A stretch of DNA of 64,000 nucleotides from the NCBI RefSeq assembly GCF_003634585.1, contig NZ_RBLG01000005.1, positions 124,001 to 188,000 of the forward strand, in the 5' to 3' direction. Positions 1-64,000 of the stretch are shown here, one piece after another (the first letter of the stretch is position 1; each line of letters opens with the position of its first letter). The position numbers were made by a program, and so were the translations under genes. Under the pieces are notes generated by a model that was given only the letters and a program-made list of their open reading frames with translations, was not told the DNA's origin and searched no databases. Origin of the DNA: Gillisia mitskevichiae. Its GTDB lineage: Bacteria > Bacteroidota > Bacteroidia > Flavobacteriales > Flavobacteriaceae.

Positions 1-584
1 ACTTCAAAACCAAATAATTTACCAGATCCTAGAAGTTCTCTAAAAAAGGCTACTATTATTAAAATTACTCCGTATCCAGCTGCATTTCCAATTCCATCAA
101 GGAAAGATTTATAAACTCCGTTCCCTAAAGCAAAAGCTTCCAAACGTCCCATTACAATACAGTTTGTAATAATAAGACCAACGAATACAGAAAGTTGCTT
201 ACTTACATCGTAGGCATATGCTTTTAAGATTTGATCTACCAAAATTACCAAAGATGCTACAATTACCAATTGAACGATAATTCTAATTCTATTTGGGATC
301 AAGTTTCTTATTAATGAAACGATCATGTTAGAGAATGCTAATACTGCTGTAACAGCTAAAGCCATTACAATTGCAGGTTCTAACTGAACCGTAATTGCTA
401 ATGCCGAACAAATACCCAAAACCTGTACCGTAATTGGGTTGTTGTCATTTAACGGATCGCTTAATAACTTTCGATTATTCTTCGATAAGAAATGCTCTCT
501 TTCTTCAGAATTAGAAAGAAATAAAATCATTTCTTTTTTCTTTGCTTCCTTTGCTTCAGAAGCTATTTTAGTATCTATAGCCAT
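1..584 (-). CDS. nqrD: Na+-translocating NADH:quinone reductase subunit D (3' end outside window)
   Basis: Inner-membrane subunit of the Na+-pumping NADH:quinone oxidoreductase, which couples NADH oxidation by the quinone pool to sodium export. About 194 residues are visible, starting at the ATG whose complement is at 582-584. The N-terminus is charged and Lys/Glu-rich ([11 protein letters not shown]), followed by several hydrophobic helices and the segments [14 protein letters not shown] and [13 protein letters not shown], typical of the NqrD/RnfA-type subunits. The family is usually about 210 residues, so roughly the last 20 are missing beyond base 1. It starts 2 bases after the nqrC stop, so the two are surely co-transcribed. 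nqrE and nqrF would be expected just outside the window (inference). Confidence 0.93.
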
Positions 585-586
585 AA

Positions 587-1330
587 TTACTGAATTGCTA
601 CTTTAATATCCTTTTGCTTTTTGAAATATGGTAGATAATGTTGTAATCTTTCAGAGATCATATCTGAAACTCCATTTCCAGTAATTGTAGCACCAGAAAT
701 TGCATCTACTTTATTATCCTCTTTATTAGAAGGTCCAACATTTCCTTTTACAACAGAAACGCCTATTAGATTCCCACTTCCATCGAATATCTTCTCGTCT
801 GCAAAACGTTCTCTAAACCAAGTTTGAGTAATCTCTGCACCTAATCCAGGAGTTTCTCCTTTGTGATCGAAAACGGCTCCTTTAATTGTATTTACATCAT
901 CCTTTAAAGAGACATATCCCCAGATAGCATCCCAAAGACCTTTTCCTCTAAGTGGAATAATATAATATTTAGCACCATCTATATTTGCAATGTATAATGG
1001 GTATACTTGCTCATTTCCTGGTTTCTTCAACTCTCTTGCAAGATCCACGGTAAAAGCATCAGCTTTTTCATCTACACTACCGTCTTCTTTTAAAGCAACA
1101 GTTTCTGTAATGCACTTGTCATACAATCCTTCAGCTTCGCTTCTTTCAGTCTCTATCCCAACAGTAGCCAAGATATTTTGCATTTTTTCCTGACGTACAT
1201 TTTCATTTTGTATTGGCTGAAGTGTTGTTGCTGTAAAAGCTAATACACTTGCTACCACTACCACCATTATAATGGCAAACATAAATGTATAGCCGTTGGT
1301 GTTCGTTTTATTTACTGGTATTTCTTCCAT
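587..1330 (-). CDS. nqrC: Na+-translocating NADH:quinone reductase subunit C
   Basis: Periplasm-facing flavoprotein subunit of the Na+-NQR complex, 247 residues. One N-terminal membrane helix spans about residues 13-35 and is followed by the FMN-binding domain. The flavinylation motif DAISGAT ends at Thr215, the residue expected to carry FMN through a phosphoester bond (family knowledge). The segment [10 protein letters not shown] and the motif [10 protein letters not shown] are also typical of NqrC. The gene lies 2 bases downstream of nqrB and 2 bases upstream of nqrD in one minus-strand operon. Covalent FMN attachment needs an ApbE flavin transferase, which is not in this window. Confidence 0.95.
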
Positions 1331-1332
1331 AA

Positions 1333-2526
1333 CTAAACTGCTGTTTTAATTTGTCCGGAGGCGCTTACCGCTCTTTTTTTACGTCTATTAATGTTTGCTT
1401 GAATTACGTAATGGTCTATTGCCGGAGCAAATACATTCATTAATAATATCGCTAACATAATTCCTTCTGGATATGCCGGATTGAATACACGGATCATTAC
1501 TGCAAAGAAACCTATTAAGAATCCATAGATCCATTTTCCTTTTAAGGTTTGTGCTGCAGAAACAGGATCTGTTGCCATAAACACAATTCCAAAAGATAAT
1601 CCACCAATGATTAAGTGTTGATACCAAGGGAAATTTGTTAAGGCATTACCTTCTATTCCCATGTTTGGTAAGGCATTGAAAATTAATGCCATTACAGAGG
1701 CACCAATAAAAGCACTTAATATTATTCTCCAGCTTCCCACCTTTGTTAGCACTAATATAAGCGCTCCCGCTAGGATACAAATAGTAGAAGTTTCTGCGAT
1801 AGAACCAGGGATAAGTCCAGAGAACATATCCAGTGCACTATAAGTAACATTTGGCGCTTCCTTCCCAGCTGCTGCAAGGGTTCCTAAAATAGTTTCACCA
1901 GAAACACCATCTATATTCGATGCTTCACTTACCCAAACCTGATTTCCAGACATGAAAGTTGGATACGCAAAGAATGCAAAGGCACGAGCTGTTAATGCAG
2001 GATTAAGAATATTCATCCCTGTTCCTCCAAAAGCTTCTTTACCAATTACTACGGCAAATATTACTGAAAGTGCCACCATCCACAATGGGATATCTATTGG
2101 CATAATCATAGGAATCAAAAGTCCTGTTACCAAATAACCTTCATTTACCTCGTGTCCTCTAAAGATCGCGAAAGCAAATTCGATACCTAAACCAACTCCA
2201 TAAGAAACAGCGATCATTGGAAGAATTTTCCATGCTCCATGAGCAAGGGCTTCCATAAATCCTACTTCAGATTGTATTTGAGAAAGATATTGGTATCCTC
2301 CATTCCACATTCCAAAGATAAGCGCAGGAATTAAAGCAAGTACCACGGTTATCATGGTTCTCTTTAAATCTACAGCATCCCTAACATGGGCTCCTTTTTT
2401 GGTAGTATGATTTGGAGTATATAAAAAAGTGTCCAATGCATTTATTGCCGGAGCATACTTTTCTAACTTATTACCTTTATTAAAAGGCACTTTAAATTGA
2501 TCTAGTTTTTGTCTAATCCATTCCAT
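1333..2526 (-). CDS. nqrB: Na+-translocating NADH:quinone reductase subunit B
   Basis: Large integral membrane subunit of the Na+-NQR complex, 397 residues, which carries riboflavin and a covalent FMN and forms part of the sodium path. An amphipathic start (MEWIRQKLDQ) and the segment GAHVRDAVDLKRTM precede about ten hydrophobic helices. The segment GSIAETST at 241-248 corresponds to the place where the family attaches FMN to a threonine (position inferred by similarity to the Vibrio protein). The conserved stretch FGGTGMNILNPALTARAF at about 166-183 and the motif FMATDPVSA near the C-terminus support the call. Spacing to nqrA is 11 bases and to nqrC 2 bases. Confidence 0.96.
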   Translation of the reverse strand: MEWIRQKLDQFKVPFNKGNKLEKYAPAINALDTFLYTPNHTTKKGAHVRDAVDLKRTMITVVLALIPALIFGMWNGGYQYLSQIQSEVGFMEALAHGAWKILPMIAVSYGVGLGIEFAFAIFRGHEVNEGYLVTGLLIPMIMPIDIPLWMVALSVIFAVVIGKEAFGGTGMNILNPALTARAFAFFAYPTFMSGNQVWVSEASNIDGVSGETILGTLAAAGKEAPNVTYSALDMFSGLIPGSIAETSTICILAGALILVLTKVGSWRIILSAFIGASVMALIFNALPNMGIEGNALTNFPWYQHLIIGGLSFGIVFMATDPVSAAQTLKGKWIYGFLIGFFAVMIRVFNPAYPEGIMLAILLMNVFAPAIDHYVIQANINRRKKRAVSASGQIKTAV

Positions 2527-2537
2527 AATTCAACTTT

Positions 2538-3881
2538 TTAACCTACTTCGGTAATCATTAAATCCAAGCCAAGACGAATAATGTCTTGAGCCTCCAATTT
2601 TGAAGTGTTTACATAATCTATTAAAGCAAAATCCTCTGGAGCCACCTCATAGATCCCAAGATTTTCCATTTTTTCGATATCACCAGCTATACATGCTTTT
2701 AGCAATTGCATAGGATAGATATCCATTGGTAACACTTCTTCCATTTCTCCCGTAACCACTAAAGCGCGTTCTTCTCCATTTAAGTTGGTAGTAAGAGCGT
2801 ACTTCTTTTTCGGAAACAACCAAGAAAGAGAAGTTTTGGAATGGGAATGAATATTATTATAAGTGAATGGTAACCATCCAAACATTCTATATTTATTTCC
2901 TTCCGGAATTAAAGTAAGAGTATTGTTAAAAAATCCTATATATTGATTATTAGAAAGCTTAGTTCCGGTTAAAACGTCTCCAGAAATAATTCTAACATCA
3001 TCTGATACCTGACCAACAAGATCTGAAGAATTTGCTCCAATCTTTATCTTATAGTATTTATGATCTTTAGCTTCACTTCCACATAAAGCAATGGTTCTAT
3101 CTGGATGATACTGGCCAGTTAAGAACACATTACCAATAATAGAAACATCCTCTGCCCCAACTGTCCAAACTCTTTCACCTATGTTAATAGGATCTATCTT
3201 ATGGATCTGAACACCAACATTACCTGCAGGATGTGGCCCTGTAACTTTATGAAGCTCTACTCCTGTAATTCCTTTTAAAACTGCTTCTGAAGAATCATCT
3301 ACTGAAAGATGTATTTTTCCTGAAGTTAATTTTTGAAGTGCATTTATTCCTTCTTGAAAAGCCGCAACCTTATCCTTCAGCACAAAACCTATATCTGCTG
3401 ATAAAGGCGCTGTACTTACTGCAGAAATAAAGATCGCTTTTGGCGTGTCTTCTGGAGAAGCAACGATATCGTAAGGACGTTGATTTAAAAATGCACCACA
3501 ACCGCTCTCGAACAAACGGTCTCTAACAGCTTCTGCTGTAGAAGTTGTAGCATTCATTTTTCCGAAATCCTTAAAACTATCTGTAGGATCTGCATCCACG
3601 ATAACCTCAATAATTCTGCGCTTCTCTGCACGTTTAATTTCTTTTAGAGTTCCACTAACTGGAGATGTAAATGTTAATTTCTCATCGTATTTAGAAAAGA
3701 ACAGCACATCACCTGCTAAAACTGTGGCTCCCTCTTTAACAGCCATTTTAGGTACTGCCGAGTAGAAATCTGGAGGCTTAATTGCGTAAGTCTTAGACCT
3801 AGGGGCCTCAACAACTTGCTTTTCCGCCTCCCCTTTTAAACGTAGAGTAAGCCCTCTTTTAATTCGAATGTCTTTTGACAT
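2538..3881 (-). CDS. nqrA: Na+-translocating NADH:quinone reductase subunit A
   Basis: Cytoplasmic quinone-associated subunit of the Na+-NQR complex and first gene of the operon, 447 residues, the usual family length. The N-terminus has the expected lipoyl-like fold signature: IKRGLTLRLKG, then KPPDFYSAVPKMAVKEGATV and TSPVSGTLKEI. The later segments TGPHPAGNVGVQIHKIDPIN and FLTGQYHPDRTIALCGS are strongly conserved in NqrA. No membrane helix is seen, as expected. A TAnnTTTG promoter box lies 39 bases upstream, so transcription of the whole operon probably starts here. Confidence 0.96.
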   Translation of the reverse strand: MSKDIRIKRGLTLRLKGEAEKQVVEAPRSKTYAIKPPDFYSAVPKMAVKEGATVLAGDVLFFSKYDEKLTFTSPVSGTLKEIKRAEKRRIIEVIVDADPTDSFKDFGKMNATTSTAEAVRDRLFESGCGAFLNQRPYDIVASPEDTPKAIFISAVSTAPLSADIGFVLKDKVAAFQEGINALQKLTSGKIHLSVDDSSEAVLKGITGVELHKVTGPHPAGNVGVQIHKIDPINIGERVWTVGAEDVSIIGNVFLTGQYHPDRTIALCGSEAKDHKYYKIKIGANSSDLVGQVSDDVRIISGDVLTGTKLSNNQYIGFFNNTLTLIPEGNKYRMFGWLPFTYNNIHSHSKTSLSWLFPKKKYALTTNLNGEERALVVTGEMEEVLPMDIYPMQLLKACIAGDIEKMENLGIYEVAPEDFALIDYVNTSKLEAQDIIRLGLDLMITEVG

Positions 3882-3919
3882 AGGATGAAGTGTATATTAA
3901 ATTTATTTTTTAAAGTGTG

Positions 3920-3927
3920 CAAATTTA
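3920..3927 (-). promoter_or_regulatory. Bacteroidota -7 box upstream of nqrA
   Basis: On the minus strand the bases read TAAATTTG, an exact match to the TAnnTTTG consensus of the flavobacterial housekeeping sigma factor. A TTTG is present upstream (complement of 3950-3953), a possible -33 element with a slightly long spacer of about 22 bases. The box lies 39 bases before the nqrA ATG. It is the only clear promoter seen for the operon within the window. Confidence 0.6.
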
Positions 3928-4048
3928 CTAATTTTAACCCTACAACTCCCAAAGAAATTGGATAATTTTAAATCTTAAGTTGTTAAAGTACCCACATAAA
4001 ATAATGGGAATAGAATTTGTAATTGCCTTTATTCTAATATCTAATTAA

Positions 4049-5296
4049 ATGAATACTATTCTTAGCTCGATTTGTTTTCTTTGGGTAACGTTTTCGATTG
4101 CTCAAGTGCAAGAGGAAGTTCTACCTCCCAATTATATAAAAAGTATTATTTTTAAAGGTAACGGTAATGTTTCAGGAAATCCAGTTTTGCAGCTGGGAGA
4201 ATCAATTAGTTTAGAATTTGACGATATCATTGGCGACGAAGCTAATTATTATTATAAAATTGAGCATTTTAATTACGACTGGACGCCTTCAGAATTAAAA
4301 AAATCTGAATACTTAAATGGTTTTGATAACGTGAGAATTAGCAACTATAATAATTCTTACAACACCCTTCAAGGATACACCCACTACAATCTCACATTTC
4401 CAAATAAAGATACCAAATCTTTAAAGCTTAGCGGGAATTACATGCTTAAAATTTTAAATGAAAATGAGGAGTTGGTTTTTTCAAGAAAATTCATGGTTTA
4501 TAAGCCAATTGCTCAAGTAAAACTTGATATAAAAAGATCCCGTGACCTCAAGTATATTAATTCTAGGCAAGTAGTTAATTTCAGCATTAATTCTCCAGAT
4601 TTTTTAATTAGAAATCCAGAATCCACAATAAAAGTAATCATTACTAAAAACCATAATTTAAAGTCGGCTATTCACAATATAACTCCACAGTATACTATTG
4701 GAAATGAATTGATCTATAAATATGATCAAGAAACCTCATTTCTCGCTGGCAATGAGTATTTACAATTTGACAGTAAAGACATTCGGTCTACCACTCTAGA
4801 TATTGGCCGAATTGAATTAAATGAACTATACAACCACTTTCTTTTTGCAGATAGATCTAGAGCTACTGAACCCTACACGTACAACCCAGATATTAACGGA
4901 CAATTTGTAATTCGAACCTTACAAGGCGAAAATCCTTCTATTGAAGCAGAATATGTGTGGACTCATTTTAAACTTCAGAATTACGATCCTTTAGACGGAG
5001 GAGAGCTTCATTTATTTGGCGCTTTCAATAATTTTGAATTAGATGAAACTACTCTCATGAAATACAATAAAACTTCTGGCATCTATGAAAACACTCTTCT
5101 TATAAAGCAAGGTTTTTATAATTATAAATATGTCCTATTAAACAAAGACGGTTCATTAGACGAGGGATTTATTAGTGGAAATTTTGATGTGACTGAAAAT
5201 GAATACCAAGTTTTAGTGTATTTTAGAGATCTGGGAGCGAGATACGATCAAATTATTGGTTTTGGAAATGCGAGTTCCTTGAATATCTCTAACTAA
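4049..5296 (+). CDS. Type IX secretion system plug-type protein (DUF5103 family)
   Basis: A 415-residue exported protein with a signal peptide at about residues 1-18 (cleavage probably near FSIAQ). The body is beta-rich and has the DUF5103 hallmarks: EHFNYDWTPSEL near residue 72, SGNYMLKI, the central PYTYNPDINGQFVIRT and EAEYVWTHFKL. A C-terminal part (LFGAFNNFEL, YKYVLLNKDGSLDEGFISGNF) looks like a carbohydrate-binding-type beta sandwich. In Flavobacterium johnsoniae a protein of this family plugs the SprA translocon of T9SS (established knowledge; the link here is by family resemblance). It begins a plus-strand group with the next two genes, 22 bases and then 2 bases apart. Its presence fits the T9SS clients at 9.7-42.8 kb. 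Confidence 0.82.
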   Translation: MNTILSSICFLWVTFSIAQVQEEVLPPNYIKSIIFKGNGNVSGNPVLQLGESISLEFDDIIGDEANYYYKIEHFNYDWTPSELKKSEYLNGFDNVRISNYNNSYNTLQGYTHYNLTFPNKDTKSLKLSGNYMLKILNENEELVFSRKFMVYKPIAQVKLDIKRSRDLKYINSRQVVNFSINSPDFLIRNPESTIKVIITKNHNLKSAIHNITPQYTIGNELIYKYDQETSFLAGNEYLQFDSKDIRSTTLDIGRIELNELYNHFLFADRSRATEPYTYNPDINGQFVIRTLQGENPSIEAEYVWTHFKLQNYDPLDGGELHLFGAFNNFELDETTLMKYNKTSGIYENTLLIKQGFYNYKYVLLNKDGSLDEGFISGNFDVTENEYQVLVYFRDLGARYDQIIGFGNASSLNISN

Positions 5297-5318
5297 CCAA
5301 CTTTCAAAATATTGGCTC

Positions 5319-6416
5319 ATGAAGAGCGAACGCTCCTTAACAAAGTACCGTGGTCTTTCTTGTTTAAATTGCGACCATCCCTTAGACATTAGCGACAAAT
5401 ACTGTTCGAATTGCGGACAACTAAACAGTACCAAGAAACTATCTTTTAACGACTTTTTTATAGAATTCTTCGCTGGAATATTCTCTTACGATTCCAGAAT
5501 GAGAAGAACTTTAAGCACACTTATTTTTCGTCCTGGAAAGATCACTAAAGATTATGTTAGCGGGATACGTACTCGATATGCCAATCCGTTTCGGTTTTTT
5601 TTAAGCATCTCCATTATCTTTTTTATTGTTTGGAGCTTTTCGCTTCAAACCACAAGTATCGGCTCATTTGCAGATAGTCAAATAGATGAAGAAGTTAACC
5701 AGTTATCAGATGAGGAAAAAACAAAAATAAATGAGGAGATCAAAAAAGTTCCTTTTGGAAATGAAATAGATATAGACTCCATTTTATCCAATAAACCAAT
5801 AATTGCTAAACCAAAAAACTACAAAGACCGCTATCTAGCTCAGGAACAATTAGACACTTTAAATTTATTAGAATCCTCTTTTAAACAAATTGGACTTTAT
5901 TCAGATTTTTATAATGAAACAAATATTATAAATCCAGAAGAGGCAATAGATAGTTTAGACCATACTAATAAGTTTTGGAATAGATATTTATACAGAAAAG
6001 CTGTAGATACAGAGATCATAAAGAACAACCCGAAAATATTTATAGAATACCTTATTAGTAAATCTCCATTTATCATATTTTTCTACTTACCTGTTTTCGC
6101 TTTGATCATTTGGCTTTTCTACTGTTACAAGCCCATTAATTATATGGAGCATTTAGTTTTCACTTTTCATGTTCAAAGTACATTTTTTGTATTTCTTTTA
6201 ATTGGTTACCTATTAGACCAAATTTTCCAATCGGAGATATGCATGATATTTGCTCTTTTAATATTTCTGTTCTACTTGTATAAGGCTCTACGGAATTTTT
6301 ATAATGAAGGAAGATTTGTGACTATTGTTAAATTTATGGCTCTAAATTTTATATTTCTTACTTTAGCTGTGATAGCGGCATTTATTTCTGTGCTCACTTT
6401 TTTCGCAATTAGATAA
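5319..6416 (+). CDS. DUF3667 membrane protein with N-terminal zinc ribbon
   Basis: A 365-residue inner-membrane protein of unknown function. A four-cysteine zinc ribbon (C15, C18, C29, C32) comes first. It is followed by the family signature FFAGIFSYDSRMRRTL, RPGKITKDYVSG and RTRYANPFRFF, and then a first membrane helix at about 92-110. A charged soluble stretch covers about 115-235, and four or so further helices fill the C-terminus. DUF3667 proteins are common in Bacteroidota, but their role is not known to me. The gene follows the T9SS plug-type gene by 22 bases and precedes apaG by 2 bases, suggesting one transcript. Proximity alone does not show that it acts in secretion. Confidence 0.8.
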   Translation: MKSERSLTKYRGLSCLNCDHPLDISDKYCSNCGQLNSTKKLSFNDFFIEFFAGIFSYDSRMRRTLSTLIFRPGKITKDYVSGIRTRYANPFRFFLSISIIFFIVWSFSLQTTSIGSFADSQIDEEVNQLSDEEKTKINEEIKKVPFGNEIDIDSILSNKPIIAKPKNYKDRYLAQEQLDTLNLLESSFKQIGLYSDFYNETNIINPEEAIDSLDHTNKFWNRYLYRKAVDTEIIKNNPKIFIEYLISKSPFIIFFYLPVFALIIWLFYCYKPINYMEHLVFTFHVQSTFFVFLLIGYLLDQIFQSEICMIFALLIFLFYLYKALRNFYNEGRFVTIVKFMALNFIFLTLAVIAAFISVLTFFAIR

Positions 6417-6418
6417 TT

Positions 6419-6805
6419 ATGGTTCAAAAAGTTACATGTGGAATTAAAATTTCCGTAGAGACCAATTTCGAAGGCACATTTTATAAGAACTATAAGATCC
6501 ACTTTGCTTTTGGGTATCGCGTAACTATAGAAAATCAGAGTAAAGATTCGGTACAATTAACTTCCAGATTTTGGAATATCAAAGATGCTCTTAAGGATAC
6601 CGAAATTGTTCAGGGAGAAGGTGTAATAGGTAAAAAACCTATTCTATTACCAGGTGAAACACACACCTACAGCAGTGGTTGTCTACTTTCTTCACCTTTT
6701 GGATCTATGACTGGCTATTATAATATGATCAACTTCACAAGTTCTAAAAAATTTAAAGTTGCAATTCCTACCTTTAAACTGAGTGCACCATTTGCTCTAA
6801 ATTAA
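6419..6805 (+). CDS. apaG: ApaG domain protein
   Basis: A 128-residue single-domain protein of the ApaG family, a fibronectin III-like beta sandwich historically tied to Co2+/Mg2+ resistance; its molecular role is unsettled. The signatures are clear: YRVTIENQS, LTSRFWNI, VQGEGVIGKKPILLPGE and the tail segment SGCLLSSPFGSMTGYYNM. The length is normal for ApaG. The start codon lies 2 bases after the stop of the DUF3667 gene, so translation is probably coupled. There is no signal peptide, so it is cytoplasmic. Confidence 0.93.
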   Translation: MVQKVTCGIKISVETNFEGTFYKNYKIHFAFGYRVTIENQSKDSVQLTSRFWNIKDALKDTEIVQGEGVIGKKPILLPGETHTYSSGCLLSSPFGSMTGYYNMINFTSSKKFKVAIPTFKLSAPFALN

Positions 6806-6859
6806 TATCTTAGATTGATATTTAGGCCTTGAGTTTTAGGAGTGATCAAAACTCTTCAT

Positions 6860-7567
6860 TTAAAATTTTAGCTCAATCTTATCTCTATCCTTTAAGTCCA
6901 TAAATCGCATTTCCGTAAGATCATGACTACTTTCAATTTGAGTGATATTTTGGGTTTTCACATAGCCTCTATTCATAACCACATCTACATTTGGATCTCC
7001 AACTCCTGCTGAAAAATGGAAATTCCACAAAGAGTTTGCATCAGCTATATTCTTTTGTTGAAATTCTTGAAACCAAGTTTCTCTCTGCTTTTTCATTTCA
7101 GAAGAATAAAGCGGCGACGATGACCAAATATGAGGTTTCAATTCTAGCTCTTGGAAGTGTTTAATTTTACCATCCCAAACAAGTTCTAAAAAACGCAAAT
7201 GTGAATTCCAATCTACCGCTATAATTGTAAAAGGTTCAATATTTACGAGATCATAGTTTTCTACAGCTTCATCTATAGAAATTGTAGCTAAAAGATCTTT
7301 TACAACCACCCCTCTACTTAAGCGATAATTAGTTTCTCTAACATGCGGTTTAAACTCACCATTTAGTAAACAGATCAATCTTTTTCTTTCACTTAAACCA
7401 ATCCAAGTTCCACCGGCAAGTTTATCTTTTGGGTAAAGCATCTTTACACCATTTTCCAGATAGAAATCTGGAGAAAGCGCTTTCCTATCTGCAGCTTCAT
7501 CTCTATTAGAAGTAAGGATAAAACCTGTTTTTTTAACTGGAAATGGTATTAATGTTACCGTACACAT
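6860..7567 (-). CDS. TANGO2/NRDE family protein
   Basis: A 235-residue protein of the TANGO2 (Ser-rich Golgi organisation/NRDE) family. The N-terminus MCTVTLIPFP is followed by the family motif SNRDEAADR, with NRDE at about residues 20-23. Further on come LAGGTWIGLS and CLLNGEFKPH, equally characteristic. Cys2 right after the initiator Met is conserved, and in distant N-terminal nucleophile hydrolases such a cysteine is catalytic; whether that holds here is unknown. Human TANGO2 has been linked to haem and lipid handling, but a bacterial role is not established. It is an isolated minus-strand gene, convergent with apaG and divergent from pruA. Confidence 0.82.
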   Translation of the reverse strand: MCTVTLIPFPVKKTGFILTSNRDEAADRKALSPDFYLENGVKMLYPKDKLAGGTWIGLSERKRLICLLNGEFKPHVRETNYRLSRGVVVKDLLATISIDEAVENYDLVNIEPFTIIAVDWNSHLRFLELVWDGKIKHFQELELKPHIWSSSPLYSSEMKKQRETWFQEFQQKNIADANSLWNFHFSAGVGDPNVDVVMNRGYVKTQNITQIESSHDLTEMRFMDLKDRDKIELKF

Positions 7568-7662
7568 AGGCTCATGTTAGAAATCCCAATTTACGACATC
7601 TTCACTTAATTTGTAGTTGAACTTCTATCTCTGGAACTCAAGGTATCTCGGTTAATTTTTTT

Positions 7663-7670
7663 TATATTTA
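7663..7670 (+). promoter_or_regulatory. Near-consensus -7 box upstream of pruA
   Basis: The bases read TATATTTA, one mismatch (final G to A) from TAnnTTTG, 38 bases before the pruA start. No convincing -33 element was seen. Confidence 0.35.
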
Positions 7671-7708
7671 CGGCCTTAAAACCGAATAGAAACATCTAAA
7701 AAATAATT

Positions 7709-9337
7709 ATGGGAAAAGGATTTTTTCAAGTTCCGACAGCTATTAATGAGCCTATTAAGTCTTATGCTCCGGGATCACCTGAAAGAGAGGAAGTGTTGCT
7801 TACTTATAAAGATATGTACAACGAAAAAATGGACGTTCCATTGTACATAGGTTCTGAAGAGATTCGCACTGGAGATACAATGAGTATGCATCCTCCACAT
7901 AATCATAAACACGATCTTGGTAAATTTCATTTAGCCAAGAAAAAACATATAGAACAAGCTATTGCATCTTGTCTTGAGGCAAGAACTACTTGGGCAGAAT
8001 TGCCTTGGGAGCAAAGAGCTGCAGTTTTCTTAAAAGCTGCCGACTTAATCGCAGGACCTTACAGAGCAAGAATAAATGCAGCAACAATGATCGGGCAATC
8101 CAAAACGATCTTTCAAGCTGAAATTGATTCTGCATGTGAATTGATAGATTTCTTGAAGTTCAATGTAGAGTATATGGCTCAAATCTATGAAGAGCAACCA
8201 GAATCTTCTTCAGGAGTTTGGAATAGATTAGAATACCGTCCGTTGGAAGGTTTTGTATACGCAATCACCCCTTTCAATTTTACAGCAATTGCCGGAAATC
8301 TTCCAGCAAGTGCCGCTTTAATGGGAAATACAGTAGTATGGAAACCAAGTGATAGTCAGGTTTTTTCTGCACAAGTAATCATGGAAGTTTTTAAAGAAGC
8401 TGGAGTGCCAGATGGTGTTATAAATATGGTAATGGGAGATCCTGTTATGATCACAGATACTGTATTGGCTAGTCCAGATTTCGCCGGAATTCATTTTACA
8501 GGAAGCACAAGTGTTTTTAAAGGAATTTGGGGAAAAATTGGTGCTAATATAGATAAGTACAAGACCTACCCACGTATTGTTGGAGAAACTGGTGGTAAAG
8601 ATTTTATCTTGGCGCATAAAACCGCAAATGCAAAACAAGTTTCTACTGCAATTGCACGAGGAGCATTTGAATTTCAAGGTCAGAAATGTAGTGCTGCATC
8701 TAGAGCTTATATACCGAAAAGTTTATGGCCAAATGTTAAAGAATTTCTAGTAGATGATGTAAATTCTTTTAAAATGGGTTCTCCAGAAGACATGAGCAAC
8801 TTTATTACTGCTGTGATCCATGAAGGTTCTTTTGACAAATTAGCTAAATATATAGATCAAGCTAAAAAGGATAAAAATGCAGAGATCATTGTAGGTGGAA
8901 ATTATGATAAATCTGAAGGTTGGTTTATTGAACCAACAGTAATGCTTACAACAGATCCTCATTACACTACTATGGAAACTGAATTGTTCGGACCAGTTAT
9001 TACAATTTATGTGTATGATGATAATAAATGGGAAGAAACATTGAAGCTTGTTGACGAAACAAGTATTTATGCATTAACCGGTGCTGTTCTTTCTGGAGAT
9101 AGATATGCAGCTAACCAAGCAACTCAAGCCTTGCAAAATGCAGCTGGAAACTTCTACATAAATGATAAGTGTACTGGAGCTGTAGTAGGACAACAACCAT
9201 TTGGTGGAGCAAGAGCCAGTGGAACTAATGATAAAGCAGGTTCTAAATTGAATTTGTTACGATGGATCTCTCCAAGGTTGATAAAAGAAACATTTGTTCC
9301 AGCAACAGATTACAGATACCCTTTTCTAGGAGAATAG
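7709..9337 (+). CDS. pruA: L-glutamate gamma-semialdehyde dehydrogenase (1-pyrroline-5-carboxylate dehydrogenase)
   Basis: Cytoplasmic NAD+-dependent aldehyde dehydrogenase that oxidises glutamate semialdehyde to glutamate, the second step of proline breakdown. The 542-residue length matches the single-function P5C dehydrogenases rather than the long bifunctional PutA. Catalytic residues are visible: Glu293 in VGETGGKDF and Cys327 in FQGQKCSAASRAY. The NAD-binding part shows TPFNFTAIAGNLPASAALMGN and IHFTGST. The C-terminal QQPFGGARASGTNDKAG is typical of this branch. The gene stands alone: a strong terminator follows at 9361, and proline dehydrogenase is not next to it. Confidence 0.95.
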   Translation: MGKGFFQVPTAINEPIKSYAPGSPEREEVLLTYKDMYNEKMDVPLYIGSEEIRTGDTMSMHPPHNHKHDLGKFHLAKKKHIEQAIASCLEARTTWAELPWEQRAAVFLKAADLIAGPYRARINAATMIGQSKTIFQAEIDSACELIDFLKFNVEYMAQIYEEQPESSSGVWNRLEYRPLEGFVYAITPFNFTAIAGNLPASAALMGNTVVWKPSDSQVFSAQVIMEVFKEAGVPDGVINMVMGDPVMITDTVLASPDFAGIHFTGSTSVFKGIWGKIGANIDKYKTYPRIVGETGGKDFILAHKTANAKQVSTAIARGAFEFQGQKCSAASRAYIPKSLWPNVKEFLVDDVNSFKMGSPEDMSNFITAVIHEGSFDKLAKYIDQAKKDKNAEIIVGGNYDKSEGWFIEPTVMLTTDPHYTTMETELFGPVITIYVYDDNKWEETLKLVDETSIYALTGAVLSGDRYAANQATQALQNAAGNFYINDKCTGAVVGQQPFGGARASGTNDKAGSKLNLLRWISPRLIKETFVPATDYRYPFLGE

Positions 9338-9360
9338 ATTAATTTATATTTTATAGAAAA

Positions 9361-9391
9361 AGCCGCAAATTTTAAAATTTGCGGCTTTTTT
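9361..9391 (+). terminator. Intrinsic terminator of pruA
   Basis: A perfect 26-base palindrome with GC-rich outer arms (AGCCGC / GCGGCT) at 9361-9386 is followed by a T run. It begins 24 bases after the pruA stop. Confidence 0.85.
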
Positions 9392-9392
9392 A

Positions 9393-9670
9393 TTTAACAC
9401 GCCTAAAATTTAATTATAAGCTTAGATTATAATGTAAGGTAAAACCTATTTATTAACTAGATCCAAAGTGAATTTATAAGCTTATTAACGATTATTTAAA
9501 CATTTACTCGAATAATTTTCAAAAATTAGATGTAAAAACGTAATTTAGATTGTTAACTTTCTATATACCAATCGCATACTCCACAAAACTCTCCCACAGT
9601 TTTGTGTTATTTATAAACTATCACTCGATTATCCCCCACGTAATTTAGTTTGCTCTAAACAAATACGACT
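9393..9670. other. AT-rich intergenic leader of the adhesin cluster
   Basis: No coding potential is seen. It holds one clear inverted repeat at 9582-9606 (separate entry) and a weak promoter-like TTAGTTTG at 9645-9652, 19 bases before the ATG of the first giant gene. Confidence 0.5.
9582..9606. promoter_or_regulatory. Inverted repeat upstream of giant gene A1
   Basis: Perfect 9-base arms CACAAAACT and AGTTTTGTG flank a 7-base loop (CTCCCAC), about 65 bases before the A1 start. There is no T run in the plus direction, so it is not a typical terminator. It could be an operator or a 5' leader hairpin; neither can be decided from sequence alone. Confidence 0.45.
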
Positions 9671-12600
9671 ATGGGTAAAAAATTACTTTTTCTGATTTTA
9701 ATATTATTTGCCTACCTCTTCCCTGCTTCAGGAATGGCCCAAGAATGCCCAAGCAGTATTTCAATATCATCTAATTTAGGAACTACTATTTGTGAGAACA
9801 CAAATGTGACTTTTACTGCTTCCCCTAACGGAGGAACAAGTCTTTCTTTTGAATGGTTTGTAAATAGTAGCAGTAGTGGAACCGGGCTTAGTTTTTCTTC
9901 AAATACCTTATCCAATAGTGATAAGATAAAGGTTGTTGCTAAATCTACAGACAATCCTTTATGCTCAACAACAAGTAACGTATTAACTATCACTGTTAAC
10001 GCTATTAGAGTACCATCTGTAAGTATTAGCTCAACTGCTAATACAATATGTCCTGGCGATAACGTAAAATTTACGGCATCACCAGTTAACGGGGGCACTT
10101 CCCCTAATTATCAATGGAAAATTGGATCTGCTATTCAGAGCGGTAATTCTAATACTTTTTCAACTACCGCTTTAACAGATGGACAATCTGTTACTGTTCA
10201 ATTAACTTCTAATGCCACTTGCGCAGCGCCTACTACTGCCATCAGCGATCCAATTGTTATTGCCGTACAGCCTGGAACTCCATCTATACCATCTGCAATT
10301 CAAGGAGAAGCAAGTGTATGTCCTGGTGTATCATCATTAGTATATTCAGTTCCTGCAGTTACTAATGCAACAGAATATATCTGGAGCTTGCCTAACGGTT
10401 GGTCTGGCACAAGTACTACTAACACAATTAGTGTTACTTCCGGAGCTACTGGAACTGGAACGATAACTGTAAAAGCAAAGAATAGTTGTGGTACCAGTGC
10501 AGCTCAATCCTTACCTATTACTATAAAAGCTGGAACTCCAACAACACCTATAGCTATTACAGGGGATACACAAGTTTGTCCAGGCATATCAAAAACCTAT
10601 AGCGTTGCAGCAGTTGCAGGTGCTGTCGAATATGAATGGACTTTACCAAATGGATGGAATGGTTCAAGCATAACCAATAGCATAAATGTAACTACTGGCA
10701 CTACTGGGAATGGGAATATTACGGTTAAGGCAAAAAACGACTGTGGAACAAGTCCTGCCAAAATTCTAGCGGTATCTGTAAAACCAGGAACTCCTGCTGT
10801 ACCAACAACAATATCGGGAACTGCTAATATTTGTCCTGGCACCACGAATACCTATTCTATTGCTGCAGTTCCCAATGCCACAAGTTACGAATGGACATTA
10901 CCAAACGGATGGACAGGCAATAGTACCTCAACATCTATAAATGCAATTAGTAATTCATCTGGAGGTGACATAAAAGTTAAAGCAATTAATGATTGCGGCA
11001 TCAGTGCAGTTCAAACCCTAACTGTTACCATGAAAGCAGGTACGCCTGCCACTCCTTCTATTATTTCAGGGTCAAACACCGTTTGCCCAAATACTTCTGA
11101 AACATATTCTGTTACAAATAATACAAATGCAACGGAATATATTTGGACACTTCCTAATGGTTGGACTGGAACAAGTACTACATCCAGTATATCTGTTACA
11201 ACTGCTGTATCAGGCTCTGGTAACATAAAAGTGAAGGCAAAAAATGATTGTGGTACAAGTGCTGAGGCTACAATTGCTGTAAGCATAAAAGCTCCAGCTC
11301 CAATTATGAATGGAACTATTTCAGGTCCTGCTACAGTTTGTTCTGGAAGCAGTGGCTTAACATATACAATTCCTGCTATTGCCAATGCCGCAACTTATAC
11401 TTGGTCACTTCCTACTGGTTGGTCCGGAAACAGTACAACCAATTCCATTACAGCAACTGCTGGAACTAGTGGGAATATTTCAGTAAAAGCCATTAATAGC
11501 TGCGGAGAAAGTGGTCCTTCCACCAATTTTGCCGTTTCTGCAACATCCGGAGTTCCTTCGACCCCAGGGGTGATCACTTCAAGTTTGGGCAATAATAAGA
11601 ATATTTGTCCTCCAGCAACTGCAATAACTTTTAGTCTACCAACTGCAGTAGCTGGCGCAACTTCTTATAGTTGGACGCTACCATCTTCAGGTTGGGAAAT
11701 AATATCTGGTGCAGGCACAAGAAATATTACCGTTAAAGTAACTTCTGCAGCAGCTTCAGGAGCTCAGCAAGTTAGTGTTCAAGCTATAAATATTTGCGGT
11801 ATCACTTCTTCTACATATACAGGAATTGAGGTTTCTAATCACATTGTTACTAATGCAGGAGCAGATATTACAGTTTGTAAAACAACTAATTTAGCACCAA
11901 TTACATTTGATGCAAGCGTGGTCTTCGGAAATTCTAAATTTGATCCAACCTTTCAATCGTCTGGTTCCGGTTCATTCCCTGGACCTGCACCTAAAAATGA
12001 AAGTGGGAATTTTACTTACCAATATAAACCAACATTAGCAGATTATAATTTGGGTCAAGTAACTATAACTATGACTGTACCCCGGCCAAATGGTAACAAC
12101 ACCAATTGCGGAACAGGTAATGGAAATAATGGAGTAGATGACGTAGTCATATTTTTCAAACCAGATCCAACTGCAAGTATTGCAGGAACTTCAACAATTT
12201 GTACAGGGAATGCTACTGATATTACATTTACTGGAACCCCCAATTCCATAATAACTTATAAAAAAAATGGAGGCGCAGATCAAACGATTGCAGTTGGATC
12301 GAGTGGGAATGCTACTTTAAATACGGGAGCCTTAACAGCAAATACCACCTATTCTTTAGTAAGCGTAAAACATGCAGCTGCTCCAGATTGTTCTATACAA
12401 ATTACGGGCTCTGCTATAGTAACTATAACTCCCAAACCTACTGCCACCATAAGCTATGCGAACTCTCCATATAACAAATGTATAACAACTGTTCAACCTG
12501 TAACCTTAAATGGCACAGGAGCTTTTCAAGGTGGAAAATACTCATCTACAACAGGATTAACTATAAATCAGAATTCAGGTGCTATAACTCCATCAAGCAG

Positions 12601-15600
12601 CACAGCAGGTACTTACACTGTAACTTATGAAACTTTGGCTTCTGGTGGATGCGAGAAAGTTTCTACTACATCCCAAGTAATTATTGAAGATATTCCAACA
12701 ATTTCCTTGAGTTATTCTGGAACACCGTTCTGTTCTGACGATACTTCATCCCCTCTTCCTACTTTAGGTGGTACAGGAGCATATGAAGGAGGGAACTACT
12801 CTGCTGAAAATGGGTTGGATATAAATGGAAATTCTGGAGCAATCAATATTCCTAACAGTAGCCCTGGTACTTATAATGTAATTTACTCAATAACTCCAGC
12901 AAATGGATGTACTCCTATTACTCAATCTGCTTCCGTAGTTATTACAGAAAAACCTCAACCTAGTATAAACTATTTATCTACAGAATTTTGTAAATCTGAA
13001 ACCGACTCAAAAGCTGTTACATTAACTCAAACTGGCACGGCAATTATTACAGGGGGAACCTATTCATCATCTCCTTCTGGTTTAAATATTAATAGCTCCA
13101 CGGGTGCAATAAATCCAAGTATGAGTACTGCTGGAGATTATACTATAAAATATACTCTGAATACAGGAAATGGTTGCCAAAGCGTTTTTACAGAAACCAC
13201 CTTAAGTATCACAGAGACGCCAAGTGCAGAGATTAATTATGCGGGACCATTTTGCCAATCCAATTCGACTCCTCAACAGGTAACTTTTAGTAATACAATT
13301 GGAGCTTATGAGGGTGGCGTATTTTCTGGAACAGCTGGATTATCAATAAACCCATCTACTGGAGCAATTACACCAAGCACCAGTCAATCTGGAGAGCATA
13401 CTATAACCTATGCCTTTGTAGCTTCTGGAGGTTGCGAGTCCACCGAAATCAACACCATCGTAATAATTACCTCGGCACCAACTGCGACCGTTTCTTATAA
13501 TGGACCATTTTGCACATCACAATCATCTCCACAAGCGGCTATATTCGATAATACTGCTGGAGCCTATCAAAATGGAACATTTTCCGGAACTAATGGTTTA
13601 TCCATAGATTCAAATGGAAATATCGATCCTTCATCTAGTATACCTGGAGAACATATAGTTACTTATACTATACCTGCAACAAATGGCTGCGAGGAAAATG
13701 AAATGACAGCTGAGATTGAAATTTTAGAACAGGTTATCATTACAACTCAACCTTCCAATGTTGGAATATGCTCTACACTATCTGCAGAATTTGAGGTAGT
13801 TGCCTCCGGAGACAACCTAACATATCAATGGTTTAAAGATGGTATAGAAATATCTGGAAAAACATCTTCTCTACTATCTTTTAATAATGCAACCTCTACG
13901 AATGCAGGAGATTATTACGTGGTGGTTAGCGGAACAAGCCCGTGTTCTCCTATTACTTCAGAAACCGTTACACTTAATGTAGATGAAGAAATTATAATAA
14001 TTAAACCTGCTGAAGATGAAACATTTTGTGAGAATGATGTAACTGAGATCACTTTTGAATTTATAGCACACGCCAATGGGGCACCTCTAACTTTTGAATG
14101 GATAAAAGATAATAATACTATTAATGCTGGTGGTAATTATACCATGATTACAACTGGTCCAACTGGACCTACTGGTGAATATAATGGGAAACTGACTATT
14201 TCTAATTTGACAACTTCAGATAATGGAGCATATGCTGTAAAAATTAAAGGTCCAGATTATTTTACTTGTCAAGATGCCACTTCCAAATCATTCACTTTAA
14301 GTATTAAAGACCAACCTGAGCCTCCTCTAACTGCAGATTTAACTTACTGCCAAGGAGATATTGCTTCATCACTCACCGCGATTGGTACAAGTTTAAAATG
14401 GTATGAAACAGAAACTGGAGATGATCTAATATCTGGAACACCTACTCCTATTACAAGCGATGTTGGATACACTTCTTATTGGGTAAGTCAGACACCAAGT
14501 GAATGTGAGAGTTTAAGGGAAGAATTAGTGGTTGAAGTTAAAGCGAGACCGGCCATTCCTTCAACTACAACAAATTTAACTTTCTGCCTAAATGAAGTAG
14601 TGAACACACCTCTAGAAGCAATCGGCGAATCGGGAAATACAATTAATTGGTATAATACAGAAAATTCTGTTACACCATTGAGTACTGCTCCTACACCAAA
14701 TACAAGTACAGATGTTACAACGAATTATTGGGTAAGTCAAACTCAAGGAAATTGTGAAAGTGACAGAGTTCAGGTTTCCATTACAATAAATCCCTTACCT
14801 ATTTTAACTGCGAGTACAAATATTACAACAATTTGCGCTGGAAGTCCCGCAACATTAACTGCCTCTGGAGCCAGCACTTATTTATGGACTGTGGATGGAG
14901 AACCAATCCAACCAGCTGCAGAATCAACAAAAGCATCCCCTCAAGTGAGCCCAACTGAAACCACCACTTATTTAGTAACTGGTACAAGCGACAAGGGATG
15001 TACTAGTACAACTACAGTTACAATTCAGGTTGACAAACAAACAATTGCCCCTACAATAACTCCGAGCGCTACTTCTGTTTGTATAACTAATAACACTGGA
15101 AGTTTAAGTATTGCGGGAACCGTATATGAAGGTACTATACAGAGATGGGAGTCGTCTGTTGATGGCGGAACTACTTGGAACATCATTAATAATATAACTG
15201 AAACTTTAACTTTCACTAACCTTAACCAAACAACAAAATATAGAGTTGCCGTTAAGAGTGGAATTTGTGCGGAGTTATTATCTGCACCTGTAGAAATTAA
15301 AGTGGACCCTGTACCAGTGGGAGGTAATTTACTTTTTACAAAGAACAATGAACGTATTTATTTATCTTGTGTGAGCCCAACTTCTAGTAGTGGCCTGTCT
15401 AATATTAGTATTTCAGGACATAGCGGGACAATAGTAGCGTGGAAATATAGAAAGATCTCGGCATCCACATGGACTACAATTCAAACAAGTGGGACATCAA
15501 TAACCGCTTCTCAAATTTATGCCCTAGGACTTAATGAATCTATGGTTTTTCAAGTTGAAATATCTAGCGGCTCATGTACTCCTAATGCGCTTTCGCAAAC

Positions 15601-18600
15601 TGCCATATTAAGCGTAATCCCATCAGATATTGCACCTAAACCTGTTAAAGTTGAGCCCGCAGTTGTTTGCAAAGGGGATATTGTAACTTTGAGTTCGAGT
15701 ACTGGTTACGGAGAAACCTTTGGTGAATTTGATGGAGGGGCATTTGGCAATGCAGCAATTGATCAAAGCAACAATCCATGGAGATTTAAAGACAAAGGGG
15801 TAATTGTAAATTTCGAATCATCGGCAAATAATACCAAGCCCAATAGATGGAATAGAACACAACGTCATGATTTTATCACTGCTAATTTAACGAGTCCATA
15901 TAGTACAACTTTAAAAGAATGGAATTCAATAAATCCGGGACAAGAACATTTCGCCATCGTTTCTGGAAATAATTCCACTACAATGGAAACCCCGGTTTTC
16001 GCTTTATCTGGATTAGACCAAGGCATTTTAACCTTCGATCAAGCATATAATCTTACCCCTGGAGCTACAATTAAGGTGCAAATTTCCACAGATGGAGGAA
16101 ATACATATAATGCAGTATTATTTCAGAAAGTTGGAGTATCAGGTAGTGGAAATTATGACCGTTTTAGTCAAGGAACAGTGGGAATAAATAAAATGGCTTT
16201 AGATTTAGGTCAATATTTAGGTCAAAATAACCTAAGAATCCGCTTTAGCTTTGATGGCACAAGAGATGGTGATGTTTGGGCCGTGGACAATGTTATTGTT
16301 CCTGATGGCCCTCAAGATGTTACTTTAGAATGGAGAGATTATAGTGACCCAGCATTCCCTGAAGGAATCTTTATTGGTAATGATAATTCTGAAGAATGGG
16401 AACCAAAATTAATTGGATGGAACAAATTCGAGGTGAAAACTGCAATTATATTAGATTCGAATGGTCAAAATTGTAGTAGTATAGAAAATTCTAAAACCAT
16501 TAGAGTTTTTGTGTTTGACAGATATACCACAACTATAACCTCAATTGCAGGCACTTGTGGGAATTATTTTGCTGAATTAAATGCCATTACAACTGGAGCT
16601 TTTGGTGGAAATATTGGAAGCTTTCCAACAGCAGATGGATATATAGGAGAATGGGAGATTAAAAAAGCTGGCGTTATAGCAGATCCAGCTACTTATACTT
16701 TAACTAACGTAGTTGCCAATAGCTCGTTAACTCCTAAAAACAATCCTAATGTTCTGTTTGAAGCAACTATTTCCGGGGACTTTGAAATGGTTTGGAAACT
16801 AATTTCAACCTCTATTTATCCTAACGATTATTTTGATGAAACGCTAAGAGGACAAGTAGTTCAAAATACTGGGTGCTTACCAGTATTCACTCCAACACCT
16901 ATTCAATTAAAAGATTGTACCACATTGGATTTTGATGGTGTGGATGATTATGTAGACCTTGGGACTAGCTTTACCGGTAGTTACAGTATTGAAGCATGGG
17001 TAAGGCCAGAAGCTGCTAATGGAACTATCATAAGCGGTCCTAATTTTGATATTTCTCTAGTAAGTGGAAATGTTAAGTTTAACTCTAAAACATTCTCTGC
17101 TGCCTTAACTCCAAACTCCAGATGGTATCATATTGCAGCTACGTCTGCTGGAGAACTTTATGTAGACGGAATACTTATAGATAATGGTGCTGGAGTAGGT
17201 GGTGGATTTGCCAAGACTATAATTGGTGCAAAATGGAATGCCTCTAGTAAAAAAGCTGAAGATTATTTTTCTGGATGGATTGAAGAAGTTAGAATATGGA
17301 AAAAGGAACTAAGCATTGAACAAATTCAATTTATGATGAATCAGCATTTACAAAATGCTGCTAATATGGGTAAAGAAATACCTATGCCAGTACCAGGATC
17401 ACTCACATACAGTGATCTTGAAGGTTACTATCCACTAATATCCAAAATTCCAGATCTAAATAATTTAGAAACTTTTGAAGCAGCACTGATGCCTGCAAAT
17501 GGACTTACACCAGATATCTCACTTTCCAATATAGTTCCTGGAAGACTATATAACATGACTACAGATCAGCAAAACACTGCTCCTCTTCCATATATTTCAG
17601 CAAATGATGGATTATGGTCTAATATAAATACCTGGTTACGTCCAAATGTTTGGGATGCACCAAATAGCATAGGTGTGAAAACTAGTATAAGAATAGACTG
17701 GAATATTGCTAGAATTAATCACAATATAGAGTCTGGAGATAGAGACATCACACTTTTAGGACTAAAATCGGAAACGCAAAATAAATTATTAGAGATCTCT
17801 GGACCTGGTAATAAAGATGAAAATAATAGTGGACAATTATTAAGAGTTACACATTATTTGAAATTGGATGGTAATATAGATTTGGTTGGTGAATCTCAAT
17901 TAATTCAAAATGAAGGAAGTTTGCTCGAAGAAGCGAGTGCTGGTTACTTAGAAAGAGATCAACAAGGAACCTTAAGTAGTTTTAATTATAATTATTGGAC
18001 TGCACCAGTAAGTATTCAGGGAGCAGCTAATAACTCAGGATTTACAGTACGTAATATTATGTGGGATGGTACAGATGCTAAAAACCCAAAAGCTATTAAT
18101 TATAAGCCCTCCTACCCTGCCGCCGATGGTGCTAAAACCAACCCTATAACCAAAAGTGATTACTGGATTTATAAATTCGCGAATAAATTAGCAGACGATT
18201 ACGATTCTTGGCAACATATAGGAAGTACAGGTTTCCTTAAAACTGGAGAAGGCCACACAATGAAAGGGGTATCTGGAGTTGGAGGGACAGCTGCAATAAA
18301 ACTAAAACAAAATTATGTTTACAGAGGTAAGCCTAATAATGGCACAATCACCCTACATATAGATAAAGAAAAAAATTATTTAGTAGGTAATCCATATCCT
18401 TCAGCAATAGATGCAAACGAATTTATTTACGACAACCTAAACTCGGTTAACGTAGTTGGAGCTCGTAATAATAAAAATGTTTTTGATGGAACTTTATATT
18501 TCTGGGATCATTTCTCTGGAGCAACTCATATATTAAGAGAATATATTGGAGGCTATGCGGTTTTAAATTTAACTGGAGGTGCACCCGCTATTGCTACAGA

Positions 18601-19546
18601 TGATAGAATTAATTCTACCGCAGGAGTATCTACAAAATCTCCTGAAAGATATATCCCAGTATCCCAAGGCTTTTTTGTAAATACCGGAACAGAAGAAAAC
18701 ATATCTGGGGGTGTTCCTTTCACCTTAGATGGTGGTGAGATCACTTTTAAAAATGGCCAAAGAGTATTCTCTAGAGAGTCGTCTGGAAATTCAATTTTCC
18801 TAAGACCAGAGAACATAACTAAAACCAGAAAAGACGAAGTGAAGAATACTGGTTCTAGAATACGAATTTCATTTAAATCTCCAAAAGGATATTTAAGACA
18901 ACTATTAGTGGGTACCAATGCTTATGCAACAAATGGATTTGATCTAGGTTATGATGCTCCAATGATAGAATATAATTCTGAAGATATGTATTGGTTGCAA
19001 GCAGGGAATTTCTTGGTAATACAAGGAGTACCAGATTTTGGTAAAGATCAAATTTTACCAATAGGTGTACGAATTGAAAAAGCTGGGGAGTTCACAATTA
19101 AAATTGATACTCTGGAAAATATAAATGATGATCATACTATCTATTTAAGAGATATTACTTTAGATACTATACACGATATACGATCTAAACCTTATTTAGC
19201 AACCGCTGAACCAGGTGAAATTACTGATAGATTTGAATTGATCTTTTTTAAAGAACAAGCACAAGTACCTATAGAGGAACCTATTATAATTGAGGACATA
19301 ACAGATTTAGGTCTTTTACATTCCTATTTGGAAAACGAAATGATGGTCCTTAATCCTCAAGAATTAAGTATCTCTGCAATTTATTTATTTGACCTTAATG
19401 GGAAACTCCTACATGTATTTAAGGATACACCTTCTGAGAAAGAGATAATTTTAAGGGTTGGGAATTTTAGTGAAGGAATATATATTTTAAAGATGCATAC
19501 AGTTAAGGAAATCATTACAAGAAAAATTATAATAAAGAATAAGTAG
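9671..19546 (+). CDS. Giant T9SS-secreted adhesin-like protein A1 (PKD-like/Ig-like repeats, LamG, sorting tail)
   Basis: A 3291-residue exported protein, presumably on the cell surface or released. The signal peptide is residues 1-24 (hydrophobic core LLFLILILFAYLF, cleavage near GMA-Q). Two Ig-like domains come first, then six PKD-like repeats of about 84-86 residues (about 202-722) marked by VCPG, YxWTLPNGW and VKAxNxCG. Five repeats of a second kind follow (about 923-1354: PFC, GAYEGG, GLSINxxTGAITPS). Further Ig-like and Ig_7-like domains (TNYWVSQT) come next, then a MAM/jelly-roll-like stretch around 2020-2230. Residues 2416-3291 are the module shared with A2-A4: LamG (LDFDGVDDYVDLG), GNPYPSAIDANEF, LYFWDHFSG, VSQGFFVNT and the T9SS tail (IYLFDLNGKLL, EGIYILKMHT, RKIIIKN). 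There is no enzyme motif. Adhesion or glycan binding is inferred from the domains. Confidence 0.88.
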   Translation: MGKKLLFLILILFAYLFPASGMAQECPSSISISSNLGTTICENTNVTFTASPNGGTSLSFEWFVNSSSSGTGLSFSSNTLSNSDKIKVVAKSTDNPLCSTTSNVLTITVNAIRVPSVSISSTANTICPGDNVKFTASPVNGGTSPNYQWKIGSAIQSGNSNTFSTTALTDGQSVTVQLTSNATCAAPTTAISDPIVIAVQPGTPSIPSAIQGEASVCPGVSSLVYSVPAVTNATEYIWSLPNGWSGTSTTNTISVTSGATGTGTITVKAKNSCGTSAAQSLPITIKAGTPTTPIAITGDTQVCPGISKTYSVAAVAGAVEYEWTLPNGWNGSSITNSINVTTGTTGNGNITVKAKNDCGTSPAKILAVSVKPGTPAVPTTISGTANICPGTTNTYSIAAVPNATSYEWTLPNGWTGNSTSTSINAISNSSGGDIKVKAINDCGISAVQTLTVTMKAGTPATPSIISGSNTVCPNTSETYSVTNNTNATEYIWTLPNGWTGTSTTSSISVTTAVSGSGNIKVKAKNDCGTSAEATIAVSIKAPAPIMNGTISGPATVCSGSSGLTYTIPAIANAATYTWSLPTGWSGNSTTNSITATAGTSGNISVKAINSCGESGPSTNFAVSATSGVPSTPGVITSSLGNNKNICPPATAITFSLPTAVAGATSYSWTLPSSGWEIISGAGTRNITVKVTSAAASGAQQVSVQAINICGITSSTYTGIEVSNHIVTNAGADITVCKTTNLAPITFDASVVFGNSKFDPTFQSSGSGSFPGPAPKNESGNFTYQYKPTLADYNLGQVTITMTVPRPNGNNTNCGTGNGNNGVDDVVIFFKPDPTASIAGTSTICTGNATDITFTGTPNSIITYKKNGGADQTIAVGSSGNATLNTGALTANTTYSLVSVKHAAAPDCSIQITGSAIVTITPKPTATISYANSPYNKCITTVQPVTLNGTGAFQGGKYSSTTGLTINQNSGAITPSSSTAGTYTVTYETLASGGCEKVSTTSQVIIEDIPTISLSYSGTPFCSDDTSSPLPTLGGTGAYEGGNYSAENGLDINGNSGAINIPNSSPGTYNVIYSITPANGCTPITQSASVVITEKPQPSINYLSTEFCKSETDSKAVTLTQTGTAIITGGTYSSSPSGLNINSSTGAINPSMSTAGDYTIKYTLNTGNGCQSVFTETTLSITETPSAEINYAGPFCQSNSTPQQVTFSNTIGAYEGGVFSGTAGLSINPSTGAITPSTSQSGEHTITYAFVASGGCESTEINTIVIITSAPTATVSYNGPFCTSQSSPQAAIFDNTAGAYQNGTFSGTNGLSIDSNGNIDPSSSIPGEHIVTYTIPATNGCEENEMTAEIEILEQVIITTQPSNVGICSTLSAEFEVVASGDNLTYQWFKDGIEISGKTSSLLSFNNATSTNAGDYYVVVSGTSPCSPITSETVTLNVDEEIIIIKPAEDETFCENDVTEITFEFIAHANGAPLTFEWIKDNNTINAGGNYTMITTGPTGPTGEYNGKLTISNLTTSDNGAYAVKIKGPDYFTCQDATSKSFTLSIKDQPEPPLTADLTYCQGDIASSLTAIGTSLKWYETETGDDLISGTPTPITSDVGYTSYWVSQTPSECESLREELVVEVKARPAIPSTTTNLTFCLNEVVNTPLEAIGESGNTINWYNTENSVTPLSTAPTPNTSTDVTTNYWVSQTQGNCESDRVQVSITINPLPILTASTNITTICAGSPATLTASGASTYLWTVDGEPIQPAAESTKASPQVSPTETTTYLVTGTSDKGCTSTTTVTIQVDKQTIAPTITPSATSVCITNNTGSLSIAGTVYEGTIQRWESSVDGGTTWNIINNITETLTFTNLNQTTKYRVAVKSGICAELLSAPVEIKVDPVPVGGNLLFTKNNERIYLSCVSPTSSSGLSNISISGHSGTIVAWKYRKISASTWTTIQTSGTSITASQIYALGLNESMVFQVEISSGSCTPNALSQTAILSVIPSDIAPKPVKVEPAVVCKGDIVTLSSSTGYGETFGEFDGGAFGNAAIDQSNNPWRFKDKGVIVNFESSANNTKPNRWNRTQRHDFITANLTSPYSTTLKEWNSINPGQEHFAIVSGNNSTTMETPVFALSGLDQGILTFDQAYNLTPGATIKVQISTDGGNTYNAVLFQKVGVSGSGNYDRFSQGTVGINKMALDLGQYLGQNNLRIRFSFDGTRDGDVWAVDNVIVPDGPQDVTLEWRDYSDPAFPEGIFIGNDNSEEWEPKLIGWNKFEVKTAIILDSNGQNCSSIENSKTIRVFVFDRYTTTITSIAGTCGNYFAELNAITTGAFGGNIGSFPTADGYIGEWEIKKAGVIADPATYTLTNVVANSSLTPKNNPNVLFEATISGDFEMVWKLISTSIYPNDYFDETLRGQVVQNTGCLPVFTPTPIQLKDCTTLDFDGVDDYVDLGTSFTGSYSIEAWVRPEAANGTIISGPNFDISLVSGNVKFNSKTFSAALTPNSRWYHIAATSAGELYVDGILIDNGAGVGGGFAKTIIGAKWNASSKKAEDYFSGWIEEVRIWKKELSIEQIQFMMNQHLQNAANMGKEIPMPVPGSLTYSDLEGYYPLISKIPDLNNLETFEAALMPANGLTPDISLSNIVPGRLYNMTTDQQNTAPLPYISANDGLWSNINTWLRPNVWDAPNSIGVKTSIRIDWNIARINHNIESGDRDITLLGLKSETQNKLLEISGPGNKDENNSGQLLRVTHYLKLDGNIDLVGESQLIQNEGSLLEEASAGYLERDQQGTLSSFNYNYWTAPVSIQGAANNSGFTVRNIMWDGTDAKNPKAINYKPSYPAADGAKTNPITKSDYWIYKFANKLADDYDSWQHIGSTGFLKTGEGHTMKGVSGVGGTAAIKLKQNYVYRGKPNNGTITLHIDKEKNYLVGNPYPSAIDANEFIYDNLNSVNVVGARNNKNVFDGTLYFWDHFSGATHILREYIGGYAVLNLTGGAPAIATDDRINSTAGVSTKSPERYIPVSQGFFVNTGTEENISGGVPFTLDGGEITFKNGQRVFSRESSGNSIFLRPENITKTRKDEVKNTGSRIRISFKSPKGYLRQLLVGTNAYATNGFDLGYDAPMIEYNSEDMYWLQAGNFLVIQGVPDFGKDQILPIGVRIEKAGEFTIKIDTLENINDDHTIYLRDITLDTIHDIRSKPYLATAEPGEITDRFELIFFKEQAQVPIEEPIIIEDITDLGLLHSYLENEMMVLNPQELSISAIYLFDLNGKLLHVFKDTPSEKEIILRVGNFSEGIYILKMHTVKEIITRKIIIKNK
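10274..11836 (+). repeat. Six PKD-like repeats inside A1
   Basis: Six consecutive protein-level repeats of about 84-86 residues share GTPxxP, VCPG, Y-x-W-T-L-P-N-G-W and the closing V-K-A-x-N-x-C-G-x-S. They resemble the PKD-like domains frequent in flavobacterial secreted proteins. The DNA is clearly diverged between copies, so this array is older than the one in A3. Confidence 0.8.
12437..13732 (+). repeat. Five repeats of a second beta-domain type inside A1
   Basis: Five repeats of about 86 residues, each with P-x-x-x-I-x-Y, one or two Cys, G-A-Y-x-G-G, G-L-x-I-N, G-A-I-x-P-S and a closing G-C followed by a beta strand. I do not recognise a named family with confidence; it is probably an Ig-like fold. 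Confidence 0.7.
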
Positions 19547-19864
19547 ATTAGTTCTTGTTAAATATTAAAAGTCCTTGTTCCAACTCAATATTTGGTAGCT
19601 CTATATTTTTTGAATCTTATTAAATAGACTTAAAATATAGTTCTACAATTCTATTTCGGGAATTTTTAATTACTGGATTATATTCGGCTTTACTTGAACA
19701 TATAAATTCTGCCTATTTCAGAAATAATAAACTATTAATCCTTAAATTATACTGAACCAAAAAATAAAATTCCTACTATTTAATGAGCTCAATCGGATTT
19801 TCTAAAAGAGGTTTCCAGTGGAAATGTAAACTATAAGTTGCTATTTGAGTTATCAATTAAAGCT

Positions 19865-19904
19865 AAATTGAGTAGAACAAAAACATTGTTTTACTCAATT
19901 TTTT
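19865..19904 (+). terminator. Terminator-like hairpin far downstream of A1
   Basis: The arms AAATTGAGTA-G-AACAA and TTGTT-T-TACTCAATTT form a 16-pair stem (one G-U) with a 5-base loop, followed by a T run. It lies about 320 bases after the A1 stop and about 320 bases before the A2 start. Confidence 0.7.
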
Positions 19905-20128
19905 GTGATTTTAAATCTCGCGGTTATAATAAAAATTCTGAAAAATTAAAGAGCTATACAGTAATCTCTTTTATTATGAAAAAGAGCTGAAACTATAAAA
20001 ATCATAAATAATTTTTGGTATTGATAAATATCTAAACATTTATACTTCAGCTGTATAAATCTCTTGAAAAAATAAGTTTTAAATAAGATTATTCCTACAA
20101 ATATAATATTATTGTCTTAATAAAGTTA

Positions 20129-20192
20129 AATTTTAATGTATTTCATCGATTAATAAGGTATTTCACCCTGTGAACTGGAGAATTTTAATGTA
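20129..20192. repeat. 12-base direct repeat upstream of A2
   Basis: AATTTTAATGTA occurs at 20129-20140 and again at 20181-20192, 52 bases apart. The second copy runs into TAGTTTTA at 20191-20198, a weak match to the -7 box, 28 bases before the A2 ATG. In such AT-rich DNA chance cannot be excluded. Confidence 0.35.
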
Positions 20193-20225
20193 GTTTTACA
20201 AAAATTCTGTTAAAATAATTGTCTC

Positions 20226-23200
20226 ATGGGAAAAATTACTTTAATGGGAAGAAATCCATTATTGAGTTTACTCTTTTTAGCTTCTTCCCTTTTTATAAAC
20301 ATATTTGCTAATAATATTAATGAGGAGATTATCATTAGTGGTAATATTTCAGAGTTAAATTGCAACAACGTTAATAATGCCGCTATAACAATTTCTGTAA
20401 GTGGTGGTACAGCTCCCTATACGTATTTATGGAACGATGCCAATACTTCTAAAAACCGAACTAATTTACCAGCTGGATCTTATAAAGTTACCGTTACTGA
20501 CGCACTCTCTATAACAGCTTCCAAAACTTTTGTGATAAATAGTCCCACTGCTATTATTATAAATTCTCTCTCTAAAACCAACATTTCCTGCTTTAACGGA
20601 AATGACGGAGTAATTACAGCAGGATCTGTTTCGGGTGGAAATAATAATTATGAATATTCTATTAATGGAACAAATTTCCAGAGCAGTAATACATTCTCAA
20701 ATTTAACAGCTGGCAATTATACAATTACAGTTAGAGATAGTAATAATTGTAGGACATCCAATACCACCTCACTTACAGAACCTAACCAGTTATCTATGCA
20801 AAGTTCTAGCTTTATTGCAGTTAGTTGCAATGGGAAAAGTGATGGATCTATAACTATTGGTACTGGAACTGGAGGTAGTGGTGCATATACCTATTCTATA
20901 GATGGTAATAACTTTAAATCTTCAAGAACCTTTAACGATCTTATTGCAGGTACTTACACTATTACTGTTAAAGATGATAACAACTGTGAGATTTCAGAAA
21001 ATATTACAATTACTGAGCCTTCCCTATTATCAATGCAGACTTCATCCACTACCTCGGTTTCATGTAAAGGTAAATCAGATGGGTCAATAACCGCAGGAGA
21101 AGTAGTGGGCGGAAATGGTAATTACACTTATTCTATTAATGGCTCCACATTCCAATCCAGTAATCTATTTTCAAATCTAAGTGCGGGTAATTATACACTT
21201 AGCGTAAAGGATCTTAAAAACTGCGAAATATCAGAAATAATAACTATTAATGAGCCCGCGGCTTTGGAGGTAATGTCTCCAACTATTAAAAATACTACAT
21301 GTAATGGAGCTTCAGATGGAACTATAGTGGTTGGTACGGCCTCAGGAGGAAATGGAGATTTTAAATATTCATTGGATGGAACAAATTATCAAAATGATAA
21401 TTTTTTTGAAAATCTCCCAGCCGGAAATTATGTTATATATGTTAAAGATAAAAAGGGCTGCGAAATAACTATGGTAACTAATGTAGATGAGCCATCTTCT
21501 TTACTTATGCAACCATCAACTTATTCTCCTGTAAGCTGTAATGGAGCTAAAGATGGAAAAATCATTGCAGGAGAAGTAACTGGTGGAAGTGGTACCTATC
21601 AATATTCTATTGATGGTATTTCATTTTCCTCCAACAATACTTTCACAGAATTAAATGCCGGAAATTACACTTTGCAAGTAAAAGATTTAAATGACTGTAC
21701 TACAGAGGAAGATATTATAATTTCCCAACCCGATACCTTATCTGCAATTCCTGCGACTTTCAAGGCATTAACTTGCTTTGGAGCAAATGATGGATCTATA
21801 ATTGTTGGAACTGTAATTGGTGGAAATGGAGGTTACGAATTTTCTATAGATGGAACGAATTTTCAAACCAATAACACTTTTTCTAACCTACCTGGAGGAA
21901 ATTATACTTTAACAATAAGGGATTCTAAAAACTGTTTGATTTCAGAAACAATTACAATAGCCGAGCCTATTGCGTTAAAAATGGAATCTGCAGAAATCAC
22001 GAATGTTAATTGTTATGACTCTGGAGATGGAGAAATAGTGGCAGGAACCGTTACTGGTGGAAATGGTGGATATGAATATTCCCTAGATGGAATAAATTTC
22101 ACTACAAGCAATACGTTTAATGAGCTTAATGTAGGTAATCATACTATAACCGTAAGAGATGTTAAAGGATGTACAGTTACAGAGACTGTTACATTAACTG
22201 GACCACAGATACTAGTAATGGATCCAGCAACGAAAACTGATATTAGCTGCCATGGAGCGTCTGATGCTACCGTAACTGCAGGAGCGGTTAGAGGAGGTAC
22301 AACGGGTTATCAATATTCTATAGATGGAGTGAATTTTGGATCGGAAACAACATTCAAAGTTCTATATGCAGGAACATACACCCTTACAGTGCGAGATCTA
22401 AACGGTTGTAAAATAGAAAGAATTATAGAAATAAATGAACCGGAACCACTAATTTCTGAACCAGCTTCATCCACAGCTGCTGCATGTGTAGGAAATAACA
22501 GCGGAACCATAACAGCAGGATCTGTAACAGGAGGAAATGGTGAATACTTATATTCAATAGACAACACCAATTTTAATAATACGGGTATATTTACTGATGT
22601 TGCAGAAGGCTCTTATACCATTTTTATAAAAGATAGTAAGGGATGCGCTACTCAATCTGATGTTATAGTAGCTGCTCCTGAAGCGCTAGATGCTAATATA
22701 GTTAGCACCAATGTAAATTGTTTTAATGGATCTGATGGAACATTATCTATAAATAATGCCACTGGAGGTCATGGAGCTTTTGAATATTGCATAGATGGAA
22801 CCACTTGGCAAACTGACTCAAAATTCACTGCACTAACGGCTGGCACATATTCAGTTAAAATTAGAGATCTTGATTATCCAAGTTGTGAAATCACTTTAAG
22901 TAATAATACAATTATTACTCAACCAGCAGCTACAGTAAGCGTTCAGGTTACAACCACAAGAACTACCTCATATGGAACTTCAACAGGAACTGCTACTGCC
23001 AATGCTTCTGGCGGAACACCCGGGTTCACTTATGCGTGGAGAAAAATAAATGAAGCAACTGTACTTCAAACTACCAAAACTGCAAATGGTTTGGCTGCAG
23101 GTAATTATGAAGTTACTGTAACAGATAAGAATGGCTGTTCACAACTTAAAGAATTAAAAATAATAGAGGCTATAAAAGCTCCAATCATTCCAACGTCTAT

Positions 23201-26200
23201 TTGTCCAGAAGATGAAGATGTAATTAGAACTTCTTATTTTGAAGTAGAAGATCTTACTGCTATAGGTGGAGTTGGTCCTTATACTTATTTATGGAATTTT
23301 GGCGAAGGAGCTACTCCTCAAACTGCTACAGGTCCAGGATCTCACGTTGTGAAATATAATACCTCAGGAAACAGAACGATAACAGTTGAAGTTAAAGATA
23401 GCACTGGAGCTGTTAAAACAGAATCTATAATTCAATACGTTGGTGAATGTTTTAAGGATGATTGTGGATCTAATGATTTTGCTATTAACTCTTTTTATAT
23501 GGCAGATGCCAGTGGAAATAAAATCACCGCTGCTACCTGTGGAAATGGACAACCAAAATTTCTTTTCTTTGATCTTCCAACCAATTCTACACGTTACTCC
23601 TTATACATAGAATATATTTTTACTATAGAACATGCAGATGGTACTTTGACTAATGTGAATAGGGGCTTATGCTTTTACGAGAAGGAAGCTATTCCTACTA
23701 AAGTAAAAACTATTGAAATAGATTGGGAATGTGGTGACCTGTTAACTATAGAGAATGTGTATTTGACATTTTCGAATAATAGAAATTGGAAATGCGGTCA
23801 AGGTCCAAAGCCAAAATGCTATTCTACTAATAATAATGAAGTTGTAATTACTCCATTATACGCCCGAGCTACTCCAAATGAATTATTATGTAATGGGTCT
23901 AACAATGGAATTGTAACAGTAAAAGCAAATGGTGGTCAAGGACCATATCAATACAGCATTACAAGTGCCACTTCTGGTTTTCTGCCGAGTAATGAATTTT
24001 ATAATTTAATAGCAGGAAACTATACGGTGTGGGTAAAAGATAATGAAGGAACGGTATTTAAAGCAGCTCCTGTAACTATAAATCAGCCGCTTTCGCCTAT
24101 TATTCTTTCTGTTACTTCAACAAATCCTATTTGTTTTGGAGAAACAGGTCGAGCTACAGTATCGGCAACAGGAGGTAGCCCTTTTCAATCTGAAAACGCC
24201 GAAAATTATTATACATATTTATGGAATGATGCAACTGAGCAAACAACTGCAACTGCCATTAATTTAACAAACGGAGAATATACTATTACAGTAATAGATA
24301 AAAATGGTTGTCAAGCCATTGAAAAAGTAACAATAGTAGAACCAGCACAAATATCTAAAGCAATTGCTGGGGAGGATCAAAATTTTAGTTGTGGCTTTAA
24401 GGGAACCAATCTTTCTGCAAATATACCGGAAGAAGGAACTGGAACTTGGACCATTATTTCCGGAACAGGAGGACAAATTAGCGAACCTAACAATCCTCAA
24501 TCTTATTTTACAGGAACGGCAGGTAACTATACCCTTCAATGGACTATCGCTAATGAAACCAACACTTGTACTACTAATGATCAAATGTTAATTTCATTTA
24601 CTGAAGATTGTAGCACGTTAGATTTTGATGGTGTAGATGATCACGTAACAATGGAAAATAATTATAATTTAAGCTCTGGTAATTTTACAATTGAAGCTTG
24701 GGTAAAATTAAACTCACTGAATGGCCAACGCACAATAGTTTCTAAGAGAGACTCACAAAACCTATCTGCCGGAGGTTATGATCTTTCAATTAATAGTGGA
24801 TCTCCAACGTTTAGATGGGGTAATTCAACCGTAACATCATCGTACAAATTAACTACTGCAAGGTGGTATCATGTCGCGGTCATATTTACTAACGGCCAAG
24901 CTAAATTATATGTAGACGGAATTAAAGTAGGAAATGGAAGTGCCAGCAATCCTACAGCGACCTCAAGTCCCTTTCTTATTGGAGCTATTTTTAGAGGAAA
25001 TAAACCGGAAAATCCGGTGAATTATTTTCATGGCTGGATAGAAGAAGTGAGAATTTGGAAAACTGCACTACAGGAAGAGCAATTAAGATTCATGATGAAT
25101 CAACGTTTAAAGGTAAATGTAACTCCAGTAACTGGGACAGTATTACCCTTAGTAGTGCCAGGAGACCTTGCCTATAATAATCTTGAAGGATATTATCAAC
25201 TTATAGGTAGTGAACTATCTAACGGATTTACACCAGATAAATCTATAAATAAGGTAGATGGATTATTAAAAAATATTGAAACTACCCAAGAAAATTCAGC
25301 TCCCCTACCCTACATTTCTAAAGTCGCAGGGCAATGGAGAAGCAAAAATACTTGGCAACGACCAGATGTATGGGACGCTCCTAATAGTTTAGGAATTAAT
25401 GGGGAACCTATAAATTGGAACATTGCCCAAATTGCACATGATATTACGTCAGGTGGAAAGGATATTTATATGCTAGGCCTACTTTCTCAAATTGGGGAGC
25501 TGAATATGGCAAATCCAAATCAAACTTTAAACGAAAATAATTCTGGACAAGGACTTACTATTACTCACTATTTAGATCTAAACGGAAGTATAGACCTAGT
25601 GGGCGAATCCCAACTAGTTCAAACCGAAGGAAGTATTTTGGCACCTACAAGTGCTGGTTTTATTGAACGAGATCAACAGGGAACTGCAAATAGTTACAAC
25701 TATAATTACTGGTCTTCTCCAGTTGTAGATCAAGGAACATCAAATTCTACATACATGATTTCCAAAGTGATGTTGGATGGTACCGATACTAATAATCCAA
25801 AAAACATCATGTTCGGGAATGGTGTAACCTTTGCAGATGGAAAATATTCTAATCCAAGGATGATAAGTAATTATTGGATATGGAAATTTAGAGGAACTGC
25901 AGATGAATATTCTGAATGGAAACATATTGGTAGCAATGGTGTTTTAAAAATTGGAGAGGGATATACTATGAAAGGGACTTCTGGAGATGCATCCATTGCA
26001 GATAGACAAAATTATGTTTATAAAGGAAAACCTAATAATGGTACTATTACCTTAAATATAAGTCAGGATCAGAATTATCTTTTAGGCAACCCCTACCCTT
26101 CTGCAATTGACGCTAAAAAATTCATATTAGATAATATTAAAGACAGTGGTGGATTAAATAATGTAAATGTGTTTACAGGAGCCGTCTATTTCTGGGACCA

Positions 26201-27236
26201 TTTTGCTGGAAAAACTCATATTCTAAGAGAATATGTTGGGGGCTATGCAACCTATAATCTTATTGGTGGTGTGAAAGCCATTGCAATGGACGACAGAATT
26301 AATAGTAATTCTGATGCAGTTGCGAGTAAAACTCCTGGACAATATATTCCTGTAGGGCAAGGTTTCTTTATAAACTCTATGCCAGACCCATCTTTAAATG
26401 GATTGAACAATGTAGTGGGAGGAGATATTGTTTTCAAAAACAGCCAGAGGGTATTTGCTCGAGAAGCAGTAGGGAGTTCTCAATTTTTAGCTCCAGAGAA
26501 AACCGATAAAGCAAATAAGGAAGCAATAGCATTAGGAAAGATCAGAATAAACTTCCGTTCTCCTAAAGGTTACAGAAGAGAACTTCTAGTTGGTATTAAT
26601 CCAAATGCAACTAATGGATATGATCTTGGATATGATGCACCATTAAATGAATATAATGTAGAAGATATGTTCTGGCTAATTAAGGACCATGAATTTGTAA
26701 TTCAAGGAGTGTCAAATTTCGATGTAGATCAAGTATTACCTATAGGCATGATGATAGATGAAGAAGGACCAATTAATATAGGATTAAAATCTTGGGAGAA
26801 TTTACCAGATGATAAAATGGTTTACATTCATGATAAATGGAATGATAGTATACATGACATAAAAGAGATTGCCTATGAAACAACTATGAAGCCCGGTTAT
26901 ATTGTAGATAGATTTGCTTTGATCTTTTTTAAAGAAAAAGAAACTATCACTCCCATAGATACAATTCAAGTACCTATGATTACGCCTAAGGATTGCTTAG
27001 TAACAATGAAACATAATTATAGAGATAATGAAATCCAGATCTTAAACAATGAAGAAATTCAAATTGACAATCTTTATTTATACGATCTAAATGGCAAATT
27101 ATTAGTAAATCATTCGTCCATTTCAAATTCCAAAGAAGTAAGGATAAGTATAAAAAATTATCCCTCAGGCGTTTATATCGTTAAATTAAAAACAACCGAT
27201 AAGCTAATCACACAAAAAATCATTATCAAAAATTAA
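20226..27236 (+). CDS. Giant T9SS-secreted SprB-repeat protein A2 (SprB repeats, PKD, LamG, sorting tail)
   Basis: A 2336-residue exported protein. A signal peptide (about 1-29) follows the start MGKITLMGR, an N-terminus also seen in A3 and A4. Ten canonical SprB repeats of about 77 residues (about 119-900) carry C-x-G-x-x-D-G-x-I, GG-x-G-x-Y-x-Y-S-I-D-G, AGNYT and a closing I-x-E-P. At least four diverged copies flank them. A PKD-like domain lies near 1000-1080 (GPYTYLWNFGEG). Residues 1462-2336 are the shared module: LamG (LDFDGVDDHV, GWIEEVRIWKT), YNYNYWSSPV, LLGNPYPSAIDAKKF, VYFWDHFAG, VGQGFFINS and the sorting tail (LYLYDLNGKLL, SGVYIVKLKT, QKIIIKN). SprB is the mobile gliding adhesin of F. 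johnsoniae. An adhesin role here is inferred, and gliding is not shown. Confidence 0.9.
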   Translation: MGKITLMGRNPLLSLLFLASSLFINIFANNINEEIIISGNISELNCNNVNNAAITISVSGGTAPYTYLWNDANTSKNRTNLPAGSYKVTVTDALSITASKTFVINSPTAIIINSLSKTNISCFNGNDGVITAGSVSGGNNNYEYSINGTNFQSSNTFSNLTAGNYTITVRDSNNCRTSNTTSLTEPNQLSMQSSSFIAVSCNGKSDGSITIGTGTGGSGAYTYSIDGNNFKSSRTFNDLIAGTYTITVKDDNNCEISENITITEPSLLSMQTSSTTSVSCKGKSDGSITAGEVVGGNGNYTYSINGSTFQSSNLFSNLSAGNYTLSVKDLKNCEISEIITINEPAALEVMSPTIKNTTCNGASDGTIVVGTASGGNGDFKYSLDGTNYQNDNFFENLPAGNYVIYVKDKKGCEITMVTNVDEPSSLLMQPSTYSPVSCNGAKDGKIIAGEVTGGSGTYQYSIDGISFSSNNTFTELNAGNYTLQVKDLNDCTTEEDIIISQPDTLSAIPATFKALTCFGANDGSIIVGTVIGGNGGYEFSIDGTNFQTNNTFSNLPGGNYTLTIRDSKNCLISETITIAEPIALKMESAEITNVNCYDSGDGEIVAGTVTGGNGGYEYSLDGINFTTSNTFNELNVGNHTITVRDVKGCTVTETVTLTGPQILVMDPATKTDISCHGASDATVTAGAVRGGTTGYQYSIDGVNFGSETTFKVLYAGTYTLTVRDLNGCKIERIIEINEPEPLISEPASSTAAACVGNNSGTITAGSVTGGNGEYLYSIDNTNFNNTGIFTDVAEGSYTIFIKDSKGCATQSDVIVAAPEALDANIVSTNVNCFNGSDGTLSINNATGGHGAFEYCIDGTTWQTDSKFTALTAGTYSVKIRDLDYPSCEITLSNNTIITQPAATVSVQVTTTRTTSYGTSTGTATANASGGTPGFTYAWRKINEATVLQTTKTANGLAAGNYEVTVTDKNGCSQLKELKIIEAIKAPIIPTSICPEDEDVIRTSYFEVEDLTAIGGVGPYTYLWNFGEGATPQTATGPGSHVVKYNTSGNRTITVEVKDSTGAVKTESIIQYVGECFKDDCGSNDFAINSFYMADASGNKITAATCGNGQPKFLFFDLPTNSTRYSLYIEYIFTIEHADGTLTNVNRGLCFYEKEAIPTKVKTIEIDWECGDLLTIENVYLTFSNNRNWKCGQGPKPKCYSTNNNEVVITPLYARATPNELLCNGSNNGIVTVKANGGQGPYQYSITSATSGFLPSNEFYNLIAGNYTVWVKDNEGTVFKAAPVTINQPLSPIILSVTSTNPICFGETGRATVSATGGSPFQSENAENYYTYLWNDATEQTTATAINLTNGEYTITVIDKNGCQAIEKVTIVEPAQISKAIAGEDQNFSCGFKGTNLSANIPEEGTGTWTIISGTGGQISEPNNPQSYFTGTAGNYTLQWTIANETNTCTTNDQMLISFTEDCSTLDFDGVDDHVTMENNYNLSSGNFTIEAWVKLNSLNGQRTIVSKRDSQNLSAGGYDLSINSGSPTFRWGNSTVTSSYKLTTARWYHVAVIFTNGQAKLYVDGIKVGNGSASNPTATSSPFLIGAIFRGNKPENPVNYFHGWIEEVRIWKTALQEEQLRFMMNQRLKVNVTPVTGTVLPLVVPGDLAYNNLEGYYQLIGSELSNGFTPDKSINKVDGLLKNIETTQENSAPLPYISKVAGQWRSKNTWQRPDVWDAPNSLGINGEPINWNIAQIAHDITSGGKDIYMLGLLSQIGELNMANPNQTLNENNSGQGLTITHYLDLNGSIDLVGESQLVQTEGSILAPTSAGFIERDQQGTANSYNYNYWSSPVVDQGTSNSTYMISKVMLDGTDTNNPKNIMFGNGVTFADGKYSNPRMISNYWIWKFRGTADEYSEWKHIGSNGVLKIGEGYTMKGTSGDASIADRQNYVYKGKPNNGTITLNISQDQNYLLGNPYPSAIDAKKFILDNIKDSGGLNNVNVFTGAVYFWDHFAGKTHILREYVGGYATYNLIGGVKAIAMDDRINSNSDAVASKTPGQYIPVGQGFFINSMPDPSLNGLNNVVGGDIVFKNSQRVFAREAVGSSQFLAPEKTDKANKEAIALGKIRINFRSPKGYRRELLVGINPNATNGYDLGYDAPLNEYNVEDMFWLIKDHEFVIQGVSNFDVDQVLPIGMMIDEEGPINIGLKSWENLPDDKMVYIHDKWNDSIHDIKEIAYETTMKPGYIVDRFALIFFKEKETITPIDTIQVPMITPKDCLVTMKHNYRDNEIQILNNEEIQIDNLYLYDLNGKLLVNHSSISNSKEVRISIKNYPSGVYIVKLKTTDKLITQKIIIKN
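20580..22924 (+). repeat. Ten SprB repeats inside A2
   Basis: Ten consecutive protein repeats of about 77 residues match the SprB repeat pattern: Cys-x-Gly-x-x-Asp-Gly, a GG-x-G turn, Y-S-I-D-G-x-N-F, A-G-x-Y-T and an E-P end. The copies differ clearly at DNA level, so the array is not recent. Confidence 0.85.
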
Positions 27237-27353
27237 CATTAAAATTCGTACATATATTAGGTTTCCGACAATAAAAACTAGCTAATTCACAGTATTTATG
27301 CGTTTTAGCTAAATTTTTCGCCCTTTATCAAAACTACTTTCATGTAAACTACG

Positions 27354-27361
27354 TACATTTG
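27354..27361 (+). promoter_or_regulatory. Bacteroidota -7 box upstream of A3
   Basis: TACATTTG, an exact TAnnTTTG match, lies 23 bases before the A3 ATG. The 40 bases ending here align with those upstream of A4 at about 29 of 40 positions by eye. A 13-base palindrome (ATTTGT-A-ACAAAT, 27367-27379) sits between the box and the start codon. Confidence 0.55.
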
Positions 27362-27384
27362 GAAACATTTGTAACAAATTTTGC

Positions 27385-30300
27385 ATGGGAAAAATTACTT
27401 TATTGGTTAGAATTAACATATTAATCTTAATGATATTATGTTCAACTAACTCTTTATTGGCTTCCGAGAAATCAGATTTAGATAAGTTTTCATCTACTTC
27501 TGAAAATGTCTGTTATATGTTTTTTGAATCTAAGGAAATAGAACCTTTAGGTTTAAATAATTCATTAATTGAATCTTTTACAGCATCATCCTATAAAACG
27601 GAAGAGGTAAATAAGTCTATGGTTTTAGCAAAACCTAGTATTACTTTATCTGCAATACCTGTAATATGTAAAGGAACATCTAATGCAATTTTATCATATA
27701 CGGCCACTACTAACAATCCAAATAAGTATTCCATAATATTTGATCAGTCTGCTAAGAATGTGGGATTTTCAGATGTTAGTAAAGATCATTCCTTTCCAAC
27801 TGGCGCAGGGAGTTTAAACATTAATGTTCCAACGAATGCACCTTTCGGAACTTATGAAGCTACTTTCTACACTAGTAGCAGCAGTAATTCCAGTGATAAA
27901 AGTGATCCTTATAGGATAAAAATAATTATTGGAGATAATGATAATCCAACAATTACGACGCTTGCCGCTATTAATGTTAATGCAGACTCCGGAACTTGTA
28001 CATACGCAAGTTCCCAGCTAACAAAACCTAGTGCTGCCGATAATTGTTCAATAGCAAGTGTGATTGCTTCGCCAACTAGTTTAGTTCTGGGTGCAAATAC
28101 GGTAACCTGGACGGTAACCGATGGCGCAGGTAGAAAAGCAACATCTTCACAAACAGTAACGGTGGTTGATTCACAGGATCCAACAATTACGACTCTTGCT
28201 GCTATTAATGTTAATGCAGACTCCGGAACTTGTACATACGCAAGTTCCCAACTAACAAAACCTAGTGCTGCCGATAATTGTTCAATAGCAAGTGTGATTG
28301 CTTCGCCAACTAGTTTAGTTCTGGGAGCAAATACGGTAACCTGGACGGTAACCGATGCTGCAGGTAGAAAAGCAACATCTTCGCAATCAGTAACAGTGGT
28401 TGATGCACAGGATCCAACAATCACGACTCTTGCCGCTATTAACGTTAATGCAGACTCTGGAACTTGTACATACGCGAGTTCCCAACTCACAAAACCTAGT
28501 GCCGCCGATAATTGTTCTATAGCAAGTGTGATTGCTTCGCCAACTAGTTTAGTTCTGGGAGCAAATACGGTAACCTGGACGGTAACCGATGCTGCAGGTA
28601 GAAAAGCAACATCTTCGCAATCAGTAACAGTGGTTGATGCACAGGATCCAACAATCACGACTCTTGCCGCTATTAACGTTAATGCAGACTCTGGAACTTG
28701 TACATACGCGAGTTCCCAACTCACAAAACCTAGTGCCGCCGATAATTGTTCTATAGCAAGTGTGATTGCTTCGCCAACTAGTTTAGTTCTGGGAGCAAAT
28801 ACGGTAACCTGGACGGTAACCGATGGTGCAGGTAGAAAAGCAACATCTACACAAACAGTAACGGTGGTTGATGCACAGGATCCAACCATCAATTGTGTAG
28901 GAGATAAAATTAAAACGGCCGATATTGGAAAATGTTATTATACAGTTATTGGAACTGAATTCGATCCAACAGCAACGGCAGATAATTGTGGTATTACACT
29001 CTTAAGTAACGATTTTAATGAAAACTCGACTTTGGCTGGAGCACAAATACCTAATGGGACGACTATTATTTGGACCATAACAGATCCCTCTGAAAATACA
29101 GAGACCTGTAGTTTTACAGTAACTGTTAATGATACTCAAATTCCTACCTTACCAACGTTACCTGATATAATTGCGCAATGCTCAATTACTGTAACACCAC
29201 CCACTACGATAGATAATTGTAAAGAAACGGTAATAGGTACAACTGGTGTAGATCTCACCTTTACTGAATCTGGTTCTATATTCTGGATATTTACTGATGA
29301 TTCAGGTAATTCTACCCCCGCTATTGAGCAAAAAATTCTTATAAATGATACCGAGGCACCGGAACCGGAATTACAAAATTTACCAGTACAGACGATCAAT
29401 GGGTGTGAAATTTCAAGTCTTTCCGATTTATCCAGACCTAAAGCATTAGACAATTGTGATGGTATAATCTTAGGAACTTTAAGTCCAGATTTTATATTTC
29501 CTTATTCTTTTTACGGAAACCGAACAATTACTTGGAATTATATAGACAGCAGTGGAAACACCACTACTCAAAATCAAGAGATTAAACTTGTGCCCGTAAA
29601 TATAAATGGAGGTAATATCACTGGAACTTTTCAAGGTTCCGAATTTTCTGATAGAGTTGATATCTCGGCTTGTGGATCTTCAATCTCTATTCTGTTAAAA
29701 CTAGTTAATCAAAGAGGAACAATCTTAAATTGGGAAAAATTTGCAGAAAATGATGGAGCTTGGGAGAATGTTTCGAACAATACAAGTCAATTGAATGTTT
29801 CATTTGTGCAAGGTCAATTAGAGTCCACTTTTTATAGAGTATTGATTAAGGAAGGTACATGTAGAGAATATTCCAAAACTTTCTACGTTCGAGCACTGCC
29901 TGCTGCAACAGCACCATCCATAGAGAGTTTAGATGAGGATGATAGTTATTGCTTGAATGAAACAATTCACTTAAGAGCTAAGACGAATTATCTTGCTACT
30001 CAACCTGCCTCTGTAGATTCACAAACAAATTTTGACGGAGGACAATTAAATCCTAATAACCCCGATTCCTGGCTTATAGACGGTTCAACCGGAGGTTACT
30101 CGTGTGGAGGAAATAACTCTAAAGCTCGAAATTGGTCCTGTACCAATGATGGACATGACTTTGGAGATATCCTATATTCTAGCCAAGCGGGTAAATTTGC
30201 AGTGGCACAAGGAGATTACAATGATAATAAGTACAAAGGAGAATCTCCTAGTACAATTGAGAGTCCAATATTAGATTTAACCGACGCTAAATTTGCCTCT

Positions 30301-33300
30301 GTAAATTTTGATCAAGCTTATTATTTTGTAAATAATGATTATGCTAATATTGAGGTGTCCACAGATGCAGGAGCAACTTATAAACCACTGAAAATAATTC
30401 ATGCAGTTGGCAGTGGAGTTAAGAAATGGTATACAGCTGGAACTGCAGAATCTGTTAATGGATCTTCAGCAACCAGATATAATTTCAGTACCGATAATAC
30501 TTCTATTTCTTTAAACGATTATATTGGAGAAAGCAGAGTAAGGATCAAATGGTCATTTAAAGGAACTTCAGACAATAGTATTTGGGCAATGGATAATCTT
30601 TTTATCAATAAAGAAATCTTAGTTCCTACAGATGTGGAATGGACGATAGGAATTGGAGATCCAAATGAAAAACCTATAAAGAATGACGGTACTACCGAAA
30701 CTAATGTTGATTTACCAGCTAATGTACCTGGTCATCATGAATACGGTGCAACCGCTCTTATAGCAGGTTGTCGTACTTATAGCGAAGACGGAACTGGATT
30801 AATCGATGTTTACGTTAGTCATGCTTATGCGGGAGAAGATATTATTAATAACAATGAGCAATGTGGGCAAAATACGGTTCAATTAAACGCCTATGATAAT
30901 ATGCTTTCTGCTAATGAGAATGCTGCAAAAGGTTCTTTCGAGCTTCCAGAAAATTGTGTAGGTTGTGATGATTCCGGAACGAATGAAATTGGAACGTGGT
31001 CATATATGAAAGAAGGAAACTCACCATCGTGCGGGGAAACGCCAAGGTTTTCTGATGTTAATTCAGCAAATTCAACTTTTACGGCAGATGCAGGTACTTA
31101 TATTTTAACATGGACGGTTAATGGCTGTTCAGATACTGTCAAAGTTATAATTACAAGCTGTAATACTGTAGACTTCGATGGAACAGATGATTATATAGAA
31201 TTTGGACAGAACCATAATTTACAAGGAGATTTTAGCCTCGAAATGTGGGTTAAACCAGAATCAACAACTGGAACTCAAACTCTATTTTCAAAAAGGGATG
31301 GAAACTATGATGGTAATGCAAAGGGATATGATTTAAAAATAAGTAATTCTGGAGAAGTTTCTTTTAACTGGGATAAATCTGGATCTATTAGTTCTTCACC
31401 TTATAAGATAAATACAAATCGCTGGTATCATATAGCATTAACTCATTCCGCATCTGGAGAATATAAATTATATATTGACGGGGTTTATTTAAAGCTATTG
31501 GGGGGTGGATCACCTAGTGAAAATGAGTTTAAGGCAATTATGGGAGCAATGGACACTAAAAAACTAAATAAACCTTTAAATTTTTACAATGGATGGATTG
31601 ATGAAGTAAGAATTTGGAATGTAGCTCTCACTTCTGATCAATTACATCAAATGATGAATCAAAAAATCATACCAAGTCCAACTAAAAACGGAAACGTTCA
31701 AGGGGAAATTATACCAAAAGATATACCTAACATTTTATGGTCTAATTTATCGGGTTATTATCAAATGGAATCCGTGTCATGTGGATATTTAAAGTCTAGT
31801 GCTAACCCTATTATTGATGGCGAACTTGTAAATATAACTAGCGCACAACCTCAAACTGCTCCTATACCTTATATTTCTGTAAATGATGGAGATTGGAATA
31901 GTTCAATTACCTGGGCACAACCTAGTGTTTGGGATATTCCAAATAGTTCTGGTATAGGAAAAGATATTCTTGATGTGGATCCGGCTCATCCCTCCAATTA
32001 TCGATCTCCAATAGATTGGAATATAGTTAAGATAATGAACAATAATAGTATAAAGTCTGGATCTCGAGATATTACATTATTAGGATTATTATCTGAATCC
32101 GGTAAACTAACAATGGAGGGTGTTATTAATACTTCAACAGGAACTGGAACAGGTCAAGGATTATGGATAACTCATTATTTATCTCTTAACGGGATAATAG
32201 ATTTGGAAGGTGACTCGCAATTGGTTCAAAAGCGTTATACTCCAAGCCAAACCTATGAAAGTATTTATGAGGAAAATAGCGAAGGATATATTGAAAGGGA
32301 TCAACAAGGAACAGCTAGTAGTTATAATTATAATTATTGGAGTTCTCCAGTTGTTCCGCTAGGGAATGCTTCAAATTCAACTTATACAGTAGCTTCCGTA
32401 TTAATGGATGGAACAATTTCAGCCATTCCAAGAAATATTGATTTTGGACAAGGTGTAACTTATGCAGATGGAAAAGCTGCAAATCCAAGGAAAATTAGCA
32501 ATTATTGGATATATAAATTCAGAGGAAAAGCAGATGAATACAGCGATTATGAACACATTGGCAGCACGGGTATACTAAATGTAGGTGAAGGTTATACAAT
32601 GAAAGGCACCTCTGGAGTCGCAGCAATTTCAGATAGACAAAATTATGTGTTTAAAGGTAAACCCAATAATGGGGATATTAGTTTATCTGTTGGAAAGAAT
32701 CAAAACTATATGTTGGGGAATCCATATCCTTCCGCAATAGATGCAAATAAATTTATCTTAGATAATCTTAATGCTAGTGGAGGAAATAATGAAAAAAATA
32801 TATTTAATGGTGCTTTATATTTTTGGGATCATTTTGGGGGGCAAACACATACTCTAAGGGAATACGTTGGTGGGTATGCTACTTACAATTTAATTGGTGG
32901 TGTTAAAGCTATAGCTACAGATGATAGAATTAATAGCAATACTGGAGCTGTGACATCCAATGACAATGTACCCGGACAATATATACCAGTTGGCCAAGGC
33001 TTTTTTATTAATACTGTATTAGACGACGATATTGGAAATATTACGGTTGATGGTGGAGATGTATTATTTAAGAATAGTCAAAGAGCTTTTGTAAGAGAAG
33101 AAACAAAAATTTCTCATTTTTTAAGTCAAGAGAAAACTATCAGTAACGAAAAAGAAGCAACTCCAGATCCAAAGATCAGGTTAGATTTTAATTCTCCTTT
33201 AGGATATCAAAGGCAAATTTTGGTGGGTGCAAATAAAAATGCTACAAATGGATATGATCTAGGCTATGATGCGCCACTTAATGATTATAATGAAGAAGAT

Positions 33301-33951
33301 TTCTTTTGGTTAATTAATAACTATGAGTATGTTATTCAAGGGGTTAATAATTTTAATCCAGACCAGGTCTTACCAATTGGAGTTTATATTTCTAAAGCAG
33401 GTGAAGCAAAATTTGAAATAAATAAGCTAGAGAATATTCCAGATAAAACAAATATCTATTTGAAGGATCTAGAAACGAAGTTATATCATGATCTAAGAAA
33501 ATCGGAATTCAAAATAGCATTGGAACCCGGAGCATACTATGAACGTTTTCAAATTGTATTCGAGAAAAAAGATGATACTCCTGAGGAGACTGAAGAAGAA
33601 ACTGAGACGGAAACTGAAGAAGAGTCCGAAAATGAGAATTCAGGTAATACAGGGGAAGAAAGCGAGATAGATTCAGGAGAAGAAACCGGTTCTAATACTG
33701 ATGAATATAAGGAACTGAATCTTTACTATATAAGCAAGGATGAAGAAATTTCCATATTAAATCCTCAGTTAATAGATATAAATAGAGTAGAAATATATAA
33801 CGTACTAGGACAAATTGTACATAAATATTCAGAAATTACAAACGGTAAGGAAATTAGACTTCCTGTTCATGAGAATTCTACAGGAGTGTATCTTGTGAAA
33901 TTATATGCTGAAAATAGAATAATAGTAAAGAGAATTATACTATCGAATTAA
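27385..33951 (+). CDS. Giant T9SS-secreted protein A3 (HYR-like repeats, jelly roll, LamG, acidic linker, sorting tail)
   Basis: A 2188-residue exported protein. The signal peptide (about 1-27) begins MGKITLLVR. Residues 30-185 form an N-terminal domain also present in A4 (TATTNNPNKYSIIF). Four nearly identical 78-residue HYR-like repeats (188-499) follow, then at least three diverged ones with the usual DNC and VTDxxGN patterns. A MAM/jelly-roll-like domain lies near 870-1075 (NFDGGQLNPNN to IWAMDNLFIN). The shared module covers 1259-2188: LamG (VDFDGTDDYIEFG), YNYNYWSSPV, MLGNPYPSAIDANKF, LYFWDHFGG, VGQGFFINT. A Glu/Thr-rich linker (about 2063-2108) comes before the sorting tail (VEIYNVLGQIV, STGVYLVKLYA). 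HYR domains are Ig-like and linked to adhesion. The function is inferred and the binding target unknown. Confidence 0.88.
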   Translation: MGKITLLVRINILILMILCSTNSLLASEKSDLDKFSSTSENVCYMFFESKEIEPLGLNNSLIESFTASSYKTEEVNKSMVLAKPSITLSAIPVICKGTSNAILSYTATTNNPNKYSIIFDQSAKNVGFSDVSKDHSFPTGAGSLNINVPTNAPFGTYEATFYTSSSSNSSDKSDPYRIKIIIGDNDNPTITTLAAINVNADSGTCTYASSQLTKPSAADNCSIASVIASPTSLVLGANTVTWTVTDGAGRKATSSQTVTVVDSQDPTITTLAAINVNADSGTCTYASSQLTKPSAADNCSIASVIASPTSLVLGANTVTWTVTDAAGRKATSSQSVTVVDAQDPTITTLAAINVNADSGTCTYASSQLTKPSAADNCSIASVIASPTSLVLGANTVTWTVTDAAGRKATSSQSVTVVDAQDPTITTLAAINVNADSGTCTYASSQLTKPSAADNCSIASVIASPTSLVLGANTVTWTVTDGAGRKATSTQTVTVVDAQDPTINCVGDKIKTADIGKCYYTVIGTEFDPTATADNCGITLLSNDFNENSTLAGAQIPNGTTIIWTITDPSENTETCSFTVTVNDTQIPTLPTLPDIIAQCSITVTPPTTIDNCKETVIGTTGVDLTFTESGSIFWIFTDDSGNSTPAIEQKILINDTEAPEPELQNLPVQTINGCEISSLSDLSRPKALDNCDGIILGTLSPDFIFPYSFYGNRTITWNYIDSSGNTTTQNQEIKLVPVNINGGNITGTFQGSEFSDRVDISACGSSISILLKLVNQRGTILNWEKFAENDGAWENVSNNTSQLNVSFVQGQLESTFYRVLIKEGTCREYSKTFYVRALPAATAPSIESLDEDDSYCLNETIHLRAKTNYLATQPASVDSQTNFDGGQLNPNNPDSWLIDGSTGGYSCGGNNSKARNWSCTNDGHDFGDILYSSQAGKFAVAQGDYNDNKYKGESPSTIESPILDLTDAKFASVNFDQAYYFVNNDYANIEVSTDAGATYKPLKIIHAVGSGVKKWYTAGTAESVNGSSATRYNFSTDNTSISLNDYIGESRVRIKWSFKGTSDNSIWAMDNLFINKEILVPTDVEWTIGIGDPNEKPIKNDGTTETNVDLPANVPGHHEYGATALIAGCRTYSEDGTGLIDVYVSHAYAGEDIINNNEQCGQNTVQLNAYDNMLSANENAAKGSFELPENCVGCDDSGTNEIGTWSYMKEGNSPSCGETPRFSDVNSANSTFTADAGTYILTWTVNGCSDTVKVIITSCNTVDFDGTDDYIEFGQNHNLQGDFSLEMWVKPESTTGTQTLFSKRDGNYDGNAKGYDLKISNSGEVSFNWDKSGSISSSPYKINTNRWYHIALTHSASGEYKLYIDGVYLKLLGGGSPSENEFKAIMGAMDTKKLNKPLNFYNGWIDEVRIWNVALTSDQLHQMMNQKIIPSPTKNGNVQGEIIPKDIPNILWSNLSGYYQMESVSCGYLKSSANPIIDGELVNITSAQPQTAPIPYISVNDGDWNSSITWAQPSVWDIPNSSGIGKDILDVDPAHPSNYRSPIDWNIVKIMNNNSIKSGSRDITLLGLLSESGKLTMEGVINTSTGTGTGQGLWITHYLSLNGIIDLEGDSQLVQKRYTPSQTYESIYEENSEGYIERDQQGTASSYNYNYWSSPVVPLGNASNSTYTVASVLMDGTISAIPRNIDFGQGVTYADGKAANPRKISNYWIYKFRGKADEYSDYEHIGSTGILNVGEGYTMKGTSGVAAISDRQNYVFKGKPNNGDISLSVGKNQNYMLGNPYPSAIDANKFILDNLNASGGNNEKNIFNGALYFWDHFGGQTHTLREYVGGYATYNLIGGVKAIATDDRINSNTGAVTSNDNVPGQYIPVGQGFFINTVLDDDIGNITVDGGDVLFKNSQRAFVREETKISHFLSQEKTISNEKEATPDPKIRLDFNSPLGYQRQILVGANKNATNGYDLGYDAPLNDYNEEDFFWLINNYEYVIQGVNNFNPDQVLPIGVYISKAGEAKFEINKLENIPDKTNIYLKDLETKLYHDLRKSEFKIALEPGAYYERFQIVFEKKDDTPEETEEETETETEEESENENSGNTGEESEIDSGEETGSNTDEYKELNLYYISKDEEISILNPQLIDINRVEIYNVLGQIVHKYSEITNGKEIRLPVHENSTGVYLVKLYAENRIIVKRIILSN
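27946..28881 (+). repeat. Four near-identical 234-base tandem repeats (HYR-like domains) in A3
   Basis: Units start at 27946, 28180, 28414 and 28648, each exactly 234 bases (78 codons). Units 3 and 4 match base for base over most of their length and differ only near the end. The end of unit 4 resembles unit 1, while the ends of units 2 and 3 match each other. Each unit encodes one HYR-like domain (AADNCSIASV, NTVTWTVTD). Such identity points to recent unequal crossing-over or conversion. It also makes the copy number a possible assembly uncertainty. Confidence 0.95.
33571..33708 (+). repeat. Acidic low-complexity linker in A3
   Basis: About 46 codons are dominated by Glu, Thr, Ser, Gly and Asn (GAA/GAG/ACT runs), just before the sorting tail. 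A4 has a similar Asp/Glu linker at the same place; A1 and A2 do not. It is probably a flexible spacer between the shared module and the T9SS signal. Confidence 0.75.
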
Positions 33952-34051
33952 CAGCCTAATTCCTACAAATTTAAACTTAAGCAGAATAAAACGACCACAA
34001 ATCGTATTAAAAATGCTCTTTATCTGATTTTTAGAGCTTTAATCAAAATTA

Positions 34052-34088
34052 TTTGCAGCAAAAGTATGTACCTTTATACTGCTGCAAA
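34052..34088. promoter_or_regulatory. Inverted repeat overlapping the A4 promoter region
   Basis: Arms TTTGCAGC (34052-34059) and GCTGCAAA (34081-34088) are perfect complements. Inside them AGTAT (34063-34067) and ATACT (34076-34080) also pair. Between these lies TACCTTTA (34069-34076), one mismatch from the -7 box and 22 bases before the A4 ATG. The layout suits an operator around the promoter, or a leader hairpin close to the ribosome binding site. Confidence 0.5.
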
Positions 34089-34097
34089 TAGGGCTAG

Positions 34098-37000
34098 ATG
34101 GAAAAAATTACTTTATTAATTAGATCGTGCTTACTAATTTTTATACTCTTATGTACTTCATATAATGTTTTCGCAAATAAAATAATAGGTTCAGATAAAA
34201 CTAGTTCTGATACTAATTTAGTTTGCCATTCATTATTTGATTCAGCAAATCTTAGTTTTTTAAAATTTGAAGAATCGAAAGTAAAAAAGATAGCGACTTC
34301 AAAAATTGCTGCTAAACCTACAATAACTTTAGGAAATAATCCATCTGTATGTAAAAGTGATACTTCTGCCAAAATTACCTATTCTACAACAACCGGGAAT
34401 CCTAATAAATATAGTATAACATTTAGTACTGAAGCTCTAGCTCAGGGTTTTCAAAATACAACAGCTGCAACTTTACCTACTTCTCCAAAAGAAATCCCTA
34501 TCGTTATTCCAGCAAATTTATCTTCTGGAAGCTACTCCGCGAACTTAGCTATTAGTAATCCTGCAGGGGAAAGAAGTAGTAATTATTCTATTTCGGTTAC
34601 TATTAAGGAATCTCCAACGGTAAATAAACCAAATGATTATATAGTTTGTAATAATGAAATAATTCCTCCTATAATATATTCAGGAAATAATATTAATGGA
34701 GTAATTTATAACTGGACTAACAACAACCCTGCAATTAATCTTAGCGCCAGTGGGACTGGAGATATTACCTCATTTCAGGCAAAAAATTCAGGGGATACTC
34801 CAATCACCGCTACTATTAAAGTTAGCCCTATAGTAAATGGTTGCACGGGAGAAACTCAGGAATATAAAATAACTGTTAACCCATCTCCTAAGTTCAATAA
34901 ACCTGCAGATGTTGTGATATGTGATAAAACCACTACTCCTGTAATAAATTTTACAGGCACAACGGTTTCAGGAACAAATTATATTTGGGCCAATAATAAT
35001 ACATCCATTGGATTAGCTGCATCTGGTAATGGAAGCATACCATCCTTCCAAGCTCGCAATACTTCTAATTCTCCAATAAGTGCAACTATTACCATAATTC
35101 CAACTGCAAATAATTGTGAAGGAGAATCTCAAATATTTAAAATTACTGTTAATCCCACAGCAAAGGTCAATCAACCTTTAGATGTTATTGTGTGTAACGA
35201 AGCGGCGGTTCCAGAGATAAAATTCTCCGGCAGCACTGTTTCTGGCACTACCTATTCATGGATCAACAATAATCCAACTATAGGTTTAGCTGCATTGGGA
35301 AATGGAAATATCTCTGCATTTACAGCTAAAAATACAGGAAATGCACCAATTTCTGCAAGTATAACCGTAACACCTAAAGCTAATGAATGTGAAGGAATTC
35401 CTGTAACATTTAAGATCACTGTAAATCCAACACCAAAAGTTAATGATGTAATAGATTATGCCATTTGTAATGGTGATAGCTTTTCAAAAATAATATTTGA
35501 AGGTAGCCCCGTTTCTGGAACCAAATATAATTGGACTAATAACGACACATCTATAGGTTTAAGTGGAAATGGTACAGAGGAAATACCAGCATTTACTGCA
35601 GTTAATAACACGACAGTTCCAGTAACTGCTAATATATTGGTAACGCCAGTTGCTAATAATTGCGACGGAGATGTTATGAGTTTTAAAATTACTATCAATC
35701 CAACCCCAACTATTACCAAACCTGCAGATATTGTAGTTTGTGATGGGGAAATGGTTGAAGAAATCATACTTAAAGGTTCTTCTGTAAGTGGAACTAGAAG
35801 AAATTGGATAAATGACAATATTGCTATAGGTTTAAAAGCAACTGGCCAAAATAAGATTAATTCTTTTATCGCAACTAATCCTACAAATCAGACTGTTTTT
35901 GCTACAATAACCATTAACCCAATTGCTAACGACTGTGAAGGAATACCGGAAACTTTTAAAATAGAGGTTAAACCAAAGCCTAGACTAATAGCTCCTGAAA
36001 ATCAAATTTATTGTAATGGAGTTTTAACAAGTACTATTCCCTTATCTGGCTCCCCAAATGATATTTTATATGATATCACAGGGGGAGCTGCAATAGGTTT
36101 ATCAAATAAGTTAGGAGTAACTGAAGTTCCAGCATTCAACACAATACCAGGAAATGCTACTATTTTAATTACACCCAAATCTAATACATGTATAGGAGAA
36201 CCTGTTACCTATAACATTCAGGTTAATCCTACTCCCACTGTATCCTTAACACCATCTAGTCAAACTATTTGTTCTGGTGAACTCTCTAATATTTCACTAT
36301 CTGGATCTTTACCTGAAACAACATTTAAATGGATAATCACGGGGATTTCTCCACCAGGAAGTATTAGTGGAGCAATAGAAGGTTCAGGAGAAAACATAGA
36401 GCAACAACTTATTAATAATACGAATGGAGTTGCAACTGTAAAATATAAAATTATACCAACAGCAAATAATTGTGATGGAACTCCAATAACTGCTATTATA
36501 AACGTTAACCCCACTCCGATCCTACAAATTACTATTCCAGAATGTTTAGAATCTGTAGATTTAACTTCTCCAAATATAAAGAACGGAAATACAACATCAG
36601 GGCTTACTTATACCTATTGGACAAATGCAGAGGCTACTGTTCCACTTTCAAACCCATCTAGTGTCGAAAAAGGATTTTTTTATATAAAGGGTACTACGAT
36701 ACCGGGTTGCTACATTGTGAAAGAGGTGGAAATTACAAAGTTAAAGCCAGTTTTAAGTAATATTTTGGATGCCCCTTCACAAATATGCAGCGGGTCTAAT
36801 TTCGATTTCACTCCTATAAGTAGCTTGGAAAACACATCTATTACTTGGACTAGAGCAGCAATAGGGGAAAACCCTGCAAATCAATCTGATGATAAAAACA
36901 TAGAAAACCCAAATGAAACTTTATTGAATGTGAGTTCTAGCCCTATTATAGCTAAATACATTTTTAAGTTAGAAACGGCAGATGGTTGTATAAATACTTC

Positions 37001-40000
37001 TGAAATAAATGTAAATATACTCCCCGAACCTCAATTAATTACCAATCCAGTTGGTGATCGGTGTAACGGTGAAGAAATATCCCATAATTTATCTAGTAAT
37101 CTTGGTAACGCTTCAATAAATTGGAGAAGAGAAGCATTTTTAAACAATCCTCGGAAAACAGGTTCTGGTAATATTATGGAAACCCTGTATAATGATTCTG
37201 GAAATACTGTTGGTGTAACCTATTATATAACATTGTCAACTTCTGAAGGTTGCTCTAGTGAAAAACAAGTGAATTTCTCTCTGCTTTCTGGCCCAAAGGT
37301 AACTGCAAATGCATCGGCTATTGAAATCTGTCCAGGAAGTAAAGTTAATTTATCTTCTGTTTTTGAAAATCAAGGAACTTTGCCTTCTGTTTTAATAGAT
37401 GAAAATTTTAATGCTTCTTTAAGTAATTGGAATACCATTAATAATACAACTGGAGGAAACACCAATGCATCTGCCTGGACCATAAGAAATAACAACTATG
37501 ATACTGGTTACGGTAGGATTAAATCTAATGATAATTCAAAATTTTACCTTTCAAATAGTGATGCTTCAGGTTCGGGAAGTAGTACTAATACAATCTTGCA
37601 ATATAACAAGCCAATAAATACTATTGGATACTCAACCCTTAATTTATCATTTTGGAGCTATTTCAGAAAATATTACGATGCAGACAATGCAGTAGTGCAA
37701 GTATCAACTATCAATAGCAACAACGATAATGACTGGACAACAATTAAAACCTACACATCTGACGTTAATGGAGTTCAAAACGTGGATTTATCTGGATTTA
37801 CTGGGAAACAATCTTTATTTATAAGATTTAAATATTCAGCCAATTGGGGGTATTGGTGGGCCTTAGATAATATTTCCATATCTGGAACAACCAAAACTCC
37901 AAATGTAATATGGACTTCTTCCACAGACCCAAATTGGAGTTCTAATGAGCAAAATCCGCAAAATGTATATCCAGCTGAAACCACAATCTATACAGCGACT
38001 TATAGTGATCCAGACATAGAATGTCCAGGCATTGGTAAAATTGAAGTAACTGTTAGACAACCACCAGCTGTCACAATTACTCCAAATTATTGCGGAGATT
38101 CAACTTTCATAGAATTAGTATCAGATAATATTTTTGCTAGTTATCAATGGGAATCTGCGGGAAATATAATTGGGACAGATCGTAGTGTAAATATTGAGCT
38201 AGCACAAACATATACTTTAACTGTTACAGACAATTTTGGCTGCATGGGGATTGGATCTATTAGTGTTTCAGATGAATTGCTGACTAATGGGGATTTCTCA
38301 CAAGGAAATATTGGTTTTTATACAGAATATCAATACGTAAATGATAATCCAAATACTAGAAATGAATTAAACCCGGAAGGTTACTTTGCAGTTAATGAAG
38401 ATGCCCATAATTTCCATAATAATTTTTATGGAAAAGATCATACTACTGGCAATGGAAATTTTATGATTATTAATGGGCATCCGGGATCTGGAAAAGTAAT
38501 ATGGAGACAAACCATTACCAATATTCAACCTAATACAAATTATTATTTTAGTGCTTGGGGAATGAACTTAAACCCTGGAAACCCTGCCCGGCTTCAATTT
38601 CAAGTAAATGGTGTTCCAACCGGTACTATTGCCGATTTAAAAGATGCACCAAAACCTACCAGTAACGGGCAAGTAAATACTAATAATTGGATACAATTTT
38701 ACAGCAATCCGTTCTGGAATTCTGGTAATTCAACCACTGCGGTATTAGAAATTATAAATTTAGAGACCATTAGAAATGGAAACGATTTTGGAATAGATGA
38801 TGTTTCATTTGGTACTCTTGAGCCAATAATATTTAGCATATCCCCATCGAACAATTCTGCAATTTGTGAGGGAAGTAATTTAGAACTGTATGCTAATATT
38901 GAAGGCGGTAGAGATCCAATAGAATTTGAATGGACCAATCCTAGTGGAGAAATTATTTCTACGGAAGAAAATCCTGTTTTAGAAAATCTATTAACTGCAG
39001 ACTCTGGTATTTATACGCTAACCGTAATTGATGGCTATGGCTGCTCTCCACAAATTGGAACTACAGAAGTTATAATAGTACCAGAAACTATTGTAGATGC
39101 AGGGGAAGATCAATCTGTTTGTGCAGAAAATGCAGAAATACAACTAAGAGGAAGTATTCTAGGCTCTATTACAACAGGAAATTGGACTGGCGGAAATGGT
39201 TCTTTTATTCCTAATAGAAACAAGCTTGACGCTATTTACACTCCCAGTACAGAAGAAATATCTGCAGGCTCGGTTATTCTTACTCTTATTTCAAATCTAC
39301 CCGATGCACCATGTGAACCTGTTTTGGACACAATTATATTAACAATAAATCCTACCCCAATAGTCGATTCTATAGAGACTACGATGCCAAGTTGTTATCA
39401 AGGTTCTAATGGAACGGCTAAAGTGATCCTACCAGCTGGAACAGGTCCTTATACCTATGTATGGAGTGATGGACAAACATCTCAAATGGCGACAGGTCTA
39501 ACGGCTGGAGAATATAACGTACTTATAACTAATGAATTTGGATGCAGCATAACTAAAGAAATAAGTATTACAGATCCATCTTTATTAGAAATAGTGTCGT
39601 CGAGTTTTACACCTGTTCAATGCTTTGGAGGTACAGACGGAAGCGTTTCTATAGAAATAACTGGCGGTGTTTTAGAAGAAGAATCCCCAAATTATAATAT
39701 CAGTTTACTTGACAAGGAGGGAATAGAAATATATAGGGAAGAAGATAATAGTTCCGGATTTCTAACAGTATCCAACTTAATCGCATCTACTTATACTTTT
39801 ATAGTATCAACTTCAAAAGCTTGTACATCTCTTTCTACGGCTTTAACTGTAAATCAGCCAGATGAAAGCCCAGCTTATGCGGGGGAAGATATAACTATTG
39901 CTGAATGTGGAACAACAATTTTCAACCTTTCTGCTTCTGAAATAGATCCTTCTGTGGCTTCAGGAAATTGGACTATATCTCTACCTATAGATGGAGGTGA

Positions 40001-42812
40001 AGGTTCTTTTAGTGATAGTACCAGCAGAAAAAGTAGCTTTGAAGGGAAAGCTAATACCGAATATATTTTAAGATGGACTGTTACACCTACAAATGGTTGC
40101 CCTCCTATTTTTGATGAGTTGATAATTACCTTCCCTCCTAGCTGTAGTAAATTAGATTTTGATGGAGTAGATGATTATGTAGATTTTGGAGATAATTTTA
40201 ATTTACGAAATAGTGAAAACGCCTTTTCTTTGGAAGCTTGGGTGAAACCCAATTCTATTAAAGGTATTAACACTATAATTTCTAAACGAAATTTAAATGA
40301 TTTAACCGATGGAGGCTACGACTTAATATTAAACAAGGGAAAACCTTCAATAAGACTCAATAACAAAACTATCTCTACAACCCAATCTATTGGTACAGAT
40401 AGATGGTATCATATTGCAGCAGTGCAAGAAGGAAACCTAATAAATCTATACGTAGACGGTATAAAATTGAAAACAGATAATCTTTCAACAAAGCCCGGAG
40501 ATATTAATTCTCCTATGCTAATAGGGGCAATGTATGATCCTGCTGAACCTTTAAATCCTAAGAATAATTTTCATGGTTGGATTGAAGAAGTTAGAATTTG
40601 GAAAACAGGATTAAATCAAGAACAAGTTAGGTTCATGATGAATCAACGTATTAAAAATAATAATGGGAATGTTCAAGGTGAAGTAATTCCAATGGACGTA
40701 CCAACAAATCTTTCATGGAACAACTTAGAAGGTTATTATAGGTTAATTACAGGAGAGGTGGAAAATGGATTTGCATTAGATCATGGGACCTCTGGAATTA
40801 GTGGATTATTGAAAAATATAGAAACAACCCAAGAGAACAGTGCTCCACTCCCCTACATCTCTAAAAGTGATGGAAAATGGTTTGATTCTAATAGTTGGCT
40901 ACAATCAAATGTTTGGAATGCACCAAATACAACTGGAATTAATGGATCTTTAATAAATTGGAATATCGCAAGGATCTCCCATAATTTAAAATCAGAAGTT
41001 AAAGACATTACACTGTTAGGGTTACTTTCTGAAGAGAACTCACTTATAATGGGTAAGAAAAACAATAAAAATCAAGGGCAAGGTTTAACTATCTCCCATT
41101 ATCTAAAATTAGATGGTTTTATTGATTTGGCAGGTAAATCCCAATTGGTTCAAAACGAAAATAGCGTTTTAGATGAATCTAGTTTAGGTTACATAGAAAT
41201 AGATCAACAAGGTACTGCTAGTAGCTACAATTATAATTATTGGTCTTCCCCAGTTGGTGAACAGGCCAAATCCAATAACTCTCCATTTAAAATTAAAACA
41301 ATAATGCTTGACGGGAGTAATTCAAATACCCCAACCAATTTGGACTTTGGGAATGGGGTTACATATGCAGATGGGCCGTTTGCCACACCAAGAAAGATCA
41401 GTAATTACTGGATCTATAAATTTAGAGGCACAGCAGATCAATATTCTGAATGGGAACATATAGGAAGTGAAGGGGTATTAAAAACTGGTGAAGGCTTTAC
41501 AATGAAAGGAACTTCTGGTAATGGAAAAATTAACGAAGAACAGAATTATGTGTTTACGGGTAAGCCTAATAATGGAACAATTAAATTAACGGTTGGAAAA
41601 GATCAGAACTATCTATTAGGAAATCCATATCCATCAGCTATAGATGCACATGAATTTTTGCTAGATAACATAAAAGCTAATGGGGGTAGAAATGATGATA
41701 ACATTTTTAATGGTGCTCTATATTTTTGGGATCATTTTGGTGGTAAAACTCATATTCTAAGAGAATACATTGGTGGTTATGCAACGAAAAATTTAATAGA
41801 TGCTGTACCAGCGATCTCTACTGATGAAAGAATAAATTCTAATGGCAATAGAGGTGTTAAGAAACCAGAGAAATTTATTGCCGTTGGTCAAGGTTTTTTT
41901 ATTAACACTTCATTAGACCCATACCTCCCAGAAAACATAAGTGTTACAGGAGGAGAAGTGGTTTTTAAGAACAGTCAAAGATTCTTTATTCCTGAAACTC
42001 CTGGAAATTCGCAGTTTTTAAAACCAGAAAAAATTAATAAGGAAACTATAGACAATGATGTAAGAGCAAAAATTAGATTGGATTACAAATCTCCTATGGG
42101 CTATCATAGACAAATTCTAGTAGGCGCTGATGTGAATACTACGAATGGTTTTGACCTAGGTTATGATGCGCCTTTAAATGACTATAATTTAGAAGATTTC
42201 TTTTGGCTAATAGACAATAGAGAATATGTGATTCAAGGGGTATCAAATTTCGATTTAGAGCAGGTGTTACCTATTGGTATCTACATTACGCAAGAAGGTG
42301 AATTTACAATAGAGATTAATGCATTGGATAATGTCCCCGAAGAAACTAATATTTATGTTAAGGATTTAGAACAAAATAAATTCTACGATCTTAGAGAAGC
42401 TAAATTTAAACTTGACATTGCACCGGGAGCTTACTACGAACGTTTTCAAATTGTTTTTCAATCAGATGAAGATATTGCTGCTAATACAGATGAGGATACG
42501 GAAGAAGAATCCAATCCTGATGTTGAAGAAGATGGCTCTGGAGATTCAAAGGATGGACCCGATTCAAACACAAATCTAGATATTATTTATACAAGTACTA
42601 ATCGAGAATTAGCAATTTTAAATCCAGATAATTTAGAGATCCAAAAAGTGGTGATTTATAATTTATTAGGTCAGAAGATCCAAGAATTTACAGAAATTGA
42701 AAATAAAAAAATAATGCCCCTTAGAGTTGAAGAATATCCTGCTGCAGTGTATGTAGTAAAAATGTTTTCTGAAAAAGGAGAAATCTCTAAAAACATCATA
42801 TTAATGAAATAA
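34098..42812 (+). CDS. Giant T9SS-secreted protein A4 (PKD-like repeats, jelly rolls, SprB repeat, LamG, acidic linker, sorting tail)
   Basis: A 2904-residue exported protein. The signal peptide (about 1-27) begins MEKITLLIR. Residues 30-172 resemble the N-terminal domain of A3 (TTTGNPNKYSITF). Seven PKD-like repeats of about 90 residues follow (about 173-807: VCN, VSGTxYxW, IGLAASGNG, FKITVNPTP). Then come Ig-like stretches, a MAM/jelly-roll-like domain near 1095-1260 (LIDENFNASLSNW to WWALDNISISG), a second sandwich near 1395-1575 (LTNGDFSQGN to GIDDVSFG) and SprB-like repeats near 1755-1900. The shared module covers 2016-2904: LamG (LDFDGVDDYVDFG), YNYNYWSSPV, LLGNPYPSAIDAHEF, LYFWDHFGG, VGQGFFINT, an acidic linker and the sorting tail (VVIYNLLGQKI). 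It is the last of the four tandem paralogues. An adhesin or glycan-binding role is inferred. Confidence 0.88.
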   Translation: MEKITLLIRSCLLIFILLCTSYNVFANKIIGSDKTSSDTNLVCHSLFDSANLSFLKFEESKVKKIATSKIAAKPTITLGNNPSVCKSDTSAKITYSTTTGNPNKYSITFSTEALAQGFQNTTAATLPTSPKEIPIVIPANLSSGSYSANLAISNPAGERSSNYSISVTIKESPTVNKPNDYIVCNNEIIPPIIYSGNNINGVIYNWTNNNPAINLSASGTGDITSFQAKNSGDTPITATIKVSPIVNGCTGETQEYKITVNPSPKFNKPADVVICDKTTTPVINFTGTTVSGTNYIWANNNTSIGLAASGNGSIPSFQARNTSNSPISATITIIPTANNCEGESQIFKITVNPTAKVNQPLDVIVCNEAAVPEIKFSGSTVSGTTYSWINNNPTIGLAALGNGNISAFTAKNTGNAPISASITVTPKANECEGIPVTFKITVNPTPKVNDVIDYAICNGDSFSKIIFEGSPVSGTKYNWTNNDTSIGLSGNGTEEIPAFTAVNNTTVPVTANILVTPVANNCDGDVMSFKITINPTPTITKPADIVVCDGEMVEEIILKGSSVSGTRRNWINDNIAIGLKATGQNKINSFIATNPTNQTVFATITINPIANDCEGIPETFKIEVKPKPRLIAPENQIYCNGVLTSTIPLSGSPNDILYDITGGAAIGLSNKLGVTEVPAFNTIPGNATILITPKSNTCIGEPVTYNIQVNPTPTVSLTPSSQTICSGELSNISLSGSLPETTFKWIITGISPPGSISGAIEGSGENIEQQLINNTNGVATVKYKIIPTANNCDGTPITAIINVNPTPILQITIPECLESVDLTSPNIKNGNTTSGLTYTYWTNAEATVPLSNPSSVEKGFFYIKGTTIPGCYIVKEVEITKLKPVLSNILDAPSQICSGSNFDFTPISSLENTSITWTRAAIGENPANQSDDKNIENPNETLLNVSSSPIIAKYIFKLETADGCINTSEINVNILPEPQLITNPVGDRCNGEEISHNLSSNLGNASINWRREAFLNNPRKTGSGNIMETLYNDSGNTVGVTYYITLSTSEGCSSEKQVNFSLLSGPKVTANASAIEICPGSKVNLSSVFENQGTLPSVLIDENFNASLSNWNTINNTTGGNTNASAWTIRNNNYDTGYGRIKSNDNSKFYLSNSDASGSGSSTNTILQYNKPINTIGYSTLNLSFWSYFRKYYDADNAVVQVSTINSNNDNDWTTIKTYTSDVNGVQNVDLSGFTGKQSLFIRFKYSANWGYWWALDNISISGTTKTPNVIWTSSTDPNWSSNEQNPQNVYPAETTIYTATYSDPDIECPGIGKIEVTVRQPPAVTITPNYCGDSTFIELVSDNIFASYQWESAGNIIGTDRSVNIELAQTYTLTVTDNFGCMGIGSISVSDELLTNGDFSQGNIGFYTEYQYVNDNPNTRNELNPEGYFAVNEDAHNFHNNFYGKDHTTGNGNFMIINGHPGSGKVIWRQTITNIQPNTNYYFSAWGMNLNPGNPARLQFQVNGVPTGTIADLKDAPKPTSNGQVNTNNWIQFYSNPFWNSGNSTTAVLEIINLETIRNGNDFGIDDVSFGTLEPIIFSISPSNNSAICEGSNLELYANIEGGRDPIEFEWTNPSGEIISTEENPVLENLLTADSGIYTLTVIDGYGCSPQIGTTEVIIVPETIVDAGEDQSVCAENAEIQLRGSILGSITTGNWTGGNGSFIPNRNKLDAIYTPSTEEISAGSVILTLISNLPDAPCEPVLDTIILTINPTPIVDSIETTMPSCYQGSNGTAKVILPAGTGPYTYVWSDGQTSQMATGLTAGEYNVLITNEFGCSITKEISITDPSLLEIVSSSFTPVQCFGGTDGSVSIEITGGVLEEESPNYNISLLDKEGIEIYREEDNSSGFLTVSNLIASTYTFIVSTSKACTSLSTALTVNQPDESPAYAGEDITIAECGTTIFNLSASEIDPSVASGNWTISLPIDGGEGSFSDSTSRKSSFEGKANTEYILRWTVTPTNGCPPIFDELIITFPPSCSKLDFDGVDDYVDFGDNFNLRNSENAFSLEAWVKPNSIKGINTIISKRNLNDLTDGGYDLILNKGKPSIRLNNKTISTTQSIGTDRWYHIAAVQEGNLINLYVDGIKLKTDNLSTKPGDINSPMLIGAMYDPAEPLNPKNNFHGWIEEVRIWKTGLNQEQVRFMMNQRIKNNNGNVQGEVIPMDVPTNLSWNNLEGYYRLITGEVENGFALDHGTSGISGLLKNIETTQENSAPLPYISKSDGKWFDSNSWLQSNVWNAPNTTGINGSLINWNIARISHNLKSEVKDITLLGLLSEENSLIMGKKNNKNQGQGLTISHYLKLDGFIDLAGKSQLVQNENSVLDESSLGYIEIDQQGTASSYNYNYWSSPVGEQAKSNNSPFKIKTIMLDGSNSNTPTNLDFGNGVTYADGPFATPRKISNYWIYKFRGTADQYSEWEHIGSEGVLKTGEGFTMKGTSGNGKINEEQNYVFTGKPNNGTIKLTVGKDQNYLLGNPYPSAIDAHEFLLDNIKANGGRNDDNIFNGALYFWDHFGGKTHILREYIGGYATKNLIDAVPAISTDERINSNGNRGVKKPEKFIAVGQGFFINTSLDPYLPENISVTGGEVVFKNSQRFFIPETPGNSQFLKPEKINKETIDNDVRAKIRLDYKSPMGYHRQILVGADVNTTNGFDLGYDAPLNDYNLEDFFWLIDNREYVIQGVSNFDLEQVLPIGIYITQEGEFTIEINALDNVPEETNIYVKDLEQNKFYDLREAKFKLDIAPGAYYERFQIVFQSDEDIAANTDEDTEEESNPDVEEDGSGDSKDGPDSNTNLDIIYTSTNRELAILNPDNLEIQKVVIYNLLGQKIQEFTEIENKKIMPLRVEEYPAAVYVVKMFSEKGEISKNIILMK
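34613..36518 (+). repeat. Seven PKD-like repeats inside A4
   Basis: Seven repeats of about 90 residues carry an early Cys-Asn/Asp, G-x-x-V-S-G-T-x-Y-x-W, N-N-N-x-x-I-G-L and the closing C-E-G ... F-K-I-T-V-N-P-T-P. The first five are close to one another and the last two are diverged. Confidence 0.8.
42462..42575 (+). repeat. Acidic low-complexity linker in A4
   Basis: About 38 codons rich in Asp, Glu, Ser and Asn lie just before the sorting tail, at the same place as the Glu/Thr linker of A3 but different in sequence. Confidence 0.7.
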
Positions 42813-42825
42813 TATAGAGTGATAG

Positions 42826-42878
42826 TTTAAATATAAAATGGCCTGGTTTAATATATACCAAGCCATTTTATATTTAAA
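42826..42878. terminator. Bidirectional terminator between A4 and rsmG
   Basis: Arms 42826-42842 and 42862-42878 are perfect 17-base complements (core AAAATGGC / GCCATTTT), with a further GGT/ACC pair inside and AT-rich outer arms. It sits between convergent A4 and rsmG and would serve both. Confidence 0.75.
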
Positions 42879-42893
42879 CATTTATTGAATCTA

Positions 42894-43520
42894 CTATTTA
42901 TATTTTAGAGGAAGATGAACCACCTTTTTAGTTTCAAAAAATTCCTCCTCAAAATAATCGGTTAAAGGATAAATTTTAGCTGTTTTATAGGTTTTTAACT
43001 CATCAGAAAGATCCCCACCTTTCAAATATAAAATTCCGTTTTTTAAATTATGACTACTATTTCTAGCTGTTTTCCCTTTTACCCAAGCAACAAAAGAAGG
43101 CATCACAGCTACTGCCCTACTTATAATAAAATCAAATTCCCCCTTAATTTCTTCCACGCGAGAATTAGTTGTCTTTACATTCTTTAATCCCAAGCCTTCC
43201 ACTACTTCATCTACAACCTTTATTTTTTTTCCAATAGAATCTACCAAATGAAATTGAGCTTCAGGAAAAAGAATAGCCAATGGAATCCCAGGAAAACCTC
43301 CACCTGTTCCTACATCTAAAATTTCAGCTCCAGGATTAAATTCTTGAACTTTAGCAATTCCTAATGAATGTAAAACATGACGAAGGTATAATTCTTCTAT
43401 ATCCTTTCTTGAAACAACGTTAATCTTAAGGTTCCAATCCTTGTATAAAGCTTGCATGGCTTGGAATTGGTCTAACTGATGAGATGTTAATTCTGGAAAG
43501 TATTTTTTTATTAAATCCAA
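42894..43520 (-). CDS. rsmG: 16S rRNA (guanine-N7)-methyltransferase RsmG
   Basis: SAM-dependent enzyme that methylates N7 of G527 (E. coli numbering) in 16S rRNA. Motif I reads ILDVGTGGGFPGIPLAI, followed by FHLVDSIGKKIKVV and the segment FDFIISRAVA, all diagnostic of the RsmG/GidB family. I place the start at the TTG complementing 43518-43520, giving 208 residues beginning (M)DLIKKYFPEL. The -7 box TACTTTTG (complement of 43539-43546) would place transcription just before it. An upstream TTG at 43541 overlaps that box and would add seven residues not typical of the family. The gene is convergent with A4. Confidence 0.92.
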   Translation of the reverse strand: MDLIKKYFPELTSHQLDQFQAMQALYKDWNLKINVVSRKDIEELYLRHVLHSLGIAKVQEFNPGAEILDVGTGGGFPGIPLAILFPEAQFHLVDSIGKKIKVVDEVVEGLGLKNVKTTNSRVEEIKGEFDFIISRAVAVMPSFVAWVKGKTARNSSHNLKNGILYLKGGDLSDELKTYKTAKIYPLTDYFEEEFFETKKVVHLPLKYK

Positions 43521-43538
43521 GTTTTTTAATTTAGAATG

Positions 43539-43546
43539 CAAAAGTA
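43539..43546 (-). promoter_or_regulatory. Bacteroidota -7 box of rsmG
   Basis: On the minus strand TACTTTTG is an exact TAnnTTTG match, 18 bases before the TTG start chosen for rsmG. It argues against the longer reading that would begin inside the box. Confidence 0.5.
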
Positions 43547-43602
43547 ATTAAAATTATGACGTTAATTTTTTACAATTAAGGTATGCTCAATGTAGAATGT
43601 TT

Positions 43603-43610
43603 TACCTTTG
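43603..43610 (+). promoter_or_regulatory. Bacteroidota -7 box of the desaturase gene
   Basis: TACCTTTG, an exact TAnnTTTG match, lies 19 bases before the ATG at 43630. Confidence 0.6.
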
Positions 43611-43629
43611 GAATTAGAGTTACAAAAAT

Positions 43630-44733
43630 ATGGCATTAAAACAAGATCAAATTAGATTTTCTCGATTAGACTCGGTAAAATTCTTTAAAACCCTAAATAA
43701 ACGCGTCAACGCCTATTTTAAGGATAATAACATTTCCAAAACTGGAAATTGGAAACTGCATTTAAAAACACTTGTAATGTTTTCCCTATTTCTTGCGCCT
43801 TACTTTTTAATTATAAGCTTGGATATTTCCCAATGGTGGATGTTAGGGCTTACAATTATAATGGGAGCGGGAATGGCAGGTGTTGGAATGAATGTAATGC
43901 ATGATGGAAATCATGGTTCTTATTCTTCCAAAAAATGGATCAACAATTTTATGGGGGGCACAATTTATGTCCTAGCCGGTAATGTATATAATTGGCAAGT
44001 TCAGCATAACGTGTTACACCATACTTACACAAATATTCATGGGCATGATGAAGATCTAGATGCCGGAAGAATCATTCGTTTTTCAGAACACTCAAAATGG
44101 CATAAATTTCATAAGTTCCAGCATTATTATTCAGTATTTCTTTATGGATTACTAACTTTTAATTGGGCGCTTACTACAGATTTTAAGCAAACTAAAAATT
44201 ATCTATCTAGAAAACTTTCCTATGGTAAAATGCCTTCTCCAACTAAACAGTGGAGTATCATAGCAATAACAAAGTTAATATACATTTCTATTTGGATAGT
44301 AATACCAATGCTCTTTGTATCTATAGCTTGGTGGAAGATCTTAATTGGCTTTTTTGTGATGCATTATACAGCGGGACTTATTTTAAGTATTGTATTTCAG
44401 CTTGCACATGTTGTAAATGAAACTGAAATGCCACTGCCAGATAAAACAGGGTCTATGAAAAACACCTGGGCAATTCATCAATTATTCACTACTGTAAATT
44501 TTGCTACTAAGAATAGATTGGTTAATTGGTTTACAGGCGGACTTAATCACCAAGTAGAGCATCATATATTTCCTAATATTAGTCATGTTCATTATACTAA
44601 AATAGCTGAAATTGTTAAGCAGACCGCACGAGAATGCAACTTGCCTTACAACGAATTCAAGACAACTCGTGGAGCAATTGCTGCTCACTTTAAATACTTA
44701 AAAGAGATGGGTGCTAAACCTGTTTCAGCCTAA
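43630..44733 (+). CDS. Membrane fatty acid desaturase (acyl-lipid/acyl-CoA type)
   Basis: A 367-residue membrane di-iron desaturase that introduces double bonds into fatty acyl chains, probably for membrane fluidity. The three histidine boxes are intact: HDGNH at 91-95, HNVLHH at 126-131 and HQVEHH at 307-312. The third box is of the QxxHH form seen in front-end and linoleoyl-CoA-type desaturases. Hydrophobic segments lie at about 50-65, 70-90, 215-240 and 245-265. The exact position of the double bond cannot be read from sequence, and electron partners (ferredoxin or cytochrome b5 type) are not nearby. The aminotransferase gene starts 19 bases after its stop, so they may share a transcript. 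Confidence 0.88.
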   Translation: MALKQDQIRFSRLDSVKFFKTLNKRVNAYFKDNNISKTGNWKLHLKTLVMFSLFLAPYFLIISLDISQWWMLGLTIIMGAGMAGVGMNVMHDGNHGSYSSKKWINNFMGGTIYVLAGNVYNWQVQHNVLHHTYTNIHGHDEDLDAGRIIRFSEHSKWHKFHKFQHYYSVFLYGLLTFNWALTTDFKQTKNYLSRKLSYGKMPSPTKQWSIIAITKLIYISIWIVIPMLFVSIAWWKILIGFFVMHYTAGLILSIVFQLAHVVNETEMPLPDKTGSMKNTWAIHQLFTTVNFATKNRLVNWFTGGLNHQVEHHIFPNISHVHYTKIAEIVKQTARECNLPYNEFKTTRGAIAAHFKYLKEMGAKPVSA

Positions 44734-44752
44734 AAAATTAATCTTCTATTTT

Positions 44753-45940
44753 ATGCAAAAACATTTATCTGACCGTATTAATAATTTAGCAACCTCTCAA
44801 ACCTTAGCCATGGCTGCTAAAACAAGAGAGTTAAGAGAGGAAGGGAAGGATATAATTGGGTTAAGTCTCGGAGAGCCGGACTTTAATACACCAGACTTCA
44901 TTAAAGATGCCGCAATTCAGGCTATTACCGATAATTATAATTCTTACACTCCTGTAGATGGTTACGTAGAATTAAAGGACGCTATTATTACAAAATTCAA
45001 GAGAGATAATGCGTTAACATATAACCGCTCTCAAATTGTAGTTTCTACTGGTGCAAAACAATCTTTAGCCAATGCCGCATTGGTTTTACTGAATCCTGGA
45101 GACGAAGTTTTATTACCATGTCCTTACTGGGTTAGTTATGCTGAAATAGTAAAATTAGCAGAAGGTGTCCCTGTTGAAGTTCCAACCACAGTTGAAAATA
45201 ATTTCAAGATCACACCTCAGCAGTTAAGAGATTCTATTACCCCAAAAACAAAGATGATCTGGTATAGCTCTCCTTGCAATCCAAGCGGGATGGTTTATAG
45301 CAAAGCTGAATTAAGAGCTTTAGCCGATGTTTTAGTAGATTACCCAGACATCATTATTTTAAGTGATGAAATTTACGAGCATATAAACTTTGTAGGCGAA
45401 CATGCCTCAATGGCTCAATTTGAAGATATGTATGACCGTGTGATCACTGTAAATGGTGTTTCAAAAGCCTTCGCTATGACTGGCTGGAGAATAGGTTATA
45501 TTGGTGCTCCAGAATGGATTGCAAGAGCATGTAATAAAATGCAAGGTCAAATTACTAGCGGTGCAAATTGTATTGCCCAACGCGCTGTAATTACTGCTTT
45601 AGAGGCTCCGGTAAGTAAAATCCAATATATGGTAGATACTTTTAAAGAGCGCCGTAAATTGATAATTTCATTATTGGATGAAATTGAAGGATTTAAAACA
45701 ACAGAACCAGAAGGTGCTTTTTATGTATTCCCAGACATATCATTTTTCTTCGGAAAAAACTTAAAAGGACATCAAATAGATAATGCAACAGATTTTTCTA
45801 TGTTTTTATTAGAAGAAGCATTAGTAGCAACTGTTACAGGAGATGCTTTTGGTAATCCTAACTGTATTAGGTTCTCTTATGCTGCAAGCGAAGATCAAAT
45901 TACTGAAGCATTAAAGAGAATAAAATCAGCCGTTTCTTAA
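44753..45940 (+). CDS. PLP-dependent aminotransferase, aspartate aminotransferase class I
   Basis: A 395-residue cytoplasmic fold-type I transaminase, most likely aspartate aminotransferase of the bacterial Igamma subgroup. Substrate-binding and cofactor residues are visible: GLSLGEPDF near 37-44, SSPCNPSG with Asn176, Asp205 and Tyr208 in LSDEIYEH, and the Schiff-base lysine Lys238 in NGVSKAFAMTGWRIGY. The C-terminal Arg in NCIRFSYA would bind the alpha-carboxylate. I chose the ATG at 44753; an in-frame upstream ATG at 44711 would overlap the desaturase gene and add 14 atypical residues. A clear terminator follows at 45961. Confidence 0.92.
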   Translation: MQKHLSDRINNLATSQTLAMAAKTRELREEGKDIIGLSLGEPDFNTPDFIKDAAIQAITDNYNSYTPVDGYVELKDAIITKFKRDNALTYNRSQIVVSTGAKQSLANAALVLLNPGDEVLLPCPYWVSYAEIVKLAEGVPVEVPTTVENNFKITPQQLRDSITPKTKMIWYSSPCNPSGMVYSKAELRALADVLVDYPDIIILSDEIYEHINFVGEHASMAQFEDMYDRVITVNGVSKAFAMTGWRIGYIGAPEWIARACNKMQGQITSGANCIAQRAVITALEAPVSKIQYMVDTFKERRKLIISLLDEIEGFKTTEPEGAFYVFPDISFFFGKNLKGHQIDNATDFSMFLLEEALVATVTGDAFGNPNCIRFSYAASEDQITEALKRIKSAVS

Positions 45941-45960
45941 GTTTAAGATTATATTAAATA

Positions 45961-45990
45961 AAAAAGCTCCATAGAAATATGGAGCTTTTT
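45961..45990. terminator. Terminator after the aminotransferase gene
   Basis: AAAAAGCTCCATA and TATGGAGCTTTTT form a 13-pair stem around a GAAA tetraloop. T/A runs on both sides make it usable in both directions, also for the convergent trkH. Confidence 0.88.
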
Positions 45991-46012
45991 TATTTAATAT
46001 AAATTCTATATT

Positions 46013-47509
46013 TTATCTATTTCTCCAGAAAAATGGAGTTAATAATATTAAGACGGTAAATAACTCCAACCTTCCAATAAGCATTAAAAATGCCGACCAC
46101 CATTTACCAGCAGCAGGCAATATGTCATAATTATTTACAGGGCCAAGTCCTCCAAGCGCTGGACCAATATTCCCTAAGGATGATGCTGCGCCTCCAATTG
46201 CTGTCATAAAATCTATTCCCATAAAGGCAAATACTAATGCTCCAATTATAAAGGATAACATATATAGTATAAAAAAGCCTAAGATATTAAATACAATTTC
46301 TTGCTTTATAGATCTTTTATTATATCGTACTGGCAAAATAGCATTTGGGTGTAAGCTGCGCTTAAATTCTGTAACTCCATTTCTTATTAAAATTAAGTGA
46401 CGCATTACCTTTACACCACCCGCAGTAGATCCAGCGGAACCTCCTAAGAACATTAATCCGAAAAACATAACGGTTAAAAATGGTGTCCATAGAGTATAAT
46501 CTGCACTAATAAAACCTGTTGTAGTGATCACGGTTAGCACTTGAAACAAAGAATGTCTAAAAGCGCTTTCTGCCTCACCCCATACCATTGGGTGTGCTAT
46601 AGAAGAAATAGAAACATCTGCTTGATAATAAATGATTAAGGATGCAACGATGGTGAAGCTAGCTATGAAGATGCAATACCACTTAAACTCATCGTCATGT
46701 AAAACTTTCTGAAATTTTCCTTTAAAGCTAAAATAACTTAAAACGAAATTTGATCCTGCCAAGAACATAAAAACGATAATAATGTATTGAATAATTGGTT
46801 GATTATTCCAATACGCAAGACTAGCATTTTTAGTTGAAAAACCACCGGTAGAAAGTGTACTTAAAGAATGATTAATAGCATCAAAGAAGCTCATTCCCGC
46901 TACTTTAAGTAATATTGTTTCAGCTAAAGTGTAAAGAAAATATATAAGCCATAATCTTTTTGCAGTATCTGTAATACGAGGCTTTAGCTTATCGGCACTT
47001 GGGCCTGGTGCTTCAGCAGAAAACAACTGCATTCCTCCTATTCCTAATAAGGGTAAGATTGCAATTGCCAAAACAATAATCCCCATTCCCCCTATCCAAT
47101 GAGTTAGGCTTCGCCAAAATAAAACTCCTTTCGGAATAGATTCAATATCATTAATGATTGTAGCACCTGTGGTAGTATAACCAGACATTGTTTCGAAAAA
47201 TGCATTAGTGAAATCTGGAATTGCTTCTGAAAAAATATATGGCAATGTTCCACTTAATGCCATGAAGATCCAACCGAAAGTAACAACAATATAGCCTTCT
47301 CGTTTTTTGATCTCTTTTCTATGTCCTCTGGTAAAAAACATTAGAACAGTTCCAACAAACATGGTGAGTAATGCAGCCGATGAGATTTGTAATGTTACTC
47401 CATCTTCGTAATACCAACTCACAATTACTGCCAAAAGCATAAAACCACCATTACACAAGAGGAGTAAACCCATAATGTGTGAGATGATCTTGAAGTTCAT
47501 TTTAGGCAT
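46013..47509 (-). CDS. trkH: Trk-type potassium uptake channel subunit TrkH
   Basis: Inner-membrane K+ translocating subunit of the Trk system, 498 residues with about ten helices. The four selectivity-filter loops are readable: TTTGATI, STGGFST, TTTGFIS and SSLGNIG. The terminal part (SAFLMLIGRLELFTVLILLTPFFW) is typical of TrkH/KtrB proteins. Its start overlaps the trkA stop by one base (TAATG-type junction), so it is translationally coupled to trkA, the regulatory subunit. It is convergent with the aminotransferase gene. Confidence 0.94.
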   Translation of the reverse strand: MPKMNFKIISHIMGLLLLCNGGFMLLAVIVSWYYEDGVTLQISSAALLTMFVGTVLMFFTRGHRKEIKKREGYIVVTFGWIFMALSGTLPYIFSEAIPDFTNAFFETMSGYTTTGATIINDIESIPKGVLFWRSLTHWIGGMGIIVLAIAILPLLGIGGMQLFSAEAPGPSADKLKPRITDTAKRLWLIYFLYTLAETILLKVAGMSFFDAINHSLSTLSTGGFSTKNASLAYWNNQPIIQYIIIVFMFLAGSNFVLSYFSFKGKFQKVLHDDEFKWYCIFIASFTIVASLIIYYQADVSISSIAHPMVWGEAESAFRHSLFQVLTVITTTGFISADYTLWTPFLTVMFFGLMFLGGSAGSTAGGVKVMRHLILIRNGVTEFKRSLHPNAILPVRYNKRSIKQEIVFNILGFFILYMLSFIIGALVFAFMGIDFMTAIGGAASSLGNIGPALGGLGPVNNYDILPAAGKWWSAFLMLIGRLELFTVLILLTPFFWRNR

Positions 47510-48858
47510 TATAGAAAGAGTTTTTCAACTTTATTTATAGATCTTGGTAGGCAGCATACAACAATTCTATCGCCAGCGCGAATCATAAAATCTCCTAATG
47601 CAATTATTCCTTCCCCATCACGAATAATCCCACCAATAATTGCAGATCTCGGAAAATCTAGATCTTTAATTTTTTTATCGCAAACTTCAGAAGTTGGCTT
47701 CACAATAAATTCTAATAATTCGGCATTCATATTATTGAGCTTGGTCATTGCAACCACTTCCCCTTTTCTTATGAACCTGAAAATATTATTTGCTGCTAAA
47801 AGTTTTTTATTAATAAGAGTATCTATTCCAATAGAATGGCTTAATTGAAAATAATCCATGTTTTCTACTAAAGCAATAGTCTTTTTTACACTTTTAGATT
47901 TGGCAACAAGGCAAGACATGATGTTGGTTTCAGAATTTCCTGTTACGGCAATAAAAGCATCCATATCATGAATATTTTCTTCCTCTAAAAGTTCCACATT
48001 TCTACCATCGCTATTAATAACTAATGTATTTGGTAACTCATCTGCAAGATCAAATGCTTTTTCGCGATCGTTTTCGATCAATTTAACTTTAAAATTACTC
48101 CGACAAAGATCTGCAGCAGTTTTCTTACCAATTTTACTACCGCCAAGGATCATTACATTTTTTATGGTTTGTTTTACCTTCCCTGTAAGTTTATAAAGTT
48201 CATCTACCCCGTTAGCCACGGTAATAAAATAAACCTGATCTCCTTCCTTAAACTGAGTATCACCTCTAGGAATTAATGTGTATTGAGTTCCAAACCGCTG
48301 AATTGCAATTGGGACAAAATGAAGTTGAGGAAATATTTTAGCGGCTTCCTTTACTGTTTTACCAACAAAAGTTGCTGTTCTAGAAAGACTAAGGCCTATC
48401 ATAGTTAATGCTCCATCCTCAAATTCATAGCTATCATCGAAAGCAGATTGATTTAACAGCAAGGCAATTTCACGAGCAGCTAGTGCTTCTGGCGAAATAA
48501 GCTCATCTATTCCAAACTTATCAAATCCAATTTCTTCTTTATAATCTAAAAATTCGGTATTAGAAATACGGGCAATAGTACGTTTAGCTCCTAGTTGTTT
48601 GGCCAAAACACAAACTGTAATATTGGTAGCTTCACTAGAAGTAACACTAATTACAAGATCTACATTTTTTACCTGAGCTTCCTTAAGAATCTGAATTGAG
48701 GTGGCATCTCCCTTTAAGGTCCTTATATCCAGATGAGTATCTGCATATACTAAATTATTCCTATTATTATCTATAAGGGTAATATCTTGAGATTCGTAGG
48801 ATAGGAGTTTTGCCAGATGAAATCCAACTTCTCCAGCACCAGCAATAATAATCTTCAT
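47509..48858 (-). CDS. trkA: Trk system potassium uptake protein TrkA
   Basis: Cytoplasmic NAD-binding regulator of the Trk K+ channel, 449 residues. There are two RCK units, each with an RCK_N Rossmann domain and an RCK_C domain. The first Rossmann motif is IIIAGAGEVGFHLAK at the start; the second, VMILGGSKIGKKTAAD, is near residue 230. The C-terminal RCK_C has SAIIGGIIRDGEGIIALGDFMIRAGDRIVV. I start at the ATG complementing 48856-48858, giving MKIIIAGAGE. An upstream TTG at 48870 would add only four residues. A -7 box lies 26 bases upstream. Confidence 0.94.
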   Translation of the reverse strand: MKIIIAGAGEVGFHLAKLLSYESQDITLIDNNRNNLVYADTHLDIRTLKGDATSIQILKEAQVKNVDLVISVTSSEATNITVCVLAKQLGAKRTIARISNTEFLDYKEEIGFDKFGIDELISPEALAAREIALLLNQSAFDDSYEFEDGALTMIGLSLSRTATFVGKTVKEAAKIFPQLHFVPIAIQRFGTQYTLIPRGDTQFKEGDQVYFITVANGVDELYKLTGKVKQTIKNVMILGGSKIGKKTAADLCRSNFKVKLIENDREKAFDLADELPNTLVINSDGRNVELLEEENIHDMDAFIAVTGNSETNIMSCLVAKSKSVKKTIALVENMDYFQLSHSIGIDTLINKKLLAANNIFRFIRKGEVVAMTKLNNMNAELLEFIVKPTSEVCDKKIKDLDFPRSAIIGGIIRDGEGIIALGDFMIRAGDRIVVCCLPRSINKVEKLFL

Positions 48859-48883
48859 ACTTGATTCCAATTATATGGAAAAT

Positions 48884-48891
48884 CAAAGATA
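48884..48891 (-). promoter_or_regulatory. Bacteroidota -7 box of trkA-trkH
   Basis: On the minus strand TATCTTTG matches TAnnTTTG exactly, 25 bases before the trkA ATG. Confidence 0.6.
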
Positions 48892-48968
48892 AGTTATTTT
48901 AAACAACTGCTTTTAGGTACTATCTTAATAATTATATAATCTTATCAACTCTTTTATTGGATATCCCC

Positions 48969-48976
48969 TATCTTTG
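48969..48976 (+). promoter_or_regulatory. Bacteroidota -7 box of ubiE
   Basis: TATCTTTG matches TAnnTTTG exactly, 14 bases before the ATG at 48990. It lies downstream of a possible upstream TTG start at 48957, so the ATG start is preferred. Confidence 0.6.
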
Positions 48977-48989
48977 GATCAAATTTTTT

Positions 48990-49721
48990 ATGATGGATAA
49001 AAAAGTAACACCCTACAAAGATTCTACACTAAACAAAAAAGAGCAGGTAGCTCAAATGTTTGATAATATTTCCGGAAATTATGATGGCCTTAATCGCGTT
49101 ATTTCTTTCGGAATAGATATTAAATGGCGCAAAAAAGTTGTTGATCTTGTAAAGAAGAACAATCCTGAAAATATTTTAGACATAGCTACTGGAACTGGTG
49201 ATTTAGCTATAAACTTAGTAGAAACTGGAGCTAAAGAAATAATTGGATTAGATATTTCTGAAGGAATGCTAGAAGTAGGAAGAAAAAAGATTGGAGCTAA
49301 ACATCTTTCTGAAAAAATAAAAATGGTTCAAGCAGATTCTGAAGCCCTTCCATTCGAAACTAGTACTTTTGATGCTATTACAGTTGCATTTGGGGTTAGA
49401 AATTTTGAAAATCTAGAAAAAGGACTTTCTGAGATCTATCGTGTTTTAAAACCTAATGGAATTTTTGTAGTTTTGGAAACTTCTGTTCCTACCAAATTTC
49501 CCTACAAACAAGGTTATAAATTTTATTCTACGAGACTATTGCCAGTGATCGGGAAATTATTTTCAAAGGATAAAGCAGCGTACTCATATTTAAGCGAAAG
49601 TGCAGCTGTTTTTCCATATGGAGCAAAGTTCAACAATATTTTAAATAAAATTGGGTTTATAGATATAGAAGATAAGCCTCAAACATTTGGTGTTGCAACC
49701 ATTTACACAGCTTCTAAATAA
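48990..49721 (+). CDS. ubiE: Demethylmenaquinone methyltransferase (UbiE/MenG)
   Basis: SAM-dependent C-methyltransferase that converts demethylmenaquinone to menaquinone, the expected respiratory quinone of this group and the acceptor of the NQR complex at the other end of the window. About 243 residues. Motif [16 protein letters not shown], then [27 protein letters not shown] and [14 protein letters not shown] are all typical UbiE/MenG segments. The beginning ([24 protein letters not shown]) is also diagnostic. Two adjacent ATGs (48990 and 48993) are possible starts. porT follows after 4 bases, so the two form an operon. Confidence 0.93.
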
Positions 49722-49725
49722 CCAT

Positions 49726-50433
49726 ATGAAAAAAATTGTTGCCATTATAGGGCTTTGTTTGTTCTGTTCTCATGCGAATGCTCAAATATTTTCAGGAGAA
49801 AGTATTATTAACCAAGAAAACATCGATAATAAACGATGGTCTTGGGGGTACTATCTAGGCTTTAACACCTATGATTTTGATTTCGATTATAAAAAATATA
49901 ATCCAAGCCCACTTTTAGGGAAAGATTTTAATGTAGAAAAAACTATAGGTTTTAATGTGGGTCTGGTTGGAAGTTTAAAATTGAATAATAATTTTGACTT
50001 ACGTTTAGAGCCTGGAGTTAGTTTTAATACAAGAAATTTTCAGGCCCTTAAAGCAGATCAAAATACTTTTCGAGAGATCAATTCTACCTATGTACATATT
50101 CCATTACTAGTAAAATTTTCTGCAGATAGACTTAATAATTTTAGACCATTCGTGGTAGCCGGAGTTTCCACCTCCTTAAATTTATCTAGCAACGAAAAAA
50201 ATCCTGATGATAATAGTGTAGGCCAATTTAGAATGAAGACTAATACTTATTATTATGAAGTCGGGGTTGGTTTAGATCTATACTTACCATACTTCAAATT
50301 CTCCCCTTCATTAAGAGGTGTGTTTGCTATAAATGATGAATTGGTTAGAGATGCAGATCCAAATAGTTTATATACTGGAAATGTAGAGCAAATGAGAACA
50401 AGAGGTGTGTTTTTAAATTTTACTTTTCAATAA
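49726..50433 (+). CDS. porT: Type IX secretion protein PorT (outer-membrane beta-barrel)
   Basis: A 235-residue exported protein with signal peptide MKKIVAIIGLCLFCSHANAQ. The mature part is an outer-membrane barrel of alternating beta strands (RWSWGYYLGFNTYDFDF, IGFNVGLVGSLKLNN, FDLRLEPGVSFNTRNF, YEVGVGLDLYLPYF, GVFLNFTFQ). This arrangement and its place just after ubiE fit PorT/SprT of Bacteroidota, a core component of T9SS and gliding. The ATG at 49726 gives a clean signal peptide; an upstream ATG at 49687 would lie inside ubiE. Its last 7 bases overlap the 3' end of the opposite methyltransferase gene. A general outer-membrane beta-barrel protein is the alternative. Confidence 0.82.
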   Translation: MKKIVAIIGLCLFCSHANAQIFSGESIINQENIDNKRWSWGYYLGFNTYDFDFDYKKYNPSPLLGKDFNVEKTIGFNVGLVGSLKLNNNFDLRLEPGVSFNTRNFQALKADQNTFREINSTYVHIPLLVKFSADRLNNFRPFVVAGVSTSLNLSSNEKNPDDNSVGQFRMKTNTYYYEVGVGLDLYLPYFKFSPSLRGVFAINDELVRDADPNSLYTGNVEQMRTRGVFLNFTFQ

Positions 50434-51161
50434 TTTTCCTTTCGTCTATATTCACTTAACAAAATAGCTGTTGCAGTTGCTACATTTAAGCTTTCAGTGT
50501 TTTCTGCCATGCTGAATTGTGGAATATTTATTTTCTTTTCCACTAAGCTCTCAATTTTTGCAGAAATACCATTGGCCTCATTACCTAATACGATTATGGA
50601 ATTTTTTGGGATTTCTGAAGAATACACATTCTCTCCTTCTAGGAAGGTTCCAGCTTTAAAATGCGAATTGTTTTCTTTCAGAAATAATGGTAAGTCCATA
50701 TAATGAATTTTCACCCGCGTAATACTTCCCATTGTTGCTTGCACCACCTTAGAATTATAACAATCTACAGTATCTAGTGAGCATAATAAAGTTTCCACTC
50801 CAAACCAATCACAAAGTCGAATAATAGTTCCCAAGTTCCCCGGATCTCTCACCCCATCTAGAGCGATAACCAATCCTTCTAATTTTATTTCATTTCGAAA
50901 TGGAATTTTAAAAATAGCCAACCCAATTTGAGCTGTTTTTAATCGACTGATCTTCTTTAACTCAACCTCCGATATAATATGAGTTCTATCTGGATATGTA
51001 TTAAAAATGTCTTGGGTAGTAAAGAGAGAATGCAATTCAAAATTAGATTCTAAAACCTCTTCAATTCCCTTTTTTCCTTCAACAACAAAGAGCCCCATTT
51101 TGGTTCGATGTTTTTTTTGCTCAAGACTTGTTATTAACTTAATTTGGCTTTTGCTAACCAT
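50427..51161 (-). CDS. TrmH/SpoU-family RNA 2'-O-methyltransferase
   Basis: A 244-residue SPOUT-class enzyme that methylates the ribose 2'-OH of rRNA or tRNA. The three family motifs are present: ALDGVRDPGNLGTIIRLCDWFG (motif 1), IVLGNEANGIS (motif 2) and IPQFSMAENTESLNVATATA (motif 3, the knot). A short N-terminal substrate-binding part (KSQIKLITSLEQKKHR) resembles that of RlmB/TsnR-like proteins. The exact RNA target cannot be assigned. It is convergent with porT (7-base overlap) and divergent from the TamA-like lipoprotein gene. Confidence 0.9.
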   Translation of the reverse strand: MVSKSQIKLITSLEQKKHRTKMGLFVVEGKKGIEEVLESNFELHSLFTTQDIFNTYPDRTHIISEVELKKISRLKTAQIGLAIFKIPFRNEIKLEGLVIALDGVRDPGNLGTIIRLCDWFGVETLLCSLDTVDCYNSKVVQATMGSITRVKIHYMDLPLFLKENNSHFKAGTFLEGENVYSSEIPKNSIIVLGNEANGISAKIESLVEKKINIPQFSMAENTESLNVATATAILLSEYRRKENY

Positions 51162-51171
51162 GCAATTAATG

Positions 51172-51179
51172 TATTTTTG
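51172..51179 (+). promoter_or_regulatory. Bacteroidota -7 box of the TamA-like lipoprotein gene
   Basis: TATTTTTG matches TAnnTTTG exactly and ends 20 bases before the TTG start at 51199. An in-frame stop at 51178-51180 overlaps it, which rules out any start farther upstream. Confidence 0.55.
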
Positions 51180-51198
51180 AATCCTTAATTCAGCTTTA

Positions 51199-53763
51199 TT
51201 GATACGCTATCCCGCAAAAATATCGTTATTATTTTTAACCTTGGCATTTTTCATTTCTTGTGATGCTGTAAAAAGAGTTGAAAGTGACGAATTACTACTT
51301 ACGGAAAATACTATTTTCCTTAATGGTGAAAAAATTAAGGAATCCAGAATTTACAATCAGGTATATCAGGAACCTAATGCAAAGTTATTAGGAACACCGC
51401 TTAGACTTCACTTTTATAATCTTGCTAAGCAAGATCCAGATTCTGTTTTTAAAAAATGGCTTTATAAAAAACCTAATAGAATTAAACGCTTAGAGAATAT
51501 ATATTCTCAAAAACAGGTGAACCGAATTGAAGAAGGCTATGTTGATTTAAATAATTGGATAAAAAAAACCGGAGAAGCTCCAGTAATTATCAATGAAGAA
51601 TTAACCAAAAAATCTAAAAACAGGCTTCAGGCTTGGTATTTTAACAATGGATGGTTTGATACGGAGATTGACTATGAGATAAAACCTCAAGAAAATAAAA
51701 GAGGCGAAATAGATTATTTTGTTACCTCTCACGAACCTTATATTGTAGATTCCATCAATCAAAGAATTGCCTCAGTAGTAATAGATTCTATTTACAATGC
51801 ATATTCAGCTAGTTCACTTATTACTTCAGGGATTCAGTATAGAACATTAGATTTTAATGCTGAAAGGGATCGTTTATCAAGACTCTTCAGAAATAATGGA
51901 GTGTATTATTTTGATCAAGAATATATCACTTTTGAAGCTGACACCGTTGATACGAACCACAAGGTAAATGCTACGGTTATAATTAATAACAGGCAAGTTA
52001 CTCAAGGTGATACCACAGCTAGAATTCCTTTTAAAATTCACAAAATTAGTAAAGTAAATGTCTTTACAGATTACACTTTTAACAACCGTTATAAACCTGT
52101 AACAGATAGTGCAGTCTATAAGGGCTATAATATTTATAGTTTTGATGAACTTGAATATAAGCCTCGTGCAATTACAGATGCCATTTTTATAAAACCTGGA
52201 GAAATCTTTAAAGATACAGACAGAACTAGAACATATAATAGAATGAGTTCTCTACGAGTGTTTAAATATCCTAACATTGAATACTCTTTAGATCCTACAG
52301 ATAGTACAAGCACAGATTTAATCGCAAATATCTTTCTAAGTCCCCAGCCTAAATATTCGTTAGGATTCGATTTTGATATTTCTCAAAGTAATATTCAGGA
52401 TTTTGGAGTTGGTTTTGGTGGGTCCCTCTTAATTAGAAATGTTTTTAAGGGAGCCGAAAATTTTGAGATCTCCGCAAGAGGAAGTGTGGGATCCTCATCG
52501 GATGCTGCAAGAGGAAGCTCTCAAGATCAATTTTTTAATATTTCTGAAATTGGTGCTGATATCAAACTTATTTTCCCACGAATTTTCATGCCTTTTAGTA
52601 CAGAAAAATTTATCCCAAAATATATGTCTCCCTTCACCACATTAAGTGTAGGAATTAGCACACAAAACAATATAGGTCTGGATAAACAGAACTTAAATGG
52701 TATTCTTAATTACAAATGGAATCCTTCTAAAATACTCTCTCATAAATTAGATCTGTTGAATATTCAATATGTTCGGAATTTGAATACTGATAATTATTTT
52801 AACGTTTATCAAAATTCATATAATAATTTAAATGAAATTATTCAATCTGGAGATGTAATAACCAAGCCTAGTTACTTAAACTCAGATGGAAAATTAATAA
52901 TCCCCACAGGAGCCGAAGGTTTTATTAATGATATTGTAATCAACGATCCAAATACTTCCGGACTTTCAGAAGATCAACGGCAAGTAATAGACAACATTAG
53001 AGAGCGTAAAGATAGATTAACAGAAAACAATTTGATTTTTGGATCAAATTTCACATACCTTAGTAATAATAAGGAAAACTTATACGATGACGACTTTTCA
53101 CGATTTCGCTTCAAAATTGAAACCGCTGGGAATTTTCTAGCTGCTTTTTCGAGTATTACAGGTGCTAAAAAAGACGATCAAGGCAGGTACGATGTTTTAG
53201 GAGTGAATTATTCACAATATGTAAAAACTGAAATAGATTATATAAAACATTGGGATTGGGGTAATAAAAACATTTTTGCAGTAAGAGCATTTTCAGGTAT
53301 CGCCATTCCATATGGAAATGCTAATAGTATACCTTTTATTCGTAGTTTCTTTGCCGGGGGACCTAATGACAATAGAGCTTGGCAAGCTTATGATCTTGGT
53401 CCAGGAAGCACAGGAGGTAAAAATGAATTTAATGAAGCTAATTTTAAATTAGCCTTTAATGCAGAATACAGATATAATCTTTTTGGAGCCTTAAATTCTG
53501 CTTTTTTTATTGATGTTGGGAATATATGGAATGTATTGGATATTGTGGAAGACCCTGCTGCTACGTTTACATCCTTTGCAGACCTTCAGGATATTGCAAT
53601 AGGCTCTGGCGCTGGATTAAGATATGATTTCAATTTCTTTGTGTTAAGATTTGATGTTGGTCTAAAAACATACGATCCATCACGAACCCTAGGTGATAGA
53701 TGGTTTAAAGATTATAATTTATCCAATGCTGTTTATAACGTAGGTATCAATTATCCATTCTAA
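51199..53763 (+). CDS. TamA/BamA-family outer-membrane lipoprotein (TamL-like)
   Basis: An 854-residue Omp85-superfamily protein. The N-terminus is a lipoprotein signal (hydrophobic LLFLTLAFFIS, lipidated Cys21 followed by DAVKRVESDELLL). POTRA-like domains occupy about 30-390, and a C-terminal 16-strand-type barrel with conserved turns (RSFFAGGPNDNRAW, SGAGLRYDFNFFVLRFDVGL) ends in a terminal aromatic (NVGINYPF). Bacteroidota have a lipidated TamA-like protein, TamL, reported essential in F. johnsoniae; the architecture here fits. The role is probably in outer-membrane protein or surface assembly (inference). The start is TTG; no ATG is available between the in-frame stop at 51178 and the signal peptide. 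Confidence 0.87.
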   Translation: MIRYPAKISLLFLTLAFFISCDAVKRVESDELLLTENTIFLNGEKIKESRIYNQVYQEPNAKLLGTPLRLHFYNLAKQDPDSVFKKWLYKKPNRIKRLENIYSQKQVNRIEEGYVDLNNWIKKTGEAPVIINEELTKKSKNRLQAWYFNNGWFDTEIDYEIKPQENKRGEIDYFVTSHEPYIVDSINQRIASVVIDSIYNAYSASSLITSGIQYRTLDFNAERDRLSRLFRNNGVYYFDQEYITFEADTVDTNHKVNATVIINNRQVTQGDTTARIPFKIHKISKVNVFTDYTFNNRYKPVTDSAVYKGYNIYSFDELEYKPRAITDAIFIKPGEIFKDTDRTRTYNRMSSLRVFKYPNIEYSLDPTDSTSTDLIANIFLSPQPKYSLGFDFDISQSNIQDFGVGFGGSLLIRNVFKGAENFEISARGSVGSSSDAARGSSQDQFFNISEIGADIKLIFPRIFMPFSTEKFIPKYMSPFTTLSVGISTQNNIGLDKQNLNGILNYKWNPSKILSHKLDLLNIQYVRNLNTDNYFNVYQNSYNNLNEIIQSGDVITKPSYLNSDGKLIIPTGAEGFINDIVINDPNTSGLSEDQRQVIDNIRERKDRLTENNLIFGSNFTYLSNNKENLYDDDFSRFRFKIETAGNFLAAFSSITGAKKDDQGRYDVLGVNYSQYVKTEIDYIKHWDWGNKNIFAVRAFSGIAIPYGNANSIPFIRSFFAGGPNDNRAWQAYDLGPGSTGGKNEFNEANFKLAFNAEYRYNLFGALNSAFFIDVGNIWNVLDIVEDPAATFTSFADLQDIAIGSGAGLRYDFNFFVLRFDVGLKTYDPSRTLGDRWFKDYNLSNAVYNVGINYPF

Positions 53764-53778
53764 ACAAACTAATTTTCT

Positions 53779-53786
53779 TATTTTTG
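53779..53786 (+). promoter_or_regulatory. Bacteroidota -7 box of fbaA
   Basis: TATTTTTG matches TAnnTTTG exactly, 25 bases before the ATG at 53812. Confidence 0.6.
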
Positions 53787-53811
53787 TAAATCTTAATTTA
53801 AACTAACTATC

Positions 53812-54879
53812 ATGAGTCATAATATTAAACCAGGGGTTGCTACTGGAAAGGAAGTACAAGAAATTTTTAAGTATGCAAAACAAAAAGGATTTGCTCTTCC
53901 CGCAGTAAATGTGGTTGGTTCTAGTACTGTAAATGCAGTTTTGGAAACAGCAGCAGACCTAAATTCACCGGTTATCATTCAATTCTCAAATGGTGGTTCA
54001 CAGTTTAACGCTGGAAAAGGACTTTCTAATGAAAATCAAAAAGCAGCTATTGCAGGTGGAGTTGCCGGAGCTTTACACATTCACGAACTAGCAAAAGCTT
54101 ACGGAGTAACTGTTATTTTACACACAGATCATTGCGCTAAAAAATTATTGCCTTGGATAGATGGACTTTTAGATGCAGGAGAGAAATTCTACAAAGAACA
54201 TGGGAAACCATTGTACAGTTCTCATATGATAGATCTTTCTGAAGAATCTTTAGAAGAGAACATAGAAATCTGTAAAACCTACCTTGAGAGAATGAGCAAG
54301 ATGGGAATGACTTTAGAGATTGAATTAGGTATAACTGGAGGTGAAGAAGATGGTGTAGATAATACAGATGTTGATGATTCTAAATTATATACACAGCCCG
54401 AAGAGGTAGCTTATGCTTTTGAGGAGTTAAGCAAAGTAAGTGATCAATTTACCATTGCAGCAGCTTTTGGTAATGTACATGGTGTTTATAAGCCAGGAAA
54501 TGTAAAACTTACTCCAAAAATTCTTAAAAATTCGCAAGAGTTTCTAAGTAAAAAACATGGTTTAGAGAACAATCATATCGATTTTGTTTTTCATGGTGGA
54601 AGTGGATCTTCAGTAGAAGAAATAAGAGAAGCGATTGGATACGGAGTTATAAAAATGAATATCGATACTGATCTTCAATATGCTTATACCGAAGGAATTC
54701 GCGATTACATGGGAGATAATAAAGAGTATTTAAAAGCTCAAATTGGTAATCCTGATGGAGCAGAAGTTCCAAATAAAAAATATTACGATCCTAGAGTATG
54801 GTTGCGTGCCGGAGAAATTACTTTTAAGAATAGACTTAAGAAAGCATTTGAAGACCTTAATAACGTAAATACACTTTAA
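53812..54879 (+). CDS. fbaA: Class II fructose-bisphosphate aldolase
   Basis: Zinc-dependent aldolase of glycolysis and gluconeogenesis that cleaves fructose 1,6-bisphosphate to glyceraldehyde 3-phosphate and dihydroxyacetone phosphate. At 355 residues it belongs to the longer class IIA type. Zinc and catalytic residues are in VILHTDHCAKK, the ELGITGGEEDGVDNT segment, FGNVHGVYKPGNV and FVFHGGSGSS. The C-terminal KMNIDTDLQYAYTEG holds substrate-binding residues. It is cytoplasmic, follows the lipoprotein gene with its own promoter, and is followed after 56 bases by accD. Confidence 0.95.
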   Translation: MSHNIKPGVATGKEVQEIFKYAKQKGFALPAVNVVGSSTVNAVLETAADLNSPVIIQFSNGGSQFNAGKGLSNENQKAAIAGGVAGALHIHELAKAYGVTVILHTDHCAKKLLPWIDGLLDAGEKFYKEHGKPLYSSHMIDLSEESLEENIEICKTYLERMSKMGMTLEIELGITGGEEDGVDNTDVDDSKLYTQPEEVAYAFEELSKVSDQFTIAAAFGNVHGVYKPGNVKLTPKILKNSQEFLSKKHGLENNHIDFVFHGGSGSSVEEIREAIGYGVIKMNIDTDLQYAYTEGIRDYMGDNKEYLKAQIGNPDGAEVPNKKYYDPRVWLRAGEITFKNRLKKAFEDLNNVNTL

Positions 54880-54935
54880 TAAAACGGAAACTAGAATAAG
54901 TGATTATTTCAGTTTTTTTAATTACTATATAAATT

Positions 54936-55793
54936 ATGGCTTGGTTTAAGAGAACACAAAAAGGAATTCAAACTGCCACTGAAGATAAGAAGGATGTACC
55001 AAAAGGATTATGGTATAAATCACCTACAGGAAAAATAGTAGACGCAGAACAATTAGAGAAAAATTTCTATGTAAGTCCAGAAGATGGTTATCATGTTAGA
55101 ATTGGAAGTAAAGAATATTTTAAAATACTTTTTGATGATAACAAATTTAAAGAGCTTGATAAGAATATTGATTCTAAGGACCCATTAGGATTTACAGATA
55201 CTAAAAAATATACCGAGAGATTAAAAGCTGCACAAGAAAAAACGGGACTTACAGATGCTGTGAGAACTGCTGTAGGAAAATCTAAGGGGAAAGATCTAGT
55301 TGTTGCATGTATGGACTTTAGTTTTATAGGTGGATCTATGGGATCTGTAGTAGGCGAAAAAATTGCAAGAGCAGCAAATTATGCTTTAGTAAATAATATT
55401 CCTTTCATGATCATTTCCAAATCCGGGGGAGCTAGAATGATGGAAGCGGCCTTATCTTTAATGCAAATGGCTAAAACATCTGTAAAATTAGCTCAGTTAG
55501 CAGATGCGAATATACCTTACATTTCTTTATGTACAGATCCAACCACAGGAGGAACTACCGCATCTTTCGCAATGCTGGGAGATATAAATATTTCTGAACC
55601 TGGAGCTCTTATTGGATTTGCAGGACCAAGAATTGTAAAAGATACCACAGGACAAGATTTACCTAAGGATTTTCAAACTGCAGAGTATTTAAAAGATCAT
55701 GGATTTTTGGACTTCATAACTCCGAGATCTGAACTTAAAAATAACGTAAATCTATACCTAGACTTGATTTTAAATCAGCCAGTTAGAGCTTAG
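54936..55793 (+). CDS. accD: Acetyl-CoA carboxylase carboxyltransferase subunit beta, lacking the zinc-ribbon cysteines
   Basis: Beta subunit of the carboxyltransferase that makes malonyl-CoA, the first committed step of fatty acid synthesis. The 285-residue protein begins [13 protein letters not shown] and has the crotonase-like core ([63 protein letters not shown]). The E. coli protein has four zinc-binding cysteines near residues 27-49. Here the matching segment reads [10 protein letters not shown] and YVSPEDGYH, with no Cys in it. The zinc ribbon is therefore lost or metal-free, although the rest is normal. accA is not in the window. Confidence 0.94.
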
Positions 55794-55867
55794 TTATCAA
55801 TTTTTTATAGTGGATATTACTATATTAATAAAAGATTTTTACTCTATAACATTTAATAAAAATATAG

Positions 55868-55875
55868 TATATTTG
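55868..55875 (+). promoter_or_regulatory. Bacteroidota -7 box of rpsO
   Basis: TATATTTG matches TAnnTTTG exactly, 53 bases before the rpsO ATG at 55929. Confidence 0.6.
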
Positions 55876-55928
55876 CGCCTTGACAGAAATACTGTCTGTA
55901 CATAAAAATCATTAAAATTAATATTGGA

Positions 55929-56198
55929 ATGTATTTAACTAAGGAAGAAAAGCAAGAGCTTTTTAAAAAACATGGAAATAGTGCTACAAACACTGGATCC
56001 GCAGAAGGTCAAATCGCATTGTTCACTCAACGTATTTCACACCTTTCTGGTCATTTAAAAACTAATCGTAAAGATTATAATACTGAGCGATCTCTTGTAA
56101 GATTGGTAGGGAAAAGAAGAAATCTACTTGATTATTTAATGAAGAAAGATATCTTAAGATACCGTGCTATCGTAAAAGAATTAGGATTAAGAAAATAA
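55929..56198 (+). CDS. rpsO: 30S ribosomal protein S15
   Basis: Small ribosomal subunit protein that binds the central domain of 16S rRNA, 89 residues, the usual length. The conserved segments are present: GSAEGQIALFTQRISHLSGHLK, followed by the loop RKDYNTERSLVRLVGKRRNLLDYL. It has its own promoter and a terminator at 56204. It is followed by pnp, an arrangement (rpsO-pnp) conserved across many bacteria, although here a terminator and over 200 bases separate them. Confidence 0.97.
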   Translation: MYLTKEEKQELFKKHGNSATNTGSAEGQIALFTQRISHLSGHLKTNRKDYNTERSLVRLVGKRRNLLDYLMKKDILRYRAIVKELGLRK

Positions 56199-56203
56199 TT
56201 TTC

Positions 56204-56229
56204 AAGGGAGCTTTATGCTCCCTTTTTTT
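56204..56229 (+). terminator. Terminator after rpsO
   Basis: GGGAGC and GCTCCC pair around a 5-base loop and are followed by seven T. It starts 6 bases after the rpsO stop, so it probably limits read-through into pnp. Confidence 0.85.
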
Positions 56230-56345
56230 ATTCATATTAATATAACTTCTCACTGTCTTTAGAATTATTTTAAAACTGTTACTCTTAATAAAGCGAAGAG
56301 TAGTTTTTCATTGGTCATACAACAACCACACAACAACACAACTTG

Positions 56346-56363
56346 TTCGTCTGGAAAGACGAA
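56346..56363 (+). promoter_or_regulatory. Leader hairpin upstream of pnp
   Basis: TTCGTCT and AGACGAA pair around a GGAA tetraloop of the GNRA type, 58 bases before the pnp ATG. There is no T run, so it is not a terminator. In E. coli the pnp leader hairpin is an RNase III and PNPase autoregulation site; an analogous role here is only a possibility. Confidence 0.45.
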
Positions 56364-56420
56364 GACCTTTGTATAACACACAATTTGCATTCATGTAAAT
56401 TGGAATTGAAAAAAAACAAT

Positions 56421-58667
56421 ATGATACCAAAAGTTTTTAAAGAGGTTATCGATCTTGGAGACGGTAGAGAAATCACTATCGAAACAGGAAAACTAGCTAA
56501 ACAGGCACATGGATCCGTAGTGGTTCAGTCTGGAAAATGTATGATACTTTGTACTGTAGTTTCTAACTACGAGCAGAAGGATCTAGATTTCTTACCCTTA
56601 ACGGTAGATTACCGTGAAAAATTTGCAGCTGCAGGACGTTACCCAGGTGGTTTCTTTAAAAGAGAAGCACGCCCAAGTGATGGTGAAGTTTTAACAATGC
56701 GTTTAGTGGATCGTGTATTACGTCCATTATTCCCTAAAGATTACCATTCTGAAACTCAGGTGATGATCCAATTAATGTCTCATGATGAGGATGTTATGCC
56801 AGATGCAATGGCAGGACTTGCCGCATCTGCAGCAATCCAATTATCTGATTTCCCATTTGAATGCGCTATCTCTGAAGCTAGAGTAGGACGTGTAAATGGT
56901 GAGTTCGTTATTAACCCAACAAGAGCACAACTTTTAGAGTCTGACATCGACATGATGATTGGGGCTTCTGCAGATTCTGTGATGATGGTTGAAGGTGAAA
57001 TGGATGAGATTTCTGAAGAAGAAATGGCAGATGCGATTAAATTTGCACACGACCATATTAAAATACAATGTGCTGCACAATTAAGATTAGCAGATGCTGT
57101 TGGAAGAAAAGAGGTGCGTGAGTACCCAGCTGAAAGAGAAGATGCAGATCTTAAGAAGAAAGTTCATGACATGGCTTACGATAAGGTTTATGCTATTGCA
57201 AAAGCTGGTTCTTCTAAGCACGAACGTACTGCAGCTTTTAGCCAAATTAAAGAAGATATTAAAGCAACTTTCTCTGAAGAAGAGATGGAAGATTACGGTG
57301 GTTTAGTTTCTAAATATTATCGTAGCGCAGAAAAATCGGCTATTAGAGATCTAACATTAAATGAAGGACTTCGTCTTGATGGTCGTCAGACAGTAGATAT
57401 TCGTCCTATCTGGTGTGAGATTGATTATTTACCTTCTGTACATGGATCTGCAATTTTCACCCGTGGAGAGACTCAGGCTTTGGCAACAGTAACTTTAGGA
57501 ACATCTAGAGAAGCAAATAAAATTGATATGCCATCTTACGAAGGAGAAGAGAACTTCTACCTTCATTATAACTTCCCTCCTTTTTGTACAGGTGAAGCAA
57601 GACCTATTCGTGGAACATCTCGTAGAGAAGTTGGTCACGGTAACTTGGCTCAACGTGGATTAAAAGGAATGGTACCAGATGATTGTCCTTACACTGTACG
57701 TGTAGTTTCTGAAGTTTTGGAATCTAACGGTTCTTCTTCTATGGCAACTGTTTGTGCTGGAACAATGGCAATGATGGATGCAGGTATCCAAATGAAAAAA
57801 CCAGTTTCTGGAATTGCAATGGGATTAATTTCTGATGCAGATTCTGGGAAATATGCAGTATTATCTGATATCCTTGGTGATGAAGATCACTTAGGAGATA
57901 TGGACTTTAAAGTAACTGGAACGGCAGATGGAATTACCGCTTGCCAGATGGATATTAAGGTAAAAGGATTGCGTTACGAAATTCTTGTAAGTGCATTAAA
58001 GCAAGCAAGAGAAGGTCGTTTACACATTTTAGATAAAATAACTGAAACAATCGCTACTCCTAGACCAGATGTGAAAGAATATGCTCCTAAAATGGTTTCT
58101 GTTCGTATTAAGAATGAGTTTATTGGTGCATTAATTGGACCAGGAGGAAAAGTTATTCAAGAACTTCAAAAAGAAACTGGATGTACTATCGTTATAAACG
58201 AAGATCCAGTAACTGAAGAAGGTATTGTTGAAATTTTAGGAACAGGACAAGAAGGAATCAACAAGGTATTAGCTAAAATTGATTCTATTACGTTTAAACC
58301 GGAAGTTGGATCTGTATATGAAGTGAAAGTTATCAAGATGTTAGATTTTGGTGCTGTTGTAGAATATTTAGATGCACCAGGAAACGAAGTGTTATTACAC
58401 GTATCTGAGTTAGCTTGGGAACGTACCGAAAACGTAAGCGATGTTGTAAACATGGGCGATGTGTTTGATGTAAAATACTTTGGTTTAGACAAACGTACAA
58501 GAAAAGATAAAGTTTCTCGTAAGGCATTAATGGACAAGCCAGAAGGCTATGTTGCTCCTAAGCCAAGAGAAAACGATAGAAACGACAGGGGTCGTGATAA
58601 CAGAGGATCTAGAGATTCTAGAGGACGTGATGATAGAGATCGCAAGCCTAGAGAAAATAGAGACTAA
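56421..58667 (+). CDS. pnp: Polyribonucleotide nucleotidyltransferase (PNPase)
   Basis: Phosphorolytic 3'-5' exoribonuclease of RNA turnover, 748 residues. Two RNase PH-like domains (from [15 protein letters not shown] and from [16 protein letters not shown]) flank an alpha-helical linker. The second core has [30 protein letters not shown], typical of PNPase. A KH domain lies at about 557-620 ([15 protein letters not shown]) and an S1 domain at about 629-705. The last 40 residues are an Arg/Asp/Asn-rich tail ([12 protein letters not shown]), probably disordered and RNA-binding. I start at the ATG at 56421 (MIPKVFKEV); an in-frame TTG at 56343 lies in the leader and overlaps the hairpin. Confidence 0.96.
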
Positions 58668-58685
58668 GCTATTTAAAAACTAGTT

Positions 58686-58720
58686 AAAAGAGGTCGATTT
58701 AAAAATCGACCTCTTTTTTT
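58686..58720 (+). terminator. Terminator after pnp
   Basis: AAAAGAGGTCGATTT and AAATCGACCTCTTTT form a long stem closed by two A, followed by more T. It begins 18 bases after the pnp stop. Confidence 0.88.
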
Positions 58721-58747
58721 TGCGCTAATTTTAAAATTTTTTTGATT

Positions 58748-58850
58748 GCGTTAGAGATTGTAGCGAAAAGCCCACAGCGACCATTGGGAGCGAGGACTTG
58801 GAGCGGAAAGCACGACCGTGAAATCCATTTTCATGGATTGAGGGGAACGC
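58748..58850. ncRNA. 103-nt foldable intergenic element between pnp and rpoD (Flavo-1-like candidate)
   Basis: The stretch is far more GC-rich than its surroundings. Its ends GCGTT (58748-58752) and AACGC (58846-58850) are complementary, and AATCCAT / ATGGATT at 58822-58839 form a 7-pair hairpin with a TTTC loop. The inside holds repeated AGCGA/AGCGGAAAGC motifs. It has no reading frame and lies about 30 bases after the pnp terminator and 100 bases before rpoD. From memory, similar elements recur in flavobacterial intergenic regions and may belong to the Flavo-1 RNA motif; this match is not verified. The strand is uncertain. Confidence 0.5.
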
Positions 58851-58950
58851 CCAAAAAATATTTAGCAGGACTTTTGTAACATTTTAAGGAACTCTTACGT
58901 ATAACTTAATACAAGAGCTATTCATAATTAAAAATCCAGGGAGAAGATAG

Positions 58951-59814
58951 ATGAGACAACTTAAAATTACGAAGCAGGTAACTAACAGAGAAACCGCTTC
59001 GCTAGATAAGTATTTGCAAGAAATTGGTAAAGTAGACCTAATTACTGCTGAAGAAGAGGTAGAATTAGCACAAAAAATTAAAGCGGGTGATGACCGTGCA
59101 CTAGAAAAATTAACAAAAGCAAACTTGCGTTTTGTTGTTTCGGTAGCAAAGCAATATCAAAATCAGGGATTAACACTTCCCGATCTTATTAACGAAGGAA
59201 ATTTAGGGTTAATTAAAGCGGCAAAACGTTTTGATGAAACTCGTGGTTTTAAATTTATCTCGTATGCAGTATGGTGGATTAGACAATCTATCCTACAAGC
59301 ATTGGCAGAGCAATCTCGTATTGTACGTTTGCCATTGAATAAAATTGGTTCCATAAACAAGATCAACAAAACATTTGCTTTTCTTGAACAATCTCATGAG
59401 CGCCCACCAAGTGCTGAAGAAATTGCAAAGGAATTGGATATGACAATTAATGACGTAAAGGAATCTATGAAGAATTCTGGACGTCACGTATCTATGGATG
59501 CTCCTTTGGTAGAAGGTGAAGACTCTAACTTGTACGATGTATTGCGTTCTGGTGAGTCTCCAAATCCAGACAGAGAGTTATTGCATGAATCTCTAAGAAC
59601 TGAAATTGAACGTGCCTTAGAAACGCTTACGCCTCGTGAAGCAGATGTTATAAGATTGTATTTTGGTCTTGGAGATCAACATCCTATGACTTTGGAAGAA
59701 ATTGGTGAAACTTTTGACCTTACTCGTGAACGAGTTAGACAGATCAAAGAAAAAGCGATTAGAAGATTAAAGCATACTTCTAGAAGTAAGATCTTAAAAA
59801 CATACTTGGGATAA
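58951..59814 (+). CDS. rpoD: Primary RNA polymerase sigma factor (RpoD-type, short Bacteroidota form)
   Basis: Sigma-70 family factor of 287 residues. It lacks the long acidic region 1.1 and non-conserved insert of E. coli sigma70, as is usual for primary sigma factors of Bacteroidota. Region 1.2 starts at about residue 15 ([16 protein letters not shown]). Region 2 holds [37 protein letters not shown]. Region 3 runs from about 130, and region 4 ends with [15 protein letters not shown] and the helix-turn-helix [28 protein letters not shown]. It would recognise the TAnnTTTG boxes seen in the window. The RBS is good (GGGAGAAG, 10 bases before the ATG). Two terminator-like hairpins follow. Confidence 0.94.
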
Positions 59815-59832
59815 TATCCCCTTAAAGATGAC

Positions 59833-59877
59833 AACAGTATATTCCCGATTCTTATCGGGATAACTGTTCGTTTTTTG
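59833..59877 (+). terminator. First terminator after rpoD
   Basis: AACAGT pairs with ACTGTT and TCCCGAT with ATCGGGA around a TCTT loop; six T follow after CG. It begins about 18 bases after the rpoD stop. Confidence 0.75.
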
Positions 59878-59887
59878 ATTGATGAAT

Positions 59888-59916
59888 GACCCCGGAGTGA
59901 TGACCGGGGTCTTTTC
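59888..59916 (+). terminator. Second terminator after rpoD
   Basis: GACCCCGG and CCGGGGTC form a strong 8-pair stem with an 8-base loop, followed by TTTT. Two stop signals in a row insulate the sigma gene from the BLUF gene. Confidence 0.75.
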
Positions 59917-60020
59917 ATTTCAAATATTTAGTGAAAATTTAGAAAATCATAACATAAGCTTATAAGTTGCCTAACAATACAATCTCTAAATTATGTATAA
60001 GTTTAAATAAAACCTACATT

Positions 60021-60425
60021 ATGAGATATGCTATTGTATACGTAAGCACTGCTAATAAGAATTTAGAAAAAGCTGAAATTAAGAAAATCCTTAGTTCTAG
60101 TAAAAAATGGAATAACGAAAATGATGTAACGGGTCTTTTATTATTTTCTGAAGGAAACTTTTTTCAGATCATAGAAGGTGAAAAAAAGATTATTACTGAT
60201 TTGTTTAAAAATATTAATGCAGATGATAGGCATCATAATATTCTGCAAATATTTGGAAAAGATATACATAGAGAAGCCTATGATGGGTATGAAGCTGATT
60301 TTGTTTCTGATGAAGCCTATTTCGATCCTGAGAAATTTCAACATTATTTAAATCAAATCAAAGTATTAGATAATCCATCTCAAAAAGCTGTTGAGAACAT
60401 ATTGAAAGCATTTTTAATCTATTAG
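60021..60425 (+). CDS. BLUF-domain blue-light sensor protein
   Basis: A 134-residue single-domain BLUF protein, a FAD-binding blue-light sensor. The flavin-contacting residues are visible: Tyr7 in YAIVYVSTA, Asn31 in WNNENDVTGLLLF and Gln49 in GNFFQIIEG. The beta-5 site, usually a Trp-x-Met pair, here reads YDGYEADF, so Tyr90 and Ala92 seem to replace Trp and Met. No output domain is attached, so it probably signals through a partner protein. I start at the ATG at 60021; an in-frame TTG at 59967 would add an unrelated 18 residues. It stands between rpoD terminators and rpe with no obvious partner gene. Confidence 0.88.
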   Translation: MRYAIVYVSTANKNLEKAEIKKILSSSKKWNNENDVTGLLLFSEGNFFQIIEGEKKIITDLFKNINADDRHHNILQIFGKDIHREAYDGYEADFVSDEAYFDPEKFQHYLNQIKVLDNPSQKAVENILKAFLIY

Positions 60426-60449
60426 AAAGTAGAAGACTATATTTCTTGT

Positions 60450-60457
60450 TATTTTTG
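60450..60457 (+). promoter_or_regulatory. Bacteroidota -7 box of rpe
   Basis: TATTTTTG matches TAnnTTTG exactly, 22 bases before the rpe ATG at 60480. Confidence 0.6.
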
Positions 60458-60479
60458 CAAAAAAAAGAGACCAACAATT

Positions 60480-61142
60480 ATGAAGAATACACTTATTGCT
60501 CCATCAGTTTTAGCTGCAGATTTCGCGAATTTACAACGAGATGTAGAAATGATTAATGAGAGCGAAGCAGATTGGTTTCATATTGATATTATGGACGGGG
60601 TTTTTGTACCAAATATCTCATTTGGAATGCCTGTTCTCCGGGATATTACAAAACATGCAAAAAAAACGATCGATGTTCATTTAATGATCATAGATCCAGA
60701 TAGATATATTAAAGAATTCGCTTCTCTGGGAGCTAATATATTAACTGTTCATTACGAAGCCTGTAATCATTTACATAGAACTCTCCAGGCAATCAAGGCA
60801 GAAGGAATGAAGGCTGGAGTAGCTTTGAACCCTCAAACCAATGTAGATCTTTTGGAAGACGTAATTAATGATATAGATCTGGTATGTGTAATGAGTGTTA
60901 ATCCAGGCTTTGGAGGTCAAAGTTTTATTGAAAACACATACTCCAAAGTAAAAAAATTAAAAGATCTGATCCAAAAAAATGGCGCATCTACCCTTATAGA
61001 GATAGATGGTGGTGTAACCAATAAAAATGCTGCAGCATTAGCCAATGCAGGAGCAGATGTGTTAGTGGCTGGAAGCTATGTGTTTAAAGCTTCTAACCAA
61101 ATAGAAACCATTAAAGGACTTAAAGCAATTGCAAATTCATAA
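60480..61142 (+). CDS. rpe: Ribulose-phosphate 3-epimerase
   Basis: Enzyme of the pentose phosphate pathway that interconverts ribulose 5-phosphate and xylulose 5-phosphate; 220 residues, a TIM barrel of normal length. Family signatures are intact: APSVLAADFANLQRDVE, the catalytic HIDIMDGVFVPNISFG, IDVHLMI, VMSVNPGFGGQSFI and EIDGGVTNKNA. Metal-binding His/Asp residues lie in the first and third of these. It is cytoplasmic, with a promoter 22 bases upstream. Its last 14 bases overlap the start of the next gene in another frame, suggesting translational coupling. Confidence 0.96.
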   Translation: MKNTLIAPSVLAADFANLQRDVEMINESEADWFHIDIMDGVFVPNISFGMPVLRDITKHAKKTIDVHLMIIDPDRYIKEFASLGANILTVHYEACNHLHRTLQAIKAEGMKAGVALNPQTNVDLLEDVINDIDLVCVMSVNPGFGGQSFIENTYSKVKKLKDLIQKNGASTLIEIDGGVTNKNAAALANAGADVLVAGSYVFKASNQIETIKGLKAIANS

Positions 61143-62100
61143 TATATTAGACGTTGTTATAATTGGAGGTGGTCCAATTGGAATTGCCTGTGCTCTGGAA
61201 GCTAAAAAACATGGATTAAGCTATGTTATTTTGGAAAAAGGATGCTTGGTGAATTCCCTTTACCACTACCCCACTAATATGTCCTTTTTCTCAACTTCTG
61301 AAAAATTAGAATTAGACAATATTCCATTTATAAGCAATAATCCAAAGCCACATAAAGCAGAAGCTTTAGAGTATTACAGAAGAATCACTACTTCTAATGA
61401 ACTAAACCTTCATTTATTTGAAAAAGTGAATTCTGTAAAAACATTAGATGATGAACATCATTTAGTAAACACATTTAAAGCCAATTACAAGACTAAAAAT
61501 GTAATTGTAGCTACTGGCTTTTATGATATTCCGAATTATTTAAATATCCCAGGAGAAGACCTTCCAAAAGTGACACATTACTATAATGACCCTCATTACT
61601 ATGCTACACAAAAAACCTTAATTGTAGGAGCAAGTAATTCCGCTGTAGATGCTGCTTTAGAAATATACCGTAAAGGTGGAGATGTTACTATGGTAGTACG
61701 ACAAGAAGAAATTGGAGATCGCGTTAAATATTGGGTGCGTCCAGACATTATAAATAGAATAGCAGAAGGCAGTATAAAAGCGCATTTTTCCTCTGAACTT
61801 AAGGAAATAAGCGAAACTGATGTTGTAATAAATACTCCCCACGGGCAAATTAAATTAGAGAATGATTTTGTAGTTTTACTTACTGGCTATCGCCCGAATT
61901 TCGACTTTTTAAAATCTATGGGTATTTCACTTTCTTCAGATAAAAGAAGAATTCCAACCTATAATGAGAATACTATGGAAACCAATGTGCCTGGAATTTA
62001 TCTGGCTGGGGTTATATGTGGAGGAATGGAAACTCATAAGTGGTTTATTGAAAACTCAAGAATACATGCTAAAATAATTATGGACCACATCCGAAATTAA
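61129..62100 (+). CDS. YpdA-family bacillithiol disulfide reductase-like flavoprotein
   Basis: A 323-residue two-dinucleotide-fold flavoprotein of the thioredoxin-reductase superfamily. The FAD motif is VVIIGGGPIGIACALEAKK at about 9-27, and the NAD(P)H motif TLIVGASNSAVDAALEIYRKGG is near 163-184. The YpdA-typical SLYHYPTNMSFFSTSEKLE is present, and no CxxC redox pair is seen, as in YpdA. In Firmicutes YpdA reduces oxidised bacillithiol, and Bacteroidota also make bacillithiol-type thiols; the assignment here is by resemblance. The start is TTG inside the rpe end (14-base overlap), as no ATG occurs before the FAD motif. A terminator follows. Confidence 0.85.
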   Translation: MQIHNILDVVIIGGGPIGIACALEAKKHGLSYVILEKGCLVNSLYHYPTNMSFFSTSEKLELDNIPFISNNPKPHKAEALEYYRRITTSNELNLHLFEKVNSVKTLDDEHHLVNTFKANYKTKNVIVATGFYDIPNYLNIPGEDLPKVTHYYNDPHYYATQKTLIVGASNSAVDAALEIYRKGGDVTMVVRQEEIGDRVKYWVRPDIINRIAEGSIKAHFSSELKEISETDVVINTPHGQIKLENDFVVLLTGYRPNFDFLKSMGISLSSDKRRIPTYNENTMETNVPGIYLAGVICGGMETHKWFIENSRIHAKIIMDHIRN

Positions 62101-62118
62101 ATTATTTTAAACAATAAA

Positions 62119-62151
62119 AAGAAGGTCTTGAATTTATATTTAAGACCTTCT
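62119..62151. terminator. Bidirectional terminator after the YpdA-like gene
   Basis: GAAGGTCTT and AAGACCTTC pair around an AT-rich 12-base loop, flanked by A-rich and T-rich bases. It serves the plus-strand oxidoreductase and possibly the converging small gene. Confidence 0.75.
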
Positions 62152-62173
62152 TAGTTATAGTTTTAGATTAGAA

Positions 62174-62542
62174 CTAAATAACTATAATTTCTGTATTATC
62201 ATGATTGAACTTCACTCTATTTAGCAAACTTCCATAAAAGGCAAAATCATTGATTTTGAACTTAAAAGATTTATCCAACCAAGGATTCTCCTTTTCTTTA
62301 AGAGGAAATGAATAGGGATTAATTACAGGATAATAGGAACCATTGGAATTTATATCTTCTACCCCAATTTCTATTGTAAGCTTCTTCTTATTAAAAGACA
62401 CATATTTAGCAGAATAATTATATTTGATAAGATCGATGAAATCATTGGAGATCTCCTCACCTGCAATACATTTTTTTAAGTGATTTGCAACCATCAATTT
62501 TAGAGCTGCTGTAATTTCCGACTTACTATAATATGTAGTCAT
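62174..62542 (-). CDS. Small protein of unknown function, paralogue of the next gene
   Basis: A 122-residue soluble protein with no signal peptide or membrane helix. I do not recognise a family. By eye about 66 of 122 aligned positions are identical to the neighbour at 62880-63245. Conserved blocks are KSEI near the start, DFxDLxKxNxSAKxVSFN, IEIGVED, YPVIN, SFP, KSFK and a closing E-x-I-V-I. It has a plausible RBS (AAAGGT) just before the ATG complementing 62540-62542. It is probably a tandem duplicate. No motif suggests an enzyme, and the conserved acidic and aromatic positions could form a binding surface. Confidence 0.75.
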   Translation of the reverse strand: MTTYYSKSEITAALKLMVANHLKKCIAGEEISNDFIDLIKYNYSAKYVSFNKKKLTIEIGVEDINSNGSYYPVINPYSFPLKEKENPWLDKSFKFKINDFAFYGSLLNRVKFNHDNTEIIVI

Positions 62543-62879
62543 ACCTTTAAGTTTGATTAATTATTAAATAATATCAAATTAGGGTAATAGTTTTTTAGTG
62601 ATAGGATGGTATGGAAATTTGTAGAGATTTTCCAAACTGAGAGTTAATAAAATTTTGAGTTTTCAATTAACTAAATTTAAATTACAATTATTTATTAATA
62701 TCCCAAAATCATTAAGGAATTTTTCGAACAGATGGAATTATTTTACGACAAAATGCTTAACCATTAAATTGTTAAGCATTTAATTATGAACTAATTATAA
62801 TATTTACTGAATTTAAAAATATAAAAAATAGATTTAATACAGTTTTAAAAACTCTTTTTATATTTATAATGGATAAATA
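62543..62879. other. 337-base AT-rich intergenic region between the two small paralogues
   Basis: No reading frame of note and no RNA gene is seen. It holds the terminator-like hairpin at 62751-62781 and presumably the promoter of the downstream small gene, although no exact TAnnTTTG match was found on the minus strand. Confidence 0.5.
62751..62781 (-). terminator. Terminator-like hairpin after the second small paralogue
   Basis: AAATGCTTAAC and GTTAAGCATTT form a perfect 11-pair stem with a 9-base loop, about 100 bases beyond the stop of the minus-strand gene at 62880. The T run is weak. Confidence 0.5.
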
Positions 62880-63245
62880 TTATATCACTATAACTTCCGC
62901 ATTTTTATGATTATACTTTTTCCTATTTATTAAATTGCCATAAAAAATTAAATCATTCATTTGATTTTTAAATGATTTCTCAAGCCATAGATTATCTTCT
63001 TCCGTAATGGGAAAGGATAATACATTTATAACTGGATAATGAGATGGAATTTGAGTGTCCTCCACCCCTATTTCAATTTGCTTATTCTGATTATTAAAAG
63101 AAACAAATTTAGCCGAAAAGTTATGCTTTAAAAGATCTACAAAATCTTCAGAGATCATGTCGCAATGTAAACAGTCTTTCAAATAATCTGAAGCGATTGT
63201 CTTTACAGATGATTTAATTTCAGATTTATTAAAATAAGTTGTCAT
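62880..63245 (-). CDS. Small protein of unknown function, paralogue of the preceding gene
   Basis: A 121-residue soluble protein, start MTTYFNKSEI, matching the start MTTYYSKSEI of its neighbour. An upstream GTG at 63254 would add three residues and is not supported by that alignment. It carries a C-L-H-C pair at about 25-28, of which the paralogue keeps only the first Cys. The conserved core and C-terminal INRKKYNHKNAEVIVI are shared. Function unknown. The two genes have the same orientation, separated by 337 bases with a hairpin between, so they are probably transcribed separately. Confidence 0.75.
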   Translation of the reverse strand: MTTYFNKSEIKSSVKTIASDYLKDCLHCDMISEDFVDLLKHNFSAKFVSFNNQNKQIEIGVEDTQIPSHYPVINVLSFPITEEDNLWLEKSFKNQMNDLIFYGNLINRKKYNHKNAEVIVI

Positions 63246-63345
63246 AAGTTTCACTTTTTAATTCGTTGATAAATTTACATTAAACCAATTATCATCAAAT
63301 TATTTTATAGAAGCTTTAACTCCATATCCTAATTAAAACAAAATA

Positions 63346-63375
63346 AAGGGCTTCAATAATTAAATTAAAGCCCTT
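63346..63375 (-). terminator. Terminator of the partial T9SS-secreted gene
   Basis: AAGGGCTT and AAGCCCTT pair around an AT-rich loop, 22 bases beyond the stop at 63397; on the minus strand T-rich bases follow. Confidence 0.7.
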
Positions 63376-63396
63376 GAATAAAGATGAATTATTTAG

Positions 63397-64000
63397 TTAT
63401 TCTACGATAATTCGCTTATCGTAAGATTGTCCGTTCTGTGTTGTAAGCTTCACAATATATATTCCGCTCATTAAATTTTTCCGTTCAAAATTTATATCCT
63501 TATTTTCCAATGCTCTTACGAATCCTGAAAATAACGTTTCCACAAGTCTTCCTGAATAATCATAGACTCTTAAAATAACTTTAGAATCTTCTTTAAGACT
63601 AAAGCTCAATGTAGAAGCCGAAACAACTGGGTTTGGATACATAGCTAAGGTTTCCAAGATTTCAGGCTGTAGATCCTGCATAATAATTGGTGTGTCTTTG
63701 GTTACAACTTCCTGAGCTTTGGAATTTCCTTTTGGTTTATGAATTACGATAGAACCTCCCCCAATCACAGTTGCATCGTCAGAAACTTCGGAGACACCAC
63801 GTTTGTTATCGTATAGGAGCGAACTAGAGGAATTATTGTCCCATATCATAATTCTAAACTTATCAGTTCCACCACCACCGTTAACATCGCCATCTATTGC
63901 AATAACTCTAAATTTATGGTTTCCTACTCCATTCACAGTTCCTGTACCGGTATAAGTTGCCTTTGCTCCTGAAATTACCAGTTGCATATTATCATGCGTA
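63397..64000 (-). CDS. C-terminal part of a T9SS-secreted protein (5' end outside window)
   Basis: At least 201 residues are open to the window edge with no upstream stop, so the gene continues beyond base 64000. The visible part holds a beta-rich domain (LVISGAKATYTGTGTVNG, RVIAIDGDVNGGGGTDKFRI, IGGGSIVIH) found in flavobacterial secreted proteins next to HYR/PKD repeats. A type A T9SS sorting tail of about 80 residues follows: LAMYPNPVV, VILRVYDYSGRLVE, MSGIYIVKLTT, DKRIIVE. The tail (with its YPNP motif) differs from those of A1-A4. The protein is exported and probably anchored or released at the surface; its full size and role cannot be judged. Confidence 0.88.
   Translation of the reverse strand, partial: THDNMQLVISGAKATYTGTGTVNGVGNHKFRVIAIDGDVNGGGGTDKFRIMIWDNNSSSSLLYDNKRGVSEVSDDATVIGGGSIVIHKPKGNSKAQEVVTKDTPIIMQDLQPEILETLAMYPNPVVSASTLSFSLKEDSKVILRVYDYSGRLVETLFSGFVRALENKDINFERKNLMSGIYIVKLTTQNGQSYDKRIIVE

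Follow-up and report, generated by a model that had tools for sequence, protein, structure and literature searches.

Domain-swapped surface proteins of the T9SS and RemA-like anchors are already known. In Flavobacterium johnsoniae, RemA and RemZ are type A cargo of the T9SS and RemA serves as a gliding adhesin; PorV is the carrier of type A tails (PMC10994853; PMC12618676). Four giant proteins of Gillisia mitskevichiae, here called A1 to A4, resemble RemA and RemZ in having a type A CTD and a related stretch of about 400 aa before it (PDB 8gl6/8gl8). Unlike RemA and RemZ, they have a LamG domain before this core and heads of 1200-2400 aa of repeats, and their genes stand in tandem at pruA-rsmG in a genome that lacks PorU. 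The SprB repeats in A2 (15) and A4 (4) recall the gliding adhesin SprB, but the CTDs of A2 and A4 are of type A, not type B, and no PorP/SprF gene is adjacent.

Two other systems are comparable in their mosaicism. The T9SS surface proteins Kgp and HagA of Porphyromonas gingivalis have domains that are rearranged and exchanged, giving mosaics independent of the strain tree (PMC5266723). However, these are proteinases and haemagglutinins of strains of one species, anchored by A-LPS, whereas the proteins described here are adhesins built of repeats and encoded in ordered slots in several genera without PorU. CshA-type and other fibrillar adhesins are described as diversified by domain shuffling (PMC10952558); in contrast, the constant end is here a T9SS C-terminal anchor, and the genes stand in tandem at a site that is conserved. 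In the literature searched, subscription papers aside, we found no earlier account of the pruA-rsmG locus and no description of an ordered adhesin site shared by several genera.

The array and its chromosomal site

The window, that is, the whole stretch of 64,000 nucleotides analysed, had been described in an initial annotation as carrying four consecutive giant genes on the plus strand. This was confirmed. The four ORFs are uninterrupted, encode proteins of 3291, 2336, 2188 and 2904 aa, and are bracketed by two housekeeping genes, with pruA to the left and rsmG to the right (Table 1). Terminator-like hairpins are located 3' of pruA (9357-9390) and of A1 (19865-19901). The terminator listing shows no terminator-like site in the A2-A3 gap (148 bp) or the A3-A4 gap (146 bp), so A2-A4 may be co-transcribed. 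No full-length member of the family other than A1-A4 was found in the genome. Recent tandem duplication of the four genes was rejected, since the core DNA of the paralogs is just 65-70% identical and long near-identical tracts are absent. A plasmid-borne origin was likewise discarded, as a tblastn search of one base against plasmids gave no site covering 80% of the base.

Table 1. Features of the adhesin array and its flanks, in window positions
Feature	Position	Strand	Basis
pruA, 1-pyrroline-5-carboxylate dehydrogenase, conserved left flank	7709..9337	+	translation; orthologs 77-96% aa beside arrays, Gillisia and other genera
A1, slot-1 giant T9SS protein, 3291 aa	9671..19546	+	slot-1 LamG+spacer clade 99/98 over four genera
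A1 stalk: PKD_6 x8, more Ig/PKD-like repeats, Ig_7 x2	9782..14800	+	domain scan
A1 jelly-roll (MAM/reelin-like) domain	15956..16336	+	domain scan
A1 LamG domain	16934..17329	+	Pfam Laminin_G_3 E=5e-13
A1 RemA/RemZ-like core	17753..19267	+	A1/A3 alignments; RemA/RemZ match E 1e-40
A1 type A CTD sorting tail	19352..19537	+	TIGR04183 over cut-off
A2, slot-2 giant T9SS protein, 2336 aa	20226..27236	+	orthologs G006_2, G007_2, G009_2, same head
A2 head: 15 SprB repeats	20349..24356	+	domain scan
A2 LamG domain; predicted fold near LamG/pentraxin-type lectins	24627..25085	+	AF2 model pLDDT 84, Z 16-23 matches
A2 RemA/RemZ-like core	25470..26948	+	without Pfam family or convincing PDB fold match
A2 type A CTD	27030..27230	+	TIGR04183
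Slot-3 leader, 148 bp	27237..27384	+	93% identical to G006_3 leader, whose head differs
A3, slot-3 giant T9SS protein, 2188 aa	27385..33951	+	
A3 N-terminal domain, common to A4, G007_3, G009_3, G010_1, G005_1	27628..27930	+	BLAST/HMM
A3 head: HYR repeats	27934..29586	+	domain scan
A3 jelly-roll domain	30232..30645	+	HMM
A3 LamG domain	31177..31644	+	domain scan
A3 RemA/RemZ-like core	32077..33582	+	alignment
A3 type A CTD	33757..33942	+	TIGR04183
A4, slot-4 giant T9SS protein, 2904 aa	34098..42812	+	orthologs G002_2, G004_1, G010_1
A4 N-terminal domain, A3/A4 type	34311..34607	+	HMM
A4 head: PKD_5 x9	34623..37268	+	domain scan
A4 jelly-roll domain	37614..37916	+	HMM
A4 proximal head: 4 SprB repeats	38139..39866	+	domain scan
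A4 LamG domain	40161..40628	+	domain scan
A4 RemA/RemZ-like core	41013..42479	+	alignment
A4 type A CTD	42603..42800	+	TIGR04183
Hairpin, 26-bp arms, A4/rsmG interval; possible bidirectional terminator	42825..42879	.	
rsmG, conserved right flank	42894..43541	-	synteny in relatives

With one genome sampled per species, the layout of pruA, one to four giant genes and rsmG was found in Gillisia, Salinimicrobium, Salegentibacter, Gramella/Christiangramia and Zunongwangia. Relatives thus carry tandem arrays at the same locus and within the same flanks, and not unrelated single genes. Among the Gillisia genomes, all those whose contig is intact have the array between pruA and rsmG. The number of copies is one in G005 and G010, two in G001 and G003, three in G002, G006, G007 and G009, and four in the window; rsmG was undetected in the stretch of G003 that was read, where the next genes, a desaturase gene and aspC, are present, and the G007 contig stops inside slot 1. 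The arrays of G008 and G004 are interrupted by contig ends. One genome each of Algibacter and Seonamhaeicola has a base gene inside the same flanks in the opposite orientation, and in more distant genomes base genes occur off these flanks, some of them in tandem. As judged from these comparisons, the pruA-rsmG adhesin site is old and is shared by Gillisia and four related genera.

Adhesin frames at the locus are broken in G011 (L133/L134) and G014 (L131), as is that of G001_2 (L129/L130). The frames of pruA and nqrB are also broken in G014, which suggests that its broken adhesin frames are partly due to assembly error. Two transposase-like ORFs were noted in the array of G011. An associated recombinase was considered and rejected: the extra ORFs in the intervals of other genomes, judged from their sequences, are a FAD/Rieske oxidoreductase, a Na/H-antiporter-like ORF and two transposase-like ORFs (one genome), with no dedicated switch among them.

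The shared base and the heads

The C-terminal ~890-940 aa of A1-A4 align end to end with 42-52% identity (981 columns; A2-A4 against A1, 51, 47 and 47%), and every BLAST pair of these modules gave E = 0. The common C-terminal module proposed in the initial annotation was therefore upheld over its full length, including what lies outside the sorting tail and LamG; conservation is highest in the middle ~490 aa. From N- to C-terminus, the base consists of LamG, a spacer, the RemA-like core (~490 aa), a linker of low complexity and the type A CTD. A profile of the four bases matched F. johnsoniae RemA (E 1e-40) and RemZ (2e-39) over columns 460-885. The AlphaFold2 model of the base had a pLDDT of 84 and a pTM of 0.79, and its LamG part matched LamG/pentraxin-type domains with Z of 16-23. 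The core modelled alone reached a pLDDT of 85 and a pTM of 0.88; it had no match in Pfam, and its fold search against the PDB was unconvincing, with some parts barely covered. This core (window 25470-26948 and its paralogs) is conserved across many flavobacteria.

The head families were as originally read, with PKD_6 and Ig_7 in A1, SprB in A2, HYR in A3 and PKD_5 in A4. By their domain content the heads are not wholly unrelated, because A4 also has SprB repeats, the first ~190 aa are common to A3 and A4 (33%), and a jelly-roll (MAM/reelin-like) domain is located upstream of LamG in A1, A3 and A4. Four 234-bp HYR units of A3 (27944-28891) are ~96% identical and differ mostly at third codon positions. 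We did not take them as a very recent expansion, since third-position differences make conservation of the repeats equally likely. The number of HYR repeats varies in slot-3 orthologs, G007_3 having nine.

Head architectures were mapped with HMMs built from the window's own repeats, and the classes B3 and Ig3 are therefore loose. The slot-1 plan, PKD6-B3-Ig3-Ig7-jelly-roll, recurs in slightly modified form in Gillisia, Salinimicrobium, Salegentibacter and Gramella/Christiangramia. The heads of A2 and of its orthologs in three Gillisia genomes contain 13-15 SprB repeats and are 70-81% identical. The later slots show about six plans built from shared cassettes, among them SprB only, SprB-HYR-SprB, HYR-jelly-roll, N34-PKD5-jelly-roll-SprB and HYR-PKD5-jelly-roll-SprB. 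Slot 3 has three head plans among four close Gillisia genomes, with related leaders. Slot 1 and A2 appear from these maps to be long-lived and unswapped, so exchange is not general. The suggestion that heads are swapped across the whole family does not hold for slot 1 in four genera or for A2 in four Gillisia genomes.

Exchange among slots and genera

The clear signs of swapping come from comparison of slot-3 sequences. In G009_3, residues 1-180 are of A3 type and ~187-728 of A4-type PKD5, followed by SprB repeats and LamG of G003_2 type (~750-1725) and an A3-type core (1876-2325, 74-85% to A3); by this composition it is a three-way chimera of A3-, A4- and G003_2-type pieces. G006_3 has a leader 93% identical to that of A3 and an A3-type CTD (84% to G007_3). 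Its interior resembles that of Salegentibacter genes, with 82-97% aa identity in LamG and 82.3% DNA identity over 1393 bp; housekeeping DNA of the same genus pair is 65-78% identical. An ungapped scan showed that the last 255 bp of G002_1 and G002_2 are 96% identical, with the remaining base ~50% identical in protein; this 255-bp tract has been converted between the two paralogs.

The LamG+spacer tree separated slot 1 from all other slots with support of 99/98. The core tree grouped slot 1 together in 0/200 bootstrap trees, but in the AU test a monophyletic slot 1 was still acceptable for the core (p = 0.109). For 22 slot-1 genes, which are mutually non-independent, identity to neighbours in the same genome was subtracted from identity to the slot-1 genes of other genera. 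All 22 were nearer to slot 1 of other genera in LamG+spacer (mean +10.7 points), 8/22 in the core (mean −0.5) and 4/22 in the CTD (mean −6.3), and the gradient turned at about base position 320-400. This strong pattern places the boundary of the exchange unit after LamG, which would go with the head. It is a pattern and not a formal proof, because the genes are non-independent and the AU test did not reject monophyly; given that non-rejection, the case for exchange rests on the identity gradient and the single mosaics. The initial annotation had let the base begin at LamG. From the LamG tree and the gradient, the constant part is instead the RemA/RemZ-like core with the type A tail. Its idea of a constant base with swapped heads is right insofar as the T9SS anchor is common and heads have been exchanged at the same site, but LamG has been exchanged with the head.

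When the DNA of A3 and A4 was compared with the genome, only the core and LamG-proximal regions of A1 and A2 were matched, and no silent cassettes were found. The A2-A3 and A3-A4 spacers contain no inverted repeats of at least 12 nt; in the other stretches scanned, outside the heads, there were only hairpins. As neither silent A3/A4 cassettes nor, in the stretches scanned, invertible elements were found, a rapid switching system is unlikely, and rebuilding by recombination is the most likely origin of the present arrangement.

Secretion, display and function

All four proteins scored over the 23-bit cut-off of TIGR04183, and their N-termini are hydrophobic and look like Sec signals by eye. The same genome encodes SprA (2818 bits), two PorV proteins (536 and 360 bits) and GldJ, and its CTDs comprise 14 of type A, four of them A1-A4, and five of type B. 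For traits of the SprB family, the five type B CTDs (TIGR04131) all lie away from the array, which is flanked by pruA and rsmG without an SprF-like gene. For a RemA-type lectin domain, the Pfam scan gave LamG and Ig-like families only, and other lectin families were absent. The best match to the PorU sortase in this genome (NF033707) scored 18 bits, where the cut-off is 420, and there was none at gldJ-porV. In a profile search PorU was over the cut-off in 0/16 Gillisia genomes and in 0/9 genomes of the other four array genera; it is present at 1371-1421 bits in Algibacter, Seonamhaeicola, Wocania and F. caseinilyticum. Gliding is reported to persist in flavobacteria that lack both PorU and PorQ (PMC7440613). 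Because PorU is missing from every scanned genome of the five array genera, the tails are probably uncleaved, and the fibres would be bound by PorV or shed.

We consider it rather probable that the locus, in Gillisia and four related genera, is a long-lived chromosomal site at which recombination rebuilds modular T9SS adhesins. Each array gene would produce a giant fibre, directed to the periplasm by its Sec signal and passed through the SprA/PorV T9SS translocon by its type A CTD. The RemA/RemZ-like core and the lectin-type LamG domain would lie near the cell, and the Ig-like repeat stalk, in some of the proteins with a jelly-roll, would point outward. Slot 1 retains its head plan, and later slots would be rebuilt by homologous recombination of head+LamG pieces, also between genera. 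New heads may enter with the leader and the core serving as homologous ends, and the core and CTD would be homogenised between neighbouring genes. The fibres may bind surfaces or glycans, showing several specificities simultaneously. More tentatively, the ordered site of the five PorU-less genera, in which head+LamG units would move among slots and genera onto a homogenised RemA-like core with an uncleaved, PorV-attached tail, might amount to a common pool of adhesins that all use one non-covalent plug into the T9SS.

The four genes might also be old paralogs in a stable division of labour, each kept by selection for its own ligand, with mosaics as rare accidents. The plan of slot 1 kept over four genera and the similar A2 heads of four Gillisia genomes agree with this, as do the A4 orthologs, which retain N34-PKD5-jelly-roll-SprB or a close variant, and the HYR units of A3, whose third-position variation implies a conserved protein. 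We regard it as possible but doubtful, given the three head plans of slot 3 behind related leaders, the range of one to four copies in one genus, the transfer of LamG between genera and the conversion of CTDs between paralogs. That the proteins are gliding adhesins, RemA-like cargo on the motor track of the T9SS with different heads for traction on different surfaces, seems unlikely. In swaps, the RemA CTD alone gave immobile or released protein (PMC12618676), and the five type B CTD proteins of the genome are likelier track cargo; however, the core and CTD are homologous to RemA and RemZ, GldJ is present, the RemA of F. johnsoniae acts as a mobile lectin (PMC12618676), and flavobacteria lacking PorU are able to glide (PMC7440613).

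Little probability can be given to structural matrix or S-layer-like fibres of a biofilm or sheath in place of specific adhesins. The Ig-like stalks are very long and S-layer proteins are among the T9SS exports of Tannerella (PMC10202324), but the LamG and jelly-roll domains are of lectin type, and different heads displayed together would be unexpected for one lattice. Variation of antigens or receptors as a defence against phages, predators or grazers would agree with the exchange of heads and the transfer of exposed parts between genera. It appears very improbable in view of the missing silent A3/A4 cassettes elsewhere in the genome, the A2-A3 and A3-A4 spacers free of inverted repeats and the stability of slot 1 and A2.

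As a recombining site of modular adhesins, the locus would provide a natural, mappable series with many heads on one anchor at one chromosomal address, so that binding by heads and LamG could be tested by comparison of natural alleles. The genera concerned must display their type A cargo with no PorU sortase, and they have in common a RemA-type core of ~490 aa without a Pfam family or a convincing match to a solved fold.

A headless relative of 584-588 aa, with nothing but the RemA-like core and the CTD, is encoded near hisS on another contig (L161:8678-10432; G000:C7:33680-35263), and a similar protein of 580-620 aa occurs in most Gillisia genomes. It is possibly the ancestor of the array, or a partner. 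Near the end of the window, 63397-63987 encodes a further type A CTD (Por_Secre_tail) protein, whose frame runs upstream past the listed ORF, and 62174-62542 and 62880-63254 are adjacent, similar minus-strand ORFs of ~123 aa each.
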